Assembly (NCBI GenBank): GCA_020441665.1
Contig: JAGRLT010000114.1
Coordinates: forward strand, 1 to 54,606
Source: Nitratireductor sp.
Lineage (GTDB): Bacteria > Pseudomonadota > Alphaproteobacteria > Rhizobiales > Rhizobiaceae
Direction: 5' to 3'
DNA length: 54,606 bases
Part shown: positions 1 through 54,606 of the stretch, piece after piece
Position numbering within the stretch: position 1 is the first letter of the stretch
How the letters are laid out: each line of letters begins with the position of its first letter
Notes under the pieces: generated by a model
Databases searched by the model: none
What the model was told of the DNA's origin: nothing
What the model saw: the letters and a program-made list of their open reading frames with translations, nothing else
Position numbers and translations under genes: made by a program

Positions 1-563
1 TGGTTTCCGGCGGGGTGGAAGGAAATACCGTGCTCGTGATCGGCGGCGGTCCGATCGGGCTCGGCGTCGTTCTGATGGCGATCGAAGCCGGAGCGTCGAA
101 GGTGATCGTCAGCGAGCCGGATCCGGTACGCCGCGCCTGTGCGCTCGAACTCGGCGCGGATGCGGTGTTCGATCCTCTTTCCGTTGATGTTTCCAAGGCC
201 ATGTCCGAGGCGGGTTTCAGCGCGCCCGACGTCGTGTTCGAATGCGTCGGCGCGCCTGGCTTCGTCCAGTTGTCCATCGATCTGCTGGCGCCGCGTGGGC
301 GGGTCGTCATCGTCGGGGTTTGCATGGCTGAGGATCGCTTCAAGCCTCTCAAGGCCATTCGCAAGGCTGCGACGCTGGTATTCGCCCTCGGCTACACGAC
401 GGAGGACTTCAAATATTCAATACAGTATCTTGCAAAGAGCGCCGAGAAGGCCAGCAGGATGATTTCGCAAACCGTGTCCCTGACCGAGTTGCCGGGGGTC
501 TTCGATACGTTGCGAAAGGAAAAATCACTTATCAAGGTGGTGATTGAGCCGAATGCGGATTAG
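1..563 (+). CDS. Zinc-type medium-chain dehydrogenase, C-terminal part (5' truncated by window)
   Basis: The reading frame is open from the first bases of the window (frame beginning at base 3), so the true start lies outside. The visible part is the NAD(P)-binding Rossmann domain and C-terminus of a medium-chain alcohol/threonine/sorbitol-dehydrogenase-like enzyme: a GGGPIG dinucleotide loop near the visible N-terminus, an acidic residue ending the second strand (SEPD), and the family-typical FECVG and GRVVIVG segments. The N-terminal zinc-binding catalytic half is missing, so metal ligands and substrate class cannot be judged. The next gene downstream (bioY) is about 210 bases away and probably a separate unit. 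Confidence 0.8.
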   Translation, partial: VSGGVEGNTVLVIGGGPIGLGVVLMAIEAGASKVIVSEPDPVRRACALELGADAVFDPLSVDVSKAMSEAGFSAPDVVFECVGAPGFVQLSIDLLAPRGRVVIVGVCMAEDRFKPLKAIRKAATLVFALGYTTEDFKYSIQYLAKSAEKASRMISQTVSLTELPGVFDTLRKEKSLIKVVIEPNAD

Positions 564-776
564 CGGTCCTGCGTCGCATCGTGGCCGGGACGACATTCAA
601 TTTACCAAACACAATCCCTGGTCGATTTTCCTAGCCGCTTAACGATAGCAGACTACTTGGTGTCGGCCCATCCTGTGCAGCAACAGGAATGCTGGCCGGA
701 TACTGTCTGCATGCAGAGATAGGCTCGGCCGTTTTGTCGAAGCGCAGCAATATCGATGCTCAAAGGAGTGACTGGA

Positions 777-1355
777 ATGACCTTGTATCAAGCGTTTACG
801 GCCCGGCGCGGCAGCGAAAAAATCCTTCTGGACGCAGGCGCGCTCCTGGTCGGTTCAATCCTTATGACGCTGGCTGCGAAGGCGACCGTCCCGTTTTATC
901 CGGTGCCGCTCTCGATGCAGACATTCGTGGCCATCGGCCTGGGGCTGGCGCTTGGGCCTCTGCGCGGCGGCCTGGCAATCATGTTGTATCTCGCAGAGGG
1001 TGCGATGGGCATGCCGGTATTCGCCGGCACGCCTGAAAAGGGTATCGGCCTGGCTTACATGGTCGGGCCGACAGGCGGCTTTCTGGTCGGCTTTCTGCTG
1101 CAGGCGGTCATCGCGGGTCTGTTCGCCCGACATGGCAGGGATCGTTCTCCTCTGACAACAGCTGCAATCGCTCTCATTGCAGCGGCTGCCATCTACCCCA
1201 CGGGCCTGTTTTGGCTCGGTGCGGTGATCGGCTTTGACAAACCCCTTCTTGCCCTTGGTTTGTACCCCTTCATCCTGGGCGATGTCGTCAAGGCTTTGCT
1301 CGCTGCTGCCGTATTTCCCTTGGTGTGGCGTCTGATTGAAAGGCCGACCGTTTAG
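777..1355 (+). CDS. bioY: Biotin transporter BioY (copy 1)
   Basis: Integral membrane S-component of an ECF-type biotin importer, 192 residues. The sequence has the BioY pattern of hydrophobic helices and signature segments VPFYPVPLSMQTF, GPLRGG, EGAMGMPVF and YMVGPTGGF. The start at 777 is preferred over the in-frame ATG at 756 because AAAGGAG (762-768) lies 8 bases upstream of it. No bioM (ATPase) or bioN (T-component) gene is adjacent, so it is a solitary BioY that either works alone or shares an energy module elsewhere. A paralogue with the same signatures is at 38718-39323. A weak BioR-like half match (TTAACGATAG, 639-648) lies upstream but is not convincing. Confidence 0.9.
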   Translation: MTLYQAFTARRGSEKILLDAGALLVGSILMTLAAKATVPFYPVPLSMQTFVAIGLGLALGPLRGGLAIMLYLAEGAMGMPVFAGTPEKGIGLAYMVGPTGGFLVGFLLQAVIAGLFARHGRDRSPLTTAAIALIAAAAIYPTGLFWLGAVIGFDKPLLALGLYPFILGDVVKALLAAAVFPLVWRLIERPTV

Positions 1356-1787
1356 AGCCTTTCACGCCCAGATGGAATCGTTTGAACGCGGGGAGTTTGG
1401 TCTTCGGCCCCAAATCCCCAGGGGAGCGAAGAACGACGCGGTGTGAACGCCGCTGGCTTTTCACGACCCTAAGGACGACCCAAGGCAAAAGACCAGGGAA
1501 CCAAGTTCAGGCGATTGCAGAAAAGATAATCTTCTCAAGCCATTGATTTTCCGTGTGGTGCCTTTTCCGCCCTGGCTTCCTCGAGATCCTCGACCATGGC
1601 TAAGGCCATGCTCTGCGGCATTCTCCTCGACCGTTGCGTAAAACCCAGTTGGATCAACGCACGATAGGCTTCGCATCGTCTGCTCGGTGAACGGCAGACA
1701 CCCGCATCGGTGCTGGCCGCGCCCTTTGCCGCGCAATTGATCCCGGTCCGGCAGCCGCCGGGCCAGTTGCGGCCAGGCACCGCTCTC
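1356..1787. other. Non-coding stretch, possible gene remnant
   Basis: About 430 bases between bioY and the Rieske promoter. Minus-strand frames of 121 and 81 codons exist here but have low-complexity, Arg/Ser-rich translations, no recognisable domain and no good ribosome binding site. A decayed gene fragment on the minus strand is possible (the segment around 1560-1700 looks the most protein-like), but I cannot assign it. No strong terminator hairpin was seen after bioY. Confidence 0.35.
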
Positions 1788-1830
1788 TTGCCTTGGAGCC
1801 GGAATCGGTATAAATTGAGTAATCACTCAA
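1788..1830 (+). promoter_or_regulatory. Promoter and palindromic operator (type A, site 1) for the Rieske oxygenase gene
   Basis: A TATAAA box (1809-1814) with a TTGCCT-like -35 (1788-1793, spacing somewhat short) is followed directly by the inverted repeat TTGAGT-N4-ACTCAA at 1815-1830, 17 bases before the start codon. The same element, differing by one base in the spacer, lies over the promoter at 11188-11207 between a BetI-like regulator and the FAD-oxidoreductase operon. Position just after the -10 box fits repression by a TetR/BetI protein, most likely the regulator at 10523-11143. Binding is inferred, not shown. Confidence 0.65.
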
Positions 1831-1847
1831 AAAATTCAGGAACCGTC

Positions 1848-3059
1848 ATGAACAGGCCGATTACGACCCGGGACATATCGACCCCGGAACATTGGGACCG
1901 CCGCGGCCTTCCCGGCTGGACCTATCACAGCAAGGCGTTTCTCGAGCTCGAAATCCGCGAGATCTTCCACACCCACTGGCAGATCGCCTGCCATGTGTCG
2001 GACGTGGCGGAGCCGGGCCGTTTCATCGCCCTCGACATCTGTGGCGAGCGCGCGCTCGTCCTGCGCGGCAATGACGGCGAGGTGCGCGCCTTCCACAATC
2101 TCTGCCGCCATCGCGGCGCCCGCGTCGTCGCCGGCGAGGTGGGAAAGTGCAAGGGCGCGCTGGTCTGCCCGTTTCACGGCTGGGTCTACAATCTCGATGG
2201 CACGCTGCGCGGCGCCGCGCGTCCCGATTCCTTTCCGGCGCTCGACAGGAAGGAATTCGGCCTGACCCCGATCGAAACCGAGATCTGGCAGGGCTTCGTC
2301 TTCATCCGATTTTCAGCCGGGCCGCAGCCTTCGGTCGCCGAACTGATGCAGCCCTTCGCGGCCGAAATGGACCACTACCGCATGGCGGACCTCGTGCCGA
2401 CCGAGGGGGTCTGGAAACAGGTGTCGCAGGTCAACTGGAAGTCGGTGCGCGATGTCGACAATGAAGGCTATCATGTGGCGCTCGCCCATCCCGCCCTGCA
2501 GGACCTCTATGGCCGCTCCTATTACGACGAACCCTTCGTCAACGGCGTGTGCCGCTCCTTTGCAAGCTGCAACGAGAACGGCCGTCTGTGGAGCGTGCAG
2601 CACTATCTCAAGGCACTCTCGCCGCGCGACCAAATGCCGGAGGAAATCGAAAGGGCGTGGATCTATTACAGCCTGTTTCCCAATGCCGTCATCGCGGTGA
2701 CGCCCGAACTCGTTCAGTTCTATCAGGAGTTTCCCCTGTCGACCGGCGAGAGCCTGTTGCGCGGCGCGATCTACCGCCATCGCGAGGAAACCCGCGAGCA
2801 AAGGATTGCCCGCGCGCTGGCGGTGCGCATCGACCGCCAGACCATGGCGGAGGATGTGCAATTGTCCGAATGGTCCAACGAGGCGATGAACTCATCGGCC
2901 TTTGAAGGCTTCTTCCTGTCCGATCTCGAATATGGCGTGCGTACCCATCACGACCATTTGCGCGCCATCCTGCCGGTTGCGGGTCTGGAGGAGCGGCCGG
3001 AGGAGGAGGATGTCGAGCGCCTCAACGCCGTCATGCGGCAGGCGGCAGGTCAGCTCTGA
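1848..3059 (+). CDS. Rieske non-heme iron oxygenase, betaine/carnitine demethylase-like
   Basis: A 403-residue alpha subunit of an aromatic-ring-hydroxylating-type oxygenase. The Rieske [2Fe-2S] ligands are C86-x-H88 (CRHRG) and C107-x2-H110 (CPFHGW). The mononuclear iron motif is H209-x4-H214 in DNEGYHVALAHP, and the residue bridging the two centres is Glu206 rather than the more usual Asp. A glutamate here is known in carnitine monooxygenase CntA. Family context (GbcA, CntA, stachydrine demethylase) suggests oxidation of an N-methyl group or a C-N bond of a quaternary amine, releasing formaldehyde or an aldehyde. No ferredoxin reductase partner is encoded nearby. The start at 1848 was chosen because the longer frame would begin upstream of the promoter and operator. 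The exact substrate is unknown. Confidence 0.85.
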   Translation: MNRPITTRDISTPEHWDRRGLPGWTYHSKAFLELEIREIFHTHWQIACHVSDVAEPGRFIALDICGERALVLRGNDGEVRAFHNLCRHRGARVVAGEVGKCKGALVCPFHGWVYNLDGTLRGAARPDSFPALDRKEFGLTPIETEIWQGFVFIRFSAGPQPSVAELMQPFAAEMDHYRMADLVPTEGVWKQVSQVNWKSVRDVDNEGYHVALAHPALQDLYGRSYYDEPFVNGVCRSFASCNENGRLWSVQHYLKALSPRDQMPEEIERAWIYYSLFPNAVIAVTPELVQFYQEFPLSTGESLLRGAIYRHREETREQRIARALAVRIDRQTMAEDVQLSEWSNEAMNSSAFEGFFLSDLEYGVRTHHDHLRAILPVAGLEERPEEEDVERLNAVMRQAAGQL

Positions 3060-3158
3060 CCGTCAGCTCTGGCCGGGGATGCCGCTGCTTGCCGGCACCC
3101 ATCGTCGCGATGCGGGCAGGCTGCCGCGATGCGGGCAAGCCTGCGGTGCGGCGAGTCG

Positions 3159-4553
3159 TCAGCCGTTCCAGATGCCCTCGCGGCGCAATTCGTCCATGGT
3201 GCGGGAAATGCCCTCGCGCAGGATCGCCACCATCGTGTCGATCTGCCCGCGGTCGATGACGAGCGGCGGCGACATCACGCACATATTGATCAGCGGCCGC
3301 ACCAGCAGGCCGAGTTCCTGGCAATGCCGGTCGATCCGTGCGCCGACCTCCGTGTCGAGCCGCAGCGGGTTTTTCGTCTTGCGGTCGGCAACGCATTCGA
3401 CGCAGGCCATCAGGCCCATGCCGCGCACCTCGCCGACCAGTTCGAGGTCGCCGAGACTGCCGAGCGCGGCCTGGAAATACGGTTCGATCTCACGTGCATG
3501 GGCAAGCAGCCCGCCCTCCAGAAGGTCGAGATTCCTGAGTGCCACCGTGCTGCCGATCGGGTGGCTGGTATAGGTATAGCCATGGCCGAACATGGCGTCG
3601 GGATGGTTGGTCGTGCGCATTTCCTCCAGCAGCCGGTCGGAGATCGCAACGCCACCCACCGGGAAGTAGCCCGACGTGATGCCCTTGGCGAAGGTGATCA
3701 TGTCGGGCACGACACCGAACCGCTCCTGCGCGGAAAACACATGGCCGAGACGGCCGAATGCCGTCACCACCTCATCGGCGATGAACAGGATATCGTTGCG
3801 GGCGCAGATGTCGCGGATGCGGGCGAAATAGCCCTCCGGCGGCACGATCACCCCGCCCGACGCCATCACCGGCTCGCCGACAAAGGCGGCGATCGTCGCC
3901 GCGCCGTGGCGCTCCACCGCCGCTTCGAACTCGGCGACCAGATGGTCGCCAAAGGCTTCCGCCGTCATCCCTTCCGGCCGGCGGAACGGATCGGGCGAGG
4001 ACAGGCGGATGACCAGATCCTCGGCCGTGTCCATCCAGTTGCGGCTGCGCGGATTGCCGTTGAGCGACGCCGACAGATAGGTGCTGCCGTGATAGCCGCC
4101 CTCGCGGCAGAGGAGCTTCTTCTTCTCGGGCCGGCCGCGAACATTGTTGTAGAACCAGGCGAAGCGCAGCGCCGTTTCGACCGCGCTCGAGCCGCCGGTG
4201 GTAAAGAAGAAATGGTTGAGGTCGCCGGGCGTATGCGTCGCCAGCCTTTCGGCGAGCAGGGCGCCGGGCACGCTGCTCGTATACCAGGGCGTGTTGTAGG
4301 AAAGCGCCATGGCCTGTTCGTGCAGCGCATCGGCCAATACCTTGTTGCGGTGGCCGGCATTGGTGCACCACATCCCCGCCGGCCCGTCGATCAGCCGCCG
4401 CCCCGCATCGTCATAGATGTAGATGCCCTCGGCCTCGCCGATCATGGTGCGGCTTTCCGCGCCGATCGTTCCGGCATGGGGCCAGGGCTGGATGAGATGC
4501 CTGGCGGCAACCGTTCCGGCCGTTTCAAGGGTGAGCGAGGTCTGGTTTTTCAT
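3159..4553 (-). CDS. Class III PLP-dependent aminotransferase
   Basis: A 464-residue fold-type I omega-amino acid/diamine-pyruvate transaminase. Visible family features are the [12 protein letters not shown] substrate/cofactor entry segment, [15 protein letters not shown] (phosphate-binding loop), [23 protein letters not shown] with the PLP-binding Asp, and [17 protein letters not shown] containing the Schiff-base lysine. The start at 4553 has GGAAG about 7 bases upstream; the frame extends to 4676 but would run through the operator at 4638-4655. It is convergent with the Rieske gene and divergent from the ABC transporter genes, with a shared operator between, so its amine or amino-acid substrate is probably the imported compound or a breakdown product. 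Specificity (beta-alanine, gamma-aminobutyrate, putrescine or other) is not resolvable. Confidence 0.9.
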
Positions 4554-4637
4554 GACGGACTTCCGTTTCCGATGCGTGATCCGGTGGTGCCGGCGGCCTG
4601 CCCGCAACAAGCGAGATTGCCGCCGATTCCTCTTGCT

Positions 4638-4655
4638 ATTGAATGGCCATTCAGT
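4638..4655. promoter_or_regulatory. Palindromic operator (type B, site 1), aminotransferase/ABC intergenic region
   Basis: ATTGAATGG followed by CCATTCAGT, an 18-bp inverted repeat with one mismatched pair. It lies in the 334-bp divergent region between the aminotransferase (start 4553, minus) and the permease gene (start 4888, plus). A perfect version is at 10481-10502. The shape resembles the BetI operator class, and the likely ligand-responsive repressor is the BetI-like protein at 8900-9607, whose own operon carries the perfect copy. Apart from this site and the duplication at 4841-4868, the intergenic region is GC-rich and shows no gene. Confidence 0.65.
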
Positions 4656-4840
4656 CAGTAATGACAGAAAAACCACTTGCGCTCAATGCCCGTCATGCGC
4701 CAAATTCATGAGAACGGGGAGAGGGCAGGACGCCCGCCCGGGTGCGTCCGGGTGCGCGTGGGTGTGCTTGGGCGCAACAGGGTGGACAAGTCCCGCGGCG
4801 AGGGGCCGGACTGCGCCGGACGAGAAAGCGGAACATGGAA

Positions 4841-4868
4841 GCAGGCCGGGGGAAGCAGGCCGGGGGAA
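4841..4868 (+). repeat. Exact 14-bp tandem duplication upstream of permease gene
   Basis: GCAGGCCGGGGGAA occurs twice head to tail (4841-4854, 4855-4868), immediately 5' of the GGGAGG ribosome binding site of the permease gene. It is probably a replication-slippage duplication in the leader. No function is evident. Confidence 0.8.
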
Positions 4869-4887
4869 ACAGGACGGGAGGCAGGAC

Positions 4888-5808
4888 TTGAACGCAGGCG
4901 ACACGGCCGTTCGGGTGACCGGCGCAGCGAGAGCGGGCGGTGCCCGGTCATGGCTGCGCACCGATGCCGGCCAGGGCTGGCTGACCCTCTCGCCGCCCTT
5001 GCTCTACGCCATCCTGCTGCTGGTCGGCCCGATCCTGGTCATCATCGCCAACAGCTTCTGGACCCAGGACTATCTGACCATCGACCACACCTTCACGCTG
5101 AAGAACTATCGCGAGGCGCTGACCGAGCCGATCTACCGCGACCTGCTCGCCCGTTCGCTGTTCGTCGCGGTGCTGGTGAGCCTCGTCACCGTGATCCTCG
5201 CCTATCCCGTTGCCTGGTTCGTTTCCTTCCATGGTGGCAAGTACAAGGGCATCTGGCTGTTCGTCATCACCGTGCCGTTCTGGTCCGGCTACCTGCTGCG
5301 CATCCTGTCGTGGAAGGTCATTCTCGGTACCAATGGCGTCCTCAACACCGCGCTGCAGTATTTTTCGATCATCACCGAACCGGTGCAGTCGCTGCTCTAC
5401 AACACCAATGCCGTCATCATCACGCTCGCCCATAGCTGGGCGGCCTTTGCCCTGCTGCCGCTTTTCGTATCGCTCGAAAAGGTCGACCGTACCCTGCTCG
5501 AGGCCGCCGCCGATCTCGGCGACAACGCGCTGCGCCGTTTCGTGCGGATAACCCTGCCGCTCACCATGCCGGGCATCATTGCCGCGCTGATGATCGTCAT
5601 GATCCCGACCGTCGGCGACTATGTCACGCCCAAGCTCGTCGGCGGCAAGGACGGCGTGATGATCGCCAACGCCATCCAGGCGCAGTTCGGCAAGGCCGCC
5701 AACTGGCCGCTCGGCGCCGCGCTCGCCGTTTCCACCATGGTGGTCGTCGGCGCGGTATCCGGCCTGATGGTGCTGCTGCTGCTCGGGCTGAAAAGGCTGG
5801 TGCGATGA
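4888..5808 (+). CDS. ABC transporter permease, spermidine/putrescine (PotB) type
   Basis: A 306-residue inner-membrane permease with a first transmembrane helix around residues 35-60 (LSPPLLYAILLLVGPILVIIA) and further helices. It has the cytoplasmic EAA loop that contacts the ATPase (EAAADLGDN-x8-ITLPLTMPGI). The TTG start at 4888 is favoured by GGGAGG 6 bases upstream; GTG 4915 is an alternative. The stop overlaps the next permease start (ATGA at 5805), so the two are translationally coupled. With 5805-6608 and 6661-7749 it forms the membrane part of an importer of polyamine-like or quaternary-amine solutes. The binding protein is encoded separately at 7824-8903 on the other strand. Confidence 0.9.
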   Translation: MNAGDTAVRVTGAARAGGARSWLRTDAGQGWLTLSPPLLYAILLLVGPILVIIANSFWTQDYLTIDHTFTLKNYREALTEPIYRDLLARSLFVAVLVSLVTVILAYPVAWFVSFHGGKYKGIWLFVITVPFWSGYLLRILSWKVILGTNGVLNTALQYFSIITEPVQSLLYNTNAVIITLAHSWAAFALLPLFVSLEKVDRTLLEAAADLGDNALRRFVRITLPLTMPGIIAALMIVMIPTVGDYVTPKLVGGKDGVMIANAIQAQFGKAANWPLGAALAVSTMVVVGAVSGLMVLLLLGLKRLVR

Positions 5809-6608
5809 CGGGACGTTCGATCGGCAGGGGCATTCTGACCGGCTATGTGGCGCTCTATGTCGCCATTCTCTATTTTCCGGTTCTGCTTTTGCCGGTGTTC
5901 TCGTTCAACAATTCGGCCACCCCGAAGTTTCCGCTCACCGGCCTGACCTTCAAATGGTATGAGGGGCTTGCCGGCAATAGCGCAATGCATTCCGCCGCCT
6001 GGAATTCGCTGCTGGTCGGGGTCTGTGCCTCGCTGTTCAGCACGGTGCTGGGCATCTGCGCGGCGCGCGCCATCACCCGGCACAAATTTGCCGGCAAGGG
6101 TGCTGCCAGCGGCCTGATCATGGCGCCGCTCATCCTGCCGGAAATCATCATCGCGATCTCTCTCCTCGTGGTCCTTTTGAGCATCGGCATGGAACTGTCG
6201 CTGCTGACGGTCATATTGGGGCACCTGCTCATCTGCGTGCCCTATTCCGTCACCGTCCTGGTCTCCGGTTTCGAGGGCTTCGATCCGAGCATGGAGGAGG
6301 CTTCCCGCGATCTCGGCGAAACGGTCTGGGGCACCCTGCGCCGGGTCACCCTGCCGATGCTGATGCCGTCGATCGTCTCCAGCATGCTGGTGACCTTCAC
6401 CATCTCGCTCGACGAATTCATCCTCGCCTTTTTCCTGACCGGCACCGAGCCGACCCTGCCGGTCTATATCTGGGGCCAACTGCGCTTTGCGGCAAAGCTG
6501 CCCAACGTGCTGGCGCTCGGCTCGATCCTGATCGCGCTCTCTCTGGTGATGCTCACCGTCGCCGAACTGGTGCGCCGCAGGGCCGAGGCGCGAACGGCGA
6601 CGACATGA
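5805..6608 (+). CDS. ABC transporter permease, spermidine/putrescine (PotC) type
   Basis: A 267-residue second permease. It starts in a 4-bp ATGA overlap with the upstream permease. The N-terminal helix is followed by the short periplasmic segment NNSATPKFPLTGLTFKWYEGL, characteristic of PotC homologues, and the EAA loop is EEASRDLGE-x8-VTLPMLMPSI. It should pair with the PotB-type protein to form a heterodimeric channel. Confidence 0.92.
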   Translation: MTGRSIGRGILTGYVALYVAILYFPVLLLPVFSFNNSATPKFPLTGLTFKWYEGLAGNSAMHSAAWNSLLVGVCASLFSTVLGICAARAITRHKFAGKGAASGLIMAPLILPEIIIAISLLVVLLSIGMELSLLTVILGHLLICVPYSVTVLVSGFEGFDPSMEEASRDLGETVWGTLRRVTLPMLMPSIVSSMLVTFTISLDEFILAFFLTGTEPTLPVYIWGQLRFAAKLPNVLALGSILIALSLVMLTVAELVRRRAEARTATT

Positions 6609-6660
6609 ACAACCGAACCAACGCGGCCACGGCACGGCGGCCGCAGACAAGAGGCAGGAC

Positions 6661-7749
6661 ATGGCGGGCATGATCGAGATCGAGGGCGTTGAAAAGCACT
6701 ATGGCGGCTTCCGCGCCCTGGGCCCTGTCGGCGCCAGCATCGCCGAAGGCGAGTTCTTCTCGCTTCTCGGCCCCTCCGGCTGCGGCAAGACCACGCTGCT
6801 GCGGCTGATCGGCGGCTTCGACGAGCCGACGCGGGGAACGATCGCCATCGGCGGCGCCCCGATGGCCGGCCGGCCGGCCAATCTCAGGCCCACCAACATG
6901 GTGTTCCAGAGCTATGCGATCTTTCCCCATCTCAACGTCACGGAAAATGTCGCCTATGGCCTCAAGCGGCTGCGGCTCGGCGGCGAGGAGGAAAGGCGCC
7001 GGGTGGACGAAGCCCTGGTCCAGGTCGAACTTGCCGGCCTCGGTTCGCGCATGGGCAACCAGTTGTCCGGCGGCCAGCGCCAGCGCGTGGCGCTGGCCCG
7101 CGCCCTTGTCATGCGCCCCAAGGTGCTGCTGCTCGACGAGCCGCTGTCTGCCCTCGACAAGAAGCTGCGCGAGCAGATGCAGGTCGAACTGCGCCACCTG
7201 CAGCGCCAGATCGGCATCACCTTCGTGCTGGTAACCCACGACCAGTATGAGGCGCTCGGCATGTCGGACCGGATCGCCGTCATGTTCGGCGGCAGGATCG
7301 CCCAGATCGCGACGCCGAAGGAGATTTACCAGAATCCGGCCAGCCGCGAGGTTGCCGATTTCCTTGGCGGCATGAATTTCCTGACCGCCCGCGACATTGC
7401 CGCGAACGGTTCCGGTTTCTCCGCCGATCTGCCGGGCATTGGCGGGATCTCCGGCAGATTGCCGGCGGGCAGCGATCCGGCCGCGGCAGGGGCAGCGCCG
7501 GTCATCGGCATCCGCCCGGAGCGGCTGCGCATCGTGTGGGAAGGCGAAACGGCCGACCGCATCATCGAGGGCACGGTCGCCGATCGCCACTATTTCGGCG
7601 AGGTCACCAATCTCGTGGTCGACATCGAGGGCCAGGACGCGGCGGTCTCGGTGGTCGAGACCAACGACTTCGGCGCCGACGACATTCCGGTCGGGTCATC
7701 GATCCGGCTGACCTGCGATCCCGACGCCTTCGTCTTTATGCCGGGCTAG
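6661..7749 (+). CDS. ABC transporter ATP-binding protein, spermidine/putrescine (PotA) type
   Basis: A 362-residue ATPase. It shows Walker A GPSGCGKTT, Q-loop around VFQSYAIFPHL, signature LSGGQRQRVALARAL, Walker B VLLLDEPLSALD and the switch histidine in LVTHDQYEAL, followed by a C-terminal TOBE-like regulatory domain (about residues 240-362). It lies 52 bases after the second permease on the same strand and is the energising subunit of that importer. It is followed by a strong hairpin and then the convergent binding-protein gene. Confidence 0.93.
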   Translation: MAGMIEIEGVEKHYGGFRALGPVGASIAEGEFFSLLGPSGCGKTTLLRLIGGFDEPTRGTIAIGGAPMAGRPANLRPTNMVFQSYAIFPHLNVTENVAYGLKRLRLGGEEERRRVDEALVQVELAGLGSRMGNQLSGGQRQRVALARALVMRPKVLLLDEPLSALDKKLREQMQVELRHLQRQIGITFVLVTHDQYEALGMSDRIAVMFGGRIAQIATPKEIYQNPASREVADFLGGMNFLTARDIAANGSGFSADLPGIGGISGRLPAGSDPAAAGAAPVIGIRPERLRIVWEGETADRIIEGTVADRHYFGEVTNLVVDIEGQDAAVSVVETNDFGADDIPVGSSIRLTCDPDAFVFMPG

Positions 7750-7775
7750 CCACCCGGCAGCACGGCAAAACTGAA

Positions 7776-7803
7776 AACGGGCGCCGGCATCGCGGCGCCC
7801 GTT
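7776..7803. terminator. Bidirectional hairpin between convergent transporter genes
   Basis: A perfect 11-bp GC-rich stem (AACGGGCGCCG and its complement) with a 6-base loop, located between the stop of the ATPase gene and the stop of the convergent binding-protein gene. There is no long T tract on the plus side, but the position fits a shared terminator. Confidence 0.7.
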
Positions 7804-7823
7804 CTCCCGTCGATGGCCGGCTG

Positions 7824-8903
7824 TCAGTAGCCCGCCTTGATCTTCTCGAACTCGGCGATCATCTTCTGCTTCAGTTCCGACGGCACTGGCGACTGGAACA
7901 GGGTCTTGTCGACGAAGGCCTGGACGTCGCCATAACCGGTCGAATCCAGCGTCTCCTGGTCGATCGCCTCCATTCCCTTCGCATTGCTGTGGCCGTAGCC
8001 CCATTCGGAGACGATATAGGACGATACCCGGGGCTCGAGAATGGCGTTGAGGTAGTCATAGGCCTTGTCCTCGCTGCCCGGCGCATCGGCAAGCAGGGTG
8101 TAGCCGCAGACCCAGGTCGAAAGGCCTTCATCCGTATCCTTCTTGATCGCGACGGGCACGCCATCGGCCTGCAGCGTGACGGCGGTCTCGTTCCAGGCCC
8201 AGGCGAGATCGACCTCGCCGCCGGCCATCGCCTGGCTGAGTTCGGTATTGTCGGTCCAGTAGAGGCGGACATTCTTGTGCACCTGGCGCAGGAAATCCGA
8301 GGCCTGCGCGAACTGTTCGTCGCTCATCGTCGACCAGTCGGTGATGCCCAGGGCGAGGCTTGCCAGCGCATAGGCGTCATCGACATTGTCGCCGATCGAC
8401 ACGCGGCCCTCGAAGGCCGGATCGGCGAATGCCTTGAGCGACTGGACTTCCTCCGGCTTCACCTTCTCCGTCATATAGGTGACGACGGTATTGCCCCAGT
8501 CGAACGGCACCAGCCATGCCTGGCCGTCCTCGGTCGTCATCAGGTCCTTCATCGCCTTGATGCCCGGCAGGATATCGTTCCAGGCCGCGATGCGCGACGT
8601 GTCGAGCGGCTTCAGCAGGCCCGCCTCGCGCCATTTCACGACGCTTTGCGAACAGGGATGCGCCAGATCGGCCTTGAAGCCGGAGCGCAGTTTCTGGAAT
8701 GCTTCCTCCTCGTCGCCGAAGAAGGTGAAGGTGGGCGAATCGCCATGCTTTTCCACATAGGCGGGATGGAAGGCGGGGTCTTCATAGCCCGACCAGTCGA
8801 ACACGATCAGGTCTCCATCCTCCGCCAGAACAGGCGGGGACAGGGCAAGCGCGGTGGCGAGCGCAAGGCCGGCCACGGTCCCTTTCAGCAGTAAGGTCTT
8901 CAT
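7824..8903 (-). CDS. Periplasmic substrate-binding protein of polyamine-type ABC transporter
   Basis: A 359-residue secreted binding protein. It has a classic Sec signal peptide (MKTLLLKGTVAGLALATALA... ending near VLAED) followed by a PotD-like fold beginning LIVFDWSGYEDP. The segments SGFKADLAHPCSQSVVKW, VPFDWGNTVVTYMTEKV and GEVDLAWAWNETA match polyamine/opine-type binding proteins. Its start overlaps the stop of the TetR gene (ATGA, 8900-8903), with GGGAGAAG as ribosome binding site, so it belongs to the methyltransferase-regulator operon rather than to the permease operon it serves. Tryptophan- and tyrosine-rich segments would suit a cationic-amine pocket, but the ligand is unknown. Confidence 0.9.
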   Translation of the reverse strand: MKTLLLKGTVAGLALATALALSPPVLAEDGDLIVFDWSGYEDPAFHPAYVEKHGDSPTFTFFGDEEEAFQKLRSGFKADLAHPCSQSVVKWREAGLLKPLDTSRIAAWNDILPGIKAMKDLMTTEDGQAWLVPFDWGNTVVTYMTEKVKPEEVQSLKAFADPAFEGRVSIGDNVDDAYALASLALGITDWSTMSDEQFAQASDFLRQVHKNVRLYWTDNTELSQAMAGGEVDLAWAWNETAVTLQADGVPVAIKKDTDEGLSTWVCGYTLLADAPGSEDKAYDYLNAILEPRVSSYIVSEWGYGHSNAKGMEAIDQETLDSTGYGDVQAFVDKTLFQSPVPSELKQKMIAEFEKIKAGY

Positions 8904-9607
8904 TTTCTTCTCCCTTTTTTGCTCCTGTGAGCCTCAAGCAATGGCATGCCATCCGGCGCGAAATGGCACGGAAACACCGTGCCCAGCATTTCGAGTGCGG
9001 TCTTCAGCGCGGTCGCCCGCCGGTATTCCCGACCGCCCAGCGCCAGACGCAGCCAGAGCCCTTCCTGCATCGCGTAGATGGCGGCGGTGACGGTTTCGGG
9101 ATCGAAGGTGTAGTCCGCCTCCTCCTTCGCCATGCGGCAGTTCTCGGTGAGACAGGCGCGGTATCGGGCGTCGCGCTCCCAGACCAGTTTCTGGTAGGCG
9201 GGCCGCGACTTTGCTTCCGCCATCAGCGCGAACCAGGCCGATACCTTGCGCGGCGTGCAGATCGCCCTGTCGAGATCGGCGGTGACGAGCGCGGCAAGGC
9301 GCGAGGCGGTGTCGTCGTCGCTTGCCGCATACCGCGCCTTCCAGTTCGCCTGATACTCGTCCGACATGAATTGCAGGGTTTCGATCAGCAGATTGTCCTT
9401 GCTGTCGAAGTGGAAATTGACGATGCCGCGCGACAGCCGGGCGCCGTCGGAGACATTGGCAAGCGTGGTGGAGGCATAGCCGCGCCGGGCAAGCGAATCG
9501 ATCGTCGCATTGATCAACTGCTCGCGCCGCTTCTCCTTCGATTCGCGCCGCCGCCCCGTTCCCGCGGCCTCGCCTGCTTCATCCTTCTGAGCGCTTGTTT
9601 TGGCCAA
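8900..9607 (-). CDS. TetR/BetI-family transcriptional regulator (regulator 1)
   Basis: A 235-residue repressor. The N-terminal HTH (about residues 20-65) contains RREQLINATIDSLARRGYASTT and the recognition region SRGIVNFHFDSKDNLL. The C-terminal ligand domain has BetI-like segments (WFALMAEAKSRPAYQKL, MQEGLWLRLALGG). The TTG start at 9607 has AGGAG 7-8 bases upstream, overlapping the stop region of the preceding methyltransferase gene. Because its operon carries the perfect type B palindrome (10481-10502), I infer that it autoregulates and also controls the aminotransferase/ABC region through the site at 4638-4655. It could instead sense the same ligand as regulator 2. Confidence 0.85.
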   Translation of the reverse strand: MAKTSAQKDEAGEAAGTGRRRESKEKRREQLINATIDSLARRGYASTTLANVSDGARLSRGIVNFHFDSKDNLLIETLQFMSDEYQANWKARYAASDDDTASRLAALVTADLDRAICTPRKVSAWFALMAEAKSRPAYQKLVWERDARYRACLTENCRMAKEEADYTFDPETVTAAIYAMQEGLWLRLALGGREYRRATALKTALEMLGTVFPCHFAPDGMPLLEAHRSKKGRRK

Positions 9608-9617
9608 TCGCGTGCTC

Positions 9618-10427
9618 CTAGAGCGCAGGCTTGGTCGCCCGAAGATGCGTCGGGCAGTGTTCGCCGGAATCAAGCACCTTCTGCATCGCGGTCCAGGTGC
9701 GGATGTTCTTGTCGACATAATCCCTGCTGGAGGCCGCCGAAATCCGTTCGCGCTCGGGTCCCGAAAGACGTTCGAGTTCGCCGCGCGCCACTTCCCGGTA
9801 CCAGGGGTTGCGGTTGACCGTCCTGATGTCGGTGAAACCGGCGCTGCGCATGGCCCGTTCATAGCGCTCTGCCGACGCCATGCCGAAGCTCAGCCCCTCG
9901 GCCGCGAGATAGGCCTTCATGTCCGGCGAGGGCTCGCCGTCATGGGAGGTGAGCCAGTCGCTCGCGCAGAACAGGCCGCCAGGCTTCAGCAGGCGGAAGA
10001 TTTCGGCAAACAGCGCCTCCTTGTCGCCGACATGGATCAGCGCATCCTTCGAGAAGACGATATCGAAGCTGGAATCGGCAAAGGGCAGGGGGCCCGGATC
10101 GCCGCGCAAAAACCGCACGCGCCCCTCAAGCCCCTCCCTTGCCGCGCGCCGGTTCGCCGCATCGACCACCGGCTGCTCGACATCGAAACCGGTGATCGCC
10201 GAAAGCGGATATTCGCGCGCCAGAAAGAGCGTGACGCCGCCCGACCCGCAACCGATGTCGAGCACCGTCCTGCCCGAAAAGTCGACGCCCTCCACCACGC
10301 GCCGCACCTCGTCCGGACCGCCGGGCGACAGATAGCCCTCACCCCAGAGCGCTTCCAGAAACCGGATGGCAACCGCGTCATATTCGGGCTCGGCCGGCCC
10401 GGAATGTGTGGCTTGCATTTCCGCCAT
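9618..10427 (-). CDS. SAM-dependent methyltransferase, phosphoethanolamine N-methyltransferase-like
   Basis: A 269-residue class I methyltransferase. SAM motif I is [11 protein letters not shown]. The N-terminal [10 protein letters not shown], the central SKDALIHV and the C-terminal lid ending HLRATKP resemble phosphoethanolamine N-methyltransferases of the plant/Plasmodium type (consensus recalled, not searched). The start at 10427 is chosen because GGAGG is 7 bases upstream; longer frames start inside the operator palindrome. It is the first gene of the operon with regulator 1 and the binding protein. A methyl-adding enzyme inside an otherwise degradative cluster is odd: it may methylate an intermediate, make an osmolyte, or act on a related amine. 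The substrate is undetermined. Confidence 0.75.
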
Positions 10428-10480
10428 CGGCATTCCTCCCGGCCAAACTATCCGGTCGGGAGGCAGAAATTGCAACACTT

Positions 10481-10502
10481 TTATTGAATGGCCATTCAAT
10501 AA
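10481..10502. promoter_or_regulatory. Perfect 22-bp palindromic operator (type B, site 2)
   Basis: The arm TTATTGAATGG is followed with no spacer by its exact reverse complement. It lies between the stop of regulator 2 (10523) and the start of the methyltransferase gene (10427), about 54 bases before that start. It shares its 16-bp core, except one base, with the site at 4638-4655. It is inferred to be the binding site of BetI-like regulator 1, encoded in the operon it controls. Confidence 0.7.
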
Positions 10503-10522
10503 GTGATTGCCGCCAGCACCGC

Positions 10523-11143
10523 TCAGATCCTTCTGGCAAGCTCTGGCAACAGCAGGCGGACATGGGAAAGCGCGCTGTTCAACCCCATTTCACGCGTAAA
10601 GTCGGAGCCTTGCAGATGCATTTGCAGCCACAGCCCGTCGGTATGGGCATCGATCGACTGGGCAAGCCCCACCGGATCGGAAATGCGGGCGATCCCCGCG
10701 ACGTCCTCGCAGGCATGCTTCATCGCCTGAAACCGCTCTTCCTCGCTTTCGCTCGCCAGGCGGTTGTAGATCGGCTTCGCCGCCGTCTCGCCCCAGAATG
10801 CGAACCACAGGGCAAGCTTCTTGCGGGTGCAGATGGCCGGATCGAAGTCGGCGCGCACCAGGCCGACGATCCGCTCGAGCGGATCGGCGCTCGCCATGGC
10901 GGGCTGCCATGCCTGGCGATACTCCTCGAGCAGGCGCACCATCGCCTGGGTGAGCAGCCCTTCCTTGCTCTTGAAGTGAAACACCAGCACGCCTTGGGAA
11001 ACCCCGGCCGCCGAGGCGACATTGGCCAGCGTCGTGCCGCTGATGCTCTTTTCGGCGACCATTTCCACCACGGCATCGATGATTCGCGCCTGCATGCGCC
11101 GGCTCGTCGGGGAAGGGCTGTCGGCTGTCGCAACTTTTTTCAT
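10523..11143 (-). CDS. TetR/BetI-family transcriptional regulator (regulator 2)
   Basis: A 206-residue regulator. The HTH covers about residues 15-65 ([40 protein letters not shown]). The BetI C-terminal pattern is clear: [33 protein letters not shown] and a final LLLPEL. The start at 11143 keeps the divergent promoter intact; an upstream in-frame start at 11218 would overlap the neighbouring gene. It is transcribed divergently from the FAD-oxidoreductase operon with a type A palindrome between them, the standard layout of an autoregulated local repressor, so I assign it tentatively to both type A sites (1815-1830 and 11188-11207). Confidence 0.87.
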
Positions 11144-11162
11144 CGATCTCTGATTAGCCAAC

Positions 11163-11207
11163 TGGACAAATTCGGCAAAGCGGAATATTTTGAGTAAACA
11201 CTCAAAA
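11163..11207 (+). promoter_or_regulatory. Promoter with overlapping type A operator (site 2)
   Basis: TGGACA (11163-11168), 17-base spacer, TATTTT (11186-11191), then the inverted repeat TTTTGAGT-N4-ACTCAAAA (11188-11207), which overlaps the -10 box and probable start site. It is 12 bases upstream of the TTG start of the first FAD oxidoreductase. Core and flanking A-tract match the Rieske site (1815-1830) at all but one position. The layout predicts repression by steric blocking of RNA polymerase. Confidence 0.7.
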
Positions 11208-11219
11208 AATGAGGTCACG

Positions 11220-12836
11220 TTGGCAGGTTCCTCGAAATTCGATGCTATCGTCGTCGGTGCCGGCCATAACGGCCTGATTGCCGCCTGTTTCCTCGCCCGG
11301 GCGGGTCTGAAAGTGCTGGCGGTCGAGAAGGCGCCGCATGTGGGTGGCGCGGCGGTCAGCCTTTCGCTGACGCCTGGCTGGACCTATTCGAACTGTTCCT
11401 ATGTCTGCTCGCTGCTGCGGCCGGAAATCGTTCGCGCGCTGGAACTGCCGAAATTCGGCCTTCAGGTGATCCCCTATGAGAGCGGCGCCACCTTCAATTC
11501 CCGGGGCGAGTATTTTGCCTATTTTTCCGACCATGACGCGCTGCGCCGGGAACTGACGCGCCATTCGCCGCACGATGCCGACAATTACGAGCAATATGCC
11601 CGCGCGGTGATGCGGCAATGCCGCTTGATCAAGCCGCTGCTGATGCGCACGGCGCCCGATCCCGTTCGCCTGCGCCCGCGCGACATATCCGAACTTCTCT
11701 ACATTCTGAGGCGCTTTCACGATCTCGGCCCGCGTGAAATGGCGGAGACCATCCGCTTCTGGACCATGTCGATCGCCGAATATCTCGACCAGTTCTTCGA
11801 AACCCCGATCGTCAAGGCGCACCTTGCCGGCTCCGGCATCATCGGAACCGGGCTCGGTCCCTATTCGCCGGGAACCGCCTATGTGCTGCTGCACCACTAT
11901 ATGGGCGAGGTCGATGGCGCGATCGGCGCCTGGGGCTTTGCCCGTGGCGGCATGGGCGCGATCACCCAGGCGCTCGCCGCATCGTTTGCCGCAAGCGGCG
12001 GCGAAATCCGCACCGGCTCGGGCCTCGACCGGTTTGTCGTCCGCAATGGCAGGGTGACGGGGGTCGTGCTCGAAAACGGCGACACCTTCGAAGCCCGCAC
12101 CGTGGTCTCGGGCATGGATGTCCGGCGCACCTTCATCGAGCATACCGAGGAAGGAGACCTGCCGGCAGCCTTCGTGAAGGCCGTCAAGCGCTATCGTTTC
12201 CGCGGCTCTTCGGGCAAGCTCAACATCGCGCTGGACGGCATGCCGACCTTCACCGGCGCGCCCAAGGATGCGCGCTTCCTCAAGGGCGATCTGCATTTTC
12301 TCGACGACATGCCGGAGATCGAGCGCGCCTATGACGACTGGAAGGCCGGGCGCTGGTCGGCAAGTCCCTATGTCGACTTCCTGATCCCGACCCAGATCGA
12401 CCCGACCATGGCGCCGCCCGGCAAGCATTATGCCACCGTCTTCGTTCAATACGCGCCCTATCATCTTGCCGAGGGCGAATGGGACGATGCCAATCGCGAG
12501 GCCTTCGCCGAAACGGTGATCGCGAAGATTTCCCGCCACAGCCCGGACTTCCGCAAGCTGATCGTCCACAAGGAAGTGCGCTCGCCGCTCGACATCGAGC
12601 GCGAGACCGGGCTTAGCGAGGGCAACATCTTCCAGGGCGAGCTCACCTTCGACCAGTTGCTCTTCAACCGGCCGGTGCCGGGCTATGCGCAATACCGCTC
12701 GCCGATCCGCGGACTCTATATGTGCGGCTCGGCCACCCATCCGGGTGGCGGCGTGATGGGCGCGCCCGGTGCCAATGCGGCGCGCGAAATCCTGTCGGAC
12801 CTCGGCCGCCGGATCGACATGGGGGCGGCGGCATGA
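11220..12836 (+). CDS. CrtI/phytoene-desaturase-like FAD oxidoreductase 1
   Basis: A 538-residue flavoprotein. The N-terminal FAD-binding motif is VVGAGHNGLIAACFLARAG followed by EKAPHVGG. The C-terminal FAD-contact segment YMCGSATHPGGGVMGAPGAN is typical of phytoene-desaturase/PYROXD2-like proteins. The start is TTG 11220 with GAGG 5 bases upstream; an apparent earlier start at 11190 lies inside the operator. The stop overlaps the start of a second protein of the same family (ATGA, 12833-12836). No carotenoid genes are present, so it more likely oxidises a C-N or C-C bond of a small catabolite in concert with the following GcvT-like enzyme. The reaction is unknown. Confidence 0.87.
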   Translation: MAGSSKFDAIVVGAGHNGLIAACFLARAGLKVLAVEKAPHVGGAAVSLSLTPGWTYSNCSYVCSLLRPEIVRALELPKFGLQVIPYESGATFNSRGEYFAYFSDHDALRRELTRHSPHDADNYEQYARAVMRQCRLIKPLLMRTAPDPVRLRPRDISELLYILRRFHDLGPREMAETIRFWTMSIAEYLDQFFETPIVKAHLAGSGIIGTGLGPYSPGTAYVLLHHYMGEVDGAIGAWGFARGGMGAITQALAASFAASGGEIRTGSGLDRFVVRNGRVTGVVLENGDTFEARTVVSGMDVRRTFIEHTEEGDLPAAFVKAVKRYRFRGSSGKLNIALDGMPTFTGAPKDARFLKGDLHFLDDMPEIERAYDDWKAGRWSASPYVDFLIPTQIDPTMAPPGKHYATVFVQYAPYHLAEGEWDDANREAFAETVIAKISRHSPDFRKLIVHKEVRSPLDIERETGLSEGNIFQGELTFDQLLFNRPVPGYAQYRSPIRGLYMCGSATHPGGGVMGAPGANAAREILSDLGRRIDMGAAA

Positions 12837-14329
12837 CCGGCGCCCCCGACGCGATCGTCATTGGCGGCGGCCATAACGGCCTTGTCGCGGCGGCCCTGCT
12901 TGCCCGGCGCGGCATGCGGCCGCTGGTGCTCGAAGCCCGTAACCATGCCGGCGGCATGCTGGGGGATGCCGAATTTCCCATTTCGCCCATGCCCTTCGCC
13001 CTGCGCCCGGAAATCTGCCGAGCGCTCGCGATCGATGTCGCCACCCGTCCGATGGAAACCATCGTCGCATCGCCCCTGAATAGCTTGAGCGGTACGCTGC
13101 GGGTTTCCGGCAGCCGGCTCGACGGCGGCAGCCCGCAGCAGGCCGAAGCCTTCCGCCAGCTCGTGGAGCGCCTTGCCCGCCAGGCCGAGGCGCTTTCCGG
13201 CATGCTGCTGCGCGCCCCGCCACGGCTCGATGGCGCAGGCCCGCGCGACTTGCTGGCGCTCGCCGGAACGGGCTGGAAACTGCGCCGCCTCGGCAAGGTC
13301 GATCTGCGCGATCTGCTGCGCATCGCGCTGTCCAATGTCCACGACCTGGTGGAGGACGAGCTTGGCCTGGGCCTGCCCGGCGCGCTGCTGGCGATGGAGG
13401 CGACCCTGGGCGGCGCCATGGGTCCGCGCTCGCCGGGCACCGTATTGACCCTGCTCTACCGCATGGCTTCAAATGGTGGCCGGCGCATGATGCCCGTGGG
13501 CGGTCCCGGCGCTCTGACGCAGGCGCTCGCAGCCGCGGTGACGCGGGCAGGAGGCGAAATCCGCCTTAATGCGCCGGTCGAGAGAATCCTGGTCGAAGGC
13601 GACCGCGCCGCCGGCGTCGCCCTGTCGAATGGCGAGATCGTGCGGGCTTCGCTGGTGCTTTCCTCCGCCGCGCCGCGCACGACCCTGCTCGACCTTCTGG
13701 GGCCCGGACATCTCGATGCCGAATGGGTCCGCCGCTGCCGGAACATGGCTTGCACGGGCATGGTGGCGCGGCTCGATTTCGATCTCTTAGCACCGCCACG
13801 GCTTGCCGGCGGCGAGGTGCTCGAAGCCGATCAGCGTCTCGTCGTCGCGGCCGATGCCGGGACGGTCGAAACCGCCTTCAACGCCGCGAAACATGGCAAA
13901 TTGCCCGACGATCCGGTGATGGAGGCCTGTTACGACGCTGGCAGCAGGCGCCTGCGCGTCAGCGTGCAATTCATTCCCCATTCGCCCCGGGGCGGCTGGA
14001 CCGAGGCCAACCGCCAGATGCTGGAAACATCGGTCAGGCGGCAGCTGGGCTTCGTGCTCGCCGGGTTCGAGGACAGCGTCACGGCGAGCCGGATGATGGC
14101 CCCCGCCGACATCGAAACCGCCTATGGCATACCGGGCGGGCACTGGCATCACGGCGAACTGCGCATCGACCAGATGCTGATGCTGCGGCCGTTCGACGGC
14201 GCGGCGGGATATCGCATGCCGGTCGAGGGGCTCTATCTGTGCGGCGCGGGCTCCCATCCCGGCGGCGACATCTCCGGCGCGCCGGGCTTCAACGCCGCCA
14301 ATGCCGCTCTGGCGGCGAGGAGACACTGA
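12833..14329 (+). CDS. CrtI/phytoene-desaturase-like FAD oxidoreductase 2
   Basis: A 498-residue paralogue of the preceding protein. FAD motif is VIGGGHNGLVAAALLARRG with EARNHAGGMLG, and the C-terminal segment is YLCGAGSHPGGDISGAPGFN. It is translationally coupled to both neighbours (ATGA overlap upstream; TGATG overlap at 14327-14331 downstream), suggesting fixed stoichiometry. It is shorter in the middle than partner 1 and diverged, so the two probably form a heteromer or act on successive intermediates rather than being redundant. Confidence 0.86.
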   Translation: MTGAPDAIVIGGGHNGLVAAALLARRGMRPLVLEARNHAGGMLGDAEFPISPMPFALRPEICRALAIDVATRPMETIVASPLNSLSGTLRVSGSRLDGGSPQQAEAFRQLVERLARQAEALSGMLLRAPPRLDGAGPRDLLALAGTGWKLRRLGKVDLRDLLRIALSNVHDLVEDELGLGLPGALLAMEATLGGAMGPRSPGTVLTLLYRMASNGGRRMMPVGGPGALTQALAAAVTRAGGEIRLNAPVERILVEGDRAAGVALSNGEIVRASLVLSSAAPRTTLLDLLGPGHLDAEWVRRCRNMACTGMVARLDFDLLAPPRLAGGEVLEADQRLVVAADAGTVETAFNAAKHGKLPDDPVMEACYDAGSRRLRVSVQFIPHSPRGGWTEANRQMLETSVRRQLGFVLAGFEDSVTASRMMAPADIETAYGIPGGHWHHGELRIDQMLMLRPFDGAAGYRMPVEGLYLCGAGSHPGGDISGAPGFNAANAALAARRH

Positions 14330-15564
14330 TGGTGAAACCCACGCAAGGGGCGCCCCGGCGCCGTATCGCCCCTCAGGTCATCCCTCAGGTTATCACCGGC
14401 CTCGAACCAGGCCCCTTTCACGCCCGCATCGCCGCGCTCAACCACCAGCATGCCTGGACCAACTGGATGGGCTTTGCCTCGCCCGCCGTTCTCGACAGCG
14501 TCGAGTTCGAGTATTTCGCCATCCGCAATCAGACAACGCTGTTCGACATCTCGCCGATGTGCAAATACGCCATCGAAGGGCCGGATGCCGAGCGCGTCGT
14601 CAACCGGCTCGTCACCCGCGACATCGGCAGGCTTTCCCCCGGCAGGGTCACCTATGCGATCTGGTGCGACGAGGACGGCCAGGTCATCGATGACGGCACG
14701 ATCTTCCGCCTTGCCGACGATTGCTTCCGCCTCTGCTGCCAGGAACCGCAGCTTGCCTGGCTGAGCGACATCGCCTGGGGCTTCGACGTCACCATCCGCG
14801 ATGTCAGCCGCGAGATCGCGGCGCTTTCCCTGCAGGGTCCGACCAGCGCGGCCTTGCTGCGCTCGCTCGGCGTCAAGGCGATCGAGGCTTTGAAACCCTT
14901 CGGCATCGCTTCCATCCGGATCGGCGAGTGCGAAGTCGACGTGTCGCGCACCGGTTTTACCGGCGATCTCGGCTACGAATTGTGGATGCGGCCGCCCGAC
15001 GCCGCCCGGGTCTGGGACCGGCTGATGGCGGCGGGCGACAATTGGGGCCTGCGTGCGATCGGCTATCAGGCGGTCGAGATGGCGCGCATCGAGGCCGGTT
15101 TCCTGCTGCCCAAGATCGACTTTCTTTCGGCCCGTTCGGCGCTCAGGACCAACCGTCCCTCGACCCCGTTCGAGCTTGGCCTCGACGCGATGGTCGATCT
15201 TGCCAAGCCCCATTTCAACGGCAGGCGGGCGCTGCTGCGGCTTGCCGGCGAAAGGCCGGCGCGCAAGCTCTTCGCGGTCGAGATCGAGCGCGACAAGCCG
15301 GCGGCGAACGCCCTGGTCTATCACCGCCGCAAGCGCGAGGTCGGCATGATCACCTCGGCACTGTGGTCGCCGACCTGCAAGCGCAACATCGCCTATGCCT
15401 GGCTCGATGCGCCCTTCGGCCAGACCGGGACCGACGATCTCTGGGTCGAGATCTATCTGCAGCGCGAAATCCGCTGGGAACGCCGCATGGCACGCTGCCG
15501 CATCGTCGACAAGCCGTTTTTCGTCCATCAGCGGCGGCGCCAGACACCGCCTGCAAATATGTGA
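14329..15564 (+). CDS. GcvT-like aminomethyltransferase / folate-dependent demethylase
   Basis: A 411-residue protein of the GcvT/DmdA family. Family segments include TLFDISPMCKYAIEGPDAE, DEDGQVIDDGTIFR (with the conserved Asp region), LQGPTSAALL, RTGFTGDLGYELW and MARIEAGF. These proteins transfer a C1 group from an amine or sulfonium donor to tetrahydrofolate. It is not the glycine-cleavage T protein, which is encoded at 49308-50384. Co-operonic with two FAD oxidoreductases, it would suit oxidation of an N-methyl group followed by C1 capture on folate, as in dimethylglycine/sarcosine dehydrogenase systems where both activities are fused. Donor unknown. Confidence 0.83.
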   Translation: MVKPTQGAPRRRIAPQVIPQVITGLEPGPFHARIAALNHQHAWTNWMGFASPAVLDSVEFEYFAIRNQTTLFDISPMCKYAIEGPDAERVVNRLVTRDIGRLSPGRVTYAIWCDEDGQVIDDGTIFRLADDCFRLCCQEPQLAWLSDIAWGFDVTIRDVSREIAALSLQGPTSAALLRSLGVKAIEALKPFGIASIRIGECEVDVSRTGFTGDLGYELWMRPPDAARVWDRLMAAGDNWGLRAIGYQAVEMARIEAGFLLPKIDFLSARSALRTNRPSTPFELGLDAMVDLAKPHFNGRRALLRLAGERPARKLFAVEIERDKPAANALVYHRRKREVGMITSALWSPTCKRNIAYAWLDAPFGQTGTDDLWVEIYLQREIRWERRMARCRIVDKPFFVHQRRRQTPPANM

Positions 15565-15579
15565 AACCGGGGGAGGGCG

Positions 15580-15810
15580 ATGAAGGCACTGCCGCAGATC
15601 AGGGCGGTTTGCGACGAGGACGAACGGCAACTGGCCCTGCTGGCAACGCCTCTGGGCAGAGCCGGCTCCGGCATGACGCGCTATGCCGCCGCCATGTATT
15701 TTCACCGCTCCGGCCGTCTGGACGACGATCTGCTCGAAGCCTACCGCATCTGCTGCAAGCTCGATCACGAGGATGTGCTCGCGGTTCTGAAAAGCCGGGA
15801 AAAATCCTGA
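15580..15810 (+). CDS. Small uncharacterised protein (76 aa) of the FAD/GcvT operon
   Basis: A 76-residue soluble protein with no signal peptide or membrane helix. It has a very good ribosome binding site (GGGGGAGGG just upstream) and begins 15 bases after the GcvT-like stop, so it is translated from the same message. It is rich in predicted helical segments, with cysteines at residues 11, 58 and 59 (VCDEDE; RICCKLD). I do not recognise the family. Position suggests an accessory or small subunit of the neighbouring oxidoreductase/demethylase proteins. Confidence 0.7.
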   Translation: MKALPQIRAVCDEDERQLALLATPLGRAGSGMTRYAAAMYFHRSGRLDDDLLEAYRICCKLDHEDVLAVLKSREKS

Positions 15811-15927
15811 GCCTGGCATGCCGGACCTGTTCGCCGGGCGCCGCAAAACGGCGTAATAAGCCATTGCATTGCCTCGATGCGGCGGGCAGAACTGCCGACT
15901 TGCAGGCACTGCCGGCCTGCTTGATCG

Positions 15928-17184
15928 ATGGATGCAGGAATGGCCTTTTCTCCCGAATTGCTGGCGGAAATCCGCGCCCGGTTTGCCCATGTGGATCGTT
16001 GCCCGTTTCAGGGCGAGCGGGTCTTCTTCGAAAATGCCGGCGGCGCCCTGACGCTGAAATCGGTGGTCGAAACCTCGGCCGGATTTGCCGCCATTCCCGA
16101 CAATCAGGGCCGCGACAACATCGCGTCGAAGGCGCTGGTCGACATCATTCAAAAGGCCCGCCAAGACGCCCATGGCCTGTTCAACGCTTCGGGCGGCCAG
16201 ATATTTGTCGGCGAAAGCGGCACCGAGCTTCTGTTCCGCCTGATCCGCAGCGCCTGCGTGGCGAGCGGCGAGGGCGGCAGCGCGGTCTTCTCCACCGTCG
16301 AACACCCGGCAACCCGCAGCGCCATCGCCCATTGGGCGACGGTGACCGGCAAGGAACTGCTCGCCGTGGTTCACGACGATGCTGCGGGCTCGGTCGGTGC
16401 GCAAGCCTATGCGGCGAGCGTGCGGCCCGACACCAGGGTCGCGACCATCCTGCATTGTTCGCCGGTCACCGGCATCGGCAACGATGTCGCCGCCATCGCG
16501 GCGGCGATCCGCACCACCGCACCCGATTGCTTCATCATCGTCGACGGCATCCAGTTTGCCGCCCATGGCGCGATCGACATCGACGCCTATGGCATCGACG
16601 GCTATGTGGTTTCGCCCTACAAGATGTTCTCGCGCCACGGCTACGGCCTTGCCTGGATTTCCGACCGGCTTGGCGCGGTGCCGCATGAAAGGCTGATCGA
16701 TGGGCCGGAACTCAATTGGGAATTCGGCACCCGCGATACCGGCTCCTACGCGACCTTTTCGGACGTGGTCGCCTATCTCGACTGGCTCGGCGCACACTTT
16801 ACCGCCTCGGCCGGCCGGCGTGCCCGGATCGAGGCTGCCGCTTCCGCCATCCAGGCGCAGGAACACGATCTCTGCACGCTGATGCTGGAAGGCGAGGGCA
16901 ATCTGACCGGCCTTGCCCATCTGCCGGGGGTCGGCATCGTCGCCGGCGCCGGCAATGAAGGCCGCAAGGGGCTGGTGAGTTTCTGGAAGGACGGTATGCC
17001 GGCGGCGGAAATCGTCGCGAAGCTCAACGAGGCCGGCATCCGCACCCATGTCCGCAAGGCCGACCACTATTCAGCCAATATCCTCGCCCCGCTCGGCCTC
17101 GAGGCCTGCGTACGCGTCTCCGTCTGCCATTACAATTCGCGCGACGAGGTCAAGAAAATGCTCTCGGTGCTCAACAGCCTGTAG
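15928..17184 (+). CDS. Class V aminotransferase / cysteine-desulfurase-like PLP enzyme
   Basis: A 418-residue fold-type I PLP enzyme of the NifS/isopenicillin-N-epimerase-like class V group. Visible features are FENAGGALT near the N-terminus, the GGQIFVGESGTELLFRL phosphate-loop region, LHCSPVTGIGNDV, IIVDGIQFAAHGAID with the PLP-contact Asp and His, and VVSPYKMFSRHGYG with the Schiff-base lysine. It does not show the flexible active-site cysteine loop of housekeeping IscS, so desulfurase activity is uncertain; C-N or C-S lyase or epimerase chemistry is equally possible. The start is 15928, or in-frame ATG 15940. It lies 117 bases after the small protein, probably in the same unit. Confidence 0.85.
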   Translation: MDAGMAFSPELLAEIRARFAHVDRCPFQGERVFFENAGGALTLKSVVETSAGFAAIPDNQGRDNIASKALVDIIQKARQDAHGLFNASGGQIFVGESGTELLFRLIRSACVASGEGGSAVFSTVEHPATRSAIAHWATVTGKELLAVVHDDAAGSVGAQAYAASVRPDTRVATILHCSPVTGIGNDVAAIAAAIRTTAPDCFIIVDGIQFAAHGAIDIDAYGIDGYVVSPYKMFSRHGYGLAWISDRLGAVPHERLIDGPELNWEFGTRDTGSYATFSDVVAYLDWLGAHFTASAGRRARIEAAASAIQAQEHDLCTLMLEGEGNLTGLAHLPGVGIVAGAGNEGRKGLVSFWKDGMPAAEIVAKLNEAGIRTHVRKADHYSANILAPLGLEACVRVSVCHYNSRDEVKKMLSVLNSL

Positions 17185-17198
17185 AGCATGCAGGCGCT

Positions 17199-18464
17199 CT
17201 ATCGCTTGGCTTCGACGGCCCGCCTTGCCTGATGATAGTTCCGATAGCTGCTCTGGATGGCGATCTGGTCGGCGACGAACCTCGCATCGTGCCACACGCC
17301 CCAGATGAACGACGATCCGCGCCGCGACTGCCAGGGAAGGCCGACGAAATAGACGCCCGGTTCCCGGCCGACGCCGCGAACATGCACCGGGCGGCCGCGT
17401 TCGTCGAAAGTATCCGCCTTGAGCCAGCCATAGTCGACGGTAAAGCCCGTCGCCCACACGATGGTGCGGATATCGGCAGTGGCAAGATCGAGACTGAGGA
17501 CCGGATGGGTGACACAGTCCGGGTCATCGGGAATGCGATGCGCCTGCGGCTCCTCGGGAAGGTCGAGCCCGTTGCATACCACAAACGCGTCCGCCTCCTT
17601 CAGCACCGAAAGATAGTTCGCATCGCCCCGGCGCAGATTGTCGCCGAGATCGTCGGCGAAGGCCATGACGCCGTTGTCATAGGACCGCGCCATGCCGAGA
17701 AGGATCATGCCCTGTTCGGCAAGCTGGCGGAACTCGATCGTCTTGCCGCCGCCGGCGCCGCTGACCGCGATGGTGACATGCTCCGTGCCCGGTCCCGGTG
17801 TCGGCGCGTCCCATTTGCCCAGAACGCCCAGCCACCAGCAATTGTCGCGGCCGCGATAGGCGCGCGGCGGCCGGTCATGGCCGCCGATCGACAGATAGAC
17901 CTTGCGCCCGGACTGCATCAGTTCATCGGCAATCTGTGTCCCCGACGATCCGCCGCCGATCACCAGCACTGCGCCATCGGGCAATTGCGCCGGATTCTTG
18001 TATTGGGCCGAATGCAATTGCGTCACGCCGGCATCGGCCGGCACGATCGGTGGAATGGAAGGAACCTGGAACGCGCCGGTGGCGGCGACGATGTTCTGCG
18101 CCTCGACGGCACCTTGCGAGGTCTCCACCATGAAGCCGGGCCTGCCTTCCAGCCTGCGCGCTTCAAGCACCTCCACGCCGCAGCGGATCGGGGCGCCGAT
18201 CTTTTCCGCATAGGCGACGAAATAATCGGCCACGCTTTCCTTCGACACAAAGGCTTCGCCATCGCCGTCAAATGCCAGATTGGGAAACCGGTCATGCCAG
18301 GCCGGGCCGTTGGCAACCAGCGAATCCCAGCGCTCCGAGCGCCAGCGTTCGGCGATCCGGCCGCGCTCGAAGACGATATGCGAAATGCCGAGCTTGCCGA
18401 GATGTTCGCTCATCGCGACCCCCGCCTGCCCGCCACCGACAACGACCGTATTCACCTCTTCCAT
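17199..18464 (-). CDS. Flavin-containing monooxygenase-like oxidoreductase
   Basis: A 421-residue flavoprotein with an N-terminal FAD motif (VVVGGGQAGVAMSEHL, residues 7-22) and a second nucleotide-binding motif (VLVIGGGSSGTQIADEL), plus WATGF near the C-terminus as in FMO/CzcO-type enzymes. It likely uses NADPH and O2 to oxygenate an amine or sulfur atom or a ketone. It converges on the class V enzyme with only 14 bases between stops. A half-site of the type B operator (CCATTCAA, 18461-18468) overlaps its start codon, but a single half-site is weak evidence of regulation. It probably shares a transcript with the CoA-transferase upstream (44-base gap). Confidence 0.85.
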   Translation of the reverse strand: MEEVNTVVVGGGQAGVAMSEHLGKLGISHIVFERGRIAERWRSERWDSLVANGPAWHDRFPNLAFDGDGEAFVSKESVADYFVAYAEKIGAPIRCGVEVLEARRLEGRPGFMVETSQGAVEAQNIVAATGAFQVPSIPPIVPADAGVTQLHSAQYKNPAQLPDGAVLVIGGGSSGTQIADELMQSGRKVYLSIGGHDRPPRAYRGRDNCWWLGVLGKWDAPTPGPGTEHVTIAVSGAGGGKTIEFRQLAEQGMILLGMARSYDNGVMAFADDLGDNLRRGDANYLSVLKEADAFVVCNGLDLPEEPQAHRIPDDPDCVTHPVLSLDLATADIRTIVWATGFTVDYGWLKADTFDERGRPVHVRGVGREPGVYFVGLPWQSRRGSSFIWGVWHDARFVADQIAIQSSYRNYHQARRAVEAKR

Positions 18465-18508
18465 TCAAGACTCCGCTTCGATCGATCGCATCGGCTGCAA
18501 AGGTCCGT

Positions 18509-19696
18509 TCAGCCGCCCGCCTTGCCCAACAGTTCCTCCAGCACGGCATCGGTATCCGCACCGCATTTGGGTGGCGCATACCGGTAGGTGACCGGGGATT
18601 TGGAAAACTTCACCGGATTGCCGATCAGCGGCACGGTCCCCTTCGCCGCATCGGGATGGGGCATGTCGATGCGCATGCCGCGTGCCCGGGCCTGATCGGA
18701 TTCAAGCGCTTCGCCCACCGTGTTGATCGGCCCGCCGGGAATCTTGCGCTCCGCCATACGGGCGAGAAGAGCGTCGCGCGTAAAGCCGGCAATGCGCTCG
18801 GCAAGCAGCGGCACCAGTTCCGCCCGGTTCTCGACCCGTGCCGAATTGCCGGCAAAGCGCGGATCGTCGCCCAGCGCCTCGATGCCGAGGATCGCGCAGA
18901 AGCGGCGGAACTGTTCGTCATTGCCGACCGCGACGATCAGATGCCCGTCGCTTGCCGTAAATACCTGATAGGGAACGATATTGGGGTGGGCATTGCCCCG
19001 GCGCACCGGCGAGACGCCCGAGACGAGGTAGTTGGTCCCCTGATTGGCGAGGCAGGCCATCTGCACATCGGCCAGCGAAAGGTCGATCTGCTGGCCCTCG
19101 CCGGTCGCATCGCGATGGCGCAGTGCCGCCAGAATGGCGCTGGCCGAATAGAGCCCGGTGCAGATATCGGTGATCGCGACGCCGACCTTCATCGGTTCGC
19201 CCGCCGCTTCCCCGGTAATGCTCATCAGCCCGCCAAAGGCCTGCGCCATGAGGTCGTAGCCCGGCAGATGGGCATTGGGTCCGGTCTGTCCGAAGCCCGA
19301 GATCGAGCAATAGACGACAGAGGGAAACGCCGCCGCGATCTGAGAATAGGAAAGGCCGTATTTGTCGAGCCCGCCCGGCTTGAAGTTCTCGATCACCACA
19401 TCCGAAACCGCGATCAGCCGGCGGATCAGCGCCTGGCCTTCCTCGGTCGCGATGTCCAGCGCGACCGAACGCTTGTTGCGGTTGACCGACAGGTAGTAGG
19501 CGCTTTCGGTCGGCTTGCCGCCATCGGCGGGGGTGACGAAGGGCGGACCCCATTGGCGGGTATCGTCGCCGGCGCCCGGCTTTTCCACCTTGATCACATC
19601 GGCGCCGAAATCGCCAAGCAGTTGCGTGCAGGTCGGTCCCGCTAGGATGCGCGACAGGTCCAGTATTCGAATGCCGTGTAGCGGGCCCTGGTTCAT
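18509..19696 (-). CDS. CaiB/BaiF-family (class III) CoA-transferase
   Basis: A 395-residue family III CoA-transferase. Signature segments are GIRILDLSRILAGPTCTQLLGDFGADVIKVEKP at the N-terminus (quoted here in part: LAGPTC, DFGADVIKVE), VIENFKPGG, and GVAITDICTG with Asp177 as the likely catalytic aspartate that forms the acyl anhydride. Such enzymes move CoA between carboxylates, for example in carnitine, crotonobetaine or formyl/oxalyl metabolism. It is the first gene of a minus-strand pair with the FMO-like gene. If the pair belongs to the island, it would activate a carboxylate left after amine removal; no operator links it. Confidence 0.88.
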   Translation of the reverse strand: MNQGPLHGIRILDLSRILAGPTCTQLLGDFGADVIKVEKPGAGDDTRQWGPPFVTPADGGKPTESAYYLSVNRNKRSVALDIATEEGQALIRRLIAVSDVVIENFKPGGLDKYGLSYSQIAAAFPSVVYCSISGFGQTGPNAHLPGYDLMAQAFGGLMSITGEAAGEPMKVGVAITDICTGLYSASAILAALRHRDATGEGQQIDLSLADVQMACLANQGTNYLVSGVSPVRRGNAHPNIVPYQVFTASDGHLIVAVGNDEQFRRFCAILGIEALGDDPRFAGNSARVENRAELVPLLAERIAGFTRDALLARMAERKIPGGPINTVGEALESDQARARGMRIDMPHPDAAKGTVPLIGNPVKFSKSPVTYRYAPPKCGADTDAVLEELLGKAGG

Positions 19697-19759
19697 GCAC
19701 GGTCCTGCCGGTAAGGTTGCAGACGGGGGCAGGCCGGAACCGGCCCGCCGGAAAAGGAC

Positions 19760-21049
19760 CTATTCGGCGGCATTGGACAGGGTCGCGCTGGAGCCGAGAT
19801 GGGCGGCAATCGCCTGGCGGTCCATCACTTTGGCGGTTTTCCCGACCGCCGCGATCGTCGGCGGGCTTTCGGTGAACAGGCTGCCGGCCAGTTCGCGCAG
19901 CCGCTGCGCGGAGATCGCCTCGAGCCGTTCCATCAGTTCCTCATTGGAGATCGTCCGTCCGAACAGCAGCAATTGCCGTGCCTGCGTGCCGGCGCGCGAG
20001 GCCGGGCTTTCCATGCTCATCATCAGGCCGGTGCGGATCTGCGCCCGCGCGCGGTTGACCTCCTCGTCGCTGATATCGTCCGCCGCCCGCTGCAATTCGT
20101 CGAGGATCAGCGGCATCATTTTCGGCAGGTCTTCCTCCTCCGTCGCAGCATTGACGCCGAAAATGCCGGTGTCGGAGAAGCTCCAGTTGAAGCAGTAGAT
20201 CGAATAGCAATAGCCGCGATTCTCGCGCACCTCCTGGAACAGGCGCGAGGACATGCCGCCGCCCATGATGGTCGACAGCAATTGCGAGGCGTAGAAGTCC
20301 CTGGCCTGATAGGCACGTCCCTCGAAGCCGAGTACGATCTGCGTTTCCGACGTGTCGCGTTCGATCAGCGCCTGGCCGCCGACATAGTTGGCCGCCGGCG
20401 GCGTGCCGGCAAGCTCGCTGCCATAGCCCGAATAGAGCGAGCCGATGCGCTCCAGCAGCCGGTCGCTGTCGAGCTTGCCGGCTACCGAAACGACCATGTT
20501 CGGCGCGCGATAATGGGTTGCAAGATAGCGCCGCAGATCATCCGGCGAAAAGCCGGTCACCGTGTCGGGCGTGCCGAGGATCGGCCTTCCGATCGGCTGT
20601 CCGCCATAGGCGACATCCTGGAACATGTCGAAGACGAGGTCGTCCGGCTGGTCGTTGGCGGCGCCGATCTCCTGCAGGATGACGTGTTTCTCGCGGGCAA
20701 GCTCGGTCGGATCGAAGATTGAGTTCTGCAGAATGTCCTGTAGCACGTCGAGGCCAAGATCGATGTCCTCGGCCAGCATCCGCGCATGATAGGCGGTGGT
20801 CTCGACGCTGGTCGCCGCATTGATGTCGCCACCGACATTCTCGACCGCCTCCGCGATCTGGCGGGCGGAGCGGTTCTCGGTGCCCTTGAAGGCCATGTGT
20901 TCGAGCAGATGGGCGATGCCGTGCTCGCTGACCGCCTCGTTGCGGGCGCCGGCCTTGACCCAGGTTCCGAATGCGACGGTTTCAAGATGCGGCATCGGAT
21001 GCAGGGCAACCGTCAGCCCGTTATCCAATCTGGTTACTTCAACAGTCAT
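19760..21049 (-). CDS. M16-family zinc peptidase (processing-peptidase-like)
   Basis: A 429-residue insulinase-family protease. The inverted zinc motif HLLEH (His47, Glu50, His51) and the later acidic region around ELAREKHVILQEI supply the metal ligands and base. Length and the RENRGYCYSIY motif match bacterial homologues of the mitochondrial processing peptidase beta subunit. Start 21049 gives MTVEVTRLDNGLTVA, typical for the family; the longer frame is not supported. It follows thrC by 146 bases on the same strand, an arrangement common in rhizobia. Confidence 0.93.
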   Translation of the reverse strand: MTVEVTRLDNGLTVALHPMPHLETVAFGTWVKAGARNEAVSEHGIAHLLEHMAFKGTENRSARQIAEAVENVGGDINAATSVETTAYHARMLAEDIDLGLDVLQDILQNSIFDPTELAREKHVILQEIGAANDQPDDLVFDMFQDVAYGGQPIGRPILGTPDTVTGFSPDDLRRYLATHYRAPNMVVSVAGKLDSDRLLERIGSLYSGYGSELAGTPPAANYVGGQALIERDTSETQIVLGFEGRAYQARDFYASQLLSTIMGGGMSSRLFQEVRENRGYCYSIYCFNWSFSDTGIFGVNAATEEEDLPKMMPLILDELQRAADDISDEEVNRARAQIRTGLMMSMESPASRAGTQARQLLLFGRTISNEELMERLEAISAQRLRELAGSLFTESPPTIAAVGKTAKVMDRQAIAAHLGSSATLSNAAE

Positions 21050-21195
21050 GTGCTCCCAACGGCGCCCACCAGGACCGGAAGGTCTCGGGCGCTCTCCCGT
21101 TCCGGCCAAACATAGTTTCGCAAAGAAACTTTGCCAACCGGATTCGCGCACCGCCTGGGGAGATGTTGTCGCTATGGTTGCCGGGTGTGAAAAAT

Positions 21196-22593
21196 CTAGG
21201 CTCCGCCGGGATTGCGCTTCCCGATCAGCACCTTGAGCAGCCCATCGTCATGATCGATGACGTCGAAGGCTTCCGGCCGCGCCATCAGGTCGCCCTGCCA
21301 ATGGGGCAGATCGGGGCGCAGGCTGCAGGCCGCTTCCACCGCATCGGGGAATTTCGCCGGATGGGCGGTGCCGAGCACGACCATGGGAGAAGTGCCGTCA
21401 TCATGCTCGCGCGCCACCTTGAGCGCGACCGCCGTGTGCGGATCGATGAGATAGCCGTCTTCCTCGAGCGTACGGCGGATTTCCTGCCGGGTTTCGTCCT
21501 CGCCGCAGCGGCCGGCGGAAAACTCCGCCGCGATCCTGCCGTGCACTTCCGGCCCGACCTCGAAGCCGCCCGATTGCTTCAGGCTTTCCATCCAGGCGGT
21601 GACCGCCGCGCCGTCGCGGCCGCAGGCTTCGAACAGCAGGCGCTCGAAATTCGACGAAACCTCGATATCCATCGAGGGCGAGATGGTCGCTTCGACGCCG
21701 GTCGCCTCATACCGGCCGGTGGCCATGAAGCGCGCCAGAATGTCGTTGGCATTGGTGGCGATCACCAGCCTGTCGATTGGAAGCCCCATCTTCTTCGCCA
21801 CATAGCCGGCGAAGATGTCGCCGAAATTGCCGGTGGGCACCGTGAAGGAGACCCTGCGATGCGGCGCGCCGAGCGCGGCGGCGGCGGCAAAATAATAGAC
21901 CACCTGCGCCATGATGCGCGCCCAGTTGATCGAATTGACCCCGGCGAGCTGGACCGCGTCGCGGAAGGTGTGATCGTTGAACAGCGCCTTGAGCAGCGCC
22001 TGGCAATCGTCGAAATTGCCGCGCACGGCGAGGGGATGGACGGCCGGGTCGTCAACCGTCGTCATCTGGCGGCGCTGCACCTCCGACACCCTGCCCTCGG
22101 GAAAGAGGATGTAGAGCGTCGTCGCCTTGCGGCCGCGAAAGGCTTCGATCGCCGCCCCGCCGGTATCGCCCGAGGTCGCGCCGACGATCGTCGCCCGCTC
22201 GCCGCGCTCGGCCAATACGTGATCCATCAGCCGCGCCAGCAACTGCATGGCGACATCCTTGAAGGCCATGGTCGGCCCGTGAAAGAGTTCGAGAACGAAC
22301 CGGTTGGGCGCCACCTGCACGAGCGGCGTCACGGCCTGGTGGCGGAAGGTGGCATAGGCCTCATCGACCATGGCGGCGAACGCATCGTCCGCGATCTGGC
22401 CGTCGATGAACGGTTTCAGCACCGTTCTGGCAATTTCCGCGTAGGGTCTGCCGGCCATGGCCGCGATGGCATCGGCGCTCAGGCTCGGCCAGGTTTCGGG
22501 CACGTAGAGACCGCCGTCGCGGGCAAGCCCCTGCAGCAGCACGTCGCAAAACCCTAGTGCCGGCGCCTTGCCGCGTGTGCTGACGAATTTCAT
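21196..22593 (-). CDS. thrC: Threonine synthase
   Basis: A 465-residue PLP enzyme converting O-phosphohomoserine to threonine. It starts MKFVSTRGKAP as usual for proteobacterial ThrC. The PLP lysine is Lys112 in FHGPTMAFKDVAMQLLARL, with the phosphate-binding VGATSGDTGGAA and the TVPTGNFGDIFAGY segment downstream. Start 22593 discards an upstream extension of low-complexity translation. It is transcribed toward the M16 peptidase and divergently from the lipoprotein gene at 22814. Confidence 0.96.
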   Translation of the reverse strand: MKFVSTRGKAPALGFCDVLLQGLARDGGLYVPETWPSLSADAIAAMAGRPYAEIARTVLKPFIDGQIADDAFAAMVDEAYATFRHQAVTPLVQVAPNRFVLELFHGPTMAFKDVAMQLLARLMDHVLAERGERATIVGATSGDTGGAAIEAFRGRKATTLYILFPEGRVSEVQRRQMTTVDDPAVHPLAVRGNFDDCQALLKALFNDHTFRDAVQLAGVNSINWARIMAQVVYYFAAAAALGAPHRRVSFTVPTGNFGDIFAGYVAKKMGLPIDRLVIATNANDILARFMATGRYEATGVEATISPSMDIEVSSNFERLLFEACGRDGAAVTAWMESLKQSGGFEVGPEVHGRIAAEFSAGRCGEDETRQEIRRTLEEDGYLIDPHTAVALKVAREHDDGTSPMVVLGTAHPAKFPDAVEAACSLRPDLPHWQGDLMARPEAFDVIDHDDGLLKVLIGKRNPGGA

Positions 22594-22813
22594 GCTGGGG
22601 ATCCCGGTTGCGCGATTGCCGAACGTGCCGCTCGCGGCGGCGACCGGGTTGTATCTTCGCCGCCGCATGGGTGCAAGCGAGGGAGCGGTCGATTTCTGTT
22701 TCGAAAGCGTCAACAAGCCGCTTCGCAATTTCGCCAGCATGCTGTTATAGAAGCCGCCGGAAAATCCTGGCCCGGCAAAGGCGGGCGAACACCGCGCGCG
22801 GATGGGGTGAAAC

Positions 22814-23455
22814 ATGCGTATCGACGGACAATTTCTTGCCGCGGCCTCCGGCCGGTCTGGCCTGCTGCCGCGCCTGCTGGCGGTGAGCGCCATTGCGGCG
22901 ATGCTCACGGCGTGCAACTCGGCCGGCAACAATACGGTTGAGAACACGCTCGACGTCAACGGCCAGAACCAGGCCGCGGGCGATCCCAATGCGGCGCCCG
23001 TGCCGCCGGCGGATGCGCTTCAGGATCCGCGCGCCTTCTGCCCGAAAACCGTATTGCGGGCCGGCACCGAGACCTATGACGTCTATCCCGACAAGGTGAA
23101 GAAGGAGGATGAGGGCTCCGCGTCGCAATTGCGCTTCCGCTCGACCATCACCGAGACCGCGCGCGAGTGCAACAGCGCCGGCGGCTTCCTCAACATCCGG
23201 GTCGGCGTCCGCGGCCGCTATCTCAGCGGGCCCAAGGGCGACACGGGCGCCTTTACCATGCCGGTGCGGATTGCCGTCACACGGGGCGATGAGGTGCTGT
23301 ACAGCCAGTTGCACCAGATTCCGGCGCAGTTGGAGCCGGGCCGCCAGAACGGCACCTTCTCCTATGTCGACAACAATGTCTCCATTCCCAAACCCGACAA
23401 GGAGAATGTCATGATCTATGTCGGCTTCGACGAAGGGCCCTACAACACGCCGTAG
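22814..23455 (+). CDS. Putative outer-membrane lipoprotein
   Basis: A 213-residue protein with a lipoprotein signal: positive N-terminus, hydrophobic stretch (LLPRLLAVSAIAAM) and lipobox LTAC with Cys34, followed by an Asn/Gln/Pro-rich linker. The mature part is mainly beta-like, with no domain I can name. It is divergent from thrC and converges on the acyltransferase gene (6-base gap). A possible promoter is TTCGCA (22722-22727), 17-base spacer, TTATAG (22745-22750). Confidence 0.8.
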   Translation: MRIDGQFLAAASGRSGLLPRLLAVSAIAAMLTACNSAGNNTVENTLDVNGQNQAAGDPNAAPVPPADALQDPRAFCPKTVLRAGTETYDVYPDKVKKEDEGSASQLRFRSTITETARECNSAGGFLNIRVGVRGRYLSGPKGDTGAFTMPVRIAVTRGDEVLYSQLHQIPAQLEPGRQNGTFSYVDNNVSIPKPDKENVMIYVGFDEGPYNTP

Positions 23456-23461
23456 CGAAGA

Positions 23462-24550
23462 CTACTCGGCGGGCTGGCGCAGCCGGTCGGGCACGAGCCG
23501 GCCGAACAGGCCCGCCTTCCACTGGCGCAGCAACCGCTGCACAGGCTTTTCCCAAACGTAGAAGACGAGCGCGGAAACCGCCAGGACGGCGCCGGTCACG
23601 ATAAAGAGCGCCTGCGCGATGGAGAGGGACCGGGCCAGATCGGAGATCGCGGCAAAGCCGATTTCCTGATGCAGGAGGTAGAGCGGATAGCTGATGCCGC
23701 CAAGGCCGATGGCGAGCCGCCGGCTGAAACGATGCATCGGGAAAGCGATCCCTGCCGCGACGACGGCGACGACACCCGCCGACGATATCAGCCGTGTTGC
23801 CAGTCCCGCCGGCTCCGTCTCGCCGCCCGGATATTTCAGGATGCTGAATTCCACGAAGCCGAGCGACAGCGCATAGACCGCCATCGCAAGCAGCAGCAAA
23901 TGGACGAGCCGCAGGCCGTTGCGATAGGCATGCCACATCACCATGCCGGCGGCGAAGGTGCCGGAATAGGAGGTGATCAGGAGATATTTGGCCGCCCCCA
24001 CATGCAGCAGCAGCGAGTTGGCGATCGAGACGACAAGCCAGGCAAAGACCACCGGCAGGGTGTGGCGGTGGGCAAGGCCCGCCAGCAAAAGCAGCGCGAT
24101 CCAGCCATAGAATACCGCCTCATAGACCAGCGACCAGTAGACGCCGTCGACGAAGGGATAGCCGAAAATCTGCGGCACCAGGACGAGATTGGCGAACCAG
24201 GTGGCAAGGTCGGGTGCCGCCGGCGCATGCAGCCAGTTGAGGAACAGCGCCGTCGCGGTCATGCAGAGCAGGAAGCCGGGCGCAAGGCGGATGAACCGAG
24301 CGGCGATATAATCCGGCACCGCCGCGCTCTCGCTGGTCAGCAGCATGACGAAACCCGACAGGGTGAAGAAGATGCTGACCGCCGCAAAGCTCAGATAGCC
24401 GGTATAGCCGATCAATCCGCCCGCCGCACCATAGGGCACAAGCCCGCGCATCGGCCCGATATAGGCGTAATGCGACAGCATCACCCAGGCCGCCGCCAGA
24501 AAGCGGATCAGGTCGAGACTGGCAAAATAGGGGGCGGAACGGGGGCGCAT
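23462..24550 (-). CDS. Acyltransferase 3 family membrane protein
   Basis: A 362-residue multi-pass membrane protein of the acyltransferase 3/OafA/NodX family. It shows the family N-terminus (YFASLDLIRFLAAAWVMLSHY, quoted in part: LDLIRFLAA) and VSIFFTLSGFVML, with about ten hydrophobic helices. These enzymes O-acylate sugars of lipopolysaccharide, exopolysaccharide or periplasmic glucans. No glycan genes are adjacent, so the target is unknown. Confidence 0.88.
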   Translation of the reverse strand: MRPRSAPYFASLDLIRFLAAAWVMLSHYAYIGPMRGLVPYGAAGGLIGYTGYLSFAAVSIFFTLSGFVMLLTSESAAVPDYIAARFIRLAPGFLLCMTATALFLNWLHAPAAPDLATWFANLVLVPQIFGYPFVDGVYWSLVYEAVFYGWIALLLLAGLAHRHTLPVVFAWLVVSIANSLLLHVGAAKYLLITSYSGTFAAGMVMWHAYRNGLRLVHLLLLAMAVYALSLGFVEFSILKYPGGETEPAGLATRLISSAGVVAVVAAGIAFPMHRFSRRLAIGLGGISYPLYLLHQEIGFAAISDLARSLSIAQALFIVTGAVLAVSALVFYVWEKPVQRLLRQWKAGLFGRLVPDRLRQPAE

Positions 24551-24603
24551 GCCGGCAGTAGATACAAAAACGGCCGCGTCGCCTATCGGTTTGTAAAGGT
24601 AAG

Positions 24604-24669
24604 GTTAACCGTTGACGTTAACCGCTTTGCCTTCGCATTTTCCGCTTTGCCGAAACGCTTCCTTAACCC
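24604..24669 (+). promoter_or_regulatory. TTAACC-rich region upstream of ccrM (possible CtrA-type sites)
   Basis: GGTTAACC (24604-24611), GTTAACC (24617-24623) and CTTAACCC (24662-24669) lie within 110 bases of the ccrM start. In Caulobacter ccrM is activated by CtrA, whose site is TTAA-N7-TTAA. Here the first two TTAA units are 9 bases apart, so the match is imperfect. One GANTC site (GAGTC, 24727-24731) lies just inside the coding region. Confidence 0.3.
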
Positions 24670-24712
24670 TGTTGGGTAACCATGGCGCCATTCGAGTTTT
24701 GCGTTTGGGTAA

Positions 24713-25867
<1,155 letters not shown>

Positions 25868-25950
25868 GCGTTTGCCTTACAAGGAATTGCCCCTGAACCA
25901 GGCAAGCAGGCCGGCCATGCGCAGCACAAGGCGTTTGCGGCCCGTCATCG

Positions 25951-25978
25951 GCAGCCCCGGCAGCGATGCCGGGGCTGC
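25951..25978. terminator. Hairpin terminator between ccrM and mutY
   Basis: A perfect 11-bp stem (GCAGCCCCGGC and its complement) with loop AGCGAT, in the 199-base gap between the convergent ccrM and mutY genes. It is followed by TGGTTT rather than a long T tract. It probably serves both directions. Confidence 0.7.
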
Positions 25979-26066
25979 TGGTTTCAGATGAGATCATGCC
26001 GCCGTCAAGCCGCAGGAAAACAAGGCGATCATGCGTCTCGATGACCGTTTCGCAGGCGAATTCCTG

Positions 26067-27140
26067 TCATCTGCGTTGCCTGAACGCATCGGGCAGGGCG
26101 GCGCTGATCGCCTTCTTCATCACCGTCGGCAGCGCTTCGCCCGCCAGATCGTGCACCGCTGACCACCAGCCGTCGGGCACCGGCATTCGGTCGCTCTCGG
26201 TAAGCCAGATCTCCAGTTCCAGATGAAAATGGGTGAAGGTGTGGCGCGCCGTGCCAGCCCTTTGCCAGTCGCCGGAGAAGGGCAGCGCGCCTTTTCCCGT
26301 CGCGCCGTCCTGTCTGGCGGTCCAGCCCGTGGTGGGGATGCCCGCCATGCCGCCGAGCAGCCCTGAAGCCGGCCGCCGGACCAGAAAGATGCCGCCCTCG
26401 CGGTTGCGGACGACGAAGGCCGCGCCCTTGCGCGACGGCTTGCCGGCCTTTGGCGGCTTGACGGGAAAGCGCTCCATGTCGCCGGCCTTGCGCGCGGCGC
26501 AGCCCGCCATGACCGGGCACAGCCCGCAGGCCGGATTGCGCGGGCTGCACAGGCTTGCGCCGAGATCCATCATCGCCTGGGCAAAGTCGCCGGGCCTTTC
26601 GCGCGGCAGCACCGATTGCACGATATCGCGGATTTCGGACTTGGCGGCGGGAAGCGGCGTCTCGATGCGGTGCCGGCGGGCGATGATCCGCTCGATATTG
26701 CCATCGACCACCGCCACCGGTTCGCCGAAGGCGATTGCCGCGATTGCCGCCGACGTATAGTCGCCGATGCCGGGCAGGGCCTTGAGTTCGGCGGCGGTCC
26801 GCGGGAATTTGCCGTGATGGTCGCGGACGACGGTCTCGGCGCATTTCTTAAGATTGCGGGCGCGCGAATAATAGCCGAGCCCCGCCCATGCCTTCATCAC
26901 ATCGTCTGTCGGTGCGGCGGCGAGTGCCTCCACCGTCGGCCATTTCTCCAGAAAATTGCGATAGTAGTCGCGTACCGTCGCGACCTGGGTCTGCTGCAGC
27001 ATGATTTCCGACAGCCAGACGGAGTAGGCGTCGGGCCGCGCGCCGGCCTTCGATCGGGCCGGCGGCAGGCGCCAGGGCAGAACCCGGGCATGGCGGTCAT
27101 ACCATCCAAGAAGGTCTTGCGAGAAGGAGAGGGGTCGCAT
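26067..27140 (-). CDS. mutY: A/G-specific adenine DNA glycosylase MutY
   Basis: A 357-residue base-excision enzyme removing adenine opposite 8-oxoguanine. Visible features are the catalytic Glu in SEIMLQQTQVATV, the helix-hairpin-helix LKALPGIGDYTSAAIAA with Asp in VAVVDGNIERI, and the [4Fe-4S] cluster CSPRNPACGLCPVMAGC (C-x6-C-x2-C-x5-C). A C-terminal NUDIX-like 8-oxoG recognition domain runs from about residue 230. Start 27140 (MRPLSFSQDLLGWYDRH) matches homologues; a TTG at 27182 would add 14 residues. Confidence 0.95.
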   Translation of the reverse strand: MRPLSFSQDLLGWYDRHARVLPWRLPPARSKAGARPDAYSVWLSEIMLQQTQVATVRDYYRNFLEKWPTVEALAAAPTDDVMKAWAGLGYYSRARNLKKCAETVVRDHHGKFPRTAAELKALPGIGDYTSAAIAAIAFGEPVAVVDGNIERIIARRHRIETPLPAAKSEIRDIVQSVLPRERPGDFAQAMMDLGASLCSPRNPACGLCPVMAGCAARKAGDMERFPVKPPKAGKPSRKGAAFVVRNREGGIFLVRRPASGLLGGMAGIPTTGWTARQDGATGKGALPFSGDWQRAGTARHTFTHFHLELEIWLTESDRMPVPDGWWSAVHDLAGEALPTVMKKAISAALPDAFRQRR

Positions 27141-27271
27141 GCTCGGTTGAATCTGAATGTGCGGAACCTGTTCATGAATCAAACATGAACAAGATGTTCA
27201 GCATAGGTTGTTTCGGTTCAGGCTAATCAGGTCTGCTCTTGCGACATATACGCCAGAAGGAGGGCATGACC

Positions 27272-27439
27272 ATGAAGAAGTTTCTTATTGTCGTATCGAC
27301 CCTTGGCTTTTTCGCCGCCGGCGCGGTGATCCTGCCGGCGATTTCGAGCGCCATTCCCTGTTGGCATGGTATTGCCGACAAGTGCAAGCCGCGGCCATGT
27401 GAGGACCAGCCCCGTTGCCCGGGAATAGAGGAAAAGTAA
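27272..27439 (+). CDS. Small secreted four-cysteine peptide (55 aa), uncharacterised
   Basis: A 55-residue precursor with signal-like N-terminus MKKFLIVVSTLGFFAAGAVIL and a short mature part holding four cysteines in IPCWHG, DKCKPRPCED and PRCPG, which could form two disulfides. A strong ribosome binding site AAGGAGG lies 8 bases upstream of ATG 27272 and an inverted repeat follows the stop. It is divergent from mutY. No family recognised. Confidence 0.65.
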   Translation: MKKFLIVVSTLGFFAAGAVILPAISSAIPCWHGIADKCKPRPCEDQPRCPGIEEK

Positions 27440-27448
27440 ATTTGGATC

Positions 27449-27474
27449 GGGGGAGTTGGCGGCACAACTTCCCC
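27449..27474 (+). terminator. Hairpin after the four-cysteine peptide gene
   Basis: GGGGGAGTTG, six-base loop, CAACTTCCCC: a 10-bp stem with one G-T pair, starting 10 bases after the peptide stop. Only a short TT follows, so termination strength is uncertain. It supports the peptide being a monocistronic gene. Confidence 0.55.
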
Positions 27475-27576
27475 TTCCGCTCCATCTCGGCGTGAGGGGT
27501 CCAAAAGCTTTGGCGCATTGCCGGTTACCATGGTATAGCCCTCCAAACCGCAGAGGCTAGCCGTCGACAGAAGCTG

Positions 27577-28098
27577 ATGAATGTGAAGAATCGCAGAAAA
27601 CCGGCGCGCCAGATCGCTGATCTGATGCCCGATGTGCTGTCCGACGCATTGGCGAAAAAGACCGGCATGACGCTCGATCTGATTGCCGGCTGGGAAGATA
27701 TTGCCGGGCCGGAATTCGCTCCCTTCACCCTGCCGGAAAAGATCACCTGGCCTCGCCACGAGCGGGATCCGGGCAACGCTGCGGCCGGCCACGCGCCGGG
27801 CATGCTGCATCTGGCCTGTGACGGCCACCGCGCCCTGTTCATCCAGCATGCGCTGCCGCAACTGGTCGAGCGGCTCAACGGCTTTTTCGGCTATGAAGCC
27901 GTCGACCGCATCCGCCTCGTCCAGAAGCCGGTGGCAAGGCAGCCGGTAAAGCGGCGGTGCAAGCCTGAAATCGATGCCGGCGAACAGGAAAGACTCGACG
28001 GGGTTCTCGAGCGGATCGGCGACGAACGCCTGCGCAAGTCGCTCGAGCGCATGGGCAGGGGCGTCATCGCCAGACAGCGCCGGCGGCCGGGAAGCTGA
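27577..28098 (+). CDS. DUF721 / DciA-like protein
   Basis: A 173-residue protein with an N-terminal DUF721 domain: AKKTGMTLDLIAGWEDIAGPEFAPFTLPEKI followed by a GMLHLACDGHRALFIQHALPQLVERLN region, here quoted only in part (WEDIAGPEFA, LVERLNGFFG). The family includes DciA, the replicative-helicase operator in bacteria that lack DnaC. The C-terminal half is basic and predicted helical. It sits at the head of the dsbA-smc-ppdK stretch conserved in rhizobia. Assignment as a true DciA is plausible but not proven. Confidence 0.8.
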   Translation: MNVKNRRKPARQIADLMPDVLSDALAKKTGMTLDLIAGWEDIAGPEFAPFTLPEKITWPRHERDPGNAAAGHAPGMLHLACDGHRALFIQHALPQLVERLNGFFGYEAVDRIRLVQKPVARQPVKRRCKPEIDAGEQERLDGVLERIGDERLRKSLERMGRGVIARQRRRPGS

Positions 28099-28297
28099 AC
28101 GCCATTCATCGCCGGTTCACCCGTGCTGCCCTAATTTGGCCGGGAAGAGCGGGAAAACCGCGATTGCCGCCGGCGGGGCAGCCCACGAAGAGTTGAAATC
28201 CATCCATCCGCCACACCTTGAAACCGCATCCAAAAAGCCCGAAAAGGGCATCCGACCGATCTTTCCCAGCTATCCGATGATGACGTTTGGAGTACCG

Positions 28298-28933
28298 ATG
28301 AAACTGAACCGCCGCCACCTGTTCCTGTCCGCAACCGCATTCGCGCTCGCGCCGGCTCTTGCCGCAGTAAGGCCGGATACCGCCAGGGCCGAGGATCTTT
28401 CCGGGCTGATGGATCCGGGCCCGCTGAAGGACATGGTGATGGGCGATGAAAACGCTCCCGTGACCATCATCGAATACGCTTCGATGACCTGCCCGCACTG
28501 CGCCAATTTCCACAATAATGTCTATCCCGACATCAAGAAGAACTATCTCGAGACCGGCAAGGCGAAGCTGATTTTCCGCGAGTTTCCCCTCGACCCGCGC
28601 GCCTATGCGGCGTCGATGCTGGCGCGCTGCGCCGACGAACAGTTCTACTTTCCGATGACCGAGGTCCTGTTCAAGCAGCAGGATGTATGGGCCCGTGTCG
28701 ACGATCCCCGTCCGCCCTTGTTGCAGATCGCCAAATTGGCGGGTTTTACACAGGAGAGCTTTGAGGCTTGCTTGCAAAACCAGGAGCTTCTCGACAAGGT
28801 GAACCAGGTTCGTACAAAAGCGGCGGAAGTCTTCGGGGTCAACGGCACTCCGACCTTCTTCATCAACGGCGAAAAGTATCGTGGAAATGTCAGTGTCGAG
28901 GCAATGTCGGAGGCCATCGATAGCCTTCTTTGA
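28298..28933 (+). CDS. DsbA-family thiol-disulfide oxidoreductase
   Basis: A 211-residue periplasmic protein. The N-terminus MKLNRRHLFLSATAFALAPALA contains twin arginines in a Tat-like context (NRRHLFL), with probable cleavage after ARAED. The mature thioredoxin-fold domain has the active site MTCPHCANFH (CPHC) and the cis-Pro loop NGTPTFFING. CPHC is the classic DsbA active site, so it likely introduces or isomerises disulfides. Start 28298 has GGAG 5-6 bases upstream; the longer frame from 27974 overlaps the DUF721 gene. Confidence 0.92.
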   Translation: MKLNRRHLFLSATAFALAPALAAVRPDTARAEDLSGLMDPGPLKDMVMGDENAPVTIIEYASMTCPHCANFHNNVYPDIKKNYLETGKAKLIFREFPLDPRAYAASMLARCADEQFYFPMTEVLFKQQDVWARVDDPRPPLLQIAKLAGFTQESFEACLQNQELLDKVNQVRTKAAEVFGVNGTPTFFINGEKYRGNVSVEAMSEAIDSLL

Positions 28934-29032
28934 CACCCGCCTGCAGGCCGGTTCCGGGCACGATCCGGATGCCGTCCGCCGGATTTATGCCGCTGATGCC
29001 GGCCGTTCCGAAAACGCCGGGGCCTGCCGGCG

Positions 29033-32000
29033 ATGAAATTCAACAAACTGCGCCTGCTCGGCTTCAAATCCTTCGTTGAACCGACTGAATTCCTGATCGA
29101 ATCCGGCCTGACCGGCATTGTCGGCCCGAACGGCTGCGGCAAGTCGAACCTGGTCGAGGCGCTGCGCTGGGTGATGGGGGAAAACTCCTACAAGAACATG
29201 CGCGCCTCCGGCATGGACGATGTCATCTTTTCGGGTTCCGGCAACCGTCCCTCGCGCAATTCGGCCGAAGTCGCCCTGTTTCTCGACAATGCCGACCGCA
29301 AGGCGCCCGCCGCCTTCAACGATGCCGATGAATTGCAGGTCTCGCGCCGCATCGAGCGCGAATCGGGCTCGGCCTATCGCATCAATGGCAAGGAGGTGCG
29401 CGCCAAGGACGTGCAGCTTCTCTTCGCCGATGCCTCCACCGGCGCCCGCTCGCCCTCCATGGTGGGGCAGGGGCGGATCGGCGAACTGATTTCCGCCAAG
29501 CCCCAGGCCCGCCGCGCACTGCTCGAAGAGGCGGCCGGCATTTCCGGCCTTCATTCCCGCCGCCACGATGCGGAACTGCGCCTGCGCGCTGCCGACCAGA
29601 ATCTCGAACGGCTGGAAGATGTCATCGGCCAGCTCGACAGCCAGCTCGACAGCCTGAAGCGCCAGGCCCGCCAGGCCAACCGCTACCGCGCCATTTCCGA
29701 CGATATCCGCAAGACCGGCGCGCTCGCCTTCCATCTGCGCTGGAGTGCCGCCAAATCCGCCGAGGCCGATGCCGCTTCGCGCCTGTCGCAGGCAACCGCC
29801 GCCGTCGGCGAGCGGGTGCAGGTCCAGGCGGAAGCCGCCAAGGCGCAGGCGATCCTGGCCCACAGGATGCCGGCGCTGCGCGAGGAGGAAGCCAAGGCCG
29901 CCGCCGCCCTGCAGCACCTGACGCTCACCCGCGAGCAGATCGATGCCGAGCTTGGCCGCATGGCGGCACGGCGCGAGGAACTGGAAAAGCGCGTCGGCCA
30001 ATTGCAGGAAGACAGCGCCCGCGAGGAGCGCCTGATCGGCGACAACCGCGCCATGCTGGAGCGCCTCGATGGCGAGGAGCAGGATCTGGTCGCCAAGTCG
30101 AAGGCGGTCGCCGAAACCGAGGCTGCCGCCAAGGGGCGGCTGGCGGATGCCGCCGCCCGCCTCGGCGACAGCGAGAAGAAGCTCAGCGAACTGACCGCGA
30201 AGGTCGCCGAGGCAACGACCCGCAAGTCCCTGCTGGAACGCACCCTTCGCGATGCCGCCGACCGCCGCCGCCGGGTCGGGGAACAGGCCGAGCGCGTCGA
30301 GGCCGAGTTCAAACAGGTGGTCGCCGAGATCGCCAGGCTTTCAGGCGGGTCCGATCTGGCGAACCGCGCCGCAATGCTGGAAAAGCGCGTCGCCGATTGC
30401 GAGGCCGATCTGCTCGCTTCCGAAGAGCAGGCCGAGGCCGCCCAGCGCGCCGAGCACGAGGCGCGCCCGGCGCTCGCCGAACTCAAGGAGCAATTGGGCG
30501 CCATCGAGATCGAGGCGCGCACCCTCAACCGCATCCTCAACCAGGGCGGCCAGGACATGTTCCCGGCGGTGGTCGAGCGCATACGGGTCGAGCGCGGCTA
30601 TGAAAAGGCCCTGGGCGCGGCCCTGGGCGAAGACCTCGACGTGTCGTCCCTGTCGGCGGCGCCCGTGCGCTGGCAGCAGGTCGCGGGCACCTTCGTGGCG
30701 CAGCCTTTGCCGCAGGGCATCCGCCGCCTGGCCGAGGTCGTTACCGCGCCGGCCGAGCTTGCCCGCCGCCTGTCTCAGATCGGCATTGTCGACCGGGGCG
30801 AGGGCAAGGCAAGGCAGGCCGAACTGAAACCCGGCCAGCGGCTTGTTTCCGTCGAGGGCGATCTGTGGCGCTGGGACGGCTTCGAGGCCGACAGTGAGGC
30901 GCCGACGGCTGCCGCCCAGCGGCTTGCCCAGAAGAACCGGCTGGCCGAGCTCGACAGCGAGGCGATCGAGGCAACCCGCGCCCTGCGCGCCGCCGAGGGC
31001 CTGTTCGAACAGGCAAAGCAGCGCGCCAGGACGGCAGCTGACGCCGCGCGCGAGACCCGCGATGCCTGGCGCACCGCCCAGAAGGAGCTTGCCGGCGCAC
31101 GCGATGCCGTCGCCGCGGCCGAGCGGCAGGCGGGTCAGTTCACGGCGCGCAAATCCGCCCTTGAGGAAGCCCGCAACCGGCTTGCCGATGACGGCCAGGA
31201 AGCGCTCGCCCAGTTAAGGGAAGGCGAGGTCCAGCTTGCCGGCATCGGCGATGTCGGGGCGATCGAGGCCGAGCTCGGCGCGCTCAAGGCCGAGGTTGCC
31301 GAGGACCGAGCCAGCCTGGCCGAGGTGCGGGCCGATTTCGACGGCCTGTCGCGCGAGGCCGAAGCTCGGGGCCGCCGGCTCGAAACCATCAAGACCGAGC
31401 GCGCCGACTGGCAGCGCCGCGTCGCCAATGCCGGCCGGCAGATCGAGCAACTGACCGCGCGCCTCGATACCGCGCGCGGCGAGCTGGCCGCGATCGAGGA
31501 CGGTCCAGCCCAGGTCGAGGCGAAACGCCGCGAGGTTTCCTACCAGATCGAAAAGGCCGAGACCGCGCGCCGCGCCGCCGCCGATACCCTTGCCCGGGGC
31601 GAGAGCGATCTCGCCGAGGCCGACAGGCTCGCCCGCGATACCATTGTCGCGCTGTCGGAGGCCCGCGAGGAAGCAGCCCGCGCCGAGGAGCGCGCCAACG
31701 CCGCCCGCGAGCGCCGCGAGGAGATTGAAAACCGCATCCGCGAGGAACTGGAATGCGAGCCGCATATGGCGCTGGCGCTGTCGGCCCATCCCGGCGAGCA
31801 GGCGCTGCCGGAACTCTCCTCGATGGAAGCGAAGCTCGAAAAGCTCAAGGCCGAGCGCGAGCGCCTGGGCGCCGTCAACCTGCGCGCCGAGCATGAACAG
31901 ACCGAGATTTCCGAGCAGCGCGACGCGCTGATCCTCGAACGCGACGATCTGGTCGAGGCGATCAAGCGCCTGCGCGCCGGCATCGCCAGCCTCAACAGGG

Positions 32001-32491
32001 AAGGCCGCGAGCGCCTGCTCGAAGCCTTCGATGTGGTCAACGGCCAGTTCACGCGGCTGTTCACCCACCTCTTCGGCGGCGGCACGGCGGAACTGCAACT
32101 GATCGAGTCCGACGATCCGCTCGAAGCCGGCCTTGAGATCCTCGCCCGCCCGCCCGGCAAGAAGCCGCAGACCATGACGCTGCTTTCCGGCGGCGAACAG
32201 GCGCTGACCGCCATGGCGCTGATCTTCGCCGTCTTCCTGACCAATCCGGCACCGATCTGCGTGCTCGACGAGGTCGACGCGCCGCTCGACGATCACAATG
32301 TCGAGCGCTTCTGCAATCTCATGGACGAGATGGCGGCCTCGACCGAAACGCGCTTCGTCATCATCACCCACAACCCGATCACCATGGCGCGGATGAACCG
32401 CCTGTTCGGCGTTACCATGGCCGAGCGCGGCGTCAGCCAGCTTGTGTCCGTCGACCTGCAGGAAGCCGAACGCATCCGCGAAGCGAGTTGA
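29033..32491 (+). CDS. smc: Chromosome segregation ATPase SMC
   Basis: A 1152-residue condensin ATPase. The N-terminal globule has Walker A GPNGCGKSN (residues 31-39). Two long coiled coils (about 170-500 and 640-930) flank a hinge starting near residue 509 (MFPAVVERIRVERGYEKALG). The C-terminal globule has the signature LSGGEQALTAMAL near residue 1051 and Walker B PICVLDEVDAPLDDHN. It organises and segregates the chromosome with ScpA/ScpB (not in this window). It lies 99 bases after dsbA on the same strand. Confidence 0.97.
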   Translation: MKFNKLRLLGFKSFVEPTEFLIESGLTGIVGPNGCGKSNLVEALRWVMGENSYKNMRASGMDDVIFSGSGNRPSRNSAEVALFLDNADRKAPAAFNDADELQVSRRIERESGSAYRINGKEVRAKDVQLLFADASTGARSPSMVGQGRIGELISAKPQARRALLEEAAGISGLHSRRHDAELRLRAADQNLERLEDVIGQLDSQLDSLKRQARQANRYRAISDDIRKTGALAFHLRWSAAKSAEADAASRLSQATAAVGERVQVQAEAAKAQAILAHRMPALREEEAKAAAALQHLTLTREQIDAELGRMAARREELEKRVGQLQEDSAREERLIGDNRAMLERLDGEEQDLVAKSKAVAETEAAAKGRLADAAARLGDSEKKLSELTAKVAEATTRKSLLERTLRDAADRRRRVGEQAERVEAEFKQVVAEIARLSGGSDLANRAAMLEKRVADCEADLLASEEQAEAAQRAEHEARPALAELKEQLGAIEIEARTLNRILNQGGQDMFPAVVERIRVERGYEKALGAALGEDLDVSSLSAAPVRWQQVAGTFVAQPLPQGIRRLAEVVTAPAELARRLSQIGIVDRGEGKARQAELKPGQRLVSVEGDLWRWDGFEADSEAPTAAAQRLAQKNRLAELDSEAIEATRALRAAEGLFEQAKQRARTAADAARETRDAWRTAQKELAGARDAVAAAERQAGQFTARKSALEEARNRLADDGQEALAQLREGEVQLAGIGDVGAIEAELGALKAEVAEDRASLAEVRADFDGLSREAEARGRRLETIKTERADWQRRVANAGRQIEQLTARLDTARGELAAIEDGPAQVEAKRREVSYQIEKAETARRAAADTLARGESDLAEADRLARDTIVALSEAREEAARAEERANAARERREEIENRIREELECEPHMALALSAHPGEQALPELSSMEAKLEKLKAERERLGAVNLRAEHEQTEISEQRDALILERDDLVEAIKRLRAGIASLNREGRERLLEAFDVVNGQFTRLFTHLFGGGTAELQLIESDDPLEAGLEILARPPGKKPQTMTLLSGGEQALTAMALIFAVFLTNPAPICVLDEVDAPLDDHNVERFCNLMDEMAASTETRFVIITHNPITMARMNRLFGVTMAERGVSQLVSVDLQEAERIREAS

Positions 32492-32675
32492 TCGGCCGCC
32501 GCTTTCACCTCGAAAGTCCGCAGAAGGGTTCCGTCCGGGCGTGAAAGGCTCCGCCCGGCCGGTACAGAGATTTACCACCGGACAAAAGAATGCTTGCATT
32601 GTCATGCTGCGCTGCGGCAACACTATGCGTCAGGAGCGTTTCAAAACAGCGACACCCCGGGGGGAAGCCCGTTCG

Positions 32676-35351
32676 ATGGCACAATGGGTCTACAATTTTG
32701 CGGAGAAATCCGGCGACCGCTCCGCCGATGCGGCCCGGCTTCTGGGTTCCAAGGGCGCCAGCCTGTCGGCCATGGCCTCTCTCGGCCTGCCGGTGCCGCC
32801 CGGCTTTTCGATCACCACCGAGGCATGCCGCTGGTATTACGAGCATGACCGCGCCCTGCCGGACGATCTCGAAAGCCAGATCGACGTGGCCCTGCAGGCC
32901 CTGAGACGGGCGACCGGCCGTGGCTTCGAGGATGCCAGGCGGCCTCTGCTGGTTTCCGTTCGCCCCGGATCGCGCGCCGTCATGCCGGGCATGATGGACA
33001 CCGTGCTCAATCTCGGCCTCAACGACCGCAACGTGGAAATCCTGGCAACCGAGACCGGCGACCGGCGCTTCGCCTATGATTGCTATCGCCGGTTCATCCA
33101 GATGTATGGCGATGTGGTCATGGGGGTCGATCACGACCTGTTCGAGGAAATCCTCGACGATGCCAAGGCCGATGGCGGTCATGAACAGGAAACCGATCTC
33201 TCGGTCGAGGAACTCGAGGCGCTGATCGTCCGCTACAAGGCCCTGATCGCCGAGGAACTGGAAGAGGAGTTTCCCCAGGCTCCGCGCGTCCAGTTGACCG
33301 AGGCGGTCAAATCCGCCTTTGCCTCCTGGATGAGCCAGCGCGCATCGATCCACCGCTCGATCAACCACATCCCCGAAGACTGGTATACGGCTGCCACCGT
33401 ACAGTGCATGGTGTTCGGCAATCGCGGGGCCGAGTCGGGTACGGGAATTTGCTTTACCCGCAACCAGGCGACCGGCGAGCGGGGCGTATATGGCGAGTTC
33501 CTGCTCAACGCCCAGGGCGAGGATGTCACCGCCGGCATCCGTACGCCGCGTGACATCACCGAGGCAGCCCGCATCGCCACCGGCTCCCCCTATGCATCGC
33601 TCGAAAAGCAATTGCCCGATGCGTTCGGCCAGTTGAAGGGCCATGCCGACAAGCTGGAAGCCCATTACCGCGACATGCAGGAAGTCGAGTTCACGCTGGA
33701 GGAAGGCAAGGTCTGGCTGCTCCAGAGCCGGGCGGGAAAACGCACCGCCCGCGCGGCGATGCGCATTGCCGTCGATCTCGCCGATGAAGGGGTCACGACC
33801 CGCGAGGAGGCCGTGCTGGCGATCGAGCCGGGCATGCTCGACCAGCTGCTGCATCCCACCATTGCCGAGGGCGCCGAGCGGACTGTCATCGCCCAGGGGC
33901 TGCCCGCTTCGCCGGGCGCGGCCACCGGCGAGATCGTGTTCACGCCCGAGGAAGCCGAAAAGGCCGCCGCCCAGGACCGGCCGGTGATCCTGGTGCGCGT
34001 CGAGACGAGCCCCGAGGACGTGCACGGCATGAATGCCGCCCAGGGCATTCTCACCCAGCGCGGCGGCATGACCAGCCATGCGGCGGTGGTCGCCCGCGGC
34101 ATGGGCAAGCCCTGCGTGTCGGGCGCCGGCATGATCAAGGTCGATTACAAGAACCATCTCCTGACCGCCGGCGGACGCACCTTCCGCAAGGGCGATATCA
34201 TCACGCTGGACGGCGGCAAGGGCCAGGTGCTGGCCGGACGGGTCGCCATGCAGCAGCCCGAACTTTCCGGCGCTTTCGGCACCCTGCTCGAATGGGCCGA
34301 TGCAACGCGCCGCATGGGGGTGCGCTGCAATGCCGATACGCCGAAAGAGGCGCGTGCCGCCTATTCCTTCGGCGCCGAGGGCATTGGCCTGTGCCGCACC
34401 GAACACATGTTCTTCGAGGAAGACCGCATCACCCCGATGCGCGAAATGATCATCGCCGACACCGAACAGGAGCGGCGGGCGGCATTGGCCAAGCTCTTGC
34501 CCATGCAGCGTGGCGACTTCATCGAACTGTTCGAGATCATGGCCGGCATGCCGGTCACGATCCGGCTGATCGACCCGCCGCTGCACGAATTCCTGCCCCA
34601 TGAGGAGGAGGATGTGGAGGCGGTTGCAAAAAGCATGGGCATCGATGCCGACCGGCTCAAATCCCGCGCCACCGAATTGCGCGAATTCAATCCGATGCTG
34701 GGTCATCGCGGCTGCCGCCTGCTGATCTCCTATCCGGAAATCGCCGAGATGCAGGCGCGCGCCATCTTCGAGGCGGCGATCGAGGCGGGCAGGAAGACCG
34801 GCCGCCAGGTGACGCCCGAAATCATGGTGCCGCTGATCAGCCTCAAGCGGGAGCTCGACCACGTCAAGGGTACGATCGATACCGTGGCGGCCGAGGTCGA
34901 GAAGGAAACCGGCGTCAGGGTGCACTATCAGGTCGGCACGATGATCGAGCTGCCGCGCGCGGCGATCCGCGCCCATGACATCGCCGAAGTGTCGGAATTC
35001 TTCTCCTTCGGCACCAACGATCTGACCCAGACGACCTTCGGCATCTCACGCGACGACGCAACCCAGTTCGTGCCCTCCTACGAGGCGAAGGGCGTCGTCG
35101 ACCGCGACCCGTTCATTTCGCTCGACCTCGACGGCGTGGGGGATCTGATGCGCATCGCGACCGAGCGCGGCCGCGACGCCCGCCCGGGCATGAAGATCGG
35201 CATTTGCGGCGAACATGGCGGCGATCCGGTCTCGATTGATTTCTGCGAATCGATCGCGCTCGACTACGTGTCCTGTTCGCCCTACCGCGTACCGATTGCC
35301 CGCCTTGCCGCCGCCCAGGCGACGATCCGCAACCAGACACGCTCTAGTTGA
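32676..35351 (+). CDS. ppdK: Pyruvate, phosphate dikinase
   Basis: An 891-residue enzyme interconverting pyruvate, ATP and Pi with phosphoenolpyruvate, AMP and PPi. Domains in order are the N-terminal nucleotide-binding domain (GSKGASLSAMASLGLPVPPGF; VRPGSRAVMPGMMDT), the swivelling phosphohistidine domain with His468 in GGMTSHAAVVARGMGKPC, and the C-terminal PEP/pyruvate barrel with FGTNDLTQTTFG and the catalytic Cys in IGICGEHGGDP. Start 32676 gives the usual MAQWVYNF. Its last 8 bases overlap the end of the convergent gene at 35344. Confidence 0.97.
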   Translation: MAQWVYNFAEKSGDRSADAARLLGSKGASLSAMASLGLPVPPGFSITTEACRWYYEHDRALPDDLESQIDVALQALRRATGRGFEDARRPLLVSVRPGSRAVMPGMMDTVLNLGLNDRNVEILATETGDRRFAYDCYRRFIQMYGDVVMGVDHDLFEEILDDAKADGGHEQETDLSVEELEALIVRYKALIAEELEEEFPQAPRVQLTEAVKSAFASWMSQRASIHRSINHIPEDWYTAATVQCMVFGNRGAESGTGICFTRNQATGERGVYGEFLLNAQGEDVTAGIRTPRDITEAARIATGSPYASLEKQLPDAFGQLKGHADKLEAHYRDMQEVEFTLEEGKVWLLQSRAGKRTARAAMRIAVDLADEGVTTREEAVLAIEPGMLDQLLHPTIAEGAERTVIAQGLPASPGAATGEIVFTPEEAEKAAAQDRPVILVRVETSPEDVHGMNAAQGILTQRGGMTSHAAVVARGMGKPCVSGAGMIKVDYKNHLLTAGGRTFRKGDIITLDGGKGQVLAGRVAMQQPELSGAFGTLLEWADATRRMGVRCNADTPKEARAAYSFGAEGIGLCRTEHMFFEEDRITPMREMIIADTEQERRAALAKLLPMQRGDFIELFEIMAGMPVTIRLIDPPLHEFLPHEEEDVEAVAKSMGIDADRLKSRATELREFNPMLGHRGCRLLISYPEIAEMQARAIFEAAIEAGRKTGRQVTPEIMVPLISLKRELDHVKGTIDTVAAEVEKETGVRVHYQVGTMIELPRAAIRAHDIAEVSEFFSFGTNDLTQTTFGISRDDATQFVPSYEAKGVVDRDPFISLDLDGVGDLMRIATERGRDARPGMKIGICGEHGGDPVSIDFCESIALDYVSCSPYRVPIARLAAAQATIRNQTRSS

Positions 35352-35763
35352 TCTGCCACCTGCCGGCCCGCGCGAAGGGCAGGTGGGACAGCACCCTGGC
35401 ATAGGACCAGCCGAGATCGGAAAGGTTTTCCGGCACCTCGCTTTCCTCAAACAGCCGCACCGAGCCGCCATCCTCGCCGAAGGCCAGAAAGATCAGCCGC
35501 GCCTGCCGGTCGATCTGACACAGAAAGGCAGCGCCGCGCGCCGCCTCCTCGGCCATCAGTTGCGGCGGAAACTCAAACAGCAGCGCGCAGCAGAAATCCG
35601 TGATCCCGTCGGCCGTGAAGGCATTGCGGAGGGCGTCGCGCAGCGCATCGACGGACTTTGCCTGTCCGTCCCCCGGTTCCATGTTCTCCGGTTCGATCCG
35701 GCCTGCCACGGGCAGGGGACTTGCCCTGTTCGCAACTTCGCCCTGATAAAAATTGACGCCCAT
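35344..35763 (-). CDS. Hypothetical protein (139 aa)
   Basis: A 139-residue soluble protein starting MGVNFYQGEVANR with GGGAG upstream. It contains ALRDALRNAFTADGITDFCCALLFEFP and ends LGWSYARVLSHLPFARAG; I do not recognise a domain. Its stop codon overlaps the end of ppdK (tail-to-tail overlap of 8 bases), so the pair has no separate terminators. Confidence 0.7.
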   Translation of the reverse strand: MGVNFYQGEVANRASPLPVAGRIEPENMEPGDGQAKSVDALRDALRNAFTADGITDFCCALLFEFPPQLMAEEAARGAAFLCQIDRQARLIFLAFGEDGGSVRLFEESEVPENLSDLGWSYARVLSHLPFARAGRWQIN

Positions 35764-36012
35764 CTTCCGCTCCCTGCATGGTGATTGCACTTGTTTATGG
35801 TTCTCCAGCGACGGCAGCGTGTCGTGCGGTCGCGGCGACAATGGGGAGGAAACGTGGCGGCGGGATCAAGTTTGGCGGCAGCCTGCAACGCGGCTTGAAC
35901 CGGGTGCCCGCCCGGCACCCGTCGTCGCCCCCATAGCCACCCCTTGGCCTTGCCTGTCGCCGAGTGTATAGGCAGGCATTCATACCGGCGAACAGTGGGA
36001 TTTTCGGCGCAT

Positions 36013-36939
36013 ATGACCGGCTTCTACGAAAGACAGGAATCAAGCGCCGCGAAATGGTGCCTGCGGCTTGCGGTGATTTCCGCGCCCTTCCTGCTCCTGT
36101 CGATCCTGATGCATCGCGCCGGTTCGGTGACGACGTTTCAGGCCTTCTGGCTGATCGCCGTCGGCATCGCGATGATCGTCACCGGCCTGCTGTTCGGCAT
36201 GAAGGCCGCCTTCGAACTGTGGGAGAAGGGCTACAAGGGCGGCAGGGCGACGGTGAACGGTATCGTGCTGGGCATCCTGCTGCTGCTGCCCTTCGGCGTA
36301 CAGTTCCTCAACGCGATCGAGCATCCGAAACTGAACGATGTCGCGACCGATGTGGTGACCGCGCCGCGCTTTCTGACCGGCCCTGGCGTGCAGGACGGCG
36401 CAGCGCCCGTCTATGACGAGTTCTTTGCCCGCGAGATCGTCGCCAACTATCCCGAACTTGTCGGCCGCCGCTACGACGCGCCGCCCGAACGGGTAGCGGT
36501 CGCCGTGGTGGAGCTTCTGAAGAACTGGGGCTGGCGGCGGGTGGCGGAACGTAATCTTCCCGCCCAGGCAGGCGAGGGCGCTGAAGCTGTTCCCGCCGCG
36601 CCGTCCGATCCTGAAAGCGAGGAGGGCGCCGCCGAACCGGCGCCTGCGCAGGACGAAAACCTTGCCGGAGACGATGAGGAACTCAATCAGCTTCGCATCG
36701 CCAATGGCGACGCGCCGACGACCCTGCCCGATATCCTGATCGAGGCGGAAGCGCGCTCGCTGATCATGAAACTGCCCTCGCACCAGATCATCCGTCTGCG
36801 CGACGACAACGGCTCGACCATCGTCGACATGCGTTCGGCAAGCGATTGGGGGCCGCATGATTTCGGCTCGAATGCCGGCAACATCACCGCTTTTCTGTCG
36901 GCGCTCGACACCGCACTCGCCGGTCTCGCCGGCGAGTGA
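36013..36939 (+). CDS. DUF1499-domain membrane protein
   Basis: A 308-residue protein. Three N-terminal transmembrane helices (about residues 17-35, 42-62 and 80-98; segments LAVISAPFLLLSILM, LIAVGIAMIVTGLLF, GIVLGILLLLPFGVQFL) are followed by a periplasmic or cytoplasmic domain. The C-terminal part ILIEAEARSLIMKLPSHQIIRL then DMRSASDWGPHDFGSNAGNITAFL is the DUF1499 pattern, interrupted by an acidic Glu/Ala/Pro-rich insertion (about 190-225). Function unknown in the family. The start at 36013 omits an unsupported extension to 35944. Confidence 0.82.
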   Translation: MTGFYERQESSAAKWCLRLAVISAPFLLLSILMHRAGSVTTFQAFWLIAVGIAMIVTGLLFGMKAAFELWEKGYKGGRATVNGIVLGILLLLPFGVQFLNAIEHPKLNDVATDVVTAPRFLTGPGVQDGAAPVYDEFFAREIVANYPELVGRRYDAPPERVAVAVVELLKNWGWRRVAERNLPAQAGEGAEAVPAAPSDPESEEGAAEPAPAQDENLAGDDEELNQLRIANGDAPTTLPDILIEAEARSLIMKLPSHQIIRLRDDNGSTIVDMRSASDWGPHDFGSNAGNITAFLSALDTALAGLAGE

Positions 36940-36957
36940 TCGTCGTGAAAACCGGTC

Positions 36958-37518
36958 CTACCAGGTGGCGCGCTGGCTGCTGCCTGCCGGAACGCCCGCT
37001 TCATAGTCCGTAATGGCGGCCATCAGCAGGGTATAGGGCTCGCATTCGGTTCCGCAAATCCCGCCGATCGAGGCCAGCTGTCCGCGCGCCGCCGTGACGT
37101 CGCCTTTCTGCAGCAGCGCCTCGCCGTAATATTCGCGCACCAGCGCATAGCGCGGGTCCACTGCGATCGAATGCTTGTAATAGGCGATGCCGGTATCGAG
37201 CATGCCGAGCTTGCGATGGCTGTAGCCCAGCATGTTGAGAATGCGCGCATCGCCCTGGTCGGGTGCCCGCGAAAGCAGGGTGATCGCCTCGTCATAGCGG
37301 CCGTTATAGGCAAGCTGGCGCCCGGCTTCGAAAATGCTTTCCTGATCGTTGAGCGATTGCTGGTCGACACATTTCTTGGTCTTCTTGTCATAGACCTTGC
37401 CATTGGTGCAGGTCGGCTCTTCGCCGCCGCTGCCGCCGCCGGCGGCAAAGGCGACCGAAGAAAGCGCAACCAGCCCGGCTGCGGCCATGCCTGCGAAAAC
37501 GGTATTGCGTATGATCAT
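36958..37518 (-). CDS. Secreted TPR-repeat protein
   Basis: A 186-residue exported protein. Signal peptide is MIIRNTVFAGMAAAGLVALSSVAFA; after a Gly-rich segment comes PTCTNGKVYDKKTKKCV (two cysteines), then about three tetratricopeptide-like repeats from residue 65 (LAYNGRYDEAITLLS; LGYSHRKLGMLDTGIAYYK; EYYGEALLQKGDVTAARGQL). Probably a periplasmic scaffold; no partner is evident. It converges on the DUF1499 gene with an 18-base gap. Confidence 0.85.
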   Translation of the reverse strand: MIIRNTVFAGMAAAGLVALSSVAFAAGGGSGGEEPTCTNGKVYDKKTKKCVDQQSLNDQESIFEAGRQLAYNGRYDEAITLLSRAPDQGDARILNMLGYSHRKLGMLDTGIAYYKHSIAVDPRYALVREYYGEALLQKGDVTAARGQLASIGGICGTECEPYTLLMAAITDYEAGVPAGSSQRATW

Positions 37519-37624
37519 GGGAGTGCTCCTCTCGCTACCACCTGAAAACGCCCACGGTACTGTCGTTGCAAACCGGGGCGGCTTCAAGGCCGGACTTGCG
37601 CAATCGCGCATTCGTGATCGCCGC

Positions 37625-38563
37625 CTACGAAGAGGGCTGCGCAACCGGAAAATAGGATGCCGTCAGCGACGGTGTGCCGTCGCAGCCGATCTTGCCCTTG
37701 TCGAGCAGGTCCTCGATATGGGCGAAAACCGACAGCCCGGCCGCGCCATGCATGCGCTTGTCGGTCTCCCGATAGATGACGGCGACCATTTCCGGGATGG
37801 TGCGGTCGCCCTGGCGAATGCGGTGGAGTACCGCGGTCTCGCGCATCCTGCGATGGGCGCGCAGCGCGCGGACGAATTCCCTCGCCTTGTCGAGCCGTCC
37901 GCCATGGCCGGGAAGATAGCTTGCCTCATCGCGCCCGATCAGCGTGTCGAGCGACCGCATATATTGCGCCATATTGCCGTCGGGCGGGGCGACGATGGAG
38001 GTCGCCCAGGCCATGACGTGATCGCCGGAAAACAGGATGTCGGTTCCCGCCAGCGCGAAGGCCATGTGGTTGACGGTGTGGCCGGGGGTGAAGACGGCTT
38101 CCAGCGCGAAGCCCTTGCCCTCGATCACATCGCCGTCGCCGATCGCCACATCCGGCTCGAATTCCCTGTCGCCCGAGGCGTCCAGCGCATTGGTCTCGCC
38201 CAGATGCAGGTCGCGCGCCGCCCGGTGCGGGCCCTCCGCGTAAATGGGCGCGCCGGTTTCGCGTGCCAGCCGGCGTGCAAGCGGCGAATGGTCGATATGG
38301 GTATGGGTGACGAGGATGTGGCTCACCGTGCGGCCCTTCAGCGCCGCAAGCAGCGCCCGGTAGTGCGCCTCGTGGCCGTGCGGCCCGGGATCGATCACCG
38401 CCACTTCGCTTCCGCCGACGATATAGCTGTTGGTGCCGTGAAAGGTGAACGGTCCCGAATTGGGCGCGGTGAGGCGCTGCACGCCGTCGGCGACCTCCAC
38501 GGCTTGCCCATGAGCCGGTTCGAACTCCTGCCGGAATTCCGGAGCTGCCGGTTTTTCGCTCAT
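37625..38563 (-). CDS. Metallo-beta-lactamase-fold hydrolase
   Basis: A 312-residue MBL-fold protein. The metal-binding motif is HTHIDH (His87, His89, Asp91, His92), with later ligands in FTPGHTVNHMAF and FSGDHVMAW (His and Asp) and YLPGHGG. A C-terminal helical domain (about 230-312, TIPEMVAVIYRETD) is as in LACTB2/beta-lactamase-like nucleases and thioesterases. The GTNSYIVGG N-terminus is typical. Substrate unknown. It is divergent from bioY copy 2. Confidence 0.88.
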   Translation of the reverse strand: MSEKPAAPEFRQEFEPAHGQAVEVADGVQRLTAPNSGPFTFHGTNSYIVGGSEVAVIDPGPHGHEAHYRALLAALKGRTVSHILVTHTHIDHSPLARRLARETGAPIYAEGPHRAARDLHLGETNALDASGDREFEPDVAIGDGDVIEGKGFALEAVFTPGHTVNHMAFALAGTDILFSGDHVMAWATSIVAPPDGNMAQYMRSLDTLIGRDEASYLPGHGGRLDKAREFVRALRAHRRMRETAVLHRIRQGDRTIPEMVAVIYRETDKRMHGAAGLSVFAHIEDLLDKGKIGCDGTPSLTASYFPVAQPSS

Positions 38564-38717
38564 CGATACGCCCCCAGACACGCCATTGAACACGACACCG
38601 AACGCAGTCCCGGATGGTTTGGCTGTAGAGATCGCCATCCCGTGGCCACTGAGCGGTTGCCTGTGCGTTCAATAGCCAATATACCGCCCTTTATCCATGG
38701 CACCAACGGAGCAGCTC

Positions 38718-39323
38718 ATGTCCAGCATCAATCCCGGCAGACCTCTCGCCAGCCACGCCCTTGGCGCAGCGTCGACCCGTTTCGCGTCCAAGCTCTTTCT
38801 GGTGGCGCTCGGCGTCGTCCTGATCGCCATTTCCGCAAAATTCAAGGTGCCGCTATGGCCCAATCCCACGCCGGTTACCCTGCAGACGCTGGTGATATTC
38901 ACCCTTGCCGCCGCCTATGGCGGCCGTCTGGCCGCGGCAACCGTCGGTGCCTATCTCGTCACCGGAGCGCTCGGCATGCCGGTCTTCACCGGCACCCCCG
39001 AACAGGGCATCGGCCTTCTCTACATGGTGGGTCCGACCGGTGGCTATCTTGCCGGCTTCCTCCTCATGGCCTGGCTGACGGGTCTTGCCGCCGATCGCGG
39101 CTGGGACCGGAACCCGCTCAAGCTCGGTTCCGCCATGCTGGTGGGTGAAGTCCTCATGCTGGCGCTGGGTGCGCTCTGGATGGGTTATCTCTTCGGTGCC
39201 GACAAGATCATCGCCTGGGGCGTCGGCCCGTTCATCATCACGGATCTGATCAAGCTCGCCATCGCGGCGGCGATCGTTCCCGCCGTCTGGGGGCTGATCC
39301 GCGGCAAGGGCCGGAACGCCTGA
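38718..39323 (+). CDS. bioY: Biotin transporter BioY (copy 2)
   Basis: A 201-residue S-component with the signatures VPLWPNPTPVTLQTLV, GALGMPVFTGTPEQGIG and LLYMVGPTGGYLAGF. Start 38718 has CGGAG 8 bases upstream; ATG 38697 is an in-frame alternative. It also lacks adjacent bioMN. It is diverged from copy 1, which suggests different origin or specificity rather than recent duplication. A clear intrinsic terminator follows. Confidence 0.9.
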   Translation: MSSINPGRPLASHALGAASTRFASKLFLVALGVVLIAISAKFKVPLWPNPTPVTLQTLVIFTLAAAYGGRLAAATVGAYLVTGALGMPVFTGTPEQGIGLLYMVGPTGGYLAGFLLMAWLTGLAADRGWDRNPLKLGSAMLVGEVLMLALGALWMGYLFGADKIIAWGVGPFIITDLIKLAIAAAIVPAVWGLIRGKGRNA

Positions 39324-39350
39324 CTGGCCACGGCATCGGAAATTTTATCG

Positions 39351-39378
39351 AAACGCCCTGGCTCTGCCGGGGCGTTTT
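39351..39378 (+). terminator. Intrinsic terminator after bioY copy 2
   Basis: AAACGCCC pairs with GGGCGTTT around an 11-base loop, running into TTTTGC. It starts 27 bases after the bioY stop. A standard rho-independent layout. Confidence 0.8.
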
Positions 39379-39405
39379 GCATTTCGGCTCGGAGGGGCCG
39401 GTCGG

Positions 39406-39702
39406 CTAGTCCCGCTCGCCCTTCTCGTCGCGGGTGACCGGCAGCTTCTTCTCGACGCCGAGAAGCTCGATATCGCGCCACAGCCGTCCAGGTGCTTCGG
39501 GGCTGTGTTCGATGGTCGTATATTTGCCGTTCCTGAACACGCCCACCTCATACCCCCTCGGTGCATCTCTCGTGCCTTCGGAATAGGTCAGCACATAGGT
39601 CTCGTCGCGATAGTCGTAGCGCTTGCCCCAACTTGTCCGGCATCCGGCCAGCGCTGCGCCGGCAATGGCTATGGCAAGAGCGATTTTGACAATCCGTCCC
39701 AC
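39406..39702 (-). CDS. Small putative lipoprotein
   Basis: A 98-residue lipoprotein: signal MGRIVKIALAIAIAGAALAGC with lipobox LAGC and Cys21, then a charged mature domain (RYDYRDETYVLTYSEG; GVFRNGKYTTIEH). No recognised domain. It is divergent from the LuxR-type regulator and convergent with bioY. Confidence 0.7.
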   Translation of the reverse strand: MGRIVKIALAIAIAGAALAGCRTSWGKRYDYRDETYVLTYSEGTRDAPRGYEVGVFRNGKYTTIEHSPEAPGRLWRDIELLGVEKKLPVTRDEKGERD

Positions 39703-39800
39703 GTCTTCCTCCCTTCATCGGCTGAACAGTTCCTTCAAACCCGCCGAACCGGGATTTTGCGTCATCAGTTTTGGTGATAAGGTCGGGCCGGGAGGGTTCC

Positions 39801-40544
39801 TTGGCGGATATTCGCGAACTGAGCGTGCTGATCGACCGGCTTTATGCGGCAGCCCATGGCGAAGAGGAATGGGACGGCGCGCTCAACCGGCTGTGTGATC
39901 TTTGCGGTGCCCGCGCGGCCACGGTGGAATTTCACGACGTGGTCGAGGGTGCCCATCTCTTCAGCCATTCGATCCGCCTCGACCAGGCCCTGATGCCGGT
40001 CTATGTCCGGGAATTCGCCGGCCGCAATCCACGGGTCCGTCATCTCCAGACATCGCGCCAGCGCATCGCCTTCGACCATCTCTTCATGACCGAGACTGAG
40101 ATGGACCGCGACCCCTTCTATGCCGGGTTCCTTCGACCCCAGGGGCTTCGCTATTTCGTTTCCGTCGATTCGGCCCTGTTCGACCGGCGCGTCAAGGGCG
40201 CGGTCGCGCTTCAGTTCGGCGGAAAGATCAGCGGGGTGCAGCAGGAGGGGATCGATTTCATGACGGTGCTGGCGCCGCATTTCAACCGGGCGCTCGGCGT
40301 CTTCTGGCGCAACAATGCGCTGGATCTGGACCCCGAACATCTCGACAAGCAATTGGCGGCCTTCTCGCTGACACCCGCCGAAAGGCGGTTGGCGCGCGCC
40401 GTGGCCGCCGGCGAACGGCTGCCGGATTATGCAAGGCGGACGGGGATTTCGATCAATACGGCCTATACCCACTATGCCCGGGTCAAGGGAAAGCTCGACT
40501 GCCGCAGCCGCGGCGAACTGGTCGGCCGTTTGGCGAGCCTCTGA
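39801..40544 (+). CDS. LuxR-type HTH transcriptional regulator
   Basis: A 247-residue regulator with a C-terminal LuxR/FixJ-type HTH (about residues 185-245: LTPAERRLARAVAAGERLPDYARRTGISINTAYTHYARV, quoted in part as LTPAERRLA and GISINTAYTHYARVKGKL). The N-terminal 180 residues lack a receiver or obvious autoinducer-binding signature. The TTG start at 39801 is supported by GGGAGGG 4-5 bases upstream. Target and signal unknown. Confidence 0.8.
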   Translation: MADIRELSVLIDRLYAAAHGEEEWDGALNRLCDLCGARAATVEFHDVVEGAHLFSHSIRLDQALMPVYVREFAGRNPRVRHLQTSRQRIAFDHLFMTETEMDRDPFYAGFLRPQGLRYFVSVDSALFDRRVKGAVALQFGGKISGVQQEGIDFMTVLAPHFNRALGVFWRNNALDLDPEHLDKQLAAFSLTPAERRLARAVAAGERLPDYARRTGISINTAYTHYARVKGKLDCRSRGELVGRLASL

Positions 40545-40571
40545 AGGATCGAAAACAGCGCTTCATGCAAT

Positions 40572-41756
40572 TCAGTGCGACAGTTCCTTCATCGCGCCGT
40601 CAAGCCCGGCAAGCGTCAGCGGATACATTCGCCCGCCGAACAATTGCCGGATCATCTGCGTCGACTGGGTGTAATTCCAGGCCCGCTCCTGCGCCGGATT
40701 GAGCCAGATGCAATGCTTCCAGGTGTCGAGCGCGCGGCGCAGCCAGGCTTCGCCGGGCTCGGCGTTCCAATGCTCCACCGAACCGCCGGCATAGACGATC
40801 TCGTAGGGGCTCATCGCCGCGTCGCCGACAAAGATGACCTTGTAGTCGGAACCGTATTTGTGCAGCACGTCATGGGTGGCAACGACTTCCTGACGGCGGC
40901 GGCGATTGTCCTTCCACACCCCTTCATAAAGGCAGTTGTGGAAGTAGAAATATTCCAGATGCTTGAGCTCGGTGCGGGCCGCCGAAAACAGTTCCTCGAC
41001 GATGCGGATGTGATCGTCCATCGAGCCGCCGACATCGAGGAACAGCAGGACCTTCACCGCATTGTGCCGCTCGGGCCGCGTCTTGACGTCGAGATAGCCG
41101 TGTTCTGCCGTTGCGCGGATCGTGCCGCCAAGATCGAGTTCCTCATCCGCCCCCTCGCGCACCCAGCGGCGCAGGCGCTTGAGCGCCACCTTGATGTTGC
41201 GGGTGCCGAGTTCCACGCTGTCGTCGAGGTTCCTGAAATCGCGCCGGTCCCAGACCTTGACCGCGCGGCGGTGGCGCGACTGATCCTGGCCGATCCTGAT
41301 GCCTTCCGGATTGTAGCCATAGGCGCCGAAGGGCGAGGTGCCGGCGGTGCCGATCATCTTCGAGCCGCCCTGGTGGCGCTTCTGCTGTTCCCTGAGCCGC
41401 TCGCGCAGGGTCTCCATCAGTTTCTCAAAGCCGCCGAGACCCTCGACCAGCTTCTTTTCCTCTTCGCTCAGATGCTTCTCGGCAAGCTTTCTCAGCCATT
41501 CCTCGGGCAGGTCCATCGTCTCGACGCCCTCGGCACCCGAAACCGCTTCGAGCCCCTTGAAGAACTCCGAAAACACCCGGTCGAAGCGGTCGAGATGACG
41601 CTCGTCCTTCACCAGTGCGGCGCGGGCGAGATAGTAGAAGCCCTCGACGTCGTAGGTGACGAGATCGGTCTCCATCGCTTCAAGCAGGGTCAGGTACTCC
41701 CGCAGGCTGACGGGAATCTTCGCTTCTTTGAGCTTGAGGAAGAACGGGATGAACAT
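40572..41756 (-). CDS. VWA-domain protein (CoxE-like)
   Basis: A 394-residue protein with a C-terminal von Willebrand factor A domain. The metal-site motif is FLDVGGSMDDH (a DxGxS variant of MIDAS), followed by HLEYFYFHNCLYEGVW and VIFVGDAAMSPYEI. Such proteins pair with MoxR ATPases as chaperone-like metal-insertion or assembly systems. The matching MoxR gene is at 43574-44416 on the same strand, but metA and a toxin-antitoxin pair lie between. Its start is 7 bases after the doc stop, so it may be co-transcribed with phd-doc. Confidence 0.88.
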   Translation of the reverse strand: MFIPFFLKLKEAKIPVSLREYLTLLEAMETDLVTYDVEGFYYLARAALVKDERHLDRFDRVFSEFFKGLEAVSGAEGVETMDLPEEWLRKLAEKHLSEEEKKLVEGLGGFEKLMETLRERLREQQKRHQGGSKMIGTAGTSPFGAYGYNPEGIRIGQDQSRHRRAVKVWDRRDFRNLDDSVELGTRNIKVALKRLRRWVREGADEELDLGGTIRATAEHGYLDVKTRPERHNAVKVLLFLDVGGSMDDHIRIVEELFSAARTELKHLEYFYFHNCLYEGVWKDNRRRRQEVVATHDVLHKYGSDYKVIFVGDAAMSPYEIVYAGGSVEHWNAEPGEAWLRRALDTWKHCIWLNPAQERAWNYTQSTQMIRQLFGGRMYPLTLAGLDGAMKELSH

Positions 41757-41763
41757 GGCGTAC

Positions 41764-42138
41764 TCAAGCAGGCTTGGTATTTTTCCGCAACCATGCGTCG
41801 AGATCGTCCTTGGTGAAGGTGCCGGCTTCGAGGTGGGAGTAGATGAAAGCGATCAGCGTGGCATTGTCAGCTGTAACGAGAACCCCATTGGCTTCCAGAA
41901 AAATCTCTGCGCAGGCCAGCGCAACACGTTTGTTGCCATCGATGAATCCATGATTCATGGTGAGACTTTCCCACAATGCGGCAGCCTCTTCGATCAAATC
42001 GGTATAATAGCCTGTTTGGGGGCGCAACAGCGCCGCCTCAATCAGTCCACGGTCACGAACGCCCGGCGATCCACCAAATACGGCAATCTGATCAGCGTGG
42101 ATGTCCAACGCCTCGTCAATTGTAAGATAAATATGCAT
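41764..42138 (-). CDS. doc: Doc-type Fic toxin
   Basis: A 124-residue death-on-curing family toxin. The Fic core motif is HGFIDGNKR (His63 to Arg71), the Doc variant associated with phosphorylation of elongation factor Tu in phage P1 Doc. It starts 5 bases after the phd stop, indicating co-translation with its antitoxin, and ends 7 bases before the VWA start. Confidence 0.93.
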   Translation of the reverse strand: MHIYLTIDEALDIHADQIAVFGGSPGVRDRGLIEAALLRPQTGYYTDLIEEAAALWESLTMNHGFIDGNKRVALACAEIFLEANGVLVTADNATLIAFIYSHLEAGTFTKDDLDAWLRKNTKPA

Positions 42139-42143
42139 AGCCC

Positions 42144-42374
42144 TTATTTGGCCAGCGCTTCATAGACTTCGCGCCGTCGTTCCATGCTGCGTTTGTGGAG
42201 TTCCTTGACAAGCGGACGAACTGCATTCTGTTTGGCCAGCCGCTCGTAATCCTCCGCAGCCAGAACGACCCGGTAGTTGCGCCCGTTCTTCTGGATCGCG
42301 ACCGGTTCATTGCCGGCCTGCTCCATCAGTTCTCCAAACCGGTTTTTGGCTTCGGTTGCGGTAAAATGTTTCAT
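42144..42374 (-). CDS. phd: Phd/YefM-type antitoxin
   Basis: A 76-residue antitoxin with the N-terminal Phd fold (FTATEAKNRFGELMEQA) that binds operator DNA and a C-terminal tail (REVYEALAK) expected to block the Doc active site. It is first in the phd-doc operon; the inverted repeat just upstream (42391-42439) is the probable autoregulatory operator. Confidence 0.9.
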   Translation of the reverse strand: MKHFTATEAKNRFGELMEQAGNEPVAIQKNGRNYRVVLAAEDYERLAKQNAVRPLVKELHKRSMERRREVYEALAK

Positions 42375-42390
42375 GGCGCATCTCCTTGAC

Positions 42391-42439
42391 GGCCAAAATA
42401 GCCATTTTCGCTAATTTAGTCAATATGGCTAATCTGGCC
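42391..42439 (-). promoter_or_regulatory. Inverted-repeat operator of the phd-doc module
   Basis: AT-rich region with nested dyads: GGCC...GGCC outside, TAGCCAT (42399-42405) against ATGGCTA (42425-42431), and CTAA-T-TTAG (42411-42419) in the centre. Local AT content is far above the surroundings. It overlaps the last codon of metA. Conditional binding by Phd or Phd-Doc is inferred from position. Confidence 0.6.
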
Positions 42440-43355
42440 GCTCGCCAATCGCCTTCAGGTCGAACGGTGTCGTCTGATAGGTCTGGTTGATCCAGTTGCC
42501 GAACAGAAGATGGGCGTGCGAGCGCCAGCGGTTCTGCGGCGGCATGGCGGGATTGTCGGCCGGGTAATAATTGTGCGGGATTTCGATCGGCACATTCGCC
42601 GCCACGTCGCGGTCGTACTCTTCCTTGAGCGAGGTGGAATCGTATTCGATATGGTTGAAGATGTAGAGCCGCCGCCCGGTCTCTTCGGTGATCAGGCAGG
42701 GGCCGGTAATGTCGGATTCCATCAGGATTTCGAGCGCGCCATGTTCTCGCACATCGCCCGAACGCACCTCCGTCCAGCGCGATACCGGAATGGAAAAGTC
42801 GTCGGAAAAGCCGCTGAGATAGGGCGAAGCCGGATTGAGGTTGCGGTGGCGATAGACGCCGAAGGCTTTTTTCTCGAGCGCATATTTCGGCACGCCGTGG
42901 AAATGACTGATCGCCGCCATCGCCCCCCAGCAGATGAAGAAGCTCGAATGCACATGGCTGGTCGTCCAGTCCAGGATGCGCGTAAGCTCATCCCAATAGG
43001 TCACGTCCTCGAACGGCAGCGTCTCGATCGGTGCACCGGTGATGATGAAACCGTCGAACCTGCGGTCGCGTATCTCTTCCCAGGCATGATAGAAATCGAT
43101 CAGGTGATCTTCCGACGTGTTCTTGGCCTGGTGCGAGCCGATGCGCACCAGCGTCAGTTCCACCTGTAGCGGAGAGGAGCCGAGCAGCCGGGCGATCTGC
43201 GTCTCGGTGCGGATCTTGTTGGGCATCAGGTTCAGGAGGCCGATCTGCAGCGGGCGGATGTCCTGGCGCACCGCATGGGTCTCGTCCATCACCATCACCC
43301 CTTCCTGGATCAGGGTTTCGCGGGCGGGGAGGCGGTCGGGGATACGGATCGGCAT
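42429..43355 (-). CDS. metA: Homoserine O-acyltransferase MetA (predicted acetyl-CoA specific)
   Basis: A 308-residue MetA-fold enzyme, first step of methionine synthesis from homoserine. The nucleophile is Cys142 in [10 protein letters not shown], with His and Glu in IFNHIEYD. Residue 111 is Glu (TGAPIE); in this family Glu111 is associated with acetyl-CoA use and Gly111 (as in E. coli) with succinyl-CoA. So O-acetylhomoserine is the likely product. The gene is preceded by a SAM-II riboswitch (43463-43545) and terminator (43400-43430), giving feedback by S-adenosylmethionine. Confidence 0.95.
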
Positions 43356-43399
43356 GCCAACTTCTCACAATACGCGCTGCCGGGCCTGCATGCGGCAAC

Positions 43400-43430
43400 A
43401 AAAAACCGGAAGCGAAATCGCTACCGGTTC
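43400..43430 (-). terminator. Intrinsic terminator in the metA leader (riboswitch expression platform)
   Basis: On the minus strand AACCGG then AGCG pairs with CGCT then CCGGTT around loop ATTT, followed by a run of six T including the last stem bases. It lies between the SAM-II aptamer and the metA start, 45 bases before the ATG. Either the leader attenuator or the terminator of upstream moxR transcription; the position after the aptamer favours attenuation. Confidence 0.75.
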
Positions 43431-43462
43431 GCGGCTGATCCCGAGGTTCTGCTCAGTCCAGC

Positions 43463-43545
43463 GGCCCTTTTAGCGACTTCTTTAACGTGGCTGCAAGCCG
43501 GGCGCCCTGCCGGCAAACCGCCGGGGCACTCAAATCACCACGGGC
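43463..43545 (-). promoter_or_regulatory. SAM-II riboswitch upstream of metA
   Basis: On the minus strand the conserved blocks appear in order: CGTGGTGATTTGAG (P1 5' arm and start of L1), CGGCTTGCAGCCACG (end of L1 and P1 3' arm), then TTAAAGAAGTCGCTAAAAGGG (given as TTAAAGAAG and TCGCTAAAAGGG), the 3' pseudoknot strand. P1 pairs CGTGG with CCACG. Compared with the compact consensus, L1 carries an extra hairpin of about 28 bases (GCCC/GGGC with inner CGGC/GCCG). SAM binding lowers metA expression. Confidence 0.88.
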
Positions 43546-43573
43546 CGATATGTAATGGCTGGCCACCGGGACG

Positions 43574-44416
43574 TCAATTGCCGCGCTGTCTTGCCAGGAA
43601 CGCCAGCCGCTCGAACAGGTGCACGTCCTGTTCGTTCTTCAGCAGGGCGCCGTGCAGCCGGGGCAGCGCATCCTTGGCCGAGCCGCGCAGGTCGGCGGGG
43701 TCGATGTCTTCGGCGACCAGAAGACGGATCCAGTCGAGCGCCTCCGAGGTCGACGGCTTCTTCTTCAATCCCGGCGTGTCGCGGATCTCGTAGAACTGGG
43801 TCAGCGCCTCCTGCACCAGCCGATGCTTGATGCCGGGATAGTGCACATCGACGATCGAGTGCAGCACCTGCCGGTCGGGGAAGGCGATATAGTGGAAGAA
43901 GCAGCGGCGCAGAAAGGCGTCCGGCAGTTCCTTCTCATTGTTGGAGGTGATGATGACGATCGGCCGCTGCCTCGCCCTGATCGTCTCGCCGGTCTCGTAG
44001 ACGTGGAACTCCATGCGGTCGAGCTCCTGCAACAGGTCGTTGGGAAATTCGATATCGGCCTTGTCGATCTCGTCGATCAGCAGCACGACCTTTTCCTCCG
44101 CCTCGAACGCCTCCCACAACTTGCCGCGGCGGATATAGTTCCGCACATCGTTGACCCGCTCATCGCCCAGTTGCGAGTCGCGCAGCCGCGACACCGCATC
44201 GTATTCATAGAGGCCCTGCTGTGCCTTGGTGGTCGATTTGATGTTCCATTCGAGGAAGCGAAGGCCGAGGCTTTCGGCGATCTGGCGCGCCAGTTCGGTC
44301 TTGCCCGTGCCGGGTTCTCCCTTCACCAGCAGCGGCTTTTCCAGCGCGATTGCCGCATTGACGGCGATCTTCAGATCGTCGGCGGCGATATAGGCTTCGG
44401 TCCCTTCAAAACGCAT
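43574..44416 (-). CDS. MoxR-family AAA+ ATPase
   Basis: A 280-residue AAA+ ATPase. Walker A GEPGTGKT (residues 33-40), Walker B VVLLIDEIDKAD, sensor IVIITSNNEKELPDAFLRRC. MoxR proteins work with VWA-domain partners in cofactor insertion or complex assembly; the CoxE-like VWA protein at 40572-41756 is the obvious candidate although three genes lie between. It is transcribed toward the metA leader. Confidence 0.92.
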   Translation of the reverse strand: MRFEGTEAYIAADDLKIAVNAAIALEKPLLVKGEPGTGKTELARQIAESLGLRFLEWNIKSTTKAQQGLYEYDAVSRLRDSQLGDERVNDVRNYIRRGKLWEAFEAEEKVVLLIDEIDKADIEFPNDLLQELDRMEFHVYETGETIRARQRPIVIITSNNEKELPDAFLRRCFFHYIAFPDRQVLHSIVDVHYPGIKHRLVQEALTQFYEIRDTPGLKKKPSTSEALDWIRLLVAEDIDPADLRGSAKDALPRLHGALLKNEQDVHLFERLAFLARQRGN

Positions 44417-44783
44417 GGGGCCATGACTCCGGTGATTGAGACCTGGGATGGAAGACAGCCCCTATCACCCCTGCGCGGCAACTTCAACGCGCGGCGCGCC
44501 CGGTGCGATGCCGGTTTACCGTTACGTCAATTCAGGCGCTCAACCGCAACAATTTACTGGACGTAAGCTTTGAATTCTGACAAGTGGGGGGCGGCCGTTG
44601 ACGTACTCGGTAACAGGCCTAGACCGCATATGCTTTGGGAGGAGCCGCAGTCTTATGCCACCGGAGCGTCAGCGGCCACATTTGCTCCAAATCCACTGAT
44701 CCGACCCGTTACCCGCTGCTTCGCGGCGGGCGCAGTGCGCTGTGGAAGGCGGCGTGTCCGGCCCAAATCCGCTCACTTCCGCC
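44417..44783. other. Intergenic region between moxR and tRNA-Gln
   Basis: About 370 bases without a credible gene. Open frames on both strands here run through the tRNA or have no ribosome binding site. The 5' part would hold the moxR promoter. Nothing else recognisable was seen. Confidence 0.5.
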
Positions 44784-44812
44784 TTGCGGCTGCCGATCCG
44801 CTTTTGTATAGA
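44784..44812 (+). promoter_or_regulatory. Promoter of tRNA-Gln
   Basis: TTGCGG (44784-44789), 17-base spacer, TATAGA (44807-44812), ending 13 bases before the mature tRNA 5' end. Good housekeeping-sigma spacing and close to a stable-RNA gene. Confidence 0.6.
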
Positions 44813-44825
44813 GGCGGCGCTTCGT

Positions 44826-44900
44826 TGGGGTGTAGCCAAGTGGTAAGGCAGCGGTTTTTGGTACCGCCATGCGCTGGTTCGAATCCAGCCACCCCAGCCA
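44826..44900 (+). tRNA. tRNA-Gln (anticodon UUG)
   Basis: Full cloverleaf: acceptor TGGGGTG/CACCCCA, D arm with AAGTGGTAAGGC, anticodon stem GCGGT/ACCGC with loop TTTTGGT giving anticodon TTG, T arm with GGTTCGAATCC, discriminator G and encoded CCA. 75 bases including CCA. Confidence 0.97.
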
Positions 44901-44944
44901 GCTTTCCGCAAGACCGGTCGGGGCGTCCAACCCGCAGGCAACGG

Positions 44945-44963
44945 CCCGAGAAACAGTCTCGGG
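44945..44963. terminator. Small hairpin between tRNA-Gln and the DUF1127-like gene
   Basis: CCCGAGA, 5-base loop, TCTCGGG: perfect 7-bp stem located 45 bases after the tRNA and 18 bases after the convergent gene's stop. No T tract on either side, so it is only a candidate bidirectional terminator. Confidence 0.4.
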
Positions 44964-44980
44964 ACCGGTTGAAGCGGTTG

Positions 44981-45214
44981 TCAGATTTCCACGGCCTCGT
45001 GCAGTACATAGGCGGTGATCTGGTCGCGAGTGATCCCCATCGCCGACAGTTCGCGATCGCTCATGCGGTTGAGCCGCATGATCTCGTCCATATGGTTTGA
45101 AACGGCCTGATTGATCTCGTTCTCATCCACCAGAAAACCGATACTGGCCGACAGGAAGTTGAGAAGGATCGGCGAAACGCCGTTCATCTTGGTGTGGTGC
45201 TGCATCATGGTCAT
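44981..45214 (-). CDS. Small DUF1127-like protein
   Basis: A 77-residue protein. The C-terminal part (DEIMRLNRMSDRELSAMGITRDQITAYVL, key segment LNRMSDRELSAMGITRDQI) matches the DUF1127 pattern of short alphaproteobacterial proteins, some of which affect phosphate, RNA or virulence traits. Start could be 45214, 45208 or 45205 (MTMM). It is convergent with tRNA-Gln. Confidence 0.7.
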   Translation of the reverse strand: MTMMQHHTKMNGVSPILLNFLSASIGFLVDENEINQAVSNHMDEIMRLNRMSDRELSAMGITRDQITAYVLHEAVEI

Positions 45215-45475
45215 CCCTGCGCGCCCCCTTGGTTGCGTCCCCTTGCGGGCTTGTAAACGTCAGTAGCGTTTTGCCGGAAATTCGCTGTGCAATTGGTCAC
45301 AAGCATGTCGGATGGCGGGCAAATTGTGGCGGGCCGGCGGTCTTTCAGAGGTCTTTCCACGATAATCCGGCGATGTTCGCGCTTTCAGCCCTTGATCCGG
45401 GCCGGGCGGGGCGTAGGTGTGGAACGTGAACCGGCTTTTCGAAGCCCGCCCGCGGCAGCATCAAGGAGAACGATA

Positions 45476-45931
45476 TTGCGCTTTCTGCACACCATGGTCC
45501 GCATCCGCGACATCGAACAGTCGCTGGATTTCTACTGCAACAAGCTGGGGCTTGTGGAGACGCGCCGTTTCGACAGCGAGGCCGGGCGCTACACGCTGAT
45601 CTTCCTGGCCGCCCCCGGCAATCTCGATCAGGCCCGGGCGACGCGTTGCCCGGAAGTGGAACTGACCTACAACTGGCCGGACGAGAACGGCAAGGTCGAG
45701 GACTATTCAGGCGGGCGCAGTTTCGGGCACCTCGCCTACAAGGTCGACAACATCTACGATACCTGCCAGCGGCTGATGGACCAGGGCGTCACGATCAACC
45801 GCCCGCCGCGCGACGGCCATATGGCGTTTGTCAGGTCGCCCGACGGCATCTCCATCGAACTCCTGCAGGAGGGCGACGCCCTGCCGAAACAGGAGCCCTG
45901 GGCTTCGATGGAAAATACCGGGAGCTGGTAG
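45476..45931 (+). CDS. gloA: Lactoylglutathione lyase (glyoxalase I)
   Basis: A 151-residue VOC-fold metalloenzyme converting the methylglyoxal-glutathione hemithioacetal to S-lactoylglutathione. It starts MRFLHTMVRI, nearly identical in pattern to E. coli GloA, with metal ligands His5, Glu62 (VELTYNW), His85 (FGHLAYKVDN) and Glu128 (SIELLQEG). The TTG start at 45476 has AAGGAG 7 bases upstream. It converges on gcvP. Confidence 0.95.
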   Translation: MRFLHTMVRIRDIEQSLDFYCNKLGLVETRRFDSEAGRYTLIFLAAPGNLDQARATRCPEVELTYNWPDENGKVEDYSGGRSFGHLAYKVDNIYDTCQRLMDQGVTINRPPRDGHMAFVRSPDGISIELLQEGDALPKQEPWASMENTGSW

Positions 45932-45976
45932 GAAAGGGGAGTTTCCCCCCTTTTGAGGGGGAGAAACGTGACATAG

Positions 45977-48832
<2,856 letters not shown>

Positions 48833-48900
48833 GCCATGCTCCATCAATGGGATCGTGGGGTAAACTATCGGGGGGACGGGCGCTGTCGGCTCGGATCCGG

Positions 48901-49269
48901 TTATGCGATGTGTGCGTCGTAGCCGGCCTTGTCCATCAGGCCGTCGAGCTGCGAGAGGTCGGAGAGCTTCATCCTGAACAGCCAGCCATCGCCTTCGGCG
49001 GACGAATTGACGAGTGCGGGGTCGGAAGAAAGCGCCTCGTTGACCTCGGTGATCTCGCCATCGACGGGCGCGTAGACATCGGATGCCGCCTTGACGGATT
49101 CGACCACCACCGCATCCTCGCCCTTCGCGACGGAGCGGCCGACATCGGGCAGTTCGACGAAAACGAGGTCGCCAAGCTGCTCCTGGGCATAATGGGTGAT
49201 GCCGACGGTCGCCACGTCGCCGTCGATCGCCAGCCATTCATGCTCATCGGTATAGTAGGTCTTGCTCAT
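48901..49269 (-). CDS. gcvH: Glycine cleavage system H protein
   Basis: A 122-residue lipoyl carrier. The lipoylated lysine is Lys60 in [18 protein letters not shown]. Starts [13 protein letters not shown], typical of the family. It carries the aminomethyl intermediate from P to T protein. 38 bases after gcvT, 68 bases before gcvP. Confidence 0.97.
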
Positions 49270-49307
49270 GGAAAATGTCTCCTGGGTTTTGCGTATCGGG
49301 TTCGGGT

Positions 49308-50384
49308 TCAGCGTTTGTAGCGATGCGGCGCGAAGGGCAGCGCGGCCTTTTCCATTTCGATCTGCTTGCCGCGCACATCGGCGAAGATCGCGCCTTCGTC
49401 GCCATCCATGGTGACAAGGCCGAGGGCTACGGGACCGCCCACGGTCGGGCCGAAACCGCCCGAGGTCACGCTGCCGATCGCTTCGCCGCTGGCGTTCATC
49501 AGCCTGGCACCGGCGCGCACCGGGACGCGCTCCCTGGGGGTAAGGCCGATCCGCTTGCGCCTGCGCCCGGCGGCGATCGCGCTTGCAAGGGCGGCGGCGC
49601 CGATATAGTCGCCAGCTTCCCGCAAGGGTTTGGGAATGGCCCAGATCAGGCCCGCTTCATGCGGTGTGATGGTATCGGACAGGTCCTGGCCGTAAAGCGG
49701 CAGCCCGGCTTCGAGCCGCAGGCTGTCGCGGGCGCCGAGGCCGATCCATTCGACCGCCTCGTCTGCGAGCAGCGTCCGGGCAAGCGCTTCGCCCTGGTCC
49801 ACCGGCAGACCGATTTCGAACCCGTCTTCGCCGGTATAGCCGCTGCGCGAGACGAACCAGCCCGCTCTGGGTTCGGCGACGGTCATGAACTCCATCGCGG
49901 CGACCGCGATGCCGGCGCGCTCCAGCACGGCCTCGGCTTGCGGCCCCTGCAACGCCAGAAAGGCGCGCGGCAGCACCGTGACGGTAACGTCGAAATCTTT
50001 CGACAGCGCCGTGATATGGGCGACGTCCTTCTCCGCGCAGCCCGCATTGGCGACGATCAGGAAACGCTCCTCGCCAAGCCGCGAGACGATGAGGTCGTCC
50101 TCGATCCCACCCTTGTCGTTGAGGAAGAAGGAATACTTGCCGCTGCCGATCGCCTGTTTCGCCGGTTCATAGGGACACGCGCGGCCGATCAGCGCCGCTG
50201 CCTGCGGTCCTTCGACCGCGATGTGCACCATGTGCGAAATGTCGAACAGCCCGGCCCGCTCGCGCGTATGCTGGTGTTCTTTCAGGATGCCGAGGGGATA
50301 GAACAACGGCATGTCGTAACCGGCAAACGGTCCGAACTTCGCGCCGGCATCCTGATGGAGGGAGTGGAAAGGGGTCTGTTTCAC
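49308..50384 (-). CDS. gcvT: Glycine cleavage system aminomethyltransferase (T protein)
   Basis: A 358-residue enzyme transferring the C1 unit of the aminomethyl-lipoyl group to tetrahydrofolate with release of ammonia. Key segments are [43 protein letters not shown] (catalytic Asp region) and [15 protein letters not shown] start at 50384 gives the family-typical [16 protein letters not shown]; an upstream GTG at 50426 is possible. It is first in the operon, under the tandem glycine riboswitch. Confidence 0.95.
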
Positions 50385-50436
50385 GGTCTCTGACTCACAC
50401 AAAAAGGTACCTTGCACCGTTTGCACGGGCGTTGAT

Positions 50437-50605
50437 ACCCCTCTGTCCTTGGCCTGAGAGACTCGCGGAACTATCCGCTTACACCTTCGGCACAGGCATG
50501 CCTGCCTGTTTTCCAGAGAGTCATGCTGTCAACGGTCCTTTTGCCTGAGAGATTATGGGCATTTTCACCTTCGGCGGCGGGCCGCGAACGGCACACACTC
50601 TCCCG
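50437..50605 (-). promoter_or_regulatory. Tandem glycine riboswitch upstream of gcvT
   Basis: Two consecutive glycine aptamers on the minus strand. Aptamer 1 (about 50605-50535) runs CGGGAGAGTGTG ... CCGCCGAAGGTG ... ATCTCTCAGGCAAAAGGAC. Aptamer 2 (about 50522-50438) runs GACTCTCTGGA ... GTGCCGAAGGTGTAAGC ... AGTCTCTCAGGCCAAGGACAGAGG. They are joined by a short linker and placed about 50 bases before the gcvT start. Glycine binding is expected to turn on gcvTHP. The rest of the 579-base divergent region toward fhs shows no gene. Confidence 0.95.
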
Positions 50606-50963
50606 CTGACAGCCCGGCAGGACCGGGCGACACGTGAACATCGCCGAACTTCGTCCGCTTTGCAAGTGCTTTGCAGGGGCCGCCAAAGCAGAAAATTCGA
50701 GTGCGGGGATCAGGCTGTTTTCGCCGAATTTCGGTGCCGGATTTTTCAATCGGATGCCGATCGAAGCCCAATTCTCGACCAAGGTCGTAAAAACGATACC
50801 CAATGGCCTGTTTATAACATCATTTTGCCGCCCGCTGTCGTTTTTTCCCGAAGATAATGGGATGGCCTCTGCCGGAAGCGCGGATTCGCGCCCGCAAGGC
50901 CTTGCCGCGCCAACATGCCGGGCACCTTCTGCCCGACGCCCGTGCCCGACAGGAGACAATCGC

Positions 50964-52643
50964 ATGGCCAAGTTCAAAACCGATATCGAGATCGCCCGCG
51001 CGGCCAGGAAGAAGCCGATTCAGGAAATCGGCAAGAAGCTGGGCATTCCCGAAAAGGACCTGGTTCCCTACGGCCATGACAAGGCGAAGGTCTCGCAGGC
51101 CTTCATCGAGAAACTGGCCAAGAAGAAGGACGGCAAGCTGATCCTGGTCACCGCCATCAACCCGACCCCGGCGGGCGAGGGCAAGACGACGACGACGGTC
51201 GGTCTCGGCGACGGTCTCAACGCCATCGGCAAGAAGGCGATGGTGTGTATCCGCGAAGCCTCTCTCGGCCCCTGCTTCGGCATGAAGGGCGGGGCTGCCG
51301 GCGGCGGCTATGCCCAGGTCGTGCCGATGGAGGACATGAACCTGCACTTTACCGGCGATTTCCACGCCATCACTTCGGCCCACAACCTGCTGTCGGCGAT
51401 GATCGACAACCACATCTACTGGGGCAATGAGCAGCAGATCGACATGCGCCGCGTCGTGTGGCGCCGCGTGATGGACATGAACGACCGGGCGCTGCGCGAA
51501 ATCGTCTGCTCGCTCGGCGGCGTTTCCAACGGCTTCCCGCGCGAGGCCGGCTTCGACATCACCGTGGCGTCCGAGGTCATGGCCATTCTCTGCCTCGCCT
51601 CCGACCTTGAAGACCTGCAGCGCCGTCTCGGCGACATCATCGTCGCCTATCGCCGCGACAAGACTCCGGTCTATTGCCGCGACATCAAGGCCGATGGCGC
51701 CATGACCGTGCTCCTGAAGGACGCCATGCAGCCGAACCTGGTGCAGACGCTGGAAAACAATCCGGCCTTCGTTCACGGCGGCCCGTTCGCCAACATCGCC
51801 CATGGCTGCAACTCGGTGATCGCCACCAAGACCGCGCTGAAGCTCGCCGACTATGTGGTGACGGAAGCAGGCTTCGGTGCCGATCTCGGCGCCGAGAAGT
51901 TCCTCAACATCAAATGCCGCAAGGCGGGCATCGCCCCCTCCGCCGTCGTCGTGGTCGCCACCGTGCGCGCCATGAAGATGAACGGTGGCGTCGCCAAGGG
52001 CGATCTTGGCATCGAGAACGTCGATGCGGTGAAGGAAGGTTGCGCCAACCTTGGCCGCCACATCGAGAACATCAAGCAGTTCGGCGTTCCGGCGGTGGTC
52101 GCGATCAACCACTTCGTCAGCGATACCGCGGCCGAGATCAAGGCGGTCAAGGACTATGTCCGGAGCCAGGGCGCCGAGGCGATCGTCTGCAAGCACTGGG
52201 CCCAGGGTTCGAAGGGGACGAAGGACCTTGCCAACAAGGTGGTCGAGATCATCGGTTCCGGCGCGTCGCAGTTTGCCCCGCTCTATCCCGACGAGATGCC
52301 GCTGTTCAAGAAAATCGAGACCATCGCCAAGCGCATCTACCGCGCCGACGAGGTTTTGGCCGACGGCAAGATCCGCAACCAGTTGAAGGAATGGGAAGCT
52401 GCCGGCTTCGGCAACCTGCCGGTCTGCATGGCCAAGACCCAGTATTCCTTTACCACTGACCCCAACCGCCGCGGCGCGCCGATCGGCCATTCGGTGCCGG
52501 TGCGCGAGGTGCGGCTTTCGGCTGGTGCCGGCTTCATTGTCGTCATCTGCGGCGAGATCATGACCATGCCCGGCCTGCCGAAAGCGCCGAGCGCCGAGCA
52601 CATCATGCTCAACGATCAGGGCAATATCGAAGGCCTGTTCTAG
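50964..52643 (+). CDS. fhs: Formate-tetrahydrofolate ligase
   Basis: A 559-residue ATP-dependent ligase making 10-formyl-tetrahydrofolate from formate. P-loop-like [16 protein letters not shown] near residues 67-83, then [23 protein letters not shown] (key [10 protein letters not shown]) and [17 protein letters not shown], all diagnostic. Start 50964 has AGGAGA upstream; the longer frame to 50634 enters the divergent regulatory region. It links formate to the folate pool, next to the glycine-cleavage operon and a formate dehydrogenase subunit gene. Confidence 0.97.
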
Positions 52644-52778
52644 GCAATATTATTGCCCCATGGCCCGCGGATTTCTTGACCTGCGAGCCTTGGGGATCGA
52701 CTATTGCGTCGAGCGCGATTTGGCGGAACGCCGGCAGGAGCATGGCACCGGATTGACAAGCCTGTTCAAGGAGTGGTT

Positions 52779-54506
52779 GTGAACAGTTTCGACAGTAAGA
52801 TGGGCAAGGGCAAACGCGGCAACGACAAGGGTGCCTGGCGCCGCAATCCGGGCTTTCCCAAGGGCAGGGCGCTTGATCCCGCCGAGATCACCCGCGTGGT
52901 GGAACTGATCGGCGAGGGGCCGTATGTCCGCGATCTGCTGATCGAATATCTCCACAAGATTCAGGATGCCGAAAACTGCATCACCGATGGGCACATGCAG
53001 GCGCTCGCCAACCGCCTGCGGATTTCCATGGCGGAGGTCTTTGAGGTCGCGAGCTTCTACGACCACTTCGATCTGGTGAAGGATGGCGAGGCGAGGCCCG
53101 CGCCGATCACCATCCGGGTCTGCGACTCGCTCTCCTGCATGCTGGCCGGCGCCGAAACGCTGATCGGCGAGCTCGAGAAAGGTGCCGACAGGTCGAAAGT
53201 CCGCGTCGTCCGCGCGCCCTGCATGGGCGGCTGCGACGTAGCGCCGGCCGCCCGCATCGGCGACCGGGAAGTGGGCCATGCCACGGCCGACGACCTGCTG
53301 GCCATCGCAGCCGGCGCCAGGGCCAATCAGGACATTGCCGCCAATCGGCCTGACTATGCCGACTTGAAGCAATACACTTCCGATGGCGGCTACGACCTGC
53401 TGATGCGCATCCGCTCGGGCGCGATCGGTTTCGAGGCCATGCTCGAACTGTTGAAGGAGTCGGGCCTGCGCGGGCTCGGTGGCGCGGGTTTCCCCGCCCA
53501 TATGAAATGGAAATTTGTGCGCGGTTACGAAGGCCCGCGGCTGATGACCATCAATGGCGACGAGGGCGAGCCCGGCACGTTCAAGGACCGCCATTATCTC
53601 GAGCGCGATCCCCACCGCATGTTCGAGGGCGCGATGATCGCCGCCCATTTCGTCGAGGCCGAGCGCATCTATATCTATATGCGCGACGAATACCCTGCCG
53701 TGCTGGAAATCCTGCGCGCTGAAATCGCGGCTTTGGAGGAAGCGGGCATCGCGAAAAAGGGCTTCCTTGAACTGCGCCGTGGCGCGGGGGCCTATATTTG
53801 CGGCGAAGAGTCGGCGATGATCGAATCGATCGAGGGCAAGCGCGGCATGCCGCGCCACCGTCCGCCCTATATTGCGGAGGTCGGCGTGTTCGGCCGCCCG
53901 ACGCTCAACCACAATGTGGAAACGCTGTGGTGGCTGCGCGACATCGTCGAAAAAGGCCCGATATGGTTTGCCGATCAGGGTAAGGAAAACCATCCGGGCA
54001 TCCGCTCCTGGTCGGTTTCGGGCCGGGTGAAGAATCCCGGCGTCAAGCTGGCGCCCGCCGGCGTCACCATCCGAGAACTGATTGATGATTATTGCGGCGG
54101 CATGGCAGACGGCCACACCTTCAAGGCCTATTATCCGGGCGGTGCCTCGGGCGGTGTCCTGCCGGCCTCGATGGACGATATTCCATTGGATTTCGGCGGC
54201 AGGCTCGCCGAGCTCAATGCCTTTGTCGGCTCCCATGCCGTGGTCGTCCTGTCGGATCAGGACAATGTCAGGGACGCCGTCCTCAACACGCTGCAATTCT
54301 TCAAGCATGAGTCTTGCGGCCAGTGCACGCCTTGCCGTGGCGGCACGGAAAAGCTGGTGGCGCTCCTGTCGAAGGAGGGCTTGGTGGACGAGGCAACCAT
54401 CCGCGACATCGAACAGGTGATGCGCGATGCCTCGATCTGCGGCCTCGGCCAGGCGGCTCCCAACCCGGTCAACCATCTGCTGAAATACTTCCGCGAGGAC
54501 CTGTGA
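52779..54506 (+). CDS. NAD-dependent formate dehydrogenase beta subunit, NuoE-NuoF fusion
   Basis: A 575-residue protein. The N-terminal NuoE-like [2Fe-2S] domain has C115-x4-C120 and C148-x3-C152. The NuoF-like domain has the FMN/NADH site GLRGLGGAGFPAHMKW and GDEGEPGTFKDR, and a [4Fe-4S] site C513-x2-C516-x2-C519 plus C554 (SICGLG). This fused layout is known for the beta subunit of tungsten/molybdenum NAD-linked formate dehydrogenases (Fdh1B type), where it passes electrons from the catalytic alpha subunit to NAD. The alpha subunit would be downstream, outside the window. The GTG start at 52779 has AAGGAG 5 bases upstream. NADH-dehydrogenase-like hydrogenase subunits are a less likely alternative. 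Confidence 0.85.
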   Translation: MNSFDSKMGKGKRGNDKGAWRRNPGFPKGRALDPAEITRVVELIGEGPYVRDLLIEYLHKIQDAENCITDGHMQALANRLRISMAEVFEVASFYDHFDLVKDGEARPAPITIRVCDSLSCMLAGAETLIGELEKGADRSKVRVVRAPCMGGCDVAPAARIGDREVGHATADDLLAIAAGARANQDIAANRPDYADLKQYTSDGGYDLLMRIRSGAIGFEAMLELLKESGLRGLGGAGFPAHMKWKFVRGYEGPRLMTINGDEGEPGTFKDRHYLERDPHRMFEGAMIAAHFVEAERIYIYMRDEYPAVLEILRAEIAALEEAGIAKKGFLELRRGAGAYICGEESAMIESIEGKRGMPRHRPPYIAEVGVFGRPTLNHNVETLWWLRDIVEKGPIWFADQGKENHPGIRSWSVSGRVKNPGVKLAPAGVTIRELIDDYCGGMADGHTFKAYYPGGASGGVLPASMDDIPLDFGGRLAELNAFVGSHAVVVLSDQDNVRDAVLNTLQFFKHESCGQCTPCRGGTEKLVALLSKEGLVDEATIRDIEQVMRDASICGLGQAAPNPVNHLLKYFREDL

Positions 54507-54518
54507 TGGCGCGTTTTG

Positions 54519-54600
54519 TCGTCATCCTCGGGCTTGACCCGAGGATCCAGGCCAAAAACCGATTTATTCTGGATCCTCGGGTCAAGCCCGAGGATGACGA
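54519..54600. repeat. Inverted repeat with perfect 32-bp arms (REP/palindromic-unit-like)
   Basis: The 32 bases at 54519-54550 are the exact reverse complement of 54569-54600, with an 18-base spacer. Each arm contains its own inner dyad CCTCGGG-cttga-CCCGAGG. Two head-to-head copies of such an element resemble the small dispersed palindromes seen between genes in rhizobia. It lies 13 bases after the formate dehydrogenase stop and may act as terminator or mRNA stabiliser. Whether it is a member of a dispersed family needs the rest of the genome. Confidence 0.85.
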
Positions 54601-54606
54601 AGAGAA

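Follow-up and report, generated by a model that had tools for sequence, protein, structure and literature searches.

The gene block carried by this contig of Nitratireductor sp. raises the question of whether its genes form a functional unit and, if so, which compound they act upon. The window, by which the whole analysed stretch of 54,606 nucleotides is meant, had been read from its letters as containing a Rieske oxygenase, a class III aminotransferase (AT3), a PotABCD-type importer, a PMT-like methyltransferase, two BetI-like regulators, two CrtI-like flavoproteins (FAD1 and FAD2), a GcvT-like protein, a 76-residue protein (p76), a class V PLP enzyme, an FMO-like protein and a CaiB-like protein. 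Checks of open reading frames and Pfam domains found every one of these genes in its place (Table 1).

Table 1. Genes and candidate operators of the block, with positions in the window
Feature	Position	Strand	Basis or remark
Rieske-type oxygenase	1848..3059	+	Pfam Rieske and Ring_hydroxyl_A on longer ORF 1710-3059; putative quaternary-amine N-demethylase
Class III aminotransferase, AT3	3159..4553	-	Pfam Aminotran_3
ABC permease, PotB-like	4888..5808, start uncertain	+	Pfam BPD_transp_1 on longer ORF 4423-5808
ABC permease, PotC-like	5805..6608	+	Pfam BPD_transp_1
ABC ATPase, PotA-like	6661..7749	+	Pfam ABC_tran and TOBE_2
Solute-binding protein, PotD family	7824..8903	-	phmmer match to PotD, 79.8 bits
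TetR1, BetI-type TetR regulator	8900..9607, start uncertain	-	Pfam TetR_N and TetR_C_6 on longer ORF 8900-9862
Probable SAM-dependent N-methyltransferase, PMT-like	9618..10433	-	5wp5, 144 bits, residues 18-258
TetR2, BetI-type TetR regulator	10523..11143	-	Pfam TetR_N and TetR_C_6 on longer ORF 10523-11218
FAD1, CrtI/CrtO-like flavoprotein	11220..12836, TTG start assumed	+	Pfam Amino_oxidase on longer ORF
FAD2, second CrtI-like flavoprotein	12833..14329	+	Pfam Amino_oxidase on longer ORF
GcvT-like folate-binding protein	14329..15564	+	Pfam GCV_T, 194 bits, on longer ORF 13723-15564
p76, 76-aa protein	15580..15810	+	in 49/199 family genomes
Class V PLP enzyme	15928-17184	+	not a module member
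FMO-like protein	17199-18464	-	not a module member
CaiB-like protein	18509-19696	-	not a module member
Operator type 2, TTGAGTAATCACTCAA	1815..1830		ends 18 bp before Rieske start
Operator type 2, TTGAGTAAACACTCAA	11190..11205		TetR2/FAD1 divergent promoter
Operator type 1, TGAATGGCCATTCA	4640..4653		exact palindrome, AT3/permease divergent promoter
Operator type 1	10485..10498		52 bp before methyltransferase start

The genes from the Rieske oxygenase to p76 are a real module. The sequence-only reading depended on their co-occurrence elsewhere, and a neighbourhood search showed that the block recurs and is co-inherited, and is therefore more than a chance assembly. The FAD1-FAD2-GcvT trio is found in all 59 relatives' loci of at least 19 kb, including loci with no Rieske match in their flanks, and a second FAD gene is present in 79 of 80 loci. 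Among 199 genomes of the family, p76 occurs in 49, the Rieske oxygenase in 51 and FAD1 in 45; all 45 FAD1 genomes carry both p76 and the Rieske, as all 49 p76 genomes carry the Rieske, and in 12 of the 45 the Rieske lies more than 20 kb from FAD1 or on another contig. The trio is not obligatory, since four genomes retain the Rieske, p76, an importer and a TetR although FAD1 finds no match in them at E 1e-100 (in one, G016, it is absent at a looser cut-off too). By contrast with these members, the class V PLP enzyme, FMO and CaiB proteins each had a count of 0 in the 80 related loci and were missing from 13 loci mapped gene by gene, so activation of the carbon skeleton with CoA by the window's CaiB is not supported. 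ADP-forming acyl-CoA ligases occur in a few other lineages. BioY was likewise rejected as a member (0/80 loci); one locus elsewhere, L135, has a BioY-like match some 9 kb away from p76.

The explanation that is favoured here, and regarded as reasonably probable, is that the module constitutes an inducible regulon for breaking down a quaternary amine, one that demethylation would turn into a primary amine, each functional step resting on homology. The PotABCD-type transporter would import the cation, from whose quaternary nitrogen the Rieske oxygenase, aided by p76, would first oxidise off one methyl group. FAD1 and FAD2 may then oxidise a remaining N-methyl, the methylene passing to tetrahydrofolate on the GcvT-like protein as the putative subunit of a complex, much as in the fused DAO-GcvT demethylases but with CrtI-type flavoproteins. 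AT3 would transaminate the freed amine, whilst the two BetI-type repressors would hold the promoters until induction. The pathway read earlier from the letters survives to this extent, a co-inherited and co-regulated module fitting import, N-demethylation, transfer of C1 units to folate and removal of nitrogen, whereas the roles that it gave to the CaiB, FMO and PLP proteins do not. Counting against this explanation, no Rieske reductase or aldehyde dehydrogenase was recognised among the scanned genes of the window. No description of this gene combination was found in the literature among the matches listed, which covered few subscription papers.

The window Rieske belongs to the Rieske non-haem iron oxygenases, with Pfam scores of 71.2 bits for the Rieske domain (cut-off 20.3) and 98.1 bits for Ring_hydroxyl_A (cut-off 24.9). 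Its closest solved relatives are carnitine monooxygenase (6y9c/6y8j, 110 bits) and, both at 103.5 bits, 3vca (Stc2) and 4qup, whose deposition names it a demethylase; the best NCBIfam model is GbcA (NF058607), at 134.8 bits under a cut-off of 670. In lineages other than those with p76, most Rieskes encoded near the trio share 24-40% identity with that of the window, so the substrate may vary there. The p76 protein itself received no family from Pfam or NCBIfam, its best match to solved structures had an E value of 1.2, and a class-wide draw recovered it in 1 of 385 genomes, its own, with at most 15 candidates per genome scored among the matches shown. Its distribution follows that of the Rieske more tightly than that of the trio. 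A role purely as a trio subunit was rejected, as the four genomes without a FAD1 match retain p76 with the Rieske and, in L142 and L143, p76 directly follows the Rieske gene. In four Rhodobacterales loci, p76 forms the N-terminal part of a protein with a DMSP-lyase-like cupin (PF16867); Pfam was run on one of these (Fuscovulum), the other three (Defluviimonas, a Marivivens MAG and an uncultured Rhodobacteraceae MAG) being similar full or cut relatives.

CrtI-type, carotenoid-desaturase-like flavoproteins and a folate-binding protein make an unusual pairing. FAD1 is 61-85% identical to 24 other aligned relatives and, with FAD2, has CrtO and CrtI as best family models and phytoene dehydrogenase as best solved relative. 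These matches would suit a rather doubtful alternative for this one step, compatible with the rest of the scheme, in which the pair dehydrogenates C-C bonds of the carbon skeleton, as CrtI and CrtO do, rather than N-methyls, with GcvT serving the formaldehyde released by the Rieske. However, every carotenoid model scores far below its cut-off (FAD1: 114 bits against 238 for TIGR02734 and 261 against 1000 for NF045689; FAD2: 78 and 150 bits against the same values), which places neither protein among the carotenoid enzymes, and the constant company of GcvT, even in loci without a Rieske match, also argues against it. The GcvT-like protein is a member of the GcvT family, above the Pfam cut-offs for both GCV_T (193.8 bits) and GCV_T_C (42.3 bits). 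Its closest solved relative is the GcvT part of trimethylamine N-oxide (TMAO) demethylase (162 bits), with which it aligns over the DD, SRTG-TG--GYE and RIEAG stretches. The match to the TMAO demethylase model NF053776 (258.5 bits, cut-off 1100) spans model positions 389-760 only, without the N-terminal catalytic part, and that to the soxA model of heterotetrameric sarcosine oxidase, an enzyme with a DAO-type beta subunit and a GcvT domain on its alpha subunit, reaches 144.2 bits against a cut-off of 1164, outside that family.

The importer bears on the nature of the substrate. Its binding protein falls under the Pfam cut-off (23.7 versus 25 bits), yet scores 79.8 bits to PotD of known structure, and AT3 exceeds the cut-off of NCBIfam NF005447 (666 versus 618 bits), its closest solved relative being 3i5t (482 bits). 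A transporter of this type, together with omega-amine transaminases among the AT3 relatives, would be expected if the module instead degraded a non-quaternary polyamine or diamine, possibly once N-methylated, with the Rieske hydroxylating carbon and the trio oxidising secondary amines. Related loci also contain a MAO/putrescine-oxidase-like protein (23/91), a PuuC-like ALDH (8/91) or a PuuA-like ligase (5/91), one to two representatives of each having been tested. Against this, the binding-protein family carries G, N and C at three positions where PotD has acidic polyamine ligands, with a fourth aligned acidic position kept as D, so that the window protein does not classify as a polyamine-binding PotD. 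Its pocket pattern is conserved in 57 relatives, with the aromatic residues kept. Furthermore, most of the Rieskes of known structure nearest to that of the window demethylate quaternary amines, and GcvT and MTTB indicate methyl groups. Degradation of such a polyamine or diamine is considered unlikely.

Demethylase-like extra genes occur in a minority of related loci: MTTB family members in 5 (three weak or partial), Oxidored_FMN/TMADH-type proteins in 9, DAO-type proteins in 5 and an 819-aa GcvT-containing protein in 2. The MTTB, old-yellow-enzyme/TMADH-type and 819-aa GcvT proteins point to the quaternary amine of the favoured explanation. Several candidate roles for neighbouring genes were discarded. 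In Marivivens, MTTB does not replace the Rieske, which lies just beyond the flank (59-60% identical), and is an addition; a TPP enzyme near some loci was considered for an Xsc/taurine route, the one tested belonging to the 5-guanidino-2-oxopentanoate decarboxylase family; for an acyl-CoA dehydrogenase, the 14 solved relatives that were listed in the one case tested did not include glutaryl-CoA dehydrogenase; and a molybdenum oxidase with malonyl-CoA synthase, a weak hint, adjoins the module in L026 and L027 only.

The methyltransferase lacks an obvious catabolic role and is an odd member of a demethylation regulon. Its PMT-like label agrees with its best solved match, a phosphomethylethanolamine N-methyltransferase (144 bits). 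Its presence in 41 of 80 loci, and the palindrome that precedes the gene in the window as well as in some relatives, would accord with a module that makes or recycles an N-methylated osmolyte, the PMT-type enzyme methylating an imported amine that the other enzymes trim or recycle. This is judged quite improbable, as the gene is missing from 7 of 45 FAD1 genomes and was undetected in the beta- and gammaproteobacterial loci, and breakdown is better suited by the aminotransferase and, in some loci, the acyl-CoA ligase or dehydrogenase.

One or two common DNA switches appear to control the module. The palindrome TTGAAYGNNCRTTCAA marks its promoters: the exact form has 54 sites in the 49 p76 genomes (absent from 11 of them), against one site for a backward control. 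All but three, which are far away, lie within 12 kb of the Rieske or FAD1 (51/54), of which 18 precede the Rieske by less than 200 bp, 6 precede FAD1 and 27 are others. Two kinds of operator occur in the window, and each has two places in the 3.34-Mb assembly (for type 1, with up to one mismatch allowed). Both places for type 2 fall within the window, a count reached by 0 of 100 window shuffles. Type 1 is conserved in relatives in a form whose centre varies; none of 136 loci has its exact 14-base window form, and with three mismatches allowed the window shows no excess of the pattern (3 sites against 2.4 expected). Both regulators are BetI-type by their Pfam domains, TetR_N and TetR_C_6 exceeding the cut-offs in each. 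We infer that the palindromes are TetR operators and, from their positions, TetR1 likely binds type 1 and TetR2 type 2.

A more specific proposal, plausible but rather less likely to hold in all its parts than to fail in one, is that the trio represents a novel class of oxidative N-demethylases coupled to folate, a pair of CrtI-type flavoproteins taking the place of the DAO-type flavin domain, and that p76 is a small protein of a new kind which assists a Rieske demethylase of quaternary amines and is akin to the N-terminal domain seen in DMSP-lyase-like cupins. The preferred guess at the substrate is then an omega-amino acid betaine such as beta-alanine betaine, the counterpart of DMSP with nitrogen. 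Gamma-butyrobetaine, delta-valerobetaine and a trimethylated diamine are further guesses. Alpha-, Beta- and Gammaproteobacteria all include carriers of the trio, with record titles that mention isolates from roots as well as samples from bog or fen and from the sea, and a widespread natural amine therefore probably feeds this route. Hoeflea alexandrii DSM 16655 and type strains of Shinella and Mesorhizobium are among the culturable bacteria that have the module. If correct, the proposal would add a flavoprotein-plus-GcvT demethylase to one-carbon metabolism, give Rieske oxygenases a candidate partner in p76 and allow the route to be spotted in genomes by its promoter palindrome.

How does the module compare with known systems? 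CntA and GbcA, Rieske demethylases of quaternary amines, have the same domain pair as the window Rieske, beside which, however, no reductase gene was recognised; p76 is not known to be part of either system. In contrast to the DMSP-lyase-like cupins, p76 stands alone in the window, with no cupin attached. TMAO demethylase, dimethylglycine oxidase/dehydrogenase and heterotetrameric sarcosine oxidase have a GcvT-type folate domain in common with the window and pass a C1 unit to tetrahydrofolate, as proposed for the trio, whereas here GcvT is a separate protein, encoded alongside a pair of CrtI-type flavoproteins and not a DAO-type domain. MtgBCD of Ruegeria pomeroyi demethylates glycine betaine aerobically and passes the methyls to folate (PMC12478193), as would the module, five of whose related loci encode MTTB-family proteins; it does so by a cobalamin route, in contrast to the Rieske and trio of the window, where no MTTB gene was found among those scanned. 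Similarly, choline catabolism in R. pomeroyi employs two BetI-type repressors, as many as in the window, and its BetI1 box (ATTGACG-CGTCAAT; PMC12442346) resembles ATTGAAYGNNCRTTCAAT, although the palindrome here is longer, has another centre and precedes a different gene set.

The gene block proposed by the sequence-only reading as a catabolic island for a methylated amine is real, and stronger than that reading foresaw. A trio of genes, encoding two CrtI/CrtO-like flavoproteins (FAD1 and FAD2) and a GcvT-like folate protein, is complete in every one of the 59 loci that reach 19 kb among the 80 FAD1 loci compared, and the family genomes with FAD1 form a subset both of those with the 76-residue protein p76 and of those with the Rieske enzyme. 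Every gene that the reading named was found by ORF and family scans in the window, which is an entire contig of an assembly of 3.34 Mb and 173 contigs; some proteins were scanned first as longer ORFs, and the gene starts, picked from start-codon lists, are putative. Seventeen window genes were mapped by tblastn onto five plasmid records, eight relatives' loci selected because p76 was present and the 80 FAD1 loci. The latter are the best 80 of at least 594 in the genome collection, the near end of a larger set, are rich in Mesorhizobium and include certain loci that duplicate a contig otherwise obtained (L015, L067); Hoeflea is among the nearest named relatives by FAD1 among the matches listed.

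Within these best 80 loci, a second FAD gene occurs in 79 and GcvT in 76, the other four reaching a contig end. Their flanks hold a TetR gene in 70, a class III aminotransferase (AT3) type in 69, PotA/PotB-type importer genes in 69, the PMT-family methyltransferase in 41, any Rieske gene in 40 and p76 in 38, the blast-based ones of these locus counts being taken at E 1e-5 and including paralogues near 30% identity. Since the class V PLP enzyme, FMO, CaiB and BioY genes were each found in none of the 80, the module is bordered on the left by the Rieske gene (1848, with a palindrome at 1815) and on the right by the end of p76 (15810). The earlier interpretation, of import, demethylation and removal of nitrogen, holds in outline for its first 13 genes and is not supported for the last three (PLP enzyme, FMO and CaiB).

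Co-inheritance counts for all genes were taken from one set of 199 genomes of the family. Rieske was found in 51 (one at 55% identity), p76 in 49, FAD1 orthologues (at least 62% identity) in 45 and the methyltransferase in 42 (one at 43% identity); FAD1 matches at E 1e-100 occur in 50 genomes, of which five with only 37-42% identity were left out. All 49 p76 genomes carry Rieske, which occurs without p76 in G502 and G527, and FAD1 and the methyltransferase are found together in 38. Fisher tests for co-occurrence gave 1e-29 to 1e-44, a statistic that ignores shared ancestry. In 12 of the 45 FAD1 genomes, Rieske and FAD1 are more than 20 kb apart or on different contigs (in six of these, on separate contigs of a draft), and the link is therefore more than one of proximity.

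Searches of family models and solved structures found no family and no solved relative for p76, which is 38-68% identical to 39 relatives, with G26, S30, G31, R34, Y35, A38, L52, E53, R56 and D62 invariant. From its phyletic pattern, we infer that p76 is tied to the Rieske enzyme rather than to the trio. Four family genomes have p76 with no FAD1 match at E 1e-100, and keep Rieske, importer and TetR genes nearby. Among the 80 FAD1 loci, p76 is present in all 17 with a Rieske of at least 57% identity, and 21 of the 38 p76 loci lack such a Rieske inside their flanks. It stands behind GcvT in the window, and directly behind Rieske in a Marivivens MAG, an uncultured Rhodobacteraceae MAG (L142, L143) and G596. 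In Fuscovulum, p76 makes up the N-terminal region of a protein that carries a DMSP-lyase-like cupin (Pfam PF16867). Similar proteins occur in the two MAGs and, truncated where the locus stops, in Defluviimonas, giving four Rhodobacterales loci with the fusion (L019, L142, L143 and the end of L100), with Pfam run on L019 only.

Two promoter palindromes, putative TetR operators, each occur twice in the window: type 1, TGAATGGCCATTCA, and type 2, TTGAGTNANCACTCAA. Those places are the only ones in the 3.34-Mb assembly for type 2 and for type 1 as TGAATGNCCATTCA with at most one mismatch. None of 100 window shuffles reached the type 2 count; with up to three mismatches, the window shows no enrichment of type 1 (3 sites against 2.4 expected).

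Locations of features in the window and in related loci
Feature	Position	Context
BioY-type biotin importer gene	756-1355	just before module; one BioY-like match in L135
Type 2 palindrome	1815-1830	ahead of Rieske
Type 1 palindrome	4640-4653	ahead of AT3 and permeases
Type 1 palindrome	10485-10498	ahead of methyltransferase, TetR1 and binding protein
Type 2 palindrome	11190-11205	between TetR2 and FAD1
p76	15580-15810 (+)	
VC1184-like class V PLP enzyme	15928-17184	under NCBIfam cut-off; no conserved module link
MSMEG_0569-like flavoprotein	17199-18464	under NCBIfam cut-off; no conserved module link
tRNA-Gln (ttg)	44826-44900	sole tRNA gene found in window
p76-cupin protein, Fuscovulum	L019:23623-24498	
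MTTB gene	L026:14314-15891	directly behind GcvT
MTTB gene	L027:14314-15891	directly behind GcvT
Region of far type 1 site, G518	L137:3294-9051	just before second PotABC set; just after same-strand Amidohydro_3 gene
Type 1 sites, L020, L022, L047, L053, L058, L064		before Rieske; between AT3 and permease; before FAD1

The exact 14-base type 1 of the window is absent from the 136 loci searched; its conserved part is two half-sites around a variable centre, and the six relatives tabulated are among those with a type 1 palindrome at all three places alike. A relaxed type 1 pattern gave 83 sites in 97 sequences, 53 of which have at least one (reversed pattern, 0; ten first-order resamples, 0-4 sites), and one of the 81 sites outside the window lies inside a matched gene. 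The stricter TTGAAYGNNCRTTCAA gave 54 sites in 38 of the 49 p76 genomes, none in the other 11 and one in the backward control. Eighteen lie less than 200 bp before Rieske, six before FAD1, 27 elsewhere within 12 kb of either gene and three far away. One far site, in G518, is 3.66 Mb from Rieske; the other two, found in L138 at a TetR gene and in L139 next to a topoisomerase gene, may be chance occurrences. L019, L074 and L099 have amidohydrolases similar to that of L137 in the neighbourhood of the module. A relaxed type-2-like site falls between TetR2 and FAD1 in three of 11 loci viewed without a control (L010, L026, L027), and another lies ahead of Rieske in L025.

Among solved proteins, the Rieske enzyme most resembles carnitine monooxygenase, and GcvT, at 162 bits, most resembles the GcvT portion of trimethylamine N-oxide demethylase; FAD1 and FAD2 fall far below all cut-offs of the carotenoid-enzyme models. 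Near the trio, gene clusters in 91 loci, each named from one or two representatives, include MAO-type amine oxidase (23 loci), acyl-CoA dehydrogenase (12), an Oxidored_FMN-type flavoprotein (9; best NCBIfam model a mycofactocin OYE, below cut-off) that we take to be TMADH-like, PuuC-like aldehyde dehydrogenase (8), beta-keto acid cleavage enzyme (6), ADP-forming acyl-CoA ligase (5 and 4), PuuA-like ligase (5) and DAO-type flavoprotein (5). MTTB-family proteins occur in five loci, strong in L026 and L027 and weaker or partial in L097, L084 and L034; that of L026, on which the family scan was run, lacks an in-frame stop. An 819-residue protein with a putative GcvT-like part adjoins the module in L059 and L081. 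Together, the homologies of Rieske, GcvT and the neighbouring genes point towards a substrate that bears several N-methyl groups and whose nitrogen would finally become a primary amine. In the binding protein, aromatic residues of the PotD site are retained, as is one of four acidic positions; because the other three acidic positions, presumably polyamine ligands in PotD, are lost, its predicted pocket argues against an ordinary polyamine. Beta-alanine betaine is a guess, suggested by faint clues: the cupin that resembles DMSP lyase, the presence in two loci of malonyl-CoA synthase, and an ADP-forming ligase that is near 3-hydroxypropionate and 4-hydroxybutyrate ligases but far below their cut-offs.

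None of the papers listed by the literature searches dealt with this gene set; some of these searches listed no paper on the genes of homarine catabolism, a recent topic. The module is probably a variant of quaternary-amine catabolism, a known kind of system, and two of its components may be of a new kind: p76, and the pairing of CrtI-type flavoproteins with GcvT.
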